64,000 nt of DNA from Lepiota brunneoincarnata (lineage: Eukaryota > Basidiomycota > Agaricomycetes > Agaricales > Agaricaceae), in contig JAEBUN010000002.1 of assembly GCA_023014365.1 (NCBI GenBank), forward strand, positions 3,100,001 to 3,164,000, given 5' to 3'. Position numbers and translations under genes: made by a program. Positions 1-64,000 of this stretch are shown in pieces; position 1 is the first letter of the stretch; each line of letters begins with the position of its first letter. A model generated the notes under the pieces. The model saw only the letters and a program-made list of their open reading frames with translations. It was not told the DNA's origin and made no database searches.

Positions 1-2765
1 GATTTCTCCACTCCGAGGATTGAACGTCGACATGACAACCCTCACCCCGTCCGTCTTTGATGCCCTAGCTATTAAAACACCCCACCTTCAAAATACGGTC
101 GCGAGCAGCACCTCGCACACCAACCTCCTCAATGGACGAAGTCGAGAAGAATATATAGGAGAAAGTGTCAAATATCCTGTCGCTCTCAGTAATGCGCTGA
201 CACCATGTAATTCTCGCATTTAGTTTTTTTTGCCTCTACACCTTCTATGGACCCGATTCTCGGGCTACGGACTTGGGCATAAAGGCGGGCATTGATTTAT
301 GGGTGCTATTTCGTACCATCAGTACGTATATTGCAGCCCCCTTGGGTTCCGCAGCCCGCGCCCGCAAGTGCAGGTGAGACAATTATATCTCGTATAGGAT
401 CGCGGACGTGATCCCGCGACTTGAGAGTGCTATATCACCTTTGCTAGGCAAGGCCAGCCCCTCAAATTGCGGTTGTTCTGACATGGGAAAGAGTGTGGAA
501 CTTGAGTCTTGAGAGGGTGTGATACCTGATGCCCGAGCGCTGCCAGACGCCTGCGACTTGCTGACAGGAGGTTCGAGTGCCGTCAACGAAGTATGAAGGG
601 ATCTGACGATGGTCACCTGTTTCCTCCGTATCAGGTGGTGATTGTGCCCGAAGGGCATAAAGTCGGTTGAGTGGGGAAAGAGCATTCAGATATTTGGAAC
701 CTACAACATGACCGAGTTTATTCTCGAGGATTCTGAACTGCTTCATTTTTATAGTACAACGAATCAACCGCATGTGAACTTGGAGCTGGAGTCATCAAGG
801 AAACTTGTGCCAAAACTAACGGTAATCATTTAGGCAGGTCTGATATTGAAGTGGATCTGACGGGCCTGGATGTCCTGTCCAGGCTTGACTATGATCTGGT
901 GCCCAAAAACAAGTTATTCAACGATCTGGCTGAAACTCCGAGACACGCCGAATTACTTACGACTGGTCCAATCCCAGGCTTATGTCTTCACCAGTGGCAG
1001 GGCCTAACTCTAGGAGCAGCACAAGGCATGATCAACAACATGTATGCTATATCCATTCCACGGAGCAACCCACTCGTAGGTATCGGCCACAGTCAGGGTG
1101 AGTACCCACTGGTATTCCGAGTCGGACCAAGTAAGCTGAGTGTCCGGGTCAGAACCCTAAGTCCAACTTTGGTAAGGGAAGTTGCACCTGGGTGTGGAAT
1201 ATCAATGTCGTGGGCTGACCTTTAACGCGACAAAATGGTTATCGGGTCCAGTAATGGTGACAATGGTGGGTTCAAGATCAGGAGGCGGATTAACAGTTAA
1301 TTTCTGATAGAAAATGGGATGAGTGCGATACTGGAACTTCTCCTAGTGGGTGGGCACGCAGCGGCTTTGTCAGGAAGAGAATTCTTGCCCTTGGCTGTCG
1401 TGACGACATTGCCCGGGCTTTCTCCTTGAGCGGTGAGAAAGAATATCGTGTTGGCGCTCATGATAGCATATGATTTAGGGCATGGCGATATGGGACGATG
1501 TGGGATGTGTTGAGCAAGTTCACTTTGCAGGGAGGGTTGCGAGCCTAGGGGAGCTGGAGGTATCGAGACAAGTGAGAGCATTTATATACCTTTCTCCGAC
1601 CCGTACTAACCTCGAATAGCTTTGCACTGCACTCATCGAATCCATGTTTTATTTAGAGGTATGGTACATGTTCCGTCGGATGATTCCCTTCACTTAGCGC
1701 CATCCAATGTTCAAATAGGACCCCGACTACATCCCAGCAAATGTCACTGGTCAGGGCCAGATCTGGTTGGAAGCCAAACAGCCGAGACAATGCCCCTTGG
1801 TAGGATATGCGCATATAGGGGAAATCAATCTCTATAGGCGCATAGAGCACCTGGATCCTCAAACATGGATTCTTCGCTCGGGTGGGAAGTCAATATCTTC
1901 GTTGGTCGATTCAGCTTTAGGTCGCGGATTTGTCTTAGGAAAGTTCATTATCAGAAACGGAAAAATGTGGTTGAGAGCACAGGGGCACCATTAGATGGCT
2001 TCCTAGATACCGGGTATAACCTGGGACGAAGCTTGAAAGTTCCGGGGTCCACCAAGTTTTGGTGGCGCAGGTTCGAAGGAACCCGAACAAATTGAAGGTA
2101 TGATATTTCCAGCATTTCATATGCACGTCGATGGATGAGTTGGCTGACGCCCTGATGTGAAGCTGCAATCTGCAGTGTGTTGGCTCGTCCTCAGCATGAT
2201 CGAGTCCTTGCGCACAGAGCTTGATAATGACATCAACATCATCGCCAGATCACATGACAATTAGCCAGCCAGTTTTGCGGACGAGGGTTCTGTCGGACTC
2301 CTAGACCCAGCGTGGCTTGGAGAGTGTCCGATAAGTATCAGAAGCTTATTCAATTACAAGCAGATTCCTGGATTTGAGAACCTTGGCTTGCCGAGCAAGA
2401 GTACATCCTTCGACGAGACAAATTATGGAGCGTGTCCAGTAGTCCGTTTCAGATTACTCAAGGAATGAGAAAGGAACTCTGACAGCACGGTGATACGGTC
2501 AAGTGTCGAGGTTGCCTTGTTGGCGCGCATCATCTAGTGTGTGTACTGAAACATACCAGCTTTGTGCTCCTATTAGAGAACTACTGTATGCAGCTGATGA
2601 ACGGCAACCATGAATGCTTTCCGAGTGCTTATTATTAACGAGATGTAGTATGATGACAACAATGACTGACTTTCTGAGGTCCTCGTTCAATTTCACCGAT
2701 ATCAAGATCACATAACATATAACTGGCCAGTCAATTTCGGACCCCTGTTCGTGAACAAGGGCAGA
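1..2765. repeat. Array unit A (truncated, subtype 2)
   Basis: This is the first recognisable copy of the array. It is probably cut by the window edge. Its first 400 bp match the start of unit H (about 35610) and partly unit G (about 30350), not the coilin-like module that precedes the small gene in units B to E. The small gene of this copy is a pseudogene at 830-1483. After its promoter the unit runs to about 2750 and then jumps directly into the start of unit B, so the middle block present in C, D and E is missing. The remaining sequence shows no convincing gene. Confidence 0.75.
830..1483 (-). pseudogene. Array small-protein gene, copy A (decayed)
   Basis: This aligns over its whole length with the intact five-exon copies B and C but is broken. 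The family start is followed two codons later by a stop because of a small indel; translation could only restart at an internal ATG near 1461 (MSANTIFFLTAQGES). The acceptor before exon 3, CTCAG in the intact copies, has lost its AG. Exon 4 carries an insertion and a deletion that remove the conserved DLYWFDKFG segment. Exon 5 is still open (IIVKPGQDIQARQ...). The upstream TATA box near 1579-1592 survives. This is a dead family member; the alignment is clear. Confidence 0.75.
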
Positions 2766-3343
2766 AGATGGGCAATAATCGTACAACCACGGTGATTCAT
2801 ATGATCCCACCTACGGTGACGACTACATTATCCCATGATGATCCAGAAGACTAAGGTTATGCGGGTGAAATGAGGGAGGGTGACCAACCTCAGTCCTCTG
2901 TGCCAATCTCCTTGGACCTCAGCACAAACACGACTGCTTCGTTCGACTGGAGTAAGGCGGAAAGGTCTTAGGATGCAAGTCCAAAGTTCACGCGAAAGGA
3001 GGATTTGAAAGAATGGGACATAATAAGCTGGAAAGTAAGGTACTGCTTTCCTCGGCCAATCCATCTCATAGCCTGACGAACCCCCATACGATAAAGCCTA
3101 GACATCCGTCCCAGACGCTCATGCCAAAAAATACTGCTCATTGCTGCTCAGGTCATCCAGTTCCCCTCCGTCGCCACTGGGGAGGTTCAGCGCTTGCTCA
3201 GACCTGTTGATCCTCACTCCCAGTTCTCGGACTTCCATGCGCCTGTCAGCGTGGATGAGTGTAGGGCAGAGATGGAACTACATCAATGGAATCACATACA
3301 GTTCTCGGATTAGCGTATTCTGCTCCCGTATGGACAACTATAG
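2766..3343 (+). pseudogene. Coilin-like 3' remnant (unit B)
   Basis: Read across frames, the plus strand spells a hydrophilic C-terminal domain: DWSKAE near 2950, EDLKEWDIISWKV near 3000-3040, then VQRLLRPVDPHSQFSDFHAP and AEMELHQWNHIQFSD up to about 3313. Units D and E repeat parts of it. The pattern of an acidic stretch, 'DxKEGDIIxWKV' and a terminal WDxI-like segment resembles the Tudor-like C-terminal domain of fungal coilin, a Cajal-body scaffold. Stops and frame changes interrupt it. Family identity is inference; the homology between units is seen directly. Confidence 0.4.
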
Positions 3344-3947
3344 GAAGGATACCCATACTGTTCAGGCTCAGTAATCATTGAACATTCAAATTCGCTCCCG
3401 CACTTGTTCGCTTCCCCATCCCCTCTACTCCCCCCCTGGGTCCACAGCTCGCACCTGCAAGCGCAGGCGAGACAATTACATTCGGTATGGGACCACGAAC
3501 ATGCTCCTATAACTTGAGAGTGCTATATCACCTTTGCCAAGCAAGGGTCAGCTCCTCCAATTATGGTCGTTCTGACATGGGGAACAGTGTGGAACTTGAG
3601 AAAGCGATAGCCTGATGCCTACTAAGCCCAATACTCATGGGCGCTGCCAGACACCTGTGACTTGCCGACAGGTGGTCGAGCGCCCTCAGCGAAGTATGAA
3701 GCTACAATAAGGGATGGAGGGGTGGTCACCTGTTTCTTCGATATCAGATGGTGATTGTGCCCGGAATGGCAAAAGGTCGGTGGCGGTTGGAGTAGGGGTA
3801 ATCAGAAGTTTGGAACGTACAACACAATCGAGTTTATTTTCGAGGATTCTGAACTGCTTTATTTTTATAGTACAACGAATCAATCACACGTGAACTTGAA
3901 GCTAAAGACATCGGAGAAACTCGCGCCAAAACCGACATTGACAGTAA

Positions 3948-4610
3948 TCAATCATTCTGGGGGAAGAAATCAAAGTAGCCTTCAGGGGCCTGAATGTCCC
4001 GTCCAGGCTTGACTATGACCTAGTACCCAAGCAAAAAGCTATTTAATCACATGGCAGAAACTCCGAGACATGCAGAGTTACTTACGATTGGTCCAATCCC
4101 AAACTTATCGAACCAGTAGAGGTCTTCACCAGTGGCAGGCCTAACTCTAGGAGTAGCACCAGGGAGTGATCAACCACATGTATGCTATATTCATTCCACG
4201 AGGCAACTTACTCGTAGGACCCGGACGCAGTCCGGGTGACTACCCAACGGTATTCGTCCTGAGACCAGGTAAGGTGAGTGTCCGGGTCAGAACTCTAAGC
4301 CCGATTTTGGTAAGAGAATCCGGTGTGGAATATTAATGCCGTTGGGCTGACCTGTATTGCGACGAAAAAGCCTTTGGGTCCTTGAATGGTAACAATGTTG
4401 GGGTGGTTAGAACTCAGACCCGGAGTGACAGTTAAAGCCTGAGTGAAAAAGAGGATGAATGTGACACTGGAACTACTAATGGGTGGCACGCACGGCGTTG
4501 GCAGGAATAGTGTCCGCTCCATTGACCGTCCTGACGTCGTTGCCGGGTGCTTCTCCTTCATGGGTGAGGTAGTATTTCGTGTTAGCGCTTGGGATCAGGT
4601 ATGCAGCCAT
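3948..4610 (-). CDS. Array small-protein gene, copy B (5 exons, 125 aa)
   Basis: Exons 4494-4610, 4352-4438, 4212-4258, 4086-4140 and 3948-4019 splice to 378 nt, that is 125 residues plus TGA. All four introns (55, 93, 71 and 66 bp) are GT-AG and the phases agree. The protein starts MAAYLIPSANTKYYL, continues with ALTVTPG and PNIVTIQGPKGFFVAIQ, then RWVVTRTASGSYE, GEDLYWFDKFGIGP and VIVKPGRDIQAPEGYF. There is no signal peptide, membrane segment or cysteine pair, so a cytosolic protein is likely. Short alternating hydrophobic strands separated by G/P/N turns suggest an all-beta fold. The closest pattern I can think of is the fungal beta-trefoil group (ricin-B-like lectins, mycocypin or I66 protease inhibitors), but it is shorter than most and the match is only suggestive. 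The start lies about 95 bp downstream of a TATA box. The same structure recurs in seven other units. Confidence 0.75.
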
Positions 4611-4700
4611 GGTGATGTGAGGTGGTGAGAGGCGTTGAAAAGGTTCAGTTCGCAGGGAGGGTTGAGAGCCTAGGGAGCTGGAGATATAGAGACAACTGGG

Positions 4701-4714
4701 AGCATTTATATACC
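4701..4714 (-). promoter_or_regulatory. TATA box of small gene copy B
   Basis: On the minus strand the sequence reads GGTATATAAATGCT-like and sits about 95 bp upstream of the ATG at 4610. The same element sits at the same distance in copies A, C, E, H and, slightly altered, D and G. This supports real transcription on the minus strand. Confidence 0.6.
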
Positions 4715-5382
4715 GTTATCCGACCGTACTAACCCCAAAGCCTGCACTGCACTTATCGAATCTATGCTCTATTTGGAGATACGTACATGTTCCGTCGGAC
4801 GACTCCTTTCGTTAGCGAAGAATCTGGCATCCAATATTCAAATGGGACCCCGGCTACACCCTCAAAGGTCATCAGGGCCCGATCTGGTTGGAAGCCAAAC
4901 GGCCGACCCAATTCTGAGCAACGCCTCTCAGGAGGATATGCGCATAGAGAAGGAATCTGTGCACCGAATACCTGGACTCTCAAATATGGATTCTTCACTT
5001 GGGTGGGGGGTTACGTGCTCTGCGGGGGTAAACGACATTGATGCTGACGGTAGCGGTACTATCTTCGTTGGTCGGTTCAACTCTTAGGTCGTTAGGAAAT
5101 GTTCATTCAACCTCAGAAAGGACAAATATAATTGAGAGCATGGGGGATCATTAGATGGCTTCCTAGATAATCTGGGGCGAATCTTGAAAGTTCCAGGGTC
5201 CATCAAATTTTGGTGGCGCGGGGAGTTCGAGAGAACCTGAAAAAATTGTAGGCAAAAATTTCCAACTTTTCATGTGCACGTCGATAGATAAGCTGTCTGA
5301 CAACCTGCCATGAAACTGCAATCAACAGTGTGTGGCTCGTTCTCAGCATCATCGAGCCCTTGCGTACAAAGTTTGATAATGA

Positions 5383-5700
5383 TGGGGGGACTTATGCGGG
5401 TTTCGCCTTGCGAAGGGGCTCATCAGAGGGCTTAACCGCTGTCCTAACCCGCCTTGGCTCGTGTAGCGACAGAATTAGACTACCTAGCTTAGGGTGGCTG
5501 TGGGGGAGTATGAATCAAATATATTAGTTGCCCGAGATAGAATAGGGGTGGGCCTGGGGCACGGCACCTGATGAGAGGCCCGATTTTTCGTCTGTGTGTC
5601 TGTGTGTGATCCCTTAGCCAGATCCTTACTTAGGCATCAGGCCGGCCGTCTCTGAAGATAGGGCAGCAAGCTGCGAAAGTGTGATTGAACCAAGATGGAC
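5383..5700. other. Novel block replacing array sequence in unit B
   Basis: Unit B matches C, D and E up to about 5380 and again from about 5700 (the CTGCTCTGCCGATTAGAAGA region). The intervening 310 bp have no counterpart in the other units, while about 950 bp of array sequence are missing. I see no terminal repeats, no open frame of note and no tRNA. It may be filler captured during a deletion or a relic of an unrelated element. Confidence 0.45.
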
Positions 5701-7189
5701 TGATTACCTGCTCTGCCGATTAGAAGACTCTGGTTGGGTAATTCATTCCTGCTTGCTAGCTTGGTGTTTGGTGCGAGTGTTCTGATGAGGAATTGCATCC
5801 TGTTCCATAAACCCTTCTGATCTCGTGAACCACCTTGCAGGTTCCACGGCGGAGATGACAGAAGCACTGGGGGTGGTGCGTGGTGATGCCATAGCCTGAC
5901 AAGTTGAATGCACTGTCAACAAATACCGTACAAGAATGATCCTGTCAGGAAACTTGGATTTTTATTACACATACGATGATATCAACATAAACATATATTA
6001 GAACTTTATCTAACAATAGCCCAACGGTTTGGTACTGTGCGACTCCGGCAACTTCGACTTTCAGTGCGGGAGGCTAAGGTTGATTGGTACGAGTGCTATT
6101 GGTGTAGGAGTATGGACAGCATAGTGCTTTCCAGCTCACCGGCAGAGCACAGGACTCGTGCCCACTCAAGTCGGGCATTGCTTCCGACTGTCATGCTCCA
6201 ACCTTTTTCACTTCACTTGGCTACGCGGGCTGTTATGGCCTCTAGCCTGCTTCACTTACCCATATGATGGGCAGATGAACGTATCTCATATTTCTGTGCA
6301 GAGACCACTGCATACGCGAAGTTCTGGGAGTGTAGTGTTACGGCAGATAAAGTCAGTCGCTGACTCGCGTCGAGTTCCGCTGACTGTAGCCAGGCCAGGA
6401 GGAAGTTTGTTTGCAAGGTTCCATGGTAGAAGCTGGTCGGAAGTCCCGTGGTGATCCTGTCCTACGGCGGCTGATGACCATATCAAGATAGCGTGGCAAC
6501 CGTGGTCTTTGCGCATCGCACGAACCCTTCTTGCTGTACAGTCCGCGAAACAGCACAGGGTACCTGTTCTTCCACAGGAAACACCAGGAGTGTGTGAAAC
6601 CTGAAACATGTTTGGCGCTTGTAAGTGATCGACCGATTTACATTGGGGCCTGCCGCAACAAGGAATGGACGCCACCTGTCGGGAAGGTTACGGGGAACCC
6701 CCCTGGACGCTCTTCATATGTTATGAGTACCGAACGCCACCCGATATGACATGCTACACCTCGTTTAGCCTCACACAAGGTTGGACGAATTGCCTGCGAC
6801 AGCCTGGCATACAGTACGGGAAATATTTTAGGACGGAACACAATCAATTCTGACAGACACTTTACCCCAGGATCTCCTCATCGCATGGCGGGGGCCATTT
6901 TTCGGGTTTGGTTATGCCAACTCGTCCGCCGCCAAACACACAGTCGAAGGACTATAAATTCTGCCTCCTTTGAGTTTATTGAATCTGATGCTCTCTCCAG
7001 TGGTCTGCCCTGGAGAACCCCAAGCACCTTTCTCTGACCATCTGGAGCTCGAGTCCCAAGGCTCTTCTAGAAGACACAAGGTCGATTGTTGCCAGTTGCT
7101 CCACTGCCGACGTTCCTATGTCAATCCTTCGTGACATCCTCATCCCCCTTGCTGATTGTGATGCTCAGATCAGCATCGCACTCGGTTTC

Positions 7190-7480
7190 TCCTGTTCCTG
7201 GAAATGAAGAACGGTTTGGCCAGGCACCGATCCTGAGCTACACTGCCGGCTGCTGGTGAGTTTTCCCTCATTCAGGGTTATTCTCTCATTGGTAATGTTG
7301 TCCGTTCTTGTAGGCGACACGAGAGTGCTGAATTCGGGAAAGCAGAAATGCACAGATAAGACTATAAACCCTCAAAGAATGTCAAAGTAAGAGAGGTCAG
7401 AGGAACCAAGAATGAAGATGAAAGTGACTCTTCCTCATTTTCGTCATCGCGTTCTTGTCATCCTCCAACAGCATCCAAAC
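7190..7480 (+). pseudogene. Coilin-like 5' remnant (unit B)
   Basis: This contains the conserved intron 7256-7313 (GTGAG...TTGTAG) followed by a CGACACGAGAGTGCTGAATT exon, homologous to 17233 in unit D (RHKGAEFAEVEMYRW). It breaks off near 7480, where unit C begins, before the serine-rich part is complete. The upstream 'DGDLVH' coding segment present in D and E is not recognisable here. Confidence 0.35.
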
Positions 7481-8165
7481 TTCCAGCTTTTCATGTGTAA
7501 GTTGATGGACAAGTTGTCTGAGGACAGCTTCTCGGATTAGCGCATTCTGCTCCCGTATGGACAACTATAGGAAGTATACCCCATACTGCTCGGGCTCAGG
7601 AATCATTGAACATTCGTAATTCGCTCCCGCACTTGTTCGCTTTTCCATTCCCCCTACACCTCCCTTGGGTCCACAGCTCGCACCCTGCAAGCGCAGGCAG
7701 AGACAATTATATCCGGTATGAGACCACGAACATGATCCTATGACTTGAGAATGCTATATTATCTTTGCCAGGCAAGGTCAGCTCCTCCAATTACGATCGT
7801 TCTGACATGGGGAAAAAGCGTGGGTCTTGAGAGAGTGATACCTGATGCCCGAGCGCTGCCAGATGCCTGTGACTTGCCGACAGGTGGTTCGAGTGCCCTC
7901 AACAGAGTATGAAGAAGCTACAATAAGGGATATAATGATGGTCACTGGTTTCTTCCATATCAGATAGTGATTGTGCCGGAATGGCAAAAAGTCGGTGGCG
8001 GTTGGAGTAGGGGGTAATCAGAAATTTGGAACGTTCAACACAATCGAGTTTATGTTTCGAGGATTCTGAACTGCTTTATTTTTATAGTAAAACGAATCAA
8101 TCACACGTGAACTTGGAGCTGGAGTCACCAAGGAAAACTCGTGCCAAAACCGACATTAACAATAA

Positions 8166-8837
8166 TCAATCATTCCGGGGGTAGAAATTGAAGTAGCCTT
8201 CGGGGGCGTGGATGTCCCGCCCAGGCTTGACTATGACCTAGTACCCAAGCAAAGGTTATTCAACCATCTGGCAGAAACTCTGAGACAGGCCGAGTTACTT
8301 ACAATTGGTCCAATCCCAAACTTGTCGAACCAGTAAAGGTCTTCACCAGTGGCAGGCCTAATTCTGGGAGTAGCACCAGGCAGTGATTAACCACATGTAT
8401 GCTATATTCATTCCACAGAGCAACTTACTCGTAGGACCCGGACGTAGTCCGGGTGACTACCCACTTGTACTCCTTCTGAGACCAGGTAAGGTGAGTGTCC
8501 GGGTCAGAACCCTAAGCCCAAGTTTGGTAAGAGAAGCTGCACCCGGTGTGGAACATTAATGCCGCTTGGGCTGACCTGTATCGCGACATAACAGCCATTG
8601 GGTCCTTGAATGGTGACAATGTTGGGGCCGGCAGAACCCAGACCCGGAGTGACAGTTAAAACCTGAGCGAAAAAGAGGATGAGTGTGACACTGGAACTAC
8701 TCCTAGTGGGTGGTACGCACGCTCTCGGGAGGAATACCATTCGCACCATTAGCCGTCGTGACGACGTTGTTGGGTATCTCTTCGTGAGTGGTGAGGTAGT
8801 ATTCTGTGTTGGCGCTTGGGATCCGGTATGTAGACAT
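8166..8837 (-). CDS. Array small-protein gene, copy C (5 exons, about 125 aa)
   Basis: The five-exon structure is the same as copy B, with every splice site intact and phases consistent. Segments: MSTYRIPSANTEYYLTTHEE, then NVVTTANGANGIPPES; VLTVTPG and PNIVTIQGPNGCYVAIQ; KEYKWVVTRTTSGSYE; PATGEDLYWFDKFGIGPI; VIVKPGRDIHAPEGYFNFY, ending RND-stop at 8166-8168. Differences from copy B cluster in the first exon and the start of exon 2, while the DLYWFDKFGIGPI and VKPGRD parts are unchanged. This suggests constraint on the C-terminal half. No function can be assigned; an all-beta lectin- or inhibitor-like fold is a guess. The TATA box is at about 8930. Confidence 0.72.
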
Positions 8838-8929
8838 GGTGATGTAGGATGGTGAGCGGCGTTGAAAAGGTTCAGTTCGCAGAGAAGGCTGAGAGGCTAG
8901 GGAGGCTGGAGATACAGAGACGACTGAGA

Positions 8930-8943
8930 GCATTTATATACCT
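8930..8943 (-). promoter_or_regulatory. TATA box of small gene copy C
   Basis: GGTATATAAATGCTC on the minus strand lies about 95 bp upstream of the start at 8837. It is embedded in a conserved promoter stretch shared with copies A, B, E and H. Confidence 0.6.
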
Positions 8944-11900
8944 TTCTCTGACTGTACTAACCCCAAAGACCTGCACTGCACTTATCGAATCCATGTTCTA
9001 TTTAGAGGCACGTACGTGTCCCGTCCGGATGATCCCTTTCAGTTAGCAAATAATCTGGCATCCAATATTCAAATGGGACCCCGGCAACACCCCTCAAAGG
9101 TCATCGGGGCTTAATCTGGTTGGAAGCCAAAGGGCCAACCCAATTCTGAACAACGCCTCCCAAGAGGATATGTGCATAGAGAGGGAATCAACTTCTGTAT
9201 GTGGACCAAATAACTGGGCTCTCAAATATGGATTCTTCGCTTGGATAGGGAGTTACGTGCTTTGCAAGGGTAAAGGTCATTGATGTTGACGGTAGCAATG
9301 TTATCTTCTTTGGTCGGTTCAGCTCTCAAGTCGTGGATTTGCTCTAGGCAAAGTTCATTCAGCCTCAGAAAGGACAAATATAGTTGAGAGCATGGGGGAC
9401 CATTAGATGGCTTCCTGGATAATCTGGGACGAATCTTGAAAGTCCCAGGGTCCATCAAGTGCTGGTGGCGCAAGGTTCGAAGGAACCTGAAAAAATTGTA
9501 GGCGAAAAATTTCCAACCTTTGATGTGCATGTCGATAGACCAGTTGTCTGGCGACTTGCCATGAAACTGTAATCAACAGTGTGTTGGCTCGTCCCTCGGC
9601 GTGATAGAGCCCTTGCGCACAGAGCTTGATAATGATGTCGTCAATCGCCAGATCACATGATAATTAGCCAGTCAGATTTTAAAAGCCCCTGTTTGCGAAC
9701 GAGGGTTCTGTCAGACACTTCTAGACCCAGCGTGGCTAGGAGAGTGTTCGATAAGTATTGGAAGATATATTGATCATAAGCCAGATTCCTGGATTTGGGA
9801 ACCCTGGCTTGCCGAGCAATATTACATCCTTCCACTAGGTGATCATGGAGTGTGTTCCAGTACTCCGGCTCAGATTACTCAAGGGATGAGAAAAGGATCC
9901 TCAAAGCATGGCGGATTCCAAAATATTCGGTCAAGTGTCGAGGATGCCTTGTTGGCGCGGCATCATCTAGTGTGTGTACTGAAGCCCACCGCTTTGCGCC
10001 CCTATCGGAGAATTAGTTATGCAGCTGATCAAGCGGCAACCACGAACAAGTGACGAATGGCTCTTGCCGAGTGTTTATTACTAACGAGATGTAATATAGT
10101 GGTAACAAGTGACTGACTTCCTGAGGTCCTCATTCAATTCACCGGGATCACATGATCACTGGCCAGTCAGATTTTGTTCGTGAACAAGGGTTCTTCCTCC
10201 AAAGTCAAGACTTCTAGAACCACTCGCGCACTTTGGCTTCCTTATGGAAGACGTTGGCCGGAAGCGAGGATTGAAGTAATAATATAGGTCTCCTTCAAAT
10301 CTTAACCTTAAACGGTTGGCAGTGTGCGTCAGAATCGGTAGGCGTCAATAATAGGCCGCCACCAAGGAGATAACGAGTTCCTCTGAGGAACAAACCTTAT
10401 CAATGAGCATTCGTCATTCACACCAAAAGTAGGTCTCGTATATGAATGTTCTCAGTTTAAATTGAACCAATAGCTGCTATACTATACAACCAAAAGGCGA
10501 AGAGGTTGGTTCTGTGGGCAGTCGCATGTTTTCATCTCCTCAGTGGGCGAACGTCCCTATTCCGAACTCGCCCTCTTTGCTATGGGATGATTGACTGATT
10601 ATCTGCTCTGCCGATTAGAAGATTCTGGTTGGGTAACTCATCCCTGCTTGCCAGCTTGGTGCTTGGTGCGAGTGTTCTGATGTAGGAATTGCATCCTGTT
10701 ACATAAACCTTTCTGATTTCGTGAACCACCTTGCAAAGTTCCACGGCGGAGATGTCAGAACTTCAGAAGCACTGGAAATAATGCATGGCGGTGCCATAGC
10801 CTGACAAGTCGAATGCACTGTCAACAAATAGCGTACAAGAATGATCCCTGTTAGGAAACTTGGACTTCTATTATAAAAATGACAGTCATAATGGTGCGTG
10901 CATTCCCTTCAATTCAATTCTGTGGGGTCTGAGTTGCCATTGAACCTAGGCAAAGGCTTGACCATGCTTTTCCCTCATAAACGCCGAGCTTCCTAACTCC
11001 CAGATAATCGCTTGAGGTTCACCGAGGGAGGGTGATCAGCATGGACAGCATAGCGCTTTCCAGCTCACCGGCAAAGCACCATATGCGTGCTCCTTCATAG
11101 TCGAGCATCAGGCTCCGGCTGTTATGCTCCAACCTCCTTCACTTCACTGGCTGCGTGATTCTGGGGACGACCAGTCCACTACAGGCCTCTCGTCATGGTC
11201 TAGTGGTGGGCCAACCAAACCCTTTGCCCAACCACGGGCGGTCGCCTACTTCGATTGCCAGAGGCTTATCTGGTGATCGCCAGTTGCCAGATCGTAAAAC
11301 ACTGTTGCGTAGTTCCACCACGACTGATCTATTGATTGTGGAGGAACGCGAGGAACTCATGTTCAAAGTAGTCCTCCTCCCAGAGGTTTCCTTCTCGTCG
11401 GGTAATAGGCGAAACCGACTGTGCAGTCCTGGATTATATTCCTCGCTGACTTATACACAGGCCGAGAAGACGTTTGTCTGTAAGGTTCCGTGATAGAAGC
11501 TGGTCGGAAGCCCCGTGGCGATCCCATCCTACAGTGACTGATGACGCATGGCGACCGTGGTCTTGGCGCATCGCACGGATCCTTCTTGCTGTACAGTCCG
11601 CGAAACAGCACAAGGTACCTGTTCTTCTAAAGAAAACATCAGGGAGCATGTGAAACTTGAAACATGTCTAGCAGCTTGATCGACCGATCTACAATGAACC
11701 TGCCGCAACAAGGAGTGAACGCCATCCATCAGGAAGGTTATGGAGAATCCCCCTGGACTCTCTTCATGTGTTATGAGTACTGGACGCCGCCTGATATGAT
11801 ATTCTACACCCCGTTTAGCCTCACACAAGTTTGGACGAATTACCTGCGGCACTCTGGCACACGGCACGGGTAGTATTTTAGGACCGAACGCGATCGATTC

Positions 11901-12539
11901 TAATGGACACTCTACCCCAGGATCCGTACATAAGGTGGCAGGAGCCATTTTTCGTGCTTGATTGTGCCAAGTTCCAACAACTGTCATGTATCGGTACCCG
12001 TTCCGCTGCCAAAACACACAGTTGAAGGACAATATATTCGGCCTCCCTTGAGTTTATTGAATCTGATACTCCCTCCAGCGGCCCACCTGGAGAACTCCAA
12101 GCACCTTTCGCTGATCATCTGGAGCTCCAGTCCTGAGGCTCTTCTAGAGGACACAAGATCGAATGTTGTCCGGTTGCTTCGCTGCCGACTTTCCTACGTC
12201 AACCCTTCGTGACATACTCATCCTTCTCAAGTACCAGATGCCCGGAGCTGTACCTTGAGGGCATTCCTCCTTGCTGATCAGTGATGCTCGGACCAGCATC
12301 GCATTCGGTTTCTTTTGTTCCTGCCACCTGGCAATGAAGGATGGTTTAGCCAGGTACACATCATGAGCTACACTGCCTAGAACTCCAGCTTGAGGACGAG
12401 ATGAGACTGAGTTTGTGTCTTGCTCAACACTCGTGCACACTGACCTCGCCCTCACTACTCGAACTAATACCAGGGCCTCCACTTGATCAACACAACATTC
12501 ATTGGACTCAGGAATTGAAGCTAGCTCTTATATGAGAAC

Positions 12540-12900
12540 CCACCTGCGGCTGCTCTGAGGGATGGCGATCTTGTACATATATCTCGTTGATCCAAAGTAA
12601 CAATTGTTGGTGAGTATTCCCTCATTCAGGATCATTCTCTCATTGGTAATGTTGTCCGTTCTTGTAGGCGACACAAGGGTGCTGAATTTGCGGAAACGGA
12701 AACGCACAGATAAGGCTATAAGCCCTCAAAGAAGAAAAGAAAGTCAAAATAAGAGGGGTCAGGGGACCAAAGGATGAAGATGGAAGTGACCCCTTTTTGT
12801 CATCGAGCTCTTCTCGTCATCCTCCAAGATCATCCTCTTCATCCTCGTCATCTCCAGTCTCCTCGTCTGCATCGCGGAATTTGGAACACTCCAAGCCCTC
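12540..12900 (+). pseudogene. Coilin-like 5' remnant (unit C)
   Basis: A segment encoding a RDGDLVHI-like motif near 12560 precedes intron 12610-12667, followed by the exon starting CGACACAAGGGTGCTGAATT. A run of AGC/TCC/TCA codons follows (SSSSSRHPPRSSSSSSSS). Stops and frame changes are present (for example TGA and TAA soon after the acceptor), so this copy is dead. It continues into the 3' remnant of unit D. Confidence 0.38.
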
Positions 12901-12975
12901 CACAGATGCAGTTTGTTGGAGCTGAGCGCTGACCCCTGGGACTGGAACGGGAAGAAAAGAAAAGAAAGGCAAAAG

Positions 12976-13203
12976 ATGGGCAATTATTCGTATAACCACG
13001 ATAATTCATATGATCCCACCTATGGTGACGACTATGTTATCCCAGAAAGCGAAGGCCACGCGGGTGAAGTTGATTCTCACTCCAGGTATTTGGACTTCCA
13101 CGCGCCTGTCAGCATGGATGGGGGTGGGGCAGAGATAGAACTACACCAATGGGATCACATACAGTTCTGGGATTAGCGTATTCTGCTCCCGTATGGGCAA
13201 CTA
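12976..13203 (+). pseudogene. Coilin-like 3' remnant (unit D, internally deleted)
   Basis: An open plus-strand stretch reads MGNYSYNHDNSYDPTYGDDY, then EGHAGEV, then directly SRYLDFHAPVSMDG and ELHQWDHIQFWD-stop near 13174. Compared with units B and E about 340 bp are missing in the middle, which removes the DLKEGDIIGWKV segment. It is therefore a deleted pseudogene fragment. Confidence 0.38.
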
Positions 13204-13792
13204 TAGGGAGGGTACCCCATACTGCTCAGGCTCAAGAATCGTTGAACATTCAAATTCGCTCCCGCACTTGTTCGCTTCCCCACCCCCCTGCAACCCCCTT
13301 GGGTCCATAGCTCGTACCTGTAAGCGTAGGCAAGACAATTATAGGACCACTGACATGATTCCATGACTTGAGAGTGCTATATCACCTTTGGCCAAGCATG
13401 GTCAGTTCCTCCAATTACGGTCGTTCTGACATGGTAAAAGCGTGGAACTTGGGAAAGTAATGGCCTGATGCCCACTACGCCCATACTCATGAGCACTGCC
13501 AGATGTCTGTGACTTGCCGACAGGTGGTCGAGTGCCCTCGATGAAGTATGAAACTACAGTAAGGAGTGTAGCGATAGTCACCTGTTCCATATCAGATTGT
13601 GATTGTGCCGGAATGGCATTAAGTCTGAGACGTTCGGAGTGGGGGCAAGAGCATTCAGATATTTGAAACGTACAACACAATCGAGTTTATTTTCGAGGAC
13701 TCTGAACTGCTTTATGTTTATAGTGCAACGAATCAATCACATGTGAATTTGGGAGCTGGAGTCGCGCCAACACCGACGACATTGACAAGAAC

Positions 13793-14457
13793 TCAAGCGT
13801 GGTTGAATTTAAAGTAGCCTTCAGGGGGCTGGATGTCCTTTCCAGGCTTGACTATGACCTAGTGCCCGACCAAAAAGTCATTCAACCATCTGGCAGAAAG
13901 CCCGAGACACGCCGAGTTACTTACGGTTCGTCCAACCCCAAACCTATTGAACCAGTAAAGGTTTTCACCGCTGTAAGGCCTAACTCTAGGAGTAGCACAA
14001 GGCAGTGATCAACCACATGTATGCTATATTCATTGCACGGAGCAACTTACTCATAGGACCCGACCTCAGTCGGGGTGACTACCCACCTGTATTCCTTGCT
14101 AGACCAAATAAGCCTTCTGTCCGGTTCGGGAGCCTAAGTCCAACTTTGGTCAGAGAAGTTCCACCCAGGTATGAAATATTAATATCCTAGGCTGACCTCT
14201 AACGCAACATAAAAGCCAGCGGGTCCTTGAATGGTGACGGTGGTGGGGCCAGGAACCAGAGGTGGGGTAACAGTTAAAACCTGAGCGAAAAGAGGATGAG
14301 TGCGGCACTGGAACTACCCCTAGCGGGTTGCGCGCACGGTCTCTGCAGGAATACCATCCGTGCCATTGGCCGTCGTGACGACGTTGTTGGGTAATTCTTC
14401 GTGAGTGGTGAGGTAGTAGTTCGTGTTAACGCTTGGGATCCGGTAGTATGCAGCCAT
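13793..14457 (-). CDS. Array small-protein gene, copy D (5 exons)
   Basis: The predicted product starts MAAYYRIPSVNTNYYLTTHE and continues VLTVTPPLVPGPTTVTIQGP, AGFYVALE, then EYRWVVTPTEVGSYE, GENLYWFNRFGVGRT and VIVKPGKDIQPPEGYFKFNH, ending at 13793-13795. The usual exon-3 acceptor has become TCTAGCAAG: using the AG of TCTAG shifts the frame, while using the AAG four bases on keeps it, so the model needs the shifted acceptor. Other sites are standard. This protein differs from B and C at many positions in the N-terminal half and also in the DLYWF region, so it is a diverged but apparently functional paralog. Confidence 0.62.
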
Positions 14458-14520
14458 GGTGACGTGGGATGGTGAGAGGCGTTGAAAAGGTTCAGTTCGC
14501 AGATATAGAGACAACTGAGA

Positions 14521-14533
14521 GCATCTATATACC
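14521..14533 (-). promoter_or_regulatory. TATA-like element of small gene copy D
   Basis: On the minus strand this reads GGTATATAGATGC, one base changed from the family consensus GGTATATAAATGC. It sits only about 65 bp from the ATG because some intervening promoter sequence is deleted in this unit. Confidence 0.45.
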
Positions 14534-14665
14534 TTTCTCCGACCGTACTAACCCCATGGCTCGTCCTTAGCATGATTTGCGCATAGAGTTTGATAATGAC
14601 GAGAATATCAACATCATCGCCAGATCACATGACAATTAGCCAGTCAGATTCTACAACCCCTGTTT

Positions 14666-14992
14666 ATGAACGAGGGTTCTGTCAGACTTCTAGACCCAGC
14701 GTGGCTAGAAGAGTGTTCGATAAGTATCAGACAATCATTTAATCATAAGCAGGTCCGTGGGTTTGGGAACCTTGCTTTGCCAAGTAATAGTACATCCTTC
14801 CACTGGGTTACGAGACAGATGCGGAACATGCCCCAGTACTCCAGCTCAGATTACTCAAGGGATGATAAAGGGGTGCCGACAGCATGGCAGATTCCAATAT
14901 ATTCGGTCGAGTGTCGAGGATGCCTTGTTGGCGCAGCATCATCTAGTGTGTGTGCTGAAACCCACCGCTTTGCGCGCCTATCAGGATGTTAG
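14666..14992 (+). other. Open frame in the upstream region of small gene D (uncertain)
   Basis: A 108-residue plus-strand frame (MNEGSVRLLDPAWLEECSIS..., then GFGNLALPSNSTSFHWV) is also largely open in unit E (about 20850-21200). In units C and G the same DNA is interrupted by stops or shifts frame. It is serine/aromatic-rich with no recognised motif. It could be an exon of a decayed gene or chance. I would not call it a gene without transcript support. Confidence 0.2.
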
Positions 14993-16252
14993 TTATGCAG
15001 CTGATCAACAGCAACCATGAACAAATGACAAATGGCTCTTTCCGAGTGCTTAATACTAACGAGATGTAATATAGTGGCAACAATGGCTGACTTTCGGAGG
15101 TACCCATTCAATTTCACCCGTATCGGGATCACATGATGGCTGGCCAGTCAGATTTCATTCGTGAACAAGGGTTCTGCCAAAGTCAAGACTTCTAGAACCA
15201 GCCCACTCACGCACTTTGGAACTTCCTTGCAGAAGGCGTTGGCCAAAATCGAGTACTAGTACCAGGTATCTGCGATTGGACAACTATCCAACATACCCTC
15301 GCTGAAAGCAAGGATCGAAGTAATAATATTTAAACCCTTGATTGAAAGGATAAAATATGTCTCCTTCATATCATAACCTTGAACAGTTAGCGGTGTGCAT
15401 CAGAATCAGGAGACGTCAATAATAGGCTGGCACACCAAGGAGCTGGCGAGTTCCTTCGGGGAGCCAACGTTATCAATGAGAATTCACCATTAACGCCAAA
15501 GGCTAGCTTTCGTATACGAACATTGTCAGTTTCGATTGAGCTAACAGTTGTGATACTATAGAGTAAAAGGCAAAGAAATTGGTTCTGTGGCTAGTTTTTC
15601 TGCAAGTGTTCTGATGAGGAATTGCATCCTGTTCCATAAACGTTTCTGATTTCGTGAGCCACCTTGCAAGTTTCACGGCAGAGATGACAGACGCACTGGG
15701 AACAGTGCGTGGAGTGCCTGCATTTACGTGGTGGTGTCATAGCCTGACAAGTCGAATACACCCCCAACAAATACCGTACAAGAATGATCCCTTTGGAAAT
15801 ATGGATTTCTATTATAAACATGAGCGTCGTAATGGTGCGTGCATTCCCCTCAGTTCAGTTTCTGAGTTGCCATTCAGTCTAGGCAAAGGCTCGAGCATGT
15901 CTTCCTTCATGAACGGCGAGCTTCCTAGCTCCATAATGATTGCTTGAGTTTCACTGAGGGAGGGTGACCAATGTGGACAGCAGAGCGCTTTCCAGCTCAC
16001 CGGCAGAGCACCATACACGCGCTCCCTCATAGTCGAGCATCGATTCCGGCTGTTATGGTCCAACCTTCTTCACTTCACTGGCTACATGATTCTGAGGGCG
16101 AACCAGTCCACTGCAGGCCTCTCGTCATGGCCTAGTGGTGGGATAACCAAACCCTTTGCCCAACGTCAGGCAGTTCACCCACTTCGATTGCCAGAGGCTT
16201 ATCTGGGGATCTCCAGCTGCCAAATCATAAAACACTGCCGCATGGTTCCACC

Positions 16253-16624
16253 ATGAGTGATCCATTGATTGTGGAGGAGCGCGAGCAACCCACGTTCAAA
16301 GTAGTCTTCCTCCCAAAGGTTTCCTTCTCGTCGGGTAATAGCCGGAAGCGACTGTGCGCTTCCAGTTCTGGATTATGTCCCTCCGTTGCCAGTGCAGTGC
16401 TGTTATGGCCTCTAAACTGCTCCACTTACCCGTATGATGGGCAGATGAACGTACCTCATATTTCTGCACAGAGATCACCACATACACGGAGTGCTGGAAG
16501 TCCCATGTCACCACAGACAGAGTTAGTCGTTGACTCGCTTTGTGTTCCGCTGACTGTACACAGGCCAAGAGGAAGTCTGTCTGCAAGGTTCTGTGGTAGA
16601 AGCTGGTCGGAAGCCCCGTGGTGA
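16253..16624 (+). other. Block Y open frame, conserved between units C, D and E
   Basis: The frame begins MSDPLIVEEREQPTFKVVFL in unit D, and the same frame is open in unit E (22540 onward) and, with substitutions, in C (about 11330). Downstream the three copies diverge and frames change. The reverse strand is also open in places, so coding status is undecided. No domain is recognised. Block Y is absent from units G and H, where block X takes its place. Confidence 0.25.
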
Positions 16625-17089
16625 TCCTGTCCTACAACAACTGATGACACATGGCGACTGTGGTCTTGGTGCCTCGCACGGATCGTTCTTGCTGTACAGT
16701 CCGCGAAACAGCACAAGGTACCTATTCTTCCACAGAAAACATTGGGAGCGTGTGAAACTTGAATGTTTGGCGCATCTGAGTGATCGAACCGATCTAAGTT
16801 ACAATGAGCCTGCCGCGACAAGGAGTGAACGCCATCCGTCAAGAAGGCTATGAAGAATCCCCCTAGACTCTCTTCATATGTTATGACTGGACGCTGCTTG
16901 ATATGACGTTCTACACCTCGTTTAGCCTCACCCAGTTTTGGACGAATTACCTGTGGCACTCTGACACACAGCACGGGTACCACCTTAGGACAGAACGCAA
17001 TCAATTCTGACAGACTCACGATAAACACTCTGTCTCAGGGTCTCCACTTAATCAATGCAAAATTTATCAGTTGACTCAGGAATCGAGGA

Positions 17090-18715
17090 TAGCTCTTGTA
17101 TGAGAGCCCGTTTGCTGTTGCTCTGAAGGATGGCGACCTTGTGCATATCTCGTTGATCGAAAAGAACAGTTGCTGGTAAGTTTTCCCTCATTCAGGATTA
17201 TGTCTCATTGACGTTGTTGTGCGTTCTTGTAGGCGACACAAGGGTGCTGAATTTGCGGAAGTGGAAATGTACAGATGGGTCTACAAGTCTTCAAGAAGAA
17301 AATACGAGAGGTCGGGAGGACCCAAGGATGAAGATGAAAGTGACCGTTCCCCATTTTCGTCGTCGAGCTCTTCTCGTCATCCTTCAAGATCATCCTCATC
17401 ATCTTCAGGCACCTCCTCGTCCTCTTCAAACCCTTCCTTGGCTCTTCTTGGTCTGCATCGTGGAACTTGGAACGCTCCAAGTCCTCCTCACGTTCATCTT
17501 CGTCATCTCCCTCCGACCACTCACAACAGTCATGCAAAAACAACTCGGACTCGAAAAGAAGCCCTTCACCGCTCCAGCAATGCGATCCAACTACCTCCAG
17601 TAGATCCCTTCATCCTACCTGGCCAGGAAAAAGCAACAACCCATGCCCGGAACTTCTGTTGCAATGGGTCCGCACGTCACCGACGTCGAAGCACATGCAC
17701 CGCTTACAATTGCTGCATCACATGAAACAGGAGGCACCCACGGCCATATGTCTGCGCCCTGAGGTGTACCCCAAGCGAATAGCATTCTTCTTGAGGACCA
17801 AAGGAATGCTCGGGGAGGTGAAGAAAGGAAGGAGAAAAGGACAGAATAGCTGTGGTGCTGGAAGAAAGGGGGGAGGTGACGATGGCTTCACTGGGAAATA
17901 ACAAGATGAAAGGGTTCAAGCGGTTCTTGAGGGCGCCTGCGCCAATGAAGATTGTGTTCACTGAAGGAGGGGTGATGGTGCCTGCACCAACTCCGACTTT
18001 GCAAGACCAACCCACAGCCGAGGATGCGCAACCACGTTAACCACACGAGGAGCGCCAGCTACCTTGTTTAGTACCTCCATCCAAGATATAAGAACGTGGT
18101 CAACTGCACCGGAATATTTTCATCACCAGGGTTGATGTTGGAACTGACCTCTCGGATTCGAATGAAAAAAAAAAGGCAAAAGGTGGGCAATTATTTGTAC
18201 AACCACGATGATTCATGTGATCCCACCTATGGTGACGACTACATAATCCCATAAAATGAAGGCCATGCAGGTGAAATGGGGGAGGGCAATCAACTCCCGT
18301 CCTCTGTGCCAACCCCGTTGGACCTCAACACAAACCTGACTACTTTGTTCGACTGGAGTAAGGCAGAACAAGAGGATTTGAAAGAAGGGGACATAATAGG
18401 CTGGAAAGTTACTGCTTTCCTCGGCCAATCCATCTCATAGCCTGACGAACCTCCCCATATGACAAAGCCTAGACATCCATCCCCAGACATTCGCGCCAGA
18501 AATACTGCTCATTGCTGCCCAAGTCATCCAGTTCCTCTCCATCGCGACTGTGAGGTTCAGCGTTTGCTCAGACCTGTTGATCCTCGCTCCGAGTTTTCGG
18601 AGGTCTATGCACCTGCCAGCGTGGATGAGGGTAGGGCAGAGACAGAACTACACCAATGGGATCACATACAATTCTCGGATTCATGCATTCTGCTCTCGTA
18701 TGAACAACTATAGGA
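17090..18715 (+). pseudogene. Coilin-like gene remnant spanning units D and E (most complete copy)
   Basis: The N-terminal end reads YESPFAVALKDGDLVHISLI before intron 17177-17232 (56 bp, GTAAGT...TTGTAG). The next exon gives RHKGAEFAEVEMYRWVYK, an acidic PKDEDESD patch, then long Ser runs (SSSSSSRHPSRSSSSSS) up to about 17600. The C-terminal portion in unit E has DWSKAEQEDLKEGDIIGWKV near 18350-18410, then VQRLLRPVDPRSEFSEVYAP and AETELHQWDHIQFSD near 18700. An N-terminal 'LRDGDLV' ubiquitin-like end, a long Ser/charged linker and a C-terminal 'EGDIIGWK...WDxI' domain is the coilin layout. Frame changes in the middle and a stop at about 18253 argue that it is no longer functional. Identity is inferred from layout and short motifs only. 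Confidence 0.42.
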
Positions 18716-19335
18716 AGGATACCCCATATCGCTCAGGCCCAAGACTCATTGATCCCTCAAATTCGCTCCCGCACTTGTTCGCTTTCCTATCCCCCCTGCA
18801 GCCCCCTTGGGTCCATAGCTTGCACCCCCAAGCGCCGGCGAGACAGCTATGTCTGATATGGGACTACGGACACGACCCCATGACTTGAGAGTGCTATATC
18901 ACCTTTGTTAGGCAAGTTCAGCTCCTCCAATTACGGTTGTTCTGGTGCGGGATAAAGCATGGAGCTTGAGAGAGTTTAATACCTGATGCCCGAGGGTTAC
19001 CAGATGCCTGCAACTTGCCAACAGGTGTTTGAGTACCCTCAATGAAGTATGAAGCTACAATAAGGGATGTAGTGATGGTCATCCTGTTTCTTCCATATCG
19101 GATGGTGACCGTGCCGGAACAGCATAAAGTCGGTGGGGTTCGGACTGGGGGGAAGAGCATTCAGATATTTGGAACATACAACACAATCGAATTTATTTTC
19201 GAGGATTCTGAACTGCTTTATTCTTATAGTACAACGAATCAATCACACGTGAACTTGGAGCTAAAGTCATCAAGGAAACTCGCGCCAACACCGGAATTGA
19301 CGAGAACTCAAGCGTGGATGAAATTAAAGTAGGCT

Positions 19336-19979
19336 TCAGGAGCCTGGATGTCCCTGTCCAGGCTTGACTATAACCTAGTGCCCAAGCAGAAGGTTATTAA
19401 ACCATCTGGCATACACTCCGAGACTGGCTGAGCTACTTACGATTGGTCCAATCCCGAACCTATCGAACCAGTAAAGATCTTCGCCAGCGAAGGGCCTAAC
19501 TCTAGAAGCAGCACAGGACAGTGGTCAACCAGATGTATGCTATATTCATTCCACGGAGCAACTTACTCGTAGGACCCGAGCGCAGTCGGGGTGACTACCC
19601 ACTGGTATGGCTTACTAGACCAAATAAGCCTTCTGTCCGGTTCAGGAGCCTAAGTCCAACTTTTGTAAGAGGAGTTCCACCCGAGTATGGAAAATTAATG
19701 TCATGAATGTCCTAGGCTGACCTCTAACGCGACATAAAGGCCAGCGGGTCCTTGAATGCTGACGATGGTGGGGCCAGGACCCAGAGGTGGGGTAACAGTT
19801 AAAACCTGAACGAAAAGAGGATGAGTGCTACATTGGAACTACTCCTAGCGGGTGGCACGCACGCTCTCGGGAGGAATACCATTCGCGCCATTAGCCGTTG
19901 TGACGACGTTGTTGGGTATTTCTTCGTGAGTGGTGAGGTAGTAGTTCGTGTTAACGCTTGGGATCCGATATGCAGCCAT
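19336..19979 (-). CDS. Array small-protein gene, copy E (C-terminal frameshift)
   Basis: Exons 1 to 4 read normally: MAAYRIPSVNTNYYLTTHEE, VLTVTPPLGPGPTIVSIQGP, AGLYVALE, PYQWVVTPTALGSYE and PFAGEDLYWFDRFGIGPI. The exon-3 acceptor is the same shifted AAG as in copy D. In exon 5 one extra G relative to the other copies turns VKPGxDI into VIVKPGQGHPGS-stop at 19336-19338, removing the last 11 or so residues including the conserved PEGYF motif. Without it the stop would be near 19308. This is either a recently damaged allele or a truncated functional variant. The TATA box near 20071 is intact. Confidence 0.55.
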
Positions 19980-20070
19980 GGTGATGTAGGACGGCGAGCG
20001 GTGTTGAAAAGGTTCAGTTCGCAGGGAAGGTTGAGGGGCTAGGGAGCTGGAGATACCGAGACATCTGAGA

Positions 20071-20083
20071 GCATTTATATACC
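20071..20083 (-). promoter_or_regulatory. TATA box of small gene copy E
   Basis: GGTATATAAATGC on the minus strand lies about 95 bp upstream of the ATG at 19979, identical to copies B and C. Confidence 0.58.
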
Positions 20084-23000
20084 TTTCTCTGACTGTACTG
20101 ACCCCAAAAACCTACCCTGCACTTATCGAATCCATGTTCTATTTAGAGGTACGTACGTGTCCCGTCGGATGATTCCTTTCATTAGCAAATAATGTGGCAT
20201 CCAATATTCAAATGGGACCCCGGCAACACCCCTCAAGGGTCATCAGGGCTTGATCTGGTTGGAAGCCAAAGGGCCAACCCAATTCTGAACAACGCATCCC
20301 AGGAGGATATGCGCATAGAGAGGGAATCAACTTCTGTATGTGCACCGAATAACTGGGCTCTCAAATATGGATTCTTCGCTTGGATGGGGAGTTACGTGCT
20401 GTGCAAGGGTAAACGTCATTGATGTTGACGGTAGCCAATGTTATCTTCTTTGGTCAGTTCAGCTCTTAAGTCGTGGATTTGCTCTCTAGGAAAAGTTCAT
20501 TCAGCCTCAGAAAGGACAAATATAGTTGAGAGCATGGGGGACCATTAGATGGCTTCCTCGATAATCTGGGACGAATCTCGAAAAGTTCCAGGGTCCATCA
20601 AATTCTGGTGGCGTGGGTTCGAAGAAACCTGAAAAAGATTGCAGGCAAAAAGTTTCCAGCTTTTCGTATGCACGCAGATGGATAAGCTATCTGATACCAT
20701 GCCACGAAGCTGCAATCAACAGTGTGTTAGCTCGTCCTCGACATGATCGAGCCTTTGCGCATAGACTTTGATAATGGCAAGATTATCAACATCATTGCCC
20801 GATCATATGACAATTAGCCAGTCAGATTCTACAACCCCTGTTTACGAACGAGGGTTCGGTCAGACTTCTAGACCCAGCATGGCTAGAAGAGTGTTAGATA
20901 AGTATCGGACGATCATTCAATCATAAGCAGGTCCCTGGGTTTGGGAACCTTGCTTTGCCAAGTAATAGTACATCCTTCCACTGGGTTATGAGACAGGTGC
21001 GGAACGTGCCCCAGTACTCTGACTCAGATTACCCAGGGGATGATAAAGGGATGCCGACAGCATGGTGGATTCCAGTATATTCGGTCGACTGTCGAGGATG
21101 CCTTGTTGGCACGCTTTGCGCCCCTATCAGGATATTAGTTATGCAGCTGATCAACGGCAACCATGAACAAATGACAAATGGCTCTTTCCGAGTGCTTATT
21201 ACTAACGAGATGTAATATAGTGGCAACAATGACTGACTTCCTGAGGTCCTCATTCAATTTCACCCGTATCGAGATCACATGATGGCTGGTCAGTCAGATT
21301 TCGTTAGTGAACAAGGGCTCTCTGCCAAAGTTGAGACTTCTAGAACCAGCCCACTCGCGCACTTTGGAACTTCCTTGCAGAAGGCGTTGGCCAAGATCGA
21401 GTACTAGTACCAGGTATCTGCAATCGGACAGCTATTCAAAATGCCCTTGCTGAAAGCAAGGATCGAAGTAATAATATTTAAACCCTTGATTGAAGGGATA
21501 AGAAACGTCTCCTTCATATCATAACCTTGCACAGTTAGCGGTGTGCATCAGAATCGGTAGACGTCAATAATAGGTTGCCACCCCCAGGAGCTGGCGAGTT
21601 CCTTTGGGGAGCAAACGTTATCAATGAGAATTCATCATTAATGCAAAAGGTAGGTTTCGTATATGGACATTGTCAGTTTCAATTGAGCTAACAATTGTTA
21701 TACTATAGAGTAAAAGGCAAAGAGATTGGTTCTGTGGCTAGTCGCATGTTTTTGTTTTTTCGGTAGGCAAACGCCCCTATTTCGAATTCGTCCCCCTGGC
21801 CATGGGACAGATGGACTGACTATCTGCTCTGCCGATTAGAAGATTCTGGTTCAGAAATTCATCGCAGTTTTCCAGCTTGGTGCTTTGTGCAAATGTTCTG
21901 ATGAGGAATTGCATCCTGTTCCATAAATGTTTCTGATTTCATGAACCACCTTGCAAGTTTCACAGCGGAGATGACAGAAGCACTGGGAACAGTGCGTGGA
22001 ATGCCTGCATTTACGTGGTGGTGTCATAGCCTGACAAGTCGAATGTACCACCAACAAATACCGTACAAGGATGATCCCGTTAGGAAATATGGATTTCTAT
22101 TATAAACATGAGAGTCGTAATGGTGCGTGCATTCCCCTCGGTTCAATTCTGTGGGGTCTGAGTTGCCATTCAGTCTAGGTAAAGGCTCGACCATGTTTTC
22201 CTTCATAAACGGCGAGCTTCCTAGCTCCACGATAATCACATGAGTTTCACTGAGGGGGGGGGGGTGATCAACGTCGACAGCATAGTGCTTTCAAACTCAC
22301 CGGCAGAGCACAGTACGCGCGCTCCCTCATATTTGAGCATTGGTTCTGACTGTCACGTTCCAACCTCCTTCAGCTCACGTAGCCAGAGACAACAGTTCAC
22401 TGCAGACCTCCCGCCATGGCCTAGTGGTGGACTAACCAAATCTTTGCCCAACCACGGGCAGTCGCCCACTTCGATTGCCAGAGGCTTATCTGGGGATCTC
22501 CAGCTGCCAAATCATAAAACACTGCCGCATGGTTCCACCATGAGTGATCCATTGATCGTGGAGGAGCGCGAGCAACCCACATTCAAAGTAGTCTTCCTCC
22601 CAGAGGTTTCCTTCTCGTCGGGTAATAGGCGAAGCGATTGTGCGCTTCCAGTCCTGGATTGTGTCCCTCCGTTGTCAGTGCGTGCTGTTATGGCCTCTAG
22701 CCTGTTTCACTTACCCGTATGATGGGCAGACGAACGTACCTCATATTTCTGTGCAGAGATCACCACATACGCGGAGTGCTGGGAGCCCAATGTCACCACA
22801 GACAAAGTCAGTCGCTGACTCGCTGTGAGTTCCGCTGAATGTACACAAGCCGAGAGGAAGTCTGTCTGCAAGGTTCTGTGATAGAAGCTGGTCGGCAGCC
22901 CCATGGCGATCCTGTCCTACAGCGACTGTGGCCTTGGCGCATCGCATATGTCCTTCTTGCTGTACAATCCACGAAATAGCACAGGTTACTTGTTCTTCCA

Positions 23001-23819
23001 CAGAAAACATTGGGAGCGTGTGAAACTTGAATGTTCGGCGCTTGTGAGTGATCGACCAATCTAAGTTACAATGAGCCTGCCGCAACAGGGAGTGAACGCC
23101 ATCCGTCAAGAAGGTTATGAAGAATCCCCCTGGACCCTCTTCGTACGTTATGAGTACTGGGCACTGCTTGATATGACATTCTACACCTCGTTTAGCCTCA
23201 CACAAGTTTGGATGAATTACCTGCGGCACTCTGGCACACAGCACATTTTGGGACAGAGTTTGCGTGCTTGGTTATGCCAACAACCGTCATGTACATATAT
23301 CAATGTTCGTCCGCTGCCAAAACACACAGTCGAAGGACTATAAATTCTGCCTGCTTTGAGTTTCTTGAGTCTGATGCTCCCTCCAGCCGTCTGCCTGGAG
23401 AATCTCAAGCACTTTTTGCTGACCATCTGGAGCCCCAGTCCCAAGGCTCTTCTAAAGGACACGAGTCAACCGTTTTTCAGTTTCTTCGTTGCCGACGTTC
23501 CTACGTCATTCCTTCGTGACATCCTCATCCTTGTCAAGTACCAGATACCCGGAGCTGTGTCTTGAGGGCATTCCTCCTTGCTGATCGTGATGCTCAGACC
23601 AGCATCGCATTTGGTTTCTCTGTTCCTGGCAATGAAAAATGATTCGTCCAGGCACTGATCATGAGATACACTGCTCAGAACTCCGAGACGGGACCTTGCT
23701 CGACATTCATGCAGGCTGGCCTCGCACTCACTACTCGAACCAATACCAGGGTCTCCACTTGATCAATGCAAAATTCATCAGTCGACTCAGGAATCAAGGA
23801 TAACTCTTGTATGAGAGCC

Positions 23820-24455
23820 CGTTTGCTGTTGCTCTGAAGGACGGAGACCTTGTGCATATCTCGTTAATCGAAAGGAACAGCTGCTGGTAAGTTTTCCCTC
23901 ATTCAGGATTATGTCTCATTGACGCTGCTGTGCGTTCTTGTAGGTAACACAAGGGTGCTGAATTTGCGGAAGAAAAAAAAATGGTAAAGCACAGAGGGGC
24001 TACAAGCCTTCAAGAAGAAAAATACGAGATGGTCGGGAGGACCAAGGATGAAGATGAAAGTGACCCTTCCCCATTTTCATCATCGAGCTCTTCTCGTCAT
24101 CCTTCAAGATCATCCTCATCATCTTTAGGCTCCTCCTCGTCTCTTCAAACCTTTCCTTAACTCCACTTGGTCGTTCATCTTCATCGTCTCCCTTTATCCT
24201 GTCCCCCCGACCACCCACAACAGTCATGCAAAAACAACTCGGATTCGAAAAGAAGCCCTTCACCGCTCCAGCAATGCGATCCAACTACCTCCAGCAGGTC
24301 CCTTCATCCCACCTGGCCAGGAAAAAGGAACAACCCATGCCCGGAACTTCTGCTGCAATGGGTCCGCACGTCACCGACGTCGAAGCACATGCACCGCTTA
24401 CAAATTGTTGCATCGCGTGGAGCAGGAGGCACCCACGACTATATGTCTGCGCCCT
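23820..24455 (+). pseudogene. Coilin-like 5' remnant (unit E)
   Basis: VALKDGDLVHISLIERNSCW is encoded just before intron 23887-23943 (57 bp). The following exon is damaged by a run of A at about 23972, which shifts the frame. Serine-rich coding follows, and a downstream segment (MQKQLGFEKKPFTAPAMRSN) matches unit D near 17532. It ends at the junction with unit F near 24455, so the C-terminal half is missing. Confidence 0.38.
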
Positions 24456-26125
24456 GAGTTCTTCTCATTACTGTCGTTCTAACATGGAAAAACCGTAGGA
24501 CTTGAGAGAGTGATAACAAGATGCCCACTATGCCCCATGCTCATGAGCGCTGCCAGACGCCTGTGGCTTGCCGACAGGTGGTTGAGCACCGTCATCGAAG
24601 TAAGAAGAGGCTACAATGGGGGATGGAGCGATGGTCCCCTGTTTCTTCCATATCAGATGATGATTGTGCCGGAACGACATAAAGTCTGCGGCATCTGGAG
24701 TGGGGGGGAAGGTCATTCAGATATTTGGAAACGTACAGCATGGTTGAGTTTATTTTCGAAGATTCTGAACTGCTTTGTTTTTATAGTACATCAAATCAAT
24801 CACATATGAACTTGGAACTGGAGTCGTCAAGGAAACTCGGACAAAAACCGACATGGACAGTACTCAACCCGCGGGAATGAAGTCGAAGTAGCCTTGAGGG
24901 GCCTGGATGTCCTGTCCAGGCTTGACTATGTATGACCTAGTGCCCAAGCAAAAAATTATTCAACCATCTTGCAGAAACTCTGAGACACGCCGAGTTACTT
25001 ACGATTGGTCCAATCCCAAACCTATCGAACCAGTAGAGGTCGTCGCCGGATATAGGCGTAACTCTAGGAGCAGCACAAGGCAGTGGTCAACGACATGGAT
25101 GCTATATTCATTCCACAGAGCACCTTACCTGTAGGACCCGGGCGAAGCCTGGGTGACTATCCAATGGTATTCCATCCGAGACCAAGTAAGGTGAGTATCC
25201 GGGTCAAAACCCTAAGTCCAGCTTTGGTAAGAGAAGTTGCACCCGGCGTGGAACATTAATGCCGTTGGGCTGACCTGTATCGCGACATAACAGCCATTGG
25301 GTCCTTGAATGGTGACAATGTTGCGGCGGCCGAAAATCACAGACGGATTAATAGTTAAAAGCTGAGCGAAAAAGAGGATGAGTGCGACACTGGAACTACC
25401 CCTAGCGGGTGGCACGCACAGCATTGGCAGGAACATCATCCGCGCAATTGGCTGTCTTGACGTCGTTGCCGAGTGCTTCTCCTTGAGTGGTGAGGCAGTA
25501 TTTCGTGTTGACGCTTGGGATCAGGTATAAAGTCACGGTGAGGTGGGACAGTGAGCGGCGTTGAAAAGGTTCAGTTAGCAGGGAGGGTTCCGGCCGTACT
25601 AACCTCAAAAGGCCTGCACTACACTTATCGAATACACGTTCTATTTAGAGGTACGTGCATGTTCTATCGGATGATTCCTTTCATTAGCGAAGAATCTGGC
25701 ATACAAATTTCAAGGGGGACCCCAGCTACACCCCTCAAAGGGCATCAGGGGGTTGGAAGCCAAACGGCCAACCCCACTCTTAACAACGCCTCTCGGGACG
25801 ATATGCGCACAGAGAGGGCATCTGTGCATCAAATACCTGGACTTTCAAATGTGGATTCTTCACTTGGATGGGGAGTTACGTGCTTTGCGGGGGTCAACGT
25901 CATTGATGTTGACGGCAGCAGTATTATCTTCGTTGGTCGATTCAGCTCTCAGGCCGTGGATCTGCCTTCGCAAAAGTTCTCTCAACCTCAGAAAGGACAG
26001 ATATTGTTGAGAGCATGGAGGACCATTAGATGGTTTCCGAGATAATCTAGGACGAATCTTGAACGTTCCAGGGCCCATCAAATTCTGGTAGTATGGATGG
26101 GTTCGAAGGAACATTGTAGGCAAGA
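24456..26125. repeat. Array unit F (short, truncated)
   Basis: Only the small-gene module and about 500 bp of its upstream region remain. Homology to unit E ends near 26123, where the fragment of an AMP-binding enzyme begins abruptly. This is the right edge of the A-F block. Confidence 0.75.
24864..25536 (-). pseudogene. Array small-protein gene, copy F (dead, promoter deleted)
   Basis: This is alignable to copy H over all five exons (TLYLIPSVNTKYCLTTQGEA..., LLTINPS, NIVTIQGPNGCYVAIQ). The start codon is GTG where the other copies have ATG (25534-25536). The AG of the exon-3 acceptor is lost, and a 4-bp duplication (CATA) near the start of exon 5 shifts its frame. About 50-60 bp upstream of the gene, including the TATA box, are deleted. 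Four independent lesions make this an old pseudogene. Confidence 0.75.
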
Positions 26126-27324
26126 GCACTTGGGAGTGTTTCATCGTGGCGTATGCCTCGTGCAATCTTCCACACCGTGTTTTTCAACCATGGAATTGTC
26201 TGCAGTTTGAAACCGATTGATTCTGTTGTCTCCCGTTCTTTCCATCCATATGAAGGCAGCACAACAGGATCTGGGCTTCTCAAATTGCTCCAGGAAATGC
26301 GTTCTGTGTTGTGTTGTGGGGTAGCATTACCACCTGAGGAAGAAGACTGGGGTTATGAGAGTCATATTCCCCTGACGGTTAGTAATTGACTTCCTCTCGG
26401 TCTTGTGTTTCAGCTAATAAAATGGAGTAGAATGTTTATGGAGATACAGAATGCAGTATGCAGCCAATCTCCCAAGTAATGGAGCTTAATCGACGCCAGC
26501 AACAACAGGCTTACTGATGATCTCGATGCTTGGACAACACTCTCGTGTAGCGCGTCCTCTTTCCATGGTGTCTTGTGCATTCGAACCTGTTCGACAAACC
26601 ACTCAGATTGACAACCCGGATTCCATCCAGTTTTGCGAATTTGTTACTCTTGCAGACTCTCCTGATCTGCTGTAACCTCATTTCCGCTCGGACGATCGGA
26701 ACTTCCACACAGGTGGCTTGTTTGGAAAGAAAGAAAATGGGTATTTGTTTTTTGTGGGCGTGATGACGATTGGATTAAGAGTGAGGGAGTGAAACGGTGT
26801 GATACAAAGTAAGTTTATTGGTTCCTGCTTCGAAGTATATACATGTTAAGACATGATTTCCTCAGGTCCATTGAAGACAGTGTACGGATGCTATGCAATG
26901 ATATAATCGGGGATTGCGTCGTCGTTGGCAACAATCGACCCTCGACAGCGTTGTTTGTTGAGAGGGTTAGTTCCGAATCGGATACTTCGACAGACGGACA
27001 TTTGAAAGATACGATTCTCAACAGAATGAAAGAGTTCAACGACAGAGGTTATACTCATGAAAAGCTCACGGATCCTTTGCTTATCTTTGTTGTGCCGGAC
27101 GGTTCGCTACCTCGAACTGTGGGTGCCTTATCCACTCCCTGATTTTGATTACTGAATGAGGTTCCTTGCGCAGCCGAAGGGCAATATCAGGTGTGAAATC
27201 TTTTGGCGAGTGCCTGTACTTGAATTTATACGAATGTTCGGATAATAGGCGCAAAGCTATTGAGGAGTTATACCGGAAACAGTTGGATGATGCGTATGCC
27301 TCGATCTGTGCTCAGCTCCTGTAA
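26126..27324 (+). pseudogene. AMP-binding (adenylate-forming) enzyme, 3' fragment
   Basis: This is the broken C-terminal half of an acyl-CoA synthetase / NRPS-like adenylation enzyme. Segments in order: ARAIFHTVFFNHGIVCSL and a VLCCGVALPPEEEDWG segment up to about 26375; the ATP-binding core motif GRDDDWIK near 26755-26780 (classical A8-type motif); after an intron, SIEDSVRMLCNDIIGDCVVV and NRPSTALFVER; then LLIFVVPDGSLPRT. Two introns follow (27119-27174 and 27192-27239, approximate), giving PKGNI and RRKAIEELYRKQLDDAY, with a stop at 27322-27324. The N-terminal half is missing because unit F abuts it, the phosphate-binding loop is absent, and stops and a frameshift occur around 26400-26700. 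It is inactive. The family call is firm; the substrate is unknown. Confidence 0.72.
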
Positions 27325-27340
27325 TTTCCAACTTTGCGAA

Positions 27341-27368
27341 CATCTGGTGTTCACACCTGAATACGAAT
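27341..27368 (+). repeat. 28-bp direct repeat, left copy
   Basis: This 28-bp stretch (CATCTGGTGTTCACACCTGA and 8 more) recurs with three mismatches at 29928-29955, about 2.6 kb downstream in the same orientation. It lies just after the stop of the AMP-binding fragment. Confidence 0.5.
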
Positions 27369-28820
27369 GATATTCATACAATAAGTAACTTGAGTCCCTC
27401 ATTAACCGAACGGGCCCAACTGGTAACTAGGGTACTCGTAACCATAGAGAATGCGCCAGGCTCCGGCCACCACTCACACCCTCCAACCCTGCGCCTCCTG
27501 TGAAACAAGTTTGCAGGAAATCCGAGTCAGTCTCTGTCTGGTGAGCGAAGCTCGTTGCTCACTAATCTTCCCCACCAAAATACATATGATGCCAGTGGCC
27601 TGGACATGTCCCAGAACATCCCAAAAAGCATGTTCGTCTCGAACTTGCTGGCAAACTACAGGTCCCACAGTGGACCCACCCTCACATGATGACTTTCCTA
27701 TTGCCCCATCACCAGACCACGACCACCACCTATACCATCTTTTCAAAGCGACAGCTAACCTATTATCACAGAGTAGTTGGGGTATTCATGCTGTAGGACT
27801 GAAATAAAAAGAGGAAGGTGGCAGGGCGAATCATCATCGAATCCTGACCTGACACAGGTGGGCAACTGTGGCGGTGGACTCATGGCTGCAGGTGAATAGC
27901 CACCACTCATCACTCGATTACAAACCCGGGATGAACCCCTGACGAACCCCCCGACGAACCCGGATCAAAAACCTTGAAGCACCCACATCTAAGACAGCCA
28001 CTATCATTCTGACATACAGTCGAAGCTGTTGTCGACCAGGCTTGCATCCTTTATTTTGATGTGTTTCGTTTCGTTTCATTTCAGGTGCCTTTCACATGCT
28101 GAAGAGTCGCAACGGTAGTGTGTCTGGGAAGGAGTGACAACACACAGAGCGCCGAGGTCAGGAGTTGTGGTAATCGCTTCAGGCTACGGTAATCAACAAG
28201 TCCCAGACCAGACTTGCATTCCAACAGGTTCCGAGCCCCTACAAAATTTCTACATCTCCTGCGTGCTTGATAATCAGCAAGAAGGGTCTGCCCACAGAAA
28301 TCAAATGAAGATCACCGTCAAATCTTTCTTGGGACGGTTGCCACCCATGGAATGTAGCTTTCCTAGGGGCAATTATATAGAAGGAATGAAAGCACTATAT
28401 CGGCTCGGTAACTTCCCGCTAAAGGTTGGACTCCACAGCTGATTGCAAAACGGATATAGATAATTATACCCCACGAGTCACGTTTGAGCCTCGGTAGGGC
28501 CAAAAAGTTGTCGCATCATTACCCATACATGAAATCAGGATAGGCAGTCAAATACGCTATCAGTTCGTCTCTGCATTGCTCATCGCACTTTAATGTTAAG
28601 AATGACTATTCATCTACTCCGACACAGATGACCGGACATCGAGCCCAGTTGCACGCAACTATTCACCAGTAACGGAGTAAGTGACCTCCACATCATGTGT
28701 AATACCATAAAGCCATTCAACCAAAAAACCGGCATTTTGTGGGGCGTCCCATGCTTTCCGGCTATTGTGTCCCGTGCCCCTGGACCCGAACACGCTACCA
28801 AGTTGGACCCACGCATCCAC
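27369..28820. other. Island sequence without a recognised gene
   Basis: The stretch is bounded by the left direct repeat and the possible small gene at 28974. I see only low-complexity bits: tandem GACGAACCC near 27940-27960 and a TTTCG/TTTCA microrepeat near 28065-28085. Short open frames at 27451-27807 and 28134-28442 have no recognisable motifs or conserved copy. Confidence 0.4.
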
Positions 28821-28832
28821 AGTATATAAACC
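28821..28832 (+). promoter_or_regulatory. TATA box candidate for the small three-exon gene
   Basis: AGTATATAAACCGG lies about 145 bp upstream of the ATG at 28974 on the plus strand. It is a good match to a TATA element in an otherwise gene-poor island. Confidence 0.35.
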
Positions 28833-28973
28833 GGCGCATCCTGAAGCACCATGTAATTGTCACCTGACAACAAGCTGCCACTGCCCTTTTACCTCCCGTT
28901 TTCTGTCCCAACAGACAGCACCAAACCATTTCTAAGCTCGGCCACCAATTGAGCAACCGAACACAAGGTCGAT

Positions 28974-29343
28974 ATGAACAAGCCTACCGGTGAATCCAAG
29001 GTATGCTTAAACTTCCCGATGCCCTGGCTGCCATTACTAACGTGAATGGGAGTCCCCTACCACTGGTCAGCACAAAAGCGCCAGTAAGCCAAATGTCGTA
29101 CGGCTGAACCTGTTTCTATTTACGCCTATTTTGCCTGATGATAGTCCGACCCACAGGAGGGAAAGGGAAAACCAGCCTCCAGCTCCTCACAAACACCAGG
29201 ACACAGGTAGGAGAAACATCCCGCATTCAGAGAGGGGAGGTGACTAACTACTTACGTTGTGTTTGGTAGCAGGCAAACCTAGGGTATCTCTGAACATCCA
29301 TATGCCCAAATCATTGTTGCTGACTTGGGTGATAGGCTACTAG
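28974..29343 (+). CDS. Possible tiny three-exon gene (77 aa)
   Basis: Exons 28974-29000, 29071-29206 and 29273-29343 add to 234 nt, that is 77 residues and TAG. Both introns (70 and 66 bp) have GT-AG ends and textbook branch sites (TACTAAC and TGACTAAC) at the right distance from the acceptor. The product starts MNKPTGESKHKSASKPN, contains a short hydrophobic stretch LNLFLFTPILP, then a charged RRERENQPPAPHKHQ region and a hydrophobic tail LLLTWVIGY. No family is recognised and there is no second copy to test conservation. The splice signals are the main evidence. Confidence 0.35.
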
Positions 29344-29927
29344 TAGTTCTGCTGGAAAGACTACACTTAACGTATGGCTGAATCTATCATTTTCCCGTCC
29401 ACGTTCCCTGACGATGATGATGACCAACAGCCGACGGTAGCAGCCACCATAGCTCGGGCAGCGAAATTTGTTACTTTCGGGTAGCGAACGCGCATCGAAC
29501 CCATGGCAAACCACAGGATTTGCAGGTCAACACGTTGAGTGCGCACCATTGCTGGTCTACACGCACCCTTTTCTTCTCTATAGTCTTATTACCCTACTTC
29601 TGTGGCCGCCCATATTTTACCGTGTATTGATCCATTCCACAAAAATAACGCCCCACTTCCAGACTGCCACCCCAGTTCGCACGCATATCTTGCATGACTG
29701 AGGTAGTCTTATTACACGTTGGTGGGTTGTAGCATCGGCAAGCCAACAGATGAAGCGATAATTGCTGACTGAAATCATCTGTGCCCTGCTCTAAGGTAGG
29801 ACGTCTGGCGGCGAAGCTAGCCTCTAGCCAGTGAGGAACTGGTGTTTGGGTGTCCAAGACTGTTGGAGTGACGGTTCGGACGAGCTCTGATATCTCACGT
29901 TTGATTGGGGAAGACCACTTCATTTTT

Positions 29928-29955
29928 CATCCAGTGTTCATACCTGAATACGAAT
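29928..29955 (+). repeat. 28-bp direct repeat, right copy
   Basis: This is the partner of 27341-27368 (25 of 28 positions identical, same strand). Together the two bracket a 2.56 kb segment and could be short terminal repeats, a decayed target-site duplication or a recombination scar. Confidence 0.5.
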
Positions 29956-29980
29956 CAAATTGTGTTGCATCAAGAGAGTC

Positions 29981-30136
29981 ATGGGCATCAAAAGTGGAGA
30001 AACTTCCTATGGCCCATTACCCCTGAAAAAGTGGCGTGACAGAATGCATGAGTACAAGGAGGTTCAACAGGCCAAAGCACAGCTAGAGAGCTGGTCCAAG
30101 GCTGAGCTCCACATGCATATCGATAGTTCACATTAG
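29981..30136 (+). other. Short charged open frame (51 aa), possible gene end
   Basis: ATG at 29981 to TAG at 30134-30136 encodes MGIKSGETSYGPLPLKKWRD followed by a Lys/Glu/Gln-rich stretch (EYKEVQQAKAQLESWSKAEL) that could be helical. It looks like the last exon of a larger protein rather than a stand-alone gene, but nothing upstream joins it convincingly. Confidence 0.2.
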
Positions 30137-31076
30137 CTACCTTTGTCCTTCTCTAATACTCATTTTCATATCTACAACTGTCTGATAATACGATAATATA
30201 TTGCCTCATTCGATGAATAGTGAAATGTGGATTGAGTTGGATAAGCATCTATCTTCCGCAGAGCTTCAGATAAAAAGCTGGGAGGGAACATGCCTTTGCA
30301 CGTAGCTTCATGTGCACTTCCCCTCACTATTGTCTCAATCATTCTCAACGCATCTCACACCAACTTCATAAGTAGATGAAGTCGAGAGGATTTTATAGGA
30401 GGACGGCACTAGTGTCAAAATATCCTGTTGCTCTTGGTAATTCCCTCACCATGTAATTCCCACATATAGTTTTTGTTACCTTCTCGGACTAAATACTTGG
30501 GCATAAGAGATGTGTATTGATTTACGAGTGTATCACCAGTGCATACATTGTAGCCCCCCTGCGTTCCATAGCTCGCACCCACAAGTGCAGGTGAAGCAAT
30601 TATCTCGGGCGTGAGGCCACGGACATGATCCCATGACTTGAGAGTGCTATATCACCTTTGCCAGGCAAGGTCAGCTCCTCCAATTGCAGCCGTTCTGACA
30701 TGTGGAACAGTGTGGAACTTGAGAAAGTAATAAGCTGATGTCCACTACGCCCCGTACTCACGAGCGTTTGCAAGACGCCTGTGACTTGCCCACAGGTGGT
30801 CGAGTGCCCTCAACGAAGCATGAAACTACAATAAGGGATGTAGAGATGGTATCACATGTTTCTTCCATATCAGACGGTGATCATGCTGGAATGGCATGAA
30901 CTCGGCGGTTGGAGTGGGGGTAAGGGCATTCAGTTATTTGGAACGTACAACACAATCGACTATATTTTCGAGGATTCTGAACTGCTTTATCCTTATAGTA
31001 CAACGAATCAATCACACGTGAACTTGGGAGCTGGAGTCATCAAGGAAACTCGGGCCAAAACCGACATTAGCAGCAC

Positions 31077-31744
31077 TCAATTAGCGGGCGTGAAAACAAA
31101 GTAGCCTTCAGGGGGCTGGACATCCCGTCCGGGCTTGACTATGATCTAGTGGCCAAGCAAAAGTGATTAAACCATTTTGGCGGAGACTCCGAGACACTCC
31201 GAGTTACTCACGATTGGTCTGATTCCAAACTTATCGAACCAGTAGAGGTCTTCGCCGGTGGCAGGCCTAACTCTAGGAGTAGCACAAGGTAGTGATCAAC
31301 CACACGTATCCTATATCCATTCCATGGAGCAACTTACTCATAGGGCCCGGACGAAGTCTGGGTGACTACCCACTGGTATGGCTCGTCGGACCAAGTAAGC
31401 CGAGTATCTGGGTCGGAATCCTAAGTCCAATTTTGGTAAGAGAAGTTCTACCAAGGTGTGGAATTTTAACGCCGTGGGCTGACCTTTAACGCGACAAAAT
31501 AACCGTCAGGTCCTTGAATAGTGACAATGCTGGGGCCAGGATGAAGGGGCCGACGAATGGATAAATTCTGAGCGGAAAAAAGGTGAGTACGACACCGCAA
31601 CTGCTCCTAGCGGGTGGCATGCACGGCACTGGGAGGCGTAGAATCCGCACCATTGGCGGTCAGGACAGCGTTGCCGGGGCGTTCTCCTTGAGTGGTGACA
31701 TAGTATTTCGTGTTGGTGCTCTGGATATTGTATACTGCGGCCAT
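31077..31744 (-). CDS. Array small-protein gene, copy G (5 exons, most diverged intact copy)
   Basis: It starts MAAVYNIQSTNTKYYVTTQG, then NLSIRRPLHPGPSIVTIQGP, DGYFVALK, PYQWVVTQTSSGPYE, PATGEDLYWFDKFGIRPI and IIVKPGRDVQPPEGYFVFTP, with the stop at 31077-31079. All splice sites can be placed; the exon-3 acceptor is a variant (ACGAG) that trims one residue, as in copies D and E. The first two exons are clearly different from B, C and H, whereas exon 4 is nearly unchanged. The TATA element near 31839 has a small change. Function is unknown, as for the rest of the family. Confidence 0.65.
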
Positions 31745-31835
31745 GGTAATGTGGGACGATGTAAGAGGCGTTGAAAAAGTTCACTTTGCAAGGAGGGTTG
31801 AAAGCCTAGGAAGCTGGGGGTATAGACACAAGTGA

Positions 31836-31848
31836 GAGCATTTATATC
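31836..31848 (-). promoter_or_regulatory. TATA-like element of small gene copy G
   Basis: AAGATATAAATGC on the minus strand lies about 95 bp upstream of the ATG at 31744. Relative to copies B and C it has lost one TA step but keeps the ATAAATGC core. Confidence 0.45.
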
Positions 31849-33609
31849 TTTCTCTGACCGTGCTACCCCCAAAAGCCCGCACCACACTCATCAAATCCGT
31901 ATTCACTTTAGATGTATGTACATGAAGAGTCTGGCATCCAATGCTCCAACATGTTCAAAATCACCGATCAGGGCCCGATCTGGTGGGAGGCCAAACGGCC
32001 GATCCAATTCTTGATAATCCCCCTCAGCAGGAGCTGTGCATATAGACGGAATCAACTTCTGTAGGTTTAGATTGCTTCTTAGATACATCATACCGGGGAT
32101 AATCTGGGGCGAACCTTGAAAGTTCCAGGGACCACCCAAGTTTTGGTGGCAGGGAGTTCAAAGGAACCTGAACAAATTGCAGGCGAATGTTTTTCAGCAT
32201 TTCATGTGCACATCACCAGTGGATTAGCTATTTGACGCTCTGCCATGAAGTTGTAATCAACAGTGTGTTGGCTCGTCCTCAACATCGCCAGATCACATGA
32301 CAACTACCTAGTCAGATTCTAAAACTCCCGTTTATGAATGAGGGTTTTGTCAGACTTCTAGACCCAGGATGGCCAGGGGAGTATGTGTTTGATCATGAGC
32401 AGACTCCTGGATTTGGCAACCCTGGCTTCCTGAGCAGCAGTACATCCTTCCACTGTGTTACGAGACAGATCATGGAGCATGTTCCAGTATTTCCGCTCAG
32501 ATTACTCAAGGAAATGCGAAAAGGATTCTGACAGCACGGTAGATTCCAACATGTTCGGCCAAGTGTTAAGGGTGGTTTGTCAGTGGGGCGGCGTTATCCG
32601 GTGTGTGTACTGAAAGTCTGAAACCCACCGCTTTGCGTCTCTACCAGAGAATCAGTTATGCAGCTGATCAACAGTGGCAAATAATAGATAGCTCTTTCCT
32701 AATGCTTATCGCTAACAAGATGTAATATGGCGGCAGCAATGACTGACCTCCTGAGGTCCTTATTCAGTGTTCACCCATATCGAGATCACATGATAACTGG
32801 CCAGTCAGATATCGGGCCCCTGTTCATGAACAAGGGTAGATCTGCCAAAGTCAAGAATTCTAAACTGGCCCACTCGTGCACTTCAGAACTTTCTTGCGGA
32901 AGGCGTCGGCCCAAAGCGAGCACTAGTACCAGGAGTCTGTGATCGGCCAGCTATCCAAAATCATTACCCTCGCTGAAAGCAAGGATCGAAGTAATAATAT
33001 TTGAACCCTCGATTGAAAGGATGAACATAGGTCTTCTTTAGGTCTTAACCCTTGAACAGTTAGCGGTGCGCATCAGAATTGGTAGACGTCATAAATGGGC
33101 CTCCACCAAGGAGATGGCGAGTTCCTTTGGGGAGCAAATGTTATCAATGAGAATTTGTCATTAGTGCCAAAAGTAGGTCTCTTATACGAACGTCGCCAGT
33201 CCTCACTGGGCTAACAGTTATTGTATAGGTAAAAAGCGAAGATGTTGGCTCTGTGGGTAGACCCATGTTTTTCTATTTTTCAGTGGACAAATATACCTGT
33301 TTCAAATTCTTCCCCTTTGCCGATGGGATGATGCACTCTGCTCTGCTGATTAGAAGATTCTGGTTGATTAATTCATCCCCAGCCTGCCAGCTTGGTGCTT
33401 AGTGCAAGTGTTCTAATGAGGAAATGCATCCTGTTTCCACAAACCTTCCTGATTTCATGAACCAGCTTGCAAGTTCACGGCGGAGATTACAGAAGCACTG
33501 GAAATAATGCGAGGAATGCCTGCAGTTACGTGGTGGTGTCCCAGCCTGACAACTCGAATGCACTGTTACCAACTACCGTACAAGAGTGATCCTCTTAGGA
33601 AACTTGAAT

Positions 33610-34895
33610 TTCTATCCGGCAAGGCTGGCGAGCTGACATCCCAAATGACAGGTGCGCCGAAGCTCTACCTGATCTCTTCCTTTCGCAAGTTGAATCAGAC
33701 CCGGTAACCCACCACGAGTACTACCATCATCAATAGACCATGCGTGTATCCAGTCCCTCAATTGACAAATCTCCAAGCTCTTCCAACTCCTGAACATGAG
33801 TTGTCAGCACGATTATGACCAGTTGATTATGGTACATACTCATATGATATCCTGAGACGCGATTTCTGAATACAGCTAATCCAAGAGGCCAACAAATGGC
33901 TACACGCTGGACTGGGGATAAGCAGTCTGTCGGATGGAAGTGGGTGGGACCTGCCAATAACAGATAGCGAAACCGTTATCATGGAGGTGCAGTATATGCA
34001 CAACTGTTTGGTTCCGATCCAACGCCTGACATTGGCGATTCCCGTCAACACCGAACAGTTACTTTGTCAACCTAGGCCCCTCAGTTCCTTTATGAAACAT
34101 TCCACCTGTTGCTGAGATTTCCTGGAGCCTTCCCATAGGATTCCCCACAGCAGTTCTTTCAGAAAAACATGGGACTGGGACTGTAGAACTTTTGCCATGT
34201 GTGGATTGCTATGCTATTTTTGACCTTGGCTTGCAGAAAAAGGCCTTTCCTGGTCATACTATAATCAGGTTGAAAGTGAGAAGTGTAAATAGTGTAGCCA
34301 TGCCAGTTCAACAAGGGTCTATGCGTAGCTATTTCCCTCGTGCACCGAACCCACTATCGGCTAAAGCCGAGAGCCCATCACTTCACACCGAGCATGACCA
34401 AAGCATCATCCCCAAACCACGGCCTTCAGGTCAGGCATATAGGAGGATATACGTGTACTCAATCACATGCCAAGCCTTTGGGGACCTGCTCCGTAACCGT
34501 AAACACCACACAACGCTTTGAGTTACTGCACCCCCAAACCATAACCTCCATAAAAGGTGCAGCTTGAATCCAATGCGTCACCCTTCCAAGGAGCACTCTC
34601 CAGCGAATCTTATACCCAAACAGCTGCATAAAGGTCACCAGAATGAATGAGGGACATAGCTATCAATATATAGCTCGCCTCATCACTATATTTCGAGATC
34701 ACGATATATACCCTGTGTGGTAGCGCAGCTTGTGCATTTGCCACTGAAGAGGTAAACCATACAGCCTTTTCGTGAACGATACTATTTATGTCCAATGAAC
34801 ATAAGATTCGCCTTTGCTTAAGTCCTCCTGGAAAATGCTAAAATTTAAAGGATAATTCATAGCAAGAAGATCAGGAGCATACATGAGCAAGCGTT
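33610..34895. repeat. Block X, copy in unit G
   Basis: About 1.3 kb, repeated at about 38000-39283 in unit H with visible high identity in its right part (for example 34330-34800 against 38660-39150). It is absent from units A-F. Open frames on either strand do not keep the same frame in both copies, so I find no supported gene. It ends near the sequence GAGCAAGCGT in both copies. Confidence 0.6.
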
Positions 34896-36453
34896 AGGGC
34901 AGGAGGGTACACGAGGTCTGGTAAGTGGGCGCACTCCCCTACGACCACTAGAACACAATCAATTCTAAGGGACTCGTGATGAACACTCTACAGCCTCTAC
35001 CAGCCATTCTTCGTGGTTGGTTATGCCAACGGCTGTCGTGCATCACGATATCAATGCCCGTCCCGCTTGCCAAAACACACAGTTGAAAGACTATAAATTC
35101 TGCTTCCCTTGAGTTTATTGAATCTGATACTCCATCCACCCGTCCGCCTGGAAAACCCGTGAACTCCTTGTTGACCGTCTGGAGCTCTAGTTCCAAAGCT
35201 CTTCTCGAGGACACGAGGTCGGTCGTTGTTCGGTTGCTTCGCTGCTGACTTTTCTACGTAAACACTTCGCGACATACCCATTTTTGCCAAGTACCAGATA
35301 ACCCGAAGCTGCGCCTTGGGGGCAATCCTTCTTGCTGACCACAATGCTCAGATTAGCGTCGCATTCGATTTCATCTGTTCCTGGGAATGAAGAGTTCTGG
35401 TTCGGCCAGGCACCAATCATCATGCCCCAATCTATACTGCCTAGAACTCCGGCTTGAGGACATCCCTCAGAACTCCATCCGATTGGGCCGAGACTGAGCT
35501 CATGTCTCACGAGCCACTCAAAACTCACTGCAGGCTGACCTCGCCCTCACTACTTGAGCTAATACCAGGGCCCCCACTTAATCAACGAAACACTCTCAGG
35601 AATCAAGGACGCCATGACTCCGAGGATTGAACATCGACATGACAACCCTCGCCCTGTCCGCCTTTAGTGCCCTAGCTTTTGAAATGCCCTACCTAATAAG
35701 TACGTCGTCTATATTGTGTTGCGACCAGCATCCCGCACATCGACTTCATTAATGGACCAAGTCATGAGGACACTACTAGTGTTAAAATATCCTGTTGCTT
35801 CTAGTGATTGCCTGATACCATGCAATTCTCGCATATAGTTTCCGTTGGCTCTACGTCTTCTGTGGACCCAATTCTCGGAATACAGACTTGGGCATAAGAA
35901 GTGGGCATTAATATATGAGTGCTAATCTGTACCATTAGTGCGTAAATTGCAAGCCCCCTTGGGTTCCATAGCTCACACCCACAAGTGTGGGCAAGACAAT
36001 TATATCTGGTATAGGACCACGGACATGATCCCATGACTTGAGAGAGTGCTATATCACCTTTGCCATGCAAGGGTCAGCTCCTCCAATTACAGGTTGTTCT
36101 GGCATGGTAAAATGCGCAGACCTTGAGAGAGCGTGATACCTGATGCCCGAGCGCTGCCAGGTGCCTGCGACGGTGTCCTCAACGAAGTATGAAGCTAAAA
36201 TAAGGGATATAGCGATGGTCATCTGTTTCTTCGATATGGAGATAGTGGTTGTGCCGGAATGGCATAATATCGGTGGCGGTTGGAGTGGGGGGAAGAGAGC
36301 ATTCAGATATTTGGAAACGTACAACACAATCAATTTTATTTTCGGGGATTCCAGAACTGCTTTATTTTTCATAGTACAACGAGTCAATCACACGTGAACT
36401 TGGGGAGCTGGAGTCATCAAAGAAACCCGCGCCAAAACCGACATTGACAGTAA

Positions 36454-37119
36454 TCAATCATTCCGGGGGAAGAAATCAAAATAGCCCTCGGGGGCGTGGA
36501 CGTCCCGTCCAGGCTTGACTACGACCTGGTACCCAAGAGAAAGGTTGTTCAACCACCTGGACAAGAAACTCCGAGACAGGCTGAGTTACTTACAATTGGT
36601 CCAATCCCAAACTTGTCGAACCAGTAAAGGTCTTCGCCGGTGGCAGGCCTAACTCTAGGAGTAGCACCTAGGGAGTGATCAACCACATGTATGCTATATT
36701 CATTCCACGAAGCAACTTACTCGTAGGACCCGGACGCAGTCCGGGTGACTACCCAACGGTATTCGTTCTGAGACCAGGTAAGGTGAGTGTCCGGGTCAGA
36801 ACCCTAAGCCCGACTTTGGTAAGAGAATCCGGTGTGGAATATTAATGCCGTTGGGCTGACCTGTATCGCGACGAAAAAGCCTTTGGGTCCTTGAATGCTG
36901 ACAATGTTGGGGCGGGTAGCATCCAGACCCGGAGTGACAGTTAAAACCTGAGCGAAAAAGAGGATGAGTGTGACACTGGAACTACTAATGGGTGGCACAC
37001 ACGCCATTGACAGGAATAGTATCCGCTCCATTGGTCGTCCTGACGTCGTTGCCGGGTGCTTCTCCGTCATGGGTGAGGTAGTATTTCGTGTTAGCGCTTG
37101 GGATCAGGTATGAAGTCAT
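36454..37119 (-). CDS. Array small-protein gene, copy H (5 exons, about 125 aa)
   Basis: All five exons and four GT-AG introns are intact. Segments: MTSYLIPSANTKYYLTHDGE, NDVRTTNGADTIPVNG, VLTVTPGLDATRPNIVSIQG, PKGFFVAIQ, NEYRWVVTRTASGSYE, PATGEDLYWFDKFGIGPI, VVVKPGRDVHAPEGYFDFFP, ending RND-stop. It is closest to copy B although they are 32 kb apart and belong to different unit subtypes. That points to gene conversion or unequal exchange across the array rather than simple neighbour-by-neighbour duplication. Confidence 0.72.
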
Positions 37120-37209
37120 GGTGAAGTGGGGCAATGAGAGGTGCTGAAAATGTTCGGTTCGCAGGGAGGATTGAGGCGTAGGGAGCTGGAGATATGGAGG
37201 TAACTGAGA

Positions 37210-37221
37210 GCATTTATACAC
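37210..37221 (-). promoter_or_regulatory. TATA-like element of small gene copy H
   Basis: GTGTATAAATGC on the minus strand lies about 95 bp upstream of the ATG at 37119. It is one base different from the copy B and C element and still a usable TATA core. Confidence 0.5.
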
Positions 37222-37999
37222 CTTTCGCCGACCGTACTAACTGCACTGCACTTATCGAATCCATGTTCTGTCAGATGGTTCTTTTCATTAGCGAAGAATC
37301 TGACATCCAGTATTCAAATGGGACCCCGGATACACCCCTCAAAGGTCATCAGGGCCCGAATGCGCATAGAGAGGGAAGCAAGTGTACATCGAATACCTGG
37401 ACTCTCAAATGTGGATTCTTCACTTGAGAGTTACGTGCCTTGTGGGGGTAAACGTCATTGATGTTGACGGTAGCAATATTATCTTCGTTGTTTGGTTCAG
37501 CTCTTAGACGAGATCCTCTGGGGAACAAACCTTATCAATGAGCATTCGTCATTCAAGTCAAAAGTAGGTCTCGTATGTTTTTAGTTTAGATTAAGCCAAC
37601 ATTTGTTATACTATAGAGGTAAAGGCGAATAGGCTGGTTCTGTGGGTAGTCCCATGTTTGTTCTTTTTTCAGTGGAAAAATGTCCCTGTTTCGAATTCTT
37701 CCCCTTTGCCGATGAGATGATGCACTCTGCTCTGCCGATTAGAAGATTCTGGTTGAGTAATTCATCCCCAGCCTTCCAGCTGGGTGCTTGGCGTGAGTGT
37801 TCTGATGAGGAAATGCATCCTGCTTCCGCAAACCTTTCTGATTTCATGAACCAAGTTTCACGGCAGGAGATGACAGAAGCACTTGAAAACAATTGCATGG
37901 AATGCCTGCATTTACGTGGTGGCGCCATAGCCTGACAAGTCGAACGTACTGTCACCAATCACCGTATAAGAGTGATCCCTGTTAAGAAACTTGGATTTC

Positions 38000-39283
38000 T
38001 ATTCGGCATGGCAGCGGAGCTGACGCCCTAAATGGCGGAGTGTGCCGAAGCTTTTCTGATCTCTTCCCTTGCGAGTCGAGTCAAAGTCGGTAACCCACCA
38101 CGAGTACTAATATCGTCAACAGACCATACATGTATCTAGCCCTTAATTGACAAATCTTCAAAGTTCTTCCAACTCCCGAGCATGAGTTGTCAGCACGATT
38201 GTGACCAGTTGATTATGATACATACTCATACAGTACATTGAGACGCGATTTGTGGCACTGAACAGTAAATACAGCTAATCTCAAAAGACAACAAATGGCT
38301 ACACACTGGACCGGGGATAGGCAGTCTGTCAGAAGGACAGTGGGCATAGAAGTGCAGTATATACATAGTTGTTCGGTTCCGATCCAACGCCCGACATTGA
38401 CGATTTTCGTCAACACCGAACGGTTACTTTTTCAACTCAGCCCCTCAGTTTCTTTATGAAACATTCCACCTGCTGCGGAGATTTCCTGGAGCCTTGCCAC
38501 GGGACTCCCCCACCGCATTTTCTTTAAAGAATATGCGACTGGGATTGCAGAACTATTGCCATGCTTGGATTGCTATGCTATTCTTAACTCTGGCTTACAG
38601 GAATAAGCCTTTCTTGGCCATACCATAAGCAAGATGATAATGAGAAGTGTAGTAGAGTGGCCATGCCAGTCCAACAAGGGTCTGTGCGTAGCTGCTTCCC
38701 TCGTGCATCGAACCCACTATCAGCGAAAGCCAAGAACCCATCACATCACTATCGAGCATGACCAAAGCATCATCCCCAAACGATGGCCTTTAGGTCAGGG
38801 ATATGGGAGGATATACGTGTACTCAATCACATGCTGAGCTTTGGGGACCTGCTCCGTAACCTTAAACACCACACAACGCTTTGAGTTACTGCACCCCCAA
38901 ACCATAACCTCCATAAAAGGTGCAGCTTGAACCCAATGCGTCACCCTTTTAAGTAGCTCTCTCCAGCCAATCTCGTATTCATACAGCTGCGAAAAAGTCA
39001 TCAGAATGAGCGAGGGACATAGCTATCAATATATAACTCGCCCCGTCACTATATTTCGAGATCCCGATATATCTCCTGCGTGGTAGCGCAGCTTGGGCAT
39101 CTGCCAGTGAAGAGGTAAAACACACAGCATTTTCGTGAACGATACTATTTATGTCCAATGAACCAAGCGCAATATAGGATAGGATTCGCCTTTGCTCGAG
39201 TTCTTCTGGAAAATGCTAAATCAAAGAAAAGTCAAAAGCTAATTCGTAGCAAGAAAATCAGGGACATACACGAGCAAGCGTGC
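38000..39283. repeat. Block X, copy in unit H
   Basis: This is the second copy of the 33610-34895 block. Its right end lies inside the possible 3' end of the NACHT gene frame (39258-39560), so the last few codons of that frame are array-derived. No supported gene is visible inside it. Confidence 0.6.
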
Positions 39284-39560
39284 TGGTCCAGAAAAAATCG
39301 TCACAGCTCAATGAGCTTACATCCAGATACCCTCCAACAAGCTTGCTAAAATCCATCTCCTCAAGGATTCGCAGCAACTCAGATGCCGAAATAGAGATAT
39401 TGTACCCAGACGACGGATGGTCGAATTGAAAGGTGTCTCCAGAGAACTTCCCAAGGACGAGGTGCCCCCATAGGTATCTTGCAGACCCCAGGAGCCGCTT
39501 AGCGAGATCCGTCCTCTCCGCCTTTTCTGCGGGGATCCATGATAAGGGTGATATTATCAA
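39258..39560 (-). other. Possible C-terminal exon of the NACHT gene, running into the array
   Basis: A 100-residue minus-strand frame begins MIISPLSWIPAEKAERTDLA and contains LGSARYLWGHLVLGKFSG and a 'SELLRILEEMDFSKLVGGY' helix-like segment. It looks like real protein and lies directly downstream of the NACHT frame that stops at 39617. The codons before its first ATG are also open. A short intron around 39575-39640 could join the two, but I could not find a donor/acceptor pair that keeps both frames. Its final residues are encoded by block X sequence. Confidence 0.35.
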
Positions 39561-39616
39561 TTTGAGGGCTTCGCTCTGGCCCGGATATAATTGTTTCCGC
39601 TAGTGGGCCAAAGAGT

Positions 39617-41424
39617 CTATATGAGCCACGGAGATTTTGTAAGATGAGTGAACCCACGAGTAGCAATAGCCTGTTGCATAATTCGGAAACAACCCCACCA
39701 CCATTTATTGATCGTGCTCCTTATGACGTCCGAATCGATGGCGTATTCGTGCGATCTTGACGGGTTCCTAAGATAATCACGGAAGGAAGTATGGTAGAGA
39801 CTGAACCGGGTTTTGCCGACGGCACCAGCCCGCGGGACCTGAAGAACAGAATGAAGGTGCCGGAGAGCCGTAACCGCAGCATCCTGTGTAATGTCCAGCA
39901 CATTACACATATAGATGAGGGTACTCTGCGCATATCCCAAACTTATACTGGTGGCAATAAGCAGCCGCGCTGTTTTCCACATATCGAAAGGGACTTTGCG
40001 GAGAATTTCTTCGTAGATCATGTCGAGAGCGATGAGAGGATTTCTCTGGTCAGGCAAGAGTGTCAACCTGTTGATCATAGATAGCACAGAGTCCAGCTGG
40101 GTGATTGGGTTGCTGATCCAGGGGTCGTCAACAAAACGAATGACCACGGATGCAAAGGCAAAGAGTCCAGACGCCGCTTGTGCTATCTGTAGGAACTGGC
40201 TGGCAGCAGGCCACGTGGGACTTGAGATATGGTCAGGATATCTCTGTCGGATTTCGTCGAATTCTGTAAGCAGGTATCTCTCAACGTCTCGACAAGCCTC
40301 GTCCGAGTCAACAGGAACGTCCTCCTCCCAGAAGCTGGATCGGACACCGGCGTGCGAAAATATAGCCTTGAGGTGAGGCTCGGGGCGGCTTGCAATGACC
40401 CATATAATGGGTATTGATGGATAGTCCTGCACGAATGAGCTAATCAACCGCACGATTTCGCATTGGAAGCGGTCGCTATGTTGCTTGGGCTGTAGTTGAC
40501 CACCAACGCATTCTTCTCCCCCACATTCATCCAGCCCATCAAGCATAACTGTCCATACATCTGAACCGCTGCGTATGTTTCTGTGGGCAAAAGGCTCCAC
40601 AATGAGCCTTCGAAACTGTTCCCCGATTGCTTTCTCCAGCGACGTGGGGTCTAGCATGAGTTCCGAAATATACGCCAGGTAGGAGCGATCACGGACAGCG
40701 AGCTGATAAGCAATCGTAGGAAAGACTCTCCCTGGCTTATCGCGGTCGTTGGTTCGCGAGAAGAACAGACTTGCCCCCAAGCGTTTCAATTTGGATTCTT
40801 CTTCGGTCAGACTTTGGATGATGGCGGATTTCCCGACACCTGCTGGTCCATGCAACCACATCAACTTCTCCTCTCGCTCAGAATCCCCGAACCAGCTTTG
40901 GGCCCTCCGAATGATAGTTGTGCGCGTGCCAGGGTGGCAGCGAGGAGGTGGGTCCCGCGCAGATGAGTCGAACTCGGCTCCGGGCATAGTGTATTCCCTA
41001 AGCCATTGTAATGCTGATGCAACCATTAACCAAGGTTTTTGAGCGGTTGGCGGAGCGGGAGACTCACCCTCATTGGATCGGGTATTGGTGTATACATTCC
41101 GTGCGTTTTCGACAAAATTTGCGTTACTGATAACAAAATTATGTGCATGCTGGAAAAGTCCCTCGCTTGGTCCGGCTGAGCGTTTATTGATTCAATTAAT
41201 GAGAGACTCGTCATTGGAGAGAGCATACATGCGAAGCTGTCCCGACTTGGGGGCTGTGCAGCGGCGGGGATTCCTGTGCTCGAGAGAGGGCCCACGCCAT
41301 CTTCGTAGATCAAGTCTTCATTGCCTATACAGTGATTCAAAATAGGAAAGGTGGGAAGGAAGAAGTTCAGGCTAGTGCCAGTGACGACCGGTTGACCAGT
41401 CACGCACTGATTCTGGCTACACAC
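39617..41424 (-). CDS. NACHT-domain protein (fungal NLR-like STAND NTPase)
   Basis: Exons 41229-41424, 41068-41175 and 39617-41013 splice in phase to 566 residues. Exon 2 encodes the HNFVISNANFVENARNVY motif typical just upstream of basidiomycete NACHT domains. Exon 3 has LREYTMPGAEFDSSARDPPP, the P-loop GPAGVGKSAI, a Walker B VMLDGLDECGG and the sensor-like IWVIASRPEPH. The C-terminal winged-helix-like part ends at WLI-stop, shorter than usual. No WD40, ankyrin or TPR repeats follow, so the effector and repeat ends are missing or reduced. Known fungal NACHT proteins act in non-self recognition and regulated cell death; that role here is inference. The first exon and start are uncertain. The gene touches the edge of the tandem array, and the array may have removed its original 3' end. 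Confidence 0.8.
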
Positions 41425-42267
41425 GGGCGTTTCGAACGCTCAACAGCACTATCATCAAGGCTCGACTTGCGCTTGTCCTTGGTTCATTAATTAAGCTAGT
41501 GGCAGTGGATACAGGCTTTACAAGACAACAACACACCGATCCCGTTATTCTGACAGAGCGAACATCGGAACGCGCGGCTGGGATGGGCTTGCGGTCGGGC
41601 GACGGCTCGTTTCCTTGAGGGTGAGGGGTGAAACAAGCCTCTTCCGTCATCCAGTGTATATGGGTAGGTGAGGGCAGACTCCGGAGCCAACGTTTCGAGT
41701 ATGATATGTTGGCTGAGATCTTTGCAGCGCCGAATGAATTAGGAACTCGTGACTTACCGTATTTCTAAAAGCTTTCCCATAATCTGCCTGGTTACCTGCG
41801 ATCACATGGCGGGCACTGAACTCCTGTATTCAATTAAAAAACCAGTATCGCATCCATAAGCTAATGAGCAGGACAGGGTCATAGGGGGGAAAAAGAAAAT
41901 CGATCCCCTCACCCGCTCTCCGCGTACCCGGACAATGACCTAATGACTTGGGCACATGTGTGCGGAGTCATATCATTTCATAAATCCAGCACAGCCCCCT
42001 TGGACTGATCAGGCGCTACGGACTCGGAATCGCTTTATCTCGTTAGTTGGCGGCGATTCTCTCTGTACCACTCAATATCTCCGCAGTTCCATTCCATCAA
42101 AAATGCGGCCCAAAATCCAAATCGCAGGGATTAAATCAGTATAGCATATACTTGTCGATCTCTGACATTCTGACACAGTAAAAAAAAGTTTCATAACACA
42201 CGCGAGTGTAAAGACGTCAGAACAATTCATTGAGACTTCCCCCAACCTCTACGGTCACGGTAACATT
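41425..42267. other. Intergenic region between the NACHT and actin genes
   Basis: No gene recognised. The left part (41417-41690) has short frames rich in Arg/Pro/Ser that could hold an upstream exon of the NACHT gene, without convincing splice links. The rest is AT-rich toward the 3' end of actin. Confidence 0.4.
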
Positions 42268-43826
<1,559 letters not shown>

Positions 43827-43908
43827 GACTGATTATTCGATTACTCGTAAGGAAGAAGCAGAGAAGAGAAAGGCGATGGGGGGTGAGGTTGGGAGACTGG
43901 GTGAATTG

Positions 43909-43918
43909 ATATATATAC
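43909..43918 (-). promoter_or_regulatory. TATA box of the actin gene
   Basis: GTATATATATCAATT on the minus strand lies about 85 bp upstream of the actin ATG, followed by a CT-rich stretch (43850-43880) typical of strongly expressed fungal genes. Confidence 0.6.
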
Positions 43919-44541
43919 GGTGCAGCGGATATCACGGAGATATGTGTGAGGCGGAGAAAGGTTAGTGCTGGGGGAGACAAGAGGGTAATCTGGGTTACCT
44001 TGTGGTCGTCAAACAACGGGTTGTAGGTTAAGGCAGAGAAAGACGTTGCTGGTTTGTTATCCGATGGTGTTGAGGGCAGGTCACAGCTGCCTTTTGTGGC
44101 TATGTGGCTAGGGGCTGTGTTTGTCATCGTCGACGGCTCCATCGCAAAAATTACTAGCGTGCGCAGCTCTCTGCAGCCCTGCCTTGGCGGAGTCCATTGC
44201 CATACCGAGCACAGAGTAGTGACTGTGCATTCTGGAGCTACGGATCACCTTTGTTTACTGGGAAGATACATAATGCTACGCTACGCAGCAAAATATGCGT
44301 ATGTGGTACGATTTACGAGCTGGTTGTAATGACGCTGCGAGGCGCAGTATGTAATTATTTATAATATATTCTGCTCAGATTTATCGTGCTGGGTTTTGGA
44401 GGCGCCATGGAATTCCAAAAGGGGTAAAGGCTGCTGCCCCAAATGCTTACCCCATAGGAAACAATGTTAGGCGCTCTATCACCCCTTCTCTACTTTTTTC
44501 AGGCGATCCACGTTGACAAGGGCTCTTGCCTTTAGCTCGTC
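43919..44541. other. Bidirectional promoter region, actin (minus) and MBOAT (plus)
   Basis: About 620 bp between the actin TATA box and the MBOAT start. An AT-rich block (44350-44375, TTATTTATAATATATTC) could serve the plus-strand gene. No gene is seen inside. Confidence 0.4.
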
Positions 44542-46564
44542 ATGGACGCCCTCTTCGTGCCTCTGGCAAACATTGCTGGCGCCAGCGTTGACCAGATAAA
44601 AGTATATTACCGCTCTGCAGAGTCCTAGTATAGCTAGCTAACGGTTATGCACAACAGCTCATCTTCTGCTTGCTTGTCGCATACCCACTCGGAAGTTTAT
44701 TCGTCCGCATACCATCGACCAAGCCAGCTCTTCGACATCTCTTCAATGTATCTGTGGCTGTATTGTTCTTCTTCCCCGTTCTCAAGATCTACTCGGCCTT
44801 TGCCCAAGTTCTCGCAAGTATCTTGGCCACGTACTACATTGCAAAATATGACAAGAGCAAGATGATGCCATGGCGCGTTTTTTTGTGAGTTGTGAATCAG
44901 AGGTGCATTGTGAACGCGGCTGACGTTTCCCCAGCATCGTCATGGGCCATTTGACCGTGAAGTGCGTCCCCCAATGCGGCTCCGAGACTCTTGCCCTTAC
45001 ATTTCTTCCATATTAGTCACATTATCCGCGCTATCAAGGGTACCAACTTTGAAACTGTGGAAGTTACTGGCCCTCAGATGGTGCTCACCATGAAGCTAAC
45101 GACTTTTGCCTGGAACGTCTTTGATGGTCGTCGTCCCTCCGAGGTCCGTTCTCCCGCTTACTCAACCCTCCCTCCCTCCCTTCTTACCTACCTAACCAGG
45201 AGCTCGACAAGTGGCAAATGGCCAAATGCGTCACTAAGTATCCCTCCCTTTTGGAATTCCTCGGATACTCGTGCGTCTACCCTCCCCCACTCGCCAAACA
45301 CTCAACTCACTAACCTTCTTAGCTTCTACTTCCCTGGCATCCTTGTCGGTCCCTATCTTGACTATACAGAATACACAGAACTTGTCCACGAAGCCGTCTT
45401 CAAAGACGAGTCCGTGAAGGGCAAACACAATAGTGGACGCATGCTTCCTCCAGGTCGCAAACGCGCTGCATACACGCGTATGGTGATGGGTCTCCTTTAT
45501 CTTGGCACCTTTGTCGTCATCGGGCCCAAGTATAACTTCGCTGCGGCCCTGAAGCCAGAATTTGCCAAGTTGAGCTATCTGCACCGGTGGGTTCCGTTTC
45601 ATGCTCAACGAGATACTATGAGAGTTGACGGTCTGCGAATAGTTTCCTCCTCTTCCAGGCTTTTGGTCCCATCGAGCGCACCAAGTACTATGCTATTTGG
45701 ACACTCACCGAGGTATGTCACGCTCACCATCATCTCGAGGAACAGCACCCGACCTCTCTCATCAGGGCGCAAGCATTCTCACCGGTCTGGGCTTCACTGG
45801 TTTCTCCGCCTCAGGAGCCGCAAAATGGGATGGCGCAGCCAACGTTAAAGTTTCCCAGATTGAGCTCCCATCCAACTTCAAAGTCCTCCTTGATTCATGG
45901 AATATGAAAACCAACGTCTGGCTTCGTGAGTGCATCTACAAGCGTGTCGCTCCCAAGGGCAAAAAACCTGGCAACAGGGTCACGGCCATCACTTTCCTTA
46001 CCAGTGCCGTTTGGGTACGCTTCCTTTTCCCCAAACCATTGAATGGAAAACAAAAGACTAATCACCTCTTTCTCCACGTAGCACGGCATCGCCTCTGGCT
46101 ACTACCTCACATTCCTCATGGGCGCGATCATCACTTCCGTTGCCCGTCTCGTACGCGCCAACATCCGTCCCCTCGTTTTATCACCCGAAGGTCATGCGTC
46201 GCCCACTCTCAGCCAATACATCTATGACATCACCGGCACTGCTACTACCATCGCCATCCTCAACTACGCTGCCTCACCGTTTATCATCTACACCGCCACG
46301 GACTCGTTCAAGGTGTGGGGTGTGATGGGCTGGTACGGACACATTTTAGTCGTGGGTGGGCTTGTGTTCTTTTATATCGGGGGTGCGAGGTGGTTGAAGG
46401 GGATGCAGAAGCGTAAGGGGACTGTTCAACCCGCTGCTGCGGTAGGTAAGGGTATGAATGGAAAGGCGGGTGTGAATGGTGTGAATAGTGTGAATGGGAA
46501 CAGCGCTGGGAAGAATTTGATGGTGCCGCCTCTTGTTGATGCGGTTGTCCCTCCTCCCTCGTGA
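44542..46564 (+). CDS. ALE1: MBOAT lysophospholipid acyltransferase (Ale1/Lpt1-like)
   Basis: A multi-exon gene: first exon 44542-44601 (MDALFVPLANIAGASVDQIK), second 44658-44884, third 44935-44961, then six or so more to TGA at 46564. Segments: VTGPQMVLTMKLTTFAWNVF, GILVGPYLDYTEYTELVHEA, the acidic/Asn active-site block WNMKTNVWLRECIYKRV, and the catalytic-His block FLTSAVWHGIASGYYLTFLM near 46080. The Asn-x-W and the His in VWHG are the two signature residues of membrane-bound O-acyltransferases. Many hydrophobic segments make it a polytopic ER membrane protein. The family re-acylates lysophospholipids in the Lands cycle using acyl-CoA. The C-terminus carries a Gly/Asn-rich tail (NGKAGVNGVNSVNGNSAG) that looks disordered. 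No damage seen. Confidence 0.92.
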
Positions 46565-46770
46565 GTGCAGGGGGTTGTTGATTTTGAAAAAAATATCCCG
46601 ATATTCGCTAGATATTTCTTCTCAGACACGTTGTCCATGTCATACCTAATCTGATTGCATTTCGGGGATAAACAAGATTACCAAAATCTGGTAATTAGTA
46701 CAACGCAACACAAGCTGCACTATAAAAGACAAACACAAAAAGGGATAGAACACCATACAACTAATAGGTC

Positions 46771-47879
46771 TCAAGCACCGGGATTCCATGGCCCAGCATC
46801 GCTCAACGAACACCCTCCCACACAATCACACAACCCACCAAACTCCTTGGGCAAATTCTCCGGTGAAATCTGCTCCAACAACTTCTCCCTGTACCCACTC
46901 CCAAGAATATCAATCTTCTTTACCGTCACCTCATCCAACCAGGGTTTAATAATCGACCACACAGCACTAAACGCCCACGGGGCATTGATAATATAAAACT
47001 TGCCCATAGTTTCGGGGTACCTATCCTGACCAACCGAAGCGGCAGCCATGACATAGTCCTTGACACGGTAGAATGCCGAGAGACCGACATTGTTGAGGTC
47101 CAGGATCGTACATGAGGTTTCAACGGGGTGTCCGGCAGCTTTAGAGCATGCTGGGATACGGCCTGTAAGGAATCTTTCGTACTCGTGGACGAGGCGTTGG
47201 AGGAGGCGTTCGTGGGTTGTTATGGAGTACAGGGCTTTGATGTCGAGTTTTCCGAGTTGTTCGATGTAAAGTGGGCGACCGTCCTGTTGGTTGGCGGGTT
47301 TGAGACGGTTTTGAAAGAGTGTGGGTGTGGAAAGAGAGTCGGTGGGTGGGTGTGCGCACCTTGTCCATTTTGTGGTAGTACTGAGGGTAGTACTTGTTCA
47401 CTTCCTCCTTCTCCTTGAAATCAAAGTTCCTGTGATATGAGGACGTTGATTAACTATCCCAGTCGGGAAGGGACCGCAAAATAAACCCGAAAGAAAAAAC
47501 ACACTTGACGATCTCATCCACTCCAAAATCCTTCCTCCACTGCTCAGCGTTGAGCAGCATCTCCTTCGCCTTGACAACATCAAACCTCCGCGCACGTAGA
47601 AACCTGGCGCATTCCAACGCACGCACAAAAAATCAGCAATTGTGCCACGTTTCGTGGGCTAATCGCTGCTCACCTCAACAACGTCGCATCATCCATCCTC
47701 TCCGGCACATACTTTCCCTCCTCCTGCAGCTCCTTCTTGAGCTTCTCTAGCGCATGCTGCTGAGGAACTGTCAGATTCCCCAGGCGGCCTGGAGGGGGTT
47801 GGTAGTTGGGATCGGTGATGCCTTCAGGGAGGGGGCTTGCGCTGGCAGCCTGGAGCGCTGCTGTTTTAGAGTCAGACAT
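46771..47879 (-). CDS. SEC14: Sec14-like CRAL-TRIO phosphatidylinositol/phosphatidylcholine transfer protein
   Basis: The start is at 47879 ([15 protein letters not shown]). The first exon has an N-terminal CRAL-TRIO-N segment ([28 protein letters not shown]). Later exons give [89 protein letters not shown], a short [17 protein letters not shown] and [11 protein letters not shown] near the end. That order is the complete Sec14 fold: tripod helices, lipid-binding pocket and gate helix, with the YPE-x-Y-xx-NAP-x-x-F signature. The yeast protein exchanges PI and PC to support Golgi secretion. Four or so short introns; ends GPWNPGA-stop at 46771. Convergent with the MBOAT gene, 206 bp apart. Confidence 0.93.
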
Positions 47880-48255
47880 CTACAGTAAGAGGATGGTGAG
47901 TGTGTGGAGGAGAGGAGGATGTTGTTGTGGTGTTGGTGATGGCTGGACTGGGCGCTGATCGTTGGGCAGTGATGACTGACTTTTTCTGGCCGTCGCGTGT
48001 CCGTCACTTTGCGACTGGCGAATGGCGTGATGGCACTGATGAATGATAACACGATAACAATGCCTTTTACATGCAATGTATTATGTACATACAGCATACG
48101 GCGAGTTGAGTCACTCGCATGCCGAAGGGGCCTAGAAATACGCTAGTAATATTAAGCAGGATGTCCGTCTAATGGTAGGTCTGCGAGTTGAAGTGCAGAT
48201 GGTCGGACTTGATATTGGTACATTCAAGACGCTCGGTCAGATAAAAGGCACAACA

Positions 48256-49731
48256 TTAAACAATGTCCCAGAGTTCTTCTAGAGCACAGCAAAACTAGCC
48301 AACAAATTCAGCACGAGTGCGACAAATCAGGGGATGGCGCACATACTTTTCCGCAAGCAACACTAGCACTTAGAGGGTAGTCGCTGATACTAATCTTTTG
48401 ATCTACATACGCATCCGCAAAGTCATCCTTACCACGGGCCATAGCGCCCACAAAAACGGCAATGTTGTGTGTCACAGGCAGGGTCGGAAGGTACCTCGAG
48501 AGTCTCATGGTCGGAGCGTCACCCGAGAGGGCTCGGAAATCCATGAGCGCACGCATACAACAAGCATATGAATAGACATGCGCTTACTTATTTTAATTGT
48601 GTTGGGTGGTAGGTGGTCCGTCACAGGGTTCTACAAACACTCCGAGTCAGAGTCTGCCTCCGGGCCAGGACACATTGCGCATTACCTTAATAATTTTAAG
48701 GAGCTTCTCGGGCCCATTGACTCCTCGGATGTACAATTTGTGGAGTAGTTGGACTTAACATAGTCTTCAGCTCTCCGAAGAAAGGGGAGAGGGTAGAAAC
48801 TCACCCATTAACCCGCTGAACCGTTTGAACGTTCTTGGTATTCTTATATGGGGATTGACCTCTATCAAGACGCCCTTGGCAGTGTGGATGTAAACTTGAA
48901 GCAATCCCGCCTTGTTAAGCGGGGAATCAAGGAGTGTAAGCAGACACTGAGTTATATGAGCTGCCGGCATCAAAAGTCGTAATACAACGGACAAACCTGG
49001 TGTGTGATATCCGGCCTCGCATCCGCAATATCCCTCCCAGTCTTGGCGAGAATACCCTGATGGTCGTCGCAATTCAAGAGGGTGTATTTGACCTCCCCTT
49101 CCTTCCCATTCCGACCTCTGCTTGCACCCCCCGAGACCCGATAAGCCTCCAAACACGCTTGCTCGAGAACAACATACAACTTCCTCTGCGTTGCCACAGC
49201 GCCCCCACGGTGGACCTGGGCCTGGACTGGGAGCATCAAAGGGTTCGCAACAAGAGGGACAGGGTTATGCGGGTTGGCGGGTGTCGAACCTGGCGCCATT
49301 TTACGTACTTTGGACGCAGGAAGGGGACGTTTGGGCCTCTCGGTTGGTGTGATTCCTGGAACCAATGGAGAGGTAGTGGCAGTTTCGGGGGCACAAGATC
49401 CGGAGTATGCATCTGCAATGGGATCAGGATCCCCACCCTCAAGATGGTGACTAGCATGCGTCGCTGCGCAGACATGCACAGACGCGGCCTCCGTCTCTTC
49501 CACTTGCATAGTCTCCTTCTGCTGGTCTCCCCCGGCTTCCTCCTCGCTGTCGCTAGGACTTTTTTGCCGTCGCCTCTGTGCTGGACGTTCACCGGGCGTA
49601 GACTTGGGTCGGGGTGGGGGGTCTATGCTGCCATCCTTCAGCAAACTCCGCGCGAGTAGACGGGCGTGGTCACTGTTTTCTAGAGAGCCGGAGTGGCGAC
49701 GTCGCCGTGCTGGAACAGTTGTTTCTGGCAT
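48256..49731 (-). CDS. EMG1: Ribosome biogenesis methyltransferase Nep1/Emg1
   Basis: Exon 1 (49731 to about 48998) ends [28 protein letters not shown]. It is followed by [109 protein letters not shown] and [16 protein letters not shown]. This is a full SPOUT-class Nep1: it methylates a conserved pseudouridine of 18S rRNA and assembles the small subunit in the nucleolus. All core motifs are present, with introns at the expected joints (one acceptor is AAG-like). Unusual is a roughly 160-residue N-terminal extension rich in Arg/Ser/Pro/Glu ([18 protein letters not shown]), likely disordered. Typical members are about 230-260 residues. Confidence 0.9.
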
Positions 49732-50160
49732 GGTCGTCAGACTTTGGGTGAGTGGGTCCGAGAGAGAGTCGTTTATGTGCGCTAATGTAAAAAATTGATG
49801 ATATGAAATGATCGGGGTCCAAGTGATATCAAACCACGTGCAGTGAACGTTTGAACCCCGATCTTATACCCTTCCGAAGATGTCAATAAGACGCTAACAA
49901 CGGCTCTCCAGAATCTTCCCATTGGAGATGTCAGCTTTGAATCACCCACTTTGTGGCCCCATCGAACCCTTTTGCATGGCTCAATTAAACCAAGCATGTC
50001 CATTGCTGGACTTTGCCTCCATTCTCCGCGTTAGGTACCTTCCTACTTTACATTCACCCCAAGTTTTTTTTTGCTGCGAGCCTATGATTTCGACCCCTTA
50101 AAAAATATCTAACGGAGGTAACCGCTCTACTGCCCTTCCTCTTCCATCGTAAATCTCCAG
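49732..50160. other. Intergenic region upstream of Nep1
   Basis: No gene recognised. It includes the Nep1 promoter region (upstream of 49731) and the end of the F-box fragment at 50161. Confidence 0.4.
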
Positions 50161-51918
50161 CTAAAACCCAGCTCGAACCATTGCATATAACTCCTCCGGT
50201 GCCTCGGGGACCCACTCTATTGGGCCCCCACAAATGGACAAACGAAATATATAACCCGGCTCAGCAGATCTCCCCCTGCAAGCCTCCAAAACTCGAGACG
50301 TGAAGTCGGCATCAGGTACCATGTTGGACACATCCCAATCGATAAGTTCTTCATCGTCATGATAACTGTCAAGCTCCAGATTAGGTAGATGTCTTGTCTG
50401 ATCACCCTCCCAGTCAGGGGCCAGCACACAAAAGCACAGAATATGCGCTTTTCTTGTCACAGCTCAGCAAAATAATGTTCGGACAAAGTGGCATTGGTTA
50501 AAGGTATATCGGATTGAGGGGTATGTACTGTACAGTAGGGTAACAAAAGTTTTGCGAAAACAACAAAGACAAATAATGCATTAATCATTAAAAATATTCA
50601 CTACACTACTACAACTGCATCTAAAATTATGTTAATATTTTGGATGGTGGCCCTTAGCCTCATAGACTGCCTGAGCACAATTGGGCATGCTCTTGACCAG
50701 GTCATTAATATAATTTAAATTAATCATTGTCCAATCATCCTGAAATGCCTCCCAAAGTTTGTCAAGGTTTTTGGGGATTTCTGGTCAGTCATTTATTCTG
50801 ACTTTGATGCATTTCCATACATATTCAATGGATCAACATCTGGTGACTGAACTGGATGTAGAAGTTGATTGGGGAGGTAGGAATTGCAGAGTTGTTGGGT
50901 GACCTTTGCATGGTAAATTAGAGCTCCATCTTCCATCACTGCTACCTACTCCCTCTCCTCCAATAAATTCCCATAAAAATCCTACAATGGTCCACTAAGG
51001 ACTAGGCTAACATAATTTGCATCAGTCCTTGTATCCTTGGATATATAAACCAGTGGAATGAGTTTTTTGTGTGCCATATACCCCCATATTATAAGACTCT
51101 GTCTTCCAGAATTGAAAGTAGGGGTAAAACACCTTTCCATGTACCTCTCACCAGGTCTCCTCCATACCCAAACCATCTTTGAACCCAATCCAATCTCCAC
51201 AGAAGCCTCATCTGTCTGGATTACATGTCTCCAGTCCTCCTCTATCCACCCCCAATGTTCTCTTGCTCATACCATCCTGGCTTTGACATGGGAGGGCTTA
51301 AGAAATAGTTTCTTTGCAGAAATGTATTTACTAAGACCCAATTAATACCTAATAGTATACCAGATAGTATGGGGATGAGCAGGGGAGTCAAAGGAAGTGT
51401 TTCTTGAGTGGGTGATCTTGTAGGGAGTTTGGGGTCTATTTCTCTCCAGCACAATTTTGATGTGTTACATTGCCCTGTCATTCAATAAGGAAGGTCTCCC
51501 AGACCTAGGGGCATCCTCATAATGATCCTGCCTGTACAACCCATGAGGTAAAATATGCGAATATCATGGAAAGTGTCTGGCAGATTAATGAACAATGCAT
51601 AGGGGGTAGGCTCAGCCCCCTCGGCTTCGCGATCCATCTCTGCCAAGGTAAGCCCGCGTAGCGCAGGTAACTTGACATGACAGTGGACGACTAAGCACTA
51701 CAGACTCGGGTGGTAAGACCACCACAGGTCCTACAAATGATGGAGAGTAGTAGCGGGAATGGCAATATGAGGTTTGACCATTTCATCGTTATCATCGGCA
51801 GGTCACTGCGAACGAAACCCCGTGAGGTTAGGGCATTGACTGAGCAACCGGGGACAAATACCAAAGGGGACCTGATAGAACCCGAGTACGGTGATTGACG
51901 ACCAACAGAGTGAAACAT
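50161..51918 (-). pseudogene. F-box/LRR-type gene split by a Tc1/mariner element
   Basis: Two blocks on the minus strand match consecutive parts of the paralog at 52653-54673. The upstream block (about 51545-51918) reads DVSLCWSSIT, PFGICPRLLSQCPNLTGF, then TPYALFINLPDTFHD with stops. The downstream block (50161-50525) reads LAPDWEGDQTRHLPNLELDS, DADFTSRVLEACRGRSAEPG and EWVPEAPEELYAMVRAGF-stop. Between them lies about 1 kb of transposon. The F-box itself is not found upstream, so the gene was truncated or the N-terminus lost. Fungal F-box/LRR proteins act as substrate adaptors for SCF ubiquitin ligases. This one is inactive. Confidence 0.72.
50525..51540 (-). mobile_element. Tc1/mariner-family element (decayed, one end lost)
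   Basis: Read on the minus strand, it encodes HYEDAPRSGRPSLLNDRA (DNA-binding region), HVIQTDEASVEIGLGSKM (first catalytic Asp), WRRPGERY, SGRQSLIIWGYMAHKK, VMEDGA (second Asp), then HPVQSPDVDPLNMYG (third Asp, a DD34D-type triad) and a C-terminus SMPNCAQAVYEAKGHHPKY. Several stops and frame changes (for example after VLSGPL) make it inactive. The end at about 50527 begins TACAGTAGGGTAACAAAAG, a common fungal mariner terminus after a TA. No matching inverted end is visible near 51540 and the first DNA-binding helices are missing, so that end is truncated. It sits inside an F-box gene. Confidence 0.82.
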
Positions 51919-52652
51919 CTCCCTTCACTTGCCACAGTATAACATGACTGAGAAAGAGAGACTAAGTATGGAACTTACAATGATCACGTGAACTAACAGT
52001 TAAATACATCGACGGTCATTAAGAATTTCATCTTGCGGATGGACCAAGATGCTCTTAACCAGTTGTATTTCCCTCGATTTACGGGCGCCGGCGCCATTCA
52101 TCCGTAAATTGGTCGTAAATCCGGCACCGTTCGATCCCCGCCTGCGCGGCCATCAAACCTTATCCTGTCAAACAACTCATAACTTCAACCATTCTACACA
52201 TTGTGAGGGAGGAAACGCGCTCGCAAGTGGAACTTCACGCGCACTCCCTCCCCACCATTGTGCTATCGATCCCGACGTGTCTCGACTCCCGAGGCATTGT
52301 GCTTCCGGGTGGCACAATGCCCCTCTCATCCTCTAGCATAGTTCTCATCTTTGCTTCCGTAGATACTCATTCTTCTCCCTTCGCGACGTATTCTAGTAGT
52401 CATAGCTAATTGTCTTCTAGGTAGTATAAAGCTCAGGTGCTCGTGCATCTGAGGTAGTTAGTTCTCTGGACCCCCCTTTGGTCTCTATCCCTTTCTTCCA
52501 CTCTTTCATATCTTGAACCTGCTGTCTTTACTCATCTAATCATCACACTTGTTTGTCTCCCTTTACTCCTGATGGACTTGAGCCCTGGTGACCATTCTGT
52601 CAGTCCCACTCGTCTTTATTTTATCTTAGTCGTGAATGTGACTTGTTGATCT
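51919..52652. other. Intergenic region without a recognised gene
   Basis: Plus-strand frames at 52049-52336 show no known motifs. The right end is CT-rich (52440-52560). Nothing further is supported. Confidence 0.35.
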
Positions 52653-53345
52653 TCAACATCCACCTTCATCGTCAATCTTCAGGTCAAAACCATCCCGAAC
52701 TATTGCACGCAACTCCTCCTGTACCTCGGGCACCCACTTTATTTCACACCCAAAAGACCTTAAATGAAATTTAAAACCCAACTCTGCAGATCTCCCCTTG
52801 CAGACCTCCAGAACCCAAGATGTGAATTTGGCATCAGGCACAGTAGTGGACACAATCAAAGGGATAGATTCTTCATCCCCACACCAACTGGTGAGATACA
52901 AGGACCTGAGGAAAGGTAGGTGCCTTGTCCAATCACCTTCCCAGCCAGGAGATAGCACACAAAGCGCAGAATATACCCTTCTCTTGTCGCAGTTTGCCAG
53001 AACAAGTACCTGGACATAGCAGCATTGGGTAAGGGAATGTCGCATTATGGGAAGTGTCCAACCAACAAGGCCGAGAAGATGAAGCTTGTACAAAGTATCT
53101 GGCAGATTGGTGAACAATGTACAGGGGGTAGGCACAGCTGCCCTGACTGCACCATTCTCCTCGGACCATGCAAGTATACGTAGTGCGGGTAACTGGACAC
53201 AGTGGAGGACGGCAGAGCACCATGGACTTCTGTGATAAGACCACAGCAGATTCTGCAAATGAGGAAGGGTAGTAGCAGAAATAGGACTATCAGAATCGGT
53301 CATTTCAATGGTAGTATTGGCAGGTGTGAAGAGTAACTAACCCTT
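52653..53345 (-). pseudogene. F-box/LRR-type protein, C-terminal half
   Basis: A 216-residue open stretch reads LPHLQNLLWSYHRSPWCSAV, LPALRILAWSEENGAVRAAV, TLYKLHLLGLVGWTLPIMRH, FTSWVLEVCKGRSAELGFKF, EVQEELRAIVRDGFDLKI and ends EGGC-stop. It aligns with the 3' half of basidiomycete F-box/LRR proteins and with the fragments at 50161-51918. It lacks any F-box and starts within a sequence (LFTPANTTIEMTD) homologous to the point where the N-terminal fragment at 53954 diverges. It is best read as half of a gene split from 53954-54673, or of a separate paralog. Confidence 0.6.
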
Positions 53346-53953
53346 CTAAACACAAAATAATTGCAAGCACGGTCAAGTCCAACAACCGTTAGGCTTCAAG
53401 ACCAACCAGGGATGTCCACTGAGTCAAAGCGATGCAAGGACAAGGTGAAAAGAGCAGTAATTTTGAGATAAATGAGGCAGAGAAGATATTTTGGAAGACT
53501 TTAGAGTTGAGATTTAATGAGAACAATTTCAGATGATTTAGAATACAGGAGATGGGCAGTAAATTGACCGGTCCACAACTACAGATTGTACAGTCCTTAA
53601 ATATGACAAAAATATGGATTTTTGATGAATATTTCAGAGCAGGAAGAAGATAAAAGAAGCAATCTCAAAAGTAAAGGTAAAGTACAGTAAGACAGCCTAA
53701 AACAAACACAAAACAGGGGTTAAATATATAGAGAATACAAGTACATTACCATGACAGTGTGCAAGATGGAGAGAGGGAGAGGGGAAGGAAATAGATTCAT
53801 GATACAACGAGACGAGACAGGAATGAAGAATTAAACATAAACTTCGAAACTGGAAGGTTGAAAAGAGGGAGGAATGGAGATGGATAGATACCAAGTCCAA
53901 GATACAGATGGGTAGCTCGACGACAGGCACTCCAAACGTCGTTAGCGATCCGG
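53346..53953. other. Spacer between two F-box gene halves
   Basis: About 610 bp with no counterpart in the tandem F-box copies: AT-rich, purine-rich on the plus strand (GAGAGGGAGAGGGGAAGG at about 53770). Neither a clear transposon end nor a coding frame is seen. It may be a decayed insertion. Confidence 0.35.
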
Positions 53954-54950
53954 TTAATTAAAATCACAAGAGATTGACGAGAGGTTGCCGTTTTCATGGG
54001 CAACCGAACTCACAATCTCTACAGGTGCGTGTGAATAAAACACGACGAGATTGAGGCATTGGGTGAGCAGCTTGGTACAGATGCTAATGGGTACCCATAA
54101 AAGTTCGAGCCTGGTGATAGATGACCAACGGAGTGAAACATTTCCCTTCAGATTCCGAAGCCTAACATGACTGAGATGAGGCGCGGCGTCGAGAAAAAGG
54201 TCGTAGTGTCTGTGGTTGAAACCCAGTTCGACTGAAAGGAATTCGAGCCGGGAAAAATCAGCTGAGATGGGGGATGACCAGTCCGCGGGCACATTCGTCA
54301 GCTGAAGGGCCCGGATCTTCTCAGAATACTGGCTATTGAAGAGTAAGGCCCTGATCGACCCGAAGGTGCTCCTAAGGATGGGTAGGCCATTGCGTAGGAT
54401 CGTAAAGTCGAGATTTAATGAAAGATGACCGATGTTTTGAAAATGAAGCTCGAGTAATCGGGGAACGCCGTGTGCATTTTTGCCGCCAATCCGGATGGAC
54501 ATACTGGTCCATAGTTGGGGCGTTGACCAAGCGACCTGACGCCAATGTGACGAGACATGGCCGATGATCAACATTGCGTAGGTGCCTATACCGCTCCGAC
54601 GTTGATAGGAGCCAGTCTCTGGGCAACGGTAGAAGATTGGCGGACAAACATGCTCAAAGATGAGCGAGAGCATTTCTGGTGGAAGGACACGGGGTCGACG
54701 CCTGTATATTGTTGAGCCTTTGCAGCAGTGCCACTTGTTCGTCCATGGGTCGGCATTGGTCCATCATGTCTCCTCCGTCCGAGATGTAGACACATTGGTA
54801 AGGCGTAAGGCGATGCCACGGGCCACTGGCCCTCGCTGTGCTGCGGCCCTGCGGACCGGAAAGGCATCGTGTCGAAGGCGCTTCCCGAGTTGCGCTCACG
54901 AGGATGATTGGTAACCAACTAGTTTTTGGTACTCTCCTCGAATTGTGCAT
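53954..54950 (-). CDS. F-box protein, N-terminal part (likely truncated)
   Basis: The frame 53954-54673 gives an F-box core VLPPEMLSLIFEHVCPPIFY followed by the standard continuation IIGHVSSHWRQVAWSTPQLW, then LRR-like strands (LLELHFQNIGHLSLNLDFTI, RLEFLSVELGFNHRHYDLF, LSHVRLRNLKGNVSLRWSS). An upstream exon up to about 54950 reads DEQVALLQRLNNIQ, the usual coiled-coil lead-in, and needs a short intron to connect. It stops at SCDFN-stop just where the C-terminal half of the family should start. A possible donor GTGAGT occurs at that point, so splicing to the half at 52653-53345 is conceivable but not convincing, since both sides encode the same segment. SCF ubiquitin-ligase adaptor by family. 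Confidence 0.55.
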
Positions 54951-55511
54951 AGTAGCATCATCTACAAACTAGCCACCACGCAGATTCGAATCATCCTGCA
55001 TTTCCTGGGGGACTCGAAGGTCGCAGAATAATGCGACGGTAGCCACTTGTGTCAGGGGTGCCGACCTTTGTGAACGACGGCATCCTCGGTGAGATTCTGG
55101 GGTCCATATTCAACTGCCGTTTCGAGTCACCTTGCAACTCAGCTTCACCCTCGGGTGGTGGCTCATATCCGCGCACCTGGCAGTGTTCCATCTATCAGGC
55201 TTTTCATCAAACGCTTGCAGCGATAGGATGTCTTGGTATGGGAGCAACAGATGAACGGTAGTAGAAGTGCGTTCGTCATGAGATATAGCCTCTGGCACGC
55301 TAAAATAAAATAAAACAGATGAACGGACGTGAGCATGCTTTTGAGACCTGGAAGAGAGTGCAAATGCATCGAAGCGATCGTTGTGGATGACGAAAACTGA
55401 CAAGTTTCCAAGAATAGAGTTAGTAGTCGTTAAGAATGTATGAATGCGGACACGGTCAAAACATTTGTTATACACAGACAACGATATTCAAATGTCGCAA
55501 CCCTCGATAAT
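54951..55511. other. Intergenic region between F-box genes
   Basis: No gene recognised. Short frames on both strands lack motifs. Confidence 0.35.
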
Positions 55512-57181
55512 TTATAGAGCCCAAGCACGACCCAAGAGCCAATTTGAGGGCGTAGATACTATAATCGGTCTAACGAAGACCTCTTGAGGATTATCAGGAG
55601 AGCCGAGCATCATACGTGTAGGCTTCCCTACCCGACTACCCGATATTTCAATCATACCGGTATTGCGATATAGAGTGCTGAGTTTGCCGTCCATCTCACA
55701 CTGTGGCAACGACTTTCGCACTCCTGCCTCTAGAATCTTCCAATCGTCCTCATCAATCTCACCACCCGAGGAGGTAAACGTGAGTTGGCGAAAGAATGGG
55801 CGAGAATGAAGGTAGCCGTCAAGCTCAACGAGCTTTTCGACAACCAAGATATGTTCTTTGATGATGTCGTAGACAATGATTTCGAGTGTTTCGAGGGCCG
55901 GTGCGAAACTGCCATGTGCAAAGAGATAGGGTAGAAGCCCGAGGGCCATATCCAGCGGGATAGTGATGCCAAGTCGTTTAAGGGAGGAATTCTTCAAAAA
56001 TGGAATGACATGGTCACCCTCTACAACAAATGGCTCTAGAAAAAAATCGGAATATCATTCAGCTTTATGTGCTTCAGTGGCATTGAGTGAGATCAAGTAC
56101 CTCTCTTGTGATGATCCATCCTTAGAACCGTCGTCCCCATCTCCAGCTCCAATTCCTCAAGGTGAGGTCCAATTCCTTCAAAAAGATACCGAACAGTATC
56201 AGAGTCGAAAACAGCCGGCCAATTAAAACGACGTTTCTTGACATGGGAGATCTGCGTATGTTGAGGCTTGCACGACAAGAGCCATTCGGCCATCTCTTTG
56301 ATTCCCGAATCGAGGTCGAGCTTCCGCAATGTTCCTGGTGGACGGAGGCCAAGATATTTCTCATCCGCGACACTTGCCATGAGGAGCCCTCCCTGAAGAG
56401 TGAGCTTCTCCAGTGAGATGCACAACAGAATAGTATGGGCGATGTATGCAAAAGGGGTGCCGAAGCGCAAGCCTTGAATGTTCAGATGCTTGATCTGAGA
56501 AAGTAAGGATGTCGACGAGGGTTCCAAGATGATCGGTTGGCTATGTGTTGTGTCTTCCGAGCCGTTGGCATCGCGGTCGTTGTCTTCTTCATAGGCGTCG
56601 TCGTCGTCGTCGTCGTCCCAGTCATCGTCCTCAACATCTTCCCATTCGTGTTCATCATCGCCATCGTCAATGCCATTACCAGGATTGGGGCAGACAGTCT
56701 CAAAAATGAGAGTGTCTAAGGAATCGAAGGAAGCTCCGTGGGTGGTCGATAGCGCTGCGAAAAAAGACCCGGAGTTCAAGGGTTTGGCTGATTTGGATCG
56801 GAAATGGCGTGGAAGATTGTATGGCGCTACCACGCGTAACGCCTTGACAAAGCTTCGGTCAAAGGTGCAAAGTGGGGAATGAAGGATATTAATCAAAGTC
56901 GAGATTTCGTGACCGTCCTGCAGGATCTTGACCTCGCCCTGTAAAAACTGAACTCGCAAGAGATGGTGTCGGGCAACTGGGAGCCACTCTTTGCACACAA
57001 GAGCGCAGTCACAAATGCTACGCCTGACACGTGCGACTTCTGCAGACATCGGGGATGAATAGGAAGGGTGCAGAGGAGAAAGTATCTCCGGGTTGTGAAG
57101 GTAGAAAAAGATTTCATCCAAAGTTTCGCGTGGAATGCTGGGCCACTGCATGGTGTGGTTGTAAAATGTCGCACTGCACAC
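55512..57181 (-). CDS. F-box protein with long acidic tract (534 aa)
   Basis: Exons 56101-57181 and 55512-56035, intron 56036-56100 (65 bp), total 1605 nt in phase. The F-box reads PSIPRETLDEIFFYLHNPEI and CDCALVCKEWLPVARHHLLR near residues 13-70. A central acidic stretch (DDWDDDDDDDAYEEDNDRD) lies around residues 180-205. LRR-like strands follow (LEKLTLQGGLLMASV, LRKLDLDSGIKEMAEWLL, HLEELELEMGTTVL, LKRLGITIPLDMALGLLPYL, LETLEIIVYDIIKEH). It ends NWLLGRAWAL-stop. No breaks seen. Expected role: Skp1-binding substrate adaptor. The start could also be the second Met at about 57151. Not closely related to the other two F-box loci here. Confidence 0.8.
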
Positions 57182-58364
57182 AACTCGAGCATTAAAAGGT
57201 CATTTCGGCGCTAATCCGAAGAGGGGGTACCTCATTATGCCTATTCGGACGTAAAGTGGACGTAAAGTTCTCGGGCCCCACAGAGGCCCAGTCTGCTGTA
57301 GACTTGAGTACCTCATTCGACCTCGTGTTTTGCGCGTTCTCGTTCCAAATTGATGGCTGACGAAATGCCCCCGAGCCTTGCATTGTCTTTATGAGTTCTC
57401 TCCGGTTCACAGTCCGGCCAACGGCGCATACAATGAGGGTAGCATGCATTTGGGCCGGGGGCGAAGCAGGTGGGGACCTCGTGATAGGTTGCGGCACGTC
57501 AATGATGGGATTCCGAAGTTGGGCTTTATTACAGAGGTTTCTCGCATTGAGATACAAAATGAACAGTTACACGGGCCGTCACCTAATGGTACTTGGCGAA
57601 CCCGATGTACTAATCACTGTGCAATCAACACCGCAGCACTTATGATGAGTCTCAGAGGACTCTGGAACTACTCAAGCAGCAGGATGATGGTACAATGCAT
57701 AGATCAGTCTGGCTCAGGCCTTTGCCAAAAGATGAAAACTAACAGACTTTCGAAAGCTCTTTAGCGCTCACTGGCGCTTCACACAACAAACAATATTCAT
57801 TCGTCTTGTGCGAGTTGCCACAAGCCTCCACCACAGCAGCCCAAATCTCGCTCCTCCGCCGAAATGCCGTCGGCTTTCGACTGGCTGTTCTCATTTATCA
57901 GCTCGTGTATGTTTCCAGGACCCAGAACGGAACTCGCTTCTGGAAGGGCGATGTGCATTCGAAGCATTTTACCAGGGACTCTTGGCCACCTTCTCGCCTT
58001 GGAAGGCTCTTTTCGGCTGGCTCCCGCAGTAGCGGGTGGGCAAGGGAAACCCTCAATCAACTTAGAGAAGCTCACGAACAAGAAAATACTTCTTCCCTAG
58101 TTGAAGGGTAGCTCGAACGTTTGCGCCTGATGTTTGTGGGTGTGTTTGCAGGTAGCAGGGGGAACAACCCCGTTGGTTGGTTTGAAGTCGAGGAGCCCTC
58201 TAAACACGGAGCATCGCATCGTTCCATATTCTACTAGGCTTTTCTCAGGGTAATTCTCTCCGAAGTCTTACGCCCGTCGATCTTTCTGACCGCGTAGGAG
58301 TCAGCACTTGGGTCATTCAGAGAGGAACTTCAACATTGAAATTTCGAGTACTAAGGCACGAGAT
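57182..58364. other. Region without a recognised gene
   Basis: Several 70-130 codon frames exist on both strands (for example 57378-57764 plus), overlapping each other and lacking known motifs or clear splice partners. I see nothing I can support as a gene. Confidence 0.35.
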
Positions 58365-60571
58365 CTACAAATGAACTCCTTGATCCCTGACTGGGGGTGC
58401 AGATCCATCGCCCACCATAACTCGAACTCCGGTGCTGGTGACATCGTCAATTGTCAAGAAGATATATGCTACGACAAAGTTGAGCCTGTTAATTGCATTC
58501 ACGACCCGATAGGAAAAACATCTCACCCGGACCAGGGGGATACACGCGATTGTTCGGAGGGCTGGTAATTGTTAACTTTCTCGTCGTATTCCCCGACTTG
58601 GGACCGAGACTCGCAGTCATAAATATGAGGCGAGAATTCGAATGGAACGCATGCGTGGAAAATCCCAGGTCCATCAAAGCGACTGTTTCCAAAATTGAGA
58701 TTTTGACTACACCAGAGTCAAGGCGTGATGTACTCACCCCGCATCGAAGAAGTCTTGAGAACAGGAGGGAGAGACACGTCCACCGTGAACTTGTGATTAA
58801 AGAGGATTTTTTTGGGGACATTCAACAGTTTGGCACGTTGGACGGTCATATAGGATGGGTTGAGGTATTCCACACGGAATTCACTGAGAAAATTGAAATT
58901 CGGTGGTTAATCGAGGTCGGGACATTGGCTCTAAGGAATAATGACGCTTACCTAGGGTATTGAGTTCCATTAACAATGCTTAAGTTAGGGTTAGACCCGG
59001 CGATCATCACATTCCTATTAACTCATGTCATCAGTCAAGTGCGCATATTCAGAATCAAATTCGGCTGGTACGCACCCCTTCGGAGTCAGTGTTGCGCTAG
59101 AATGGTACAACCTAGCGATCTCCGTCGTCGGCATTCCTTTATTGCTTATACGTTTCCCAACTGGGGCGTCCGGGGAATAAATCGAAGGAGTTAGGCTGAG
59201 GAAACGCAACGGATCAATTCAGCTCACAAAAGCCGCATATTTTCAACTCACGCAGGATGATCGGAATTTGAACTGTTGCCGACTGGATCTCGAACGTTGG
59301 CAATTCCAGAAAACCCACTCTGAGCCCCATTAACAATCAAAACCTTTCCATCAGGCATCAAGATCATCTCGTGTAATGTCCTCGGTTCCAACATCCGTTC
59401 TAGCTCCCAGCCCTTCTTTATGCCCTCTACAGTCAGAGTCATGCGTGTGCATTGATCCGACGCAGGTATTTGGGAAGACAGCTCGGATGGAGGTATTTGA
59501 TCACTGGCGTTGGTTCCGCCACAAACTAAGACCTCCGGAATATAATGTGGTGGATGAAGCGGCAGAAGAGTAGCAGTACCATCAAACGGGTTTGTTATCT
59601 GTACTCCATTGGGAAGATCTGGAAGAATAGTTTCCTCGTTCTGCTCAACGTCATAAATGGCTGTTCTGTTGCCTGCTGCCATAAAGATTTTTCCATCGGG
59701 AAGGGCAAATATACTGAGTGTAACATGAGTAGAATGTCCAGCGAACTCCGAACTCATGGGTTTCGCCTACCGGGGGAATAGGTTCGCGGGAAGACTGCGT
59801 TCGAGGAACTTAAGCGGTCGCGGAATGTCACCACCTTTCTTTGGGAAGAACTCGATGCTATTGACGGGGGCCGTGTTGTAGAATGGGACAGTGACATTCG
59901 AGCCTCCGATAATTAACTATTTATTGGTAGGAAATTTTCAGGAACGAAGCCATATCGCTAATAGGGGGAAGGGCACACCAGTGATCCATCGAATATCCTG
60001 ATGCTCGAAGGGTAGTACCTAGCTTTGGCCAAGTGGAGGGTCTCTGGGTCTTCGAAGAGCTTGCAACTAGCACCACTAGGGTCGGTACAAGGTTCGAAGA
60101 TCCTCAAGCCCATGAGGCCATCTTTGATATAATCGACAGCCCTGTATCCCCCAACGCTGACCTTTCAGTCATTTGTCAGCTAACCTAGGTTTTGAGAAGT
60201 CCCATTCTCACAACGGAACGGACACTCACCATCGTACCATTACTCAGAAATCCCCCAGATGCACAGAACGCATGTGAGGTAACATTGATTGACAAAGCTG
60301 TGTTTGTCTCCATATTCCAGATAGCCCCCGAAGCAGTGCGGTTCTCAATTTGCAATGGATCATCTGTTAATCTATCAAAGAAGAGGGCGAGCGTATCCGA
60401 AACGATGACTGATTCCAAGGCTACAATTCCCGAGGAACCATTTTGGACGAAATGCCATCCGAATCCAGCTTGGGTCTTGTCTTGTTCCTGCTGAGAGGAA
60501 AGAGAGGCAACACGAGGGACTCCAGAGAGGAGAGTTGTCACAAAATATGTTAGCAGAAGGAGTGTCATCAT
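58365..60571 (-). CDS. glx1: Glyoxal oxidase 1 (copper-radical oxidase, secreted)
   Basis: It starts [20 protein letters not shown], a clear signal peptide, then [20 protein letters not shown] and [15 protein letters not shown] (the Cys of the Tyr-Cys cofactor). Later exons contain ARYYPSS (partner Tyr), [88 protein letters not shown] (axial Tyr and first His ligand), [16 protein letters not shown] (second His ligand) and the end [20 protein letters not shown]. All active-site residues known from the Phanerochaete enzyme are present. It oxidises aldehydes to acids with release of hydrogen peroxide that fuels peroxidases during lignin attack. About ten short introns; splice joints such as 59000-59080 check out. 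No WSC domain is attached. Confidence 0.87.
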
Positions 60572-61256
60572 GAACGAGCCTGTTAATGACCAGATTGTCT
60601 TGAATGCAACTCAAGATATTAGGCGATATGTAGGTTTATATGCAGGTTGTGTACCGGTCCCACCGTTCAATCCTCCATTAAGGGATAAGTAATCGTAATC
60701 TGAACCGTTGGGAACCCTAAAAGATTAAATAACGATTCCTTTTGACGCACGATAGAGAAGCAAATTCCGTGGAAGACCGGTCGGGGTAGGGGCCTTAACT
60801 CCGTCATTGGAGCCAGGGAGGCATAATTAGGTGTCGCTTTAAAAGTTGAGAGAACGCAAGGACGTGTGAAGGTGGCTCAATCACTACACTGCGCAAGAGG
60901 AGTAAGGATGAGAAATTATGATCAAAATGGGGTTAATGAGCACATGAACGAAAGCAGAACAAGGCTTATAGATGAACAGAAGTGTGTGAGAGGAGGTCTC
61001 AAGGTACCGGCCATCTAGGCACCGGCTGGTGAGTGCTTCTTTTGATTCGATGAGCCAGGAACTATCTCTATGTATGTACATCGTACAGGCGGAGACTTCG
61101 AAGTTCCGGATCACCACAACAAGGGTTTTGTTTGTCTCTCTCAATCCCACTGAATGCTACTAACAGAGCTCGAGTATAGACCAACAGTTCATGTAGATCC
61201 ACAAACTAGAATCTCGGTATCCAACACATTCAGGTTTTTTGCATGAGGTACAGGGT
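60572..61256. other. Intergenic region between the glyoxal oxidases
   Basis: It holds the promoter of gene 1 (a TATA-like GCATATAAACCTAC on the minus strand near 60630-60645) and the 3' flank of gene 2. No further gene seen. Confidence 0.4.
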
Positions 61257-63451
61257 TTACAAATGAACTCCCTGATCTCTGACTGGAGGCGCAGATCCGT
61301 CGCCCACCAAAACTCGAACTCCAGTGCTGGTGACGCCGTCGACTGTCAAGAAGATATATGCTGCGACGAGGTTGAGTCCATGATTACCCACTATATGTGG
61401 TCACGATCCGACAGGGGTACTCACCTGGACCAGGTGGATACACGCGGTTGTTCGGAGGGCTGGTAATAGTCAGCTTTCTCATATTCGTTGCCTTTGACTC
61501 TGGCCCAAGTTCTCCGGTCATGAATACAAGGCGAGCGCTCGAATGGAACGAATGTGTAGAAAATCCGAGGTCCATCAAAGCGACTATTTTCGACATCAGA
61601 TCTCTTATTATAACACACCAAGAGTGAAATTTACGCACCCTGTACCGGGGAAGCTTTGAGACCACGAGGGAGAGACACGTCCACCGCGAATTTGCGATTG
61701 AACGGAACTTGTTTTGGGACATTTAGCAGCCGGGGGCGTTGAACGGCCATATAAGGTGGGTTCAGATATTCCACACGGAATTCACTAAGTAGATAAAATA
61801 AATGTCAGCGGTTATATGTATTGACTCCGGACGCCATTAAATTACACTTACGTATGGAATCGAGTTCCATTGATAACGGTCAAGTTTGGGTCGGATCCCG
61901 CGAGCAGCACATTCCTGTCATAGTGTCATTCGTAGATGCACAAGTCGAGTTAATTGGTAGCACGTACCCCTTTGGGGTTAAAGTCGCAGTGGAATGGTAC
62001 ACCCTAGCGATATCTGTTGTTGGCATTCCTTTGTTGCTGATTCGTTGACCAACCGGAGCGTCCGGAGAATAAATTGAAGGAGTCAGACTGCAAAAATGCA
62101 ATGGATCAATTCAGCCACTAGTACAGCTGGTAGCCCATGTCCTGACTTACACAGGATTATCCGAATTCGAATTATTACCCACGGGATCTCGAACAGAGTT
62201 TATACCAGAAAACCCAGTCTGCGCCCCGTTAACGATCACAACCTTTCCGTTGGGCATCAAGATCATCTCAACCAATGTCCTCTGTTCTAACATCCTCTCC
62301 ACCTCCCAGCCCCTCTTGATGCCCTCTGGAGACAGGGTCATACGGGAGCATTGATCCGAGGCAGGGCATTTGTGAAGAAAGCTCGGATGGAGGTGTTTGA
62401 TCATTGGCAGTGGTTCCGCCACAGACTAAGACTTCTGGAGTGAAGTGTGGTGGATGGAGAGGTAGAAGGGTAGCAGTCCCATCGAGCGGGTTTGATATGT
62501 GTACGCCATTGGGAATATCCGGAAGAATAGTTTCTTCGTTCCGTTCAACATCATAAATGGCTGTTTGGTTGCCGGCTATCATAAGTACATTGCCATTCGG
62601 AAGGGCGAATGCACTAGGCCCGATATCAGAAGGATTTTCAATCAATACTTGTTTTTACCTACCGAGGGAACATATTGGCAGGAAGACTGCGTTCGAGGAA
62701 CTTGAGTGGTCGCGGAACGCCACCGTCTTTCTTTGGGAAGAATTCAACGTTGTTAACGGGGTCTGTATTGTAGAATGGTACGACGACATGTGATCCCCCG
62801 ACAACCATCTATTTAGGAGAATTTAAGCAAAGAAATCGTGACATTAACAGGGCAAAGATGTACCAAAGATCCATCAAAGAGTCTGAGGCTCGAAGGATAA
62901 TACCTAGATTCGGCCATTTGCAGTGTATCCGGATGTTCGACGAACTTGCAGCTTGCACCGCTAGGGTCAATGCAGGGTTCGAAAATCCTCAAGCCCTTAA
63001 GCCCATCTGCGATACCTGGAATAGCATTATATCCTCCAACGCTGACCTTAGTCATTTATCAGCAAGCAGACCTTCAGGGAGAGTCGCATTCTCATGGAAC
63101 TGGAATTTAAGCACCCACCATCGTACCATTACTCAAAAACCCCCCGGAACCACAGATTGCGTGCGAGGGAACATCGACTGACGAAACTGTATTTGTTTCC
63201 ATATTCCAAAAAGCCGCCGTTGCAGTGCGATTCCCGATCTGCAAGGGGTTATTCGTCAACCGATCGATAAAGAGGGTGAGCGTATCCGAGATGACGATCG
63301 ATTCTATGGCTGCAATTCCTGAGGTGCCGTTTTGGACAAAGTGCCATCCGGATGCGGCTTGCCTCTGCTCTTTCTGAATGGAAAGCGAGGCGACACGAGA
63401 GGTCCCACTGAGAACAATTGTCACGAAATATACTAGTAGAAGGGGTGCCAT
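61257..63451 (-). CDS. Glyoxal oxidase 2 (tandem paralog)
   Basis: Same exon layout as gene 1. The signal peptide is [20 protein letters not shown], then [16 protein letters not shown] (cofactor Cys), [13 protein letters not shown] (Tyr), [75 protein letters not shown] (Tyr-His), [16 protein letters not shown] (His) and [20 protein letters not shown], then [12 protein letters not shown] at 61257-61259. A conserved intron lies in each joint examined (for example the one following PPGPG near 61415-61430). All active-site residues are retained, so both copies are probably active enzymes. Products and substrates as for gene 1. Differences are spread through surface-type positions; this fits an older tandem duplication. 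Confidence 0.86.
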
Positions 63452-64000
63452 TGTCGACGAGCTTCAAGTGACCTTGCCGTCTTGGATAGGGCGATATGTA
63501 GGTTCTTATAACTGGTGGCTTGGTTGGATACCACACCATTTGCTGCTAGAGAGATGAGAATATAAGCTTCTATGACCCCAAAATAACAGAGAGCGGGCTC
63601 CACTGAATGCATGATTGTGGCAGAATAGAAGTCAATCATGTGGAAAGTTGTTCGAAGCAGGAGCCTTAACTCCATTGTTGGGCCCTGAAAAGATAATTAG
63701 ACACCTCTTAAAAAGACGTTCGATTCTGGGAGAACGCAGGAACGTGTGAAGATGGGTTCAACCATCACGCTGTGCATCCAATAGTCTAGACGTTCAAAAG
63801 GCAATAGAGGAACGACCTCGGCATAATACGCGCGAAGATGAGAAATTTCGGCCAGATGATAGGGTGAGAAGCGAGCGTGGCAGACAGGGCTTGTGCGGCC
63901 TCCTGAGTTCGGAGTGATCACTGTCTATGGAGAGCATTGAATAGAGGCCATTAAGTCGTAAGGGGTGCCACACCAGTTTGAAGGTACCGAGGGTAGAGGA
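63452..64000. other. Upstream region of glyoxal oxidase 2, no gene recognised
   Basis: This is promoter sequence of the minus-strand gene ending at 63451, with a TTATAAGAACCTAC element near 63495-63510. A 74-codon minus-strand frame at 63697-63921 has no known motif. Confidence 0.4.

Follow-up and report, generated by a model that had tools for sequence, protein, structure and literature searches.

Positions 0.4-37 kb of a 64,000-nucleotide window of the Lepiota brunneoincarnata genome (C14:3100001-3164000; 55.6 Mb in 95 contigs) are occupied by a recurring unit, which raises the question of what kind of gene the unit carries and what its product might do. A first-pass annotation, made from the letters alone, had proposed a multicopy family of small all-beta proteins, possibly a defence lectin, a protease inhibitor or a recognition factor. 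The family is easy to miss because no exon exceeds 120 nt, and short-exon tandem families can thus stay hidden even in a genome of few, long contigs. In this study, we determined the gene structure, copy number and integrity of the family, searched for its relatives, predicted its fold and analysed its codon evolution. We consider it an even chance that the array encodes a family of beta-trefoil proteins of the type that serves in mushroom defence, approximately 15 kDa in size and probably cytosolic.

Layout of the array and gene structure

By tblastn with exon pieces, eight loci (copies A-H) were located at 836-37119, all on the minus strand and with the exon pieces in order (Table 1). The best exon-1 match per copy ranged from E 4e-24 to 5e-9, and exon 4 of copy A was represented by just two short, weak pieces. 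The copies are spaced by 4.2-6.2 kb, except for 3.1 kb from A to B. Splicing yielded intact genes in five of the eight copies (B, C, D, G and H), while A, E and F are broken; together with tblastn, this confirmed the five-exon gene at eight minus-strand loci. In the intact window copies, exons 1-5 measure 117-120, 84-87, 83, 61 and 66-72 nt (exon 5 including the stop codon), separated by GT..AG introns of 55-68 nt, and the splice phases agree, as the annotation had stated, at 0/0/2/0. Its sizes required revision: the exons span 61-120 nt instead of 47-117 nt, the proteins have 137-139 residues instead of about 125, and the array extends over 36.3 kb instead of 39 kb. Copy A is further damaged by an intron 1 donor that, as read, is not GT and by indels and a stop in exon 4.

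Table 1. Family members, promoter elements and neighbouring features (window positions unless a contig is named)
Feature	Position	Strand	Remarks
Copy A	836..1483	-	Broken: ATG at family position 1483, stop two codons on, out of frame
Copy B	4610-4494, 4438-4352, 4294-4212, 4146-4086, 4019-3948 (3948..4610)	-	Intact, 139 aa; GT..AG introns 55, 57, 65, 66 nt; phases 0/0/2/0
Copy C	8837-8721, 8662-8576, 8511-8429, 8363-8303, 8237-8166 (8166..8837)	-	Intact, 139 aa
Copy D	14457-14338, 14280-14197, 14133-14051, 13985-13925, 13858-13793 (13793..14457)	-	Intact, 137 aa
Copy E	19979-19863, 19805-19722, 19649-19567, 19501-19441, 19374-19336 (19336..19979)	-	Broken: exon 5 frameshift; 127 aa, last strand missing
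Copy F	24873..25536	-	Broken: GTG replaces ATG; TATA[AT]A absent from the 250 bp upstream; exon 5 indel
Copy G	31744-31625, 31567-31484, 31420-31338, 31272-31212, 31145-31077 (31077..31744)	-	Intact, 138 aa
Copy H	37119-37003, 36947-36861, 36803-36721, 36654-36594, 36525-36454 (36454..37119)	-	Intact, 139 aa
Copies I, J	C14:3.089-3.094 Mb	+	About 7-12 kb left of copy A; I broken by eye, J intact
Copies K, M, N, O	C14:3.170-3.243 Mb	+	M, O intact; K, N broken by eye
Copies P, Q	Contig C25	P -, Q +	Both intact
TATA box, copy A	Start 1588	-	105 bp before ATG at 1483
TATA box, copy B	4707..4712	-	Begins 102 bp before ATG
TATA boxes, other copies	Start 8940 (C), 14531 (D), 31846 (G), 37218 (H), 20081 (E)	-	
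NLR-type open frame (NPHP3_N/NACHT)	39617..41191	-	Adjoins copy H
Spacer repeat between gene copies	6227-6858, 11188-11908, 15597-17040, 21884-23285, near 33399	.	Part of repeat unit

Relatives in another genus

A homologue search with copy B alone retrieved no relatives; the search requires shared 5-residue words, so that such absence is weak evidence. The alignment of the ten intact copies, in contrast, recovered two proteins of Phlegmacium glaucopus (E 9.5e-29 and 1.9e-23), and a mixed five-sequence alignment recovered six, of which five belong to P. glaucopus and the sixth is a JGI protein, so that a proteome search succeeded with the alignment and not with the single copy. The relatives found are hypothetical proteins, and one of them, P0003, shares 45% identity with copy B across 128 residues. 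The window exon peptides align colinearly along the P. glaucopus homologues, which provides independent support for the exons and their splice sites. P. glaucopus P0002 carries about eleven additional residues where exons 1 and 2 meet, and its gene model has probably retained intron 1. Sequence searches with the family returned no Pfam model of its own, no match above a Pfam cut-off and no PDB match, and a literature search, in which subscription papers were mostly outside coverage, found no description of the family or its selection. As far as these sequence and literature searches could see, the family is new and undescribed.

Copies elsewhere in the genome and their promoters

With copy B as query, the genome gave 66 matches at E <= 10, grouped in 16 loci. 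Five of the eight copies outside the window are intact (J, M, O, P and Q), with phases identical to those of the window copies; in the ten intact copies, all 40 introns are GT..AG with common phases, at sites chosen by the analyst. Six of the 16 loci are broken (A, E, F, I, K and N). Searching the genome with P0003 revealed no further loci, and P0006 gave only one extra match, a weak one on C2 (E 1.85). The sequence TATA[AT]A lies 74-105 bp before the ATG in all ten intact copies; among the broken ones it is present in three (A, E and I), and none was found within 250 bp upstream of F, K and N.

Two pairs of close duplicates, K/N and M/O, lie on C14 (3.170-3.174 and 3.221-3.243 Mb). The introns of M and O show no differences. 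Of the 27 aligned sites that distinguish K from N, 21 have CpG in K where N has TpG or CpA, as would result from methylation-driven decay of N. A short repeated sequence lies just downstream of copy N.

Predicted fold and conserved motifs

Structure prediction yielded a beta-trefoil, with twelve strands in three four-strand repeats, which matched solved trefoils in a structural search; the beta-trefoil was also the fold that the annotation had suggested looking for. The model built on just the six homologues was poor (pLDDT 40), and the one with the window exon peptides added reached 88. First among the 50 structural matches listed was cocaprin CCP1 (PDB 7znx), where Z differences under 1 are to be read as ties. 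The nearest folds among the matches listed include fungal defence lectins and one protease inhibitor. Clitocypin, macrocypin and cospin were not among these 50.

The proteins have a mass of about 15 kDa and contain 0-2 cysteines; most are acidic, and their N-termini show no hydrophobic stretch. Given these sequence properties, they are probably cytosolic. The description as a small, all-beta, multicopy family, apart from the sizes corrected above, thus agrees with the missing Pfam model, the N-terminus and the predicted trefoil.

The QxW motif of the repeats of ricin-B-type lectins and the LPxxYVW signature, which marks the short beta7-beta8 loop of CCL2-like lectins, were found in none of 16 sequences. 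The Pfam cut-off for RicinB_lectin_2 was not reached: three of ten members gave a match (best E 0.022), and P0001 scored 14.4 bits, under the cut-off of 25.6. Two motifs are fixed in 16 of 16 sequences, W-x(4)-Y-x-W around the beta7-beta8 turn and PxxGx(D/N) at the beta9-beta10 turn, and in the predicted fold both would sit where the second subdomain meets the third.

Site-wise selection

Pairwise dN/dS had a median of 0.62 over 45 pairs. Codon models were fitted with home-made code to nine sequences (M was dropped as near-identical to O), with branch lengths scaled from M0. The one-ratio w was 0.74, a model with w=1 for all codons fitted worse (lnL -2657.4 vs -2653.6), and 42% of codons had w 0.18. 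M2a improved on M1a by 2dlnL 44.5, placing 15.5% of codons at w 3.9, and by 43.0 with a tree per exon. On 114 strict columns, 2dlnL was 19.8 with one tree and 15.5 with per-exon trees (P 4e-4). None of the 18 completed null simulations reached the value of 20.2 observed in that analysis, the maximum being 6.4. Three random trees pushed the statistic up to 40-58, so that gene conversion is still a concern. These results support positive selection at a minority of positions.

Divergence at codon positions 1+2 averaged 0.258, compared with 0.235, 0.217 and 0.248 for introns and flanks. It exceeded intron divergence in 20 of 36 pairs and 3' flank divergence in 15 of 36; the idea that exons as a whole evolve faster than introns was thus rejected, and our claim of selection is only site-wise. 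Near-equal divergence of positions 1+2 and noncoding sequence would be expected of a mixture of fixed and fast sites.

Enrichment of fast sites in loops was not significant as a class. The fast sites lean towards the bottom of the modelled barrel (P 0.005, or 0.0006 including strand ends) when terminal columns with unaligned start codons are included; without the termini, P was 0.018 for the two loops and 0.064 once strand ends were counted in, and leaving out the gap-adjacent columns as well gave 0.148. A concentration at the barrel bottom is thus a hint only.

Possible functions

Cytosolic trefoil lectins and inhibitors are reported to be part of mushroom defence (PMC3355094, PMC9104457). 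If the present family belongs with them, the paralogues would be produced inside the cell from similar TATA promoters, their proteins would target an attacker's glycans or proteases, or else proteases of the fungus itself, and duplication, loss and rapid change of some residues would shift the binding target. For the activity itself, a lectin and a protease inhibitor are near-equal readings.

A glycan-binding lectin directed at fungivores, whose non-canonical site would lie at the beta/gamma interface as in CCL2, is a tentative candidate. CCL2 of Coprinopsis cinerea (PDB 2lie, 4uso) shares with the family the beta-trefoil, a YxW in subdomain beta that replaces QxW, a short beta7-beta8 turn and a glycine in the beta9-beta10 turn. 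Its sugar site is reported to comprise Y92, V93, W94, W78 and G108 at the beta/gamma interface, where Y92A abolishes measurable binding and W94A reduces it 221-fold (PMC3355094); lectins of this kind are characterised by binding of alpha1,3-fucosylated chitobiose. The family may perhaps have a similar side pocket, the likeness being one of strand register only. However, the family lacks the LPxxYVW signature of CCL2 and has QxW in no subdomain. The latter also separates it from the ricin-B-like lectins CNL (3nbe), MpL (4ion, 4izx), RSA (4g9m) and MOA (2iho), to which identity in the structural matches is 12-15%.

An inhibitor of the cocaprin or mycocypin type, whose exposed trefoil loops would block cysteine or aspartic proteases at their active sites and would shift the target as they change, is an only slightly less likely candidate. 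The cocaprins of C. cinerea resemble the family in being mostly acidic, approximately 15-kDa beta-trefoils with no signal peptide and with tandem paralogues; cocaprins are characterised by inhibition of C1 cysteine and aspartic proteases, and mycocypins (clitocypin, macrocypin) and cospin are likewise protease inhibitors with a fungal beta-trefoil (PMC9104457). However, identity to the cocaprins is about 10%, with no detectable sequence homology and three genes compared with 16 loci here; the first place of CCP1 falls within the Z-score ties, no Pfam or PDB sequence match links the family to mycocypins or cospin, and inhibition leaves the invariant YxW and glycine turn unexplained.

An endogenous regulatory trefoil, controlling the fungus's own proteases or partnering another protein, would be consistent with the cocaprins, which are reported to inhibit fruiting-body proteases and to be non-toxic to the nematodes and mosquito larvae tested (PMC9104457); we regard it as unlikely, since the number of copies, their gain and loss, and the site-wise signal of positive selection suit conflict better than housekeeping. 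Decaying duplicates or chance open frames without function, which the broken loci and the overall w might suggest, are highly improbable in view of the uniform introns of the intact copies (analyst-chosen sites notwithstanding), the poorer fit of w=1, the constrained codons and the homologues in another genus.

Within the preferred reading of a defence-type trefoil family, two surfaces might coexist on one trefoil: a CCL2-like side pocket, fixed because its ligand stays constant, and fast sites elsewhere, perhaps at the barrel bottom, that meet changing partners. We hold this to be quite doubtful, its odds being lowered by the weakness of the barrel-bottom signal without termini and gap-adjacent columns. 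If it were true, the set of cytosolic recognition proteins would vary from genome to genome through tandem duplication and loss. The fungal repertoire of beta-trefoil defence proteins and inhibitors would gain a new sequence family, whose natural paralogue variation, together with the conserved and fast sites, marks residues worth binding tests.

Neighbouring genes and spacer repeat

The first-pass annotation had also drawn on the NLR-type frame beside copy H as an argument for defence, and this part did not hold. The genome has at least 150 NPHP3_N loci (150/407 candidates scored), so that finding one beside a cluster of roughly 50 kb is unremarkable and adjacency is uninformative; the frame is probably a chance neighbour, and a partnership with the trefoil family was rejected as a conclusion from position.

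Further stretches of the spacer repeat lie at C14:3.086 and 3.325-3.406 Mb, and C36 carries a single short match. The idea that the spacer hides another gene was rejected: codon periodicity is lacking and most indels are not divisible by three. A Pfam search of the spacer frames and an Rfam search of the window gave no match.

To the right of the array, open frames at 42737-59766 match actin, MBOAT, CRAL/TRIO, EMG1 and F-box-like proteins, and a glyoxal oxidase match below the cut-off lies among them. Several NLR-type matches and one ricin-like match occur on C1 and C46 as equal-scoring pairs; C46 may therefore represent a duplication or an alternative haplotype.
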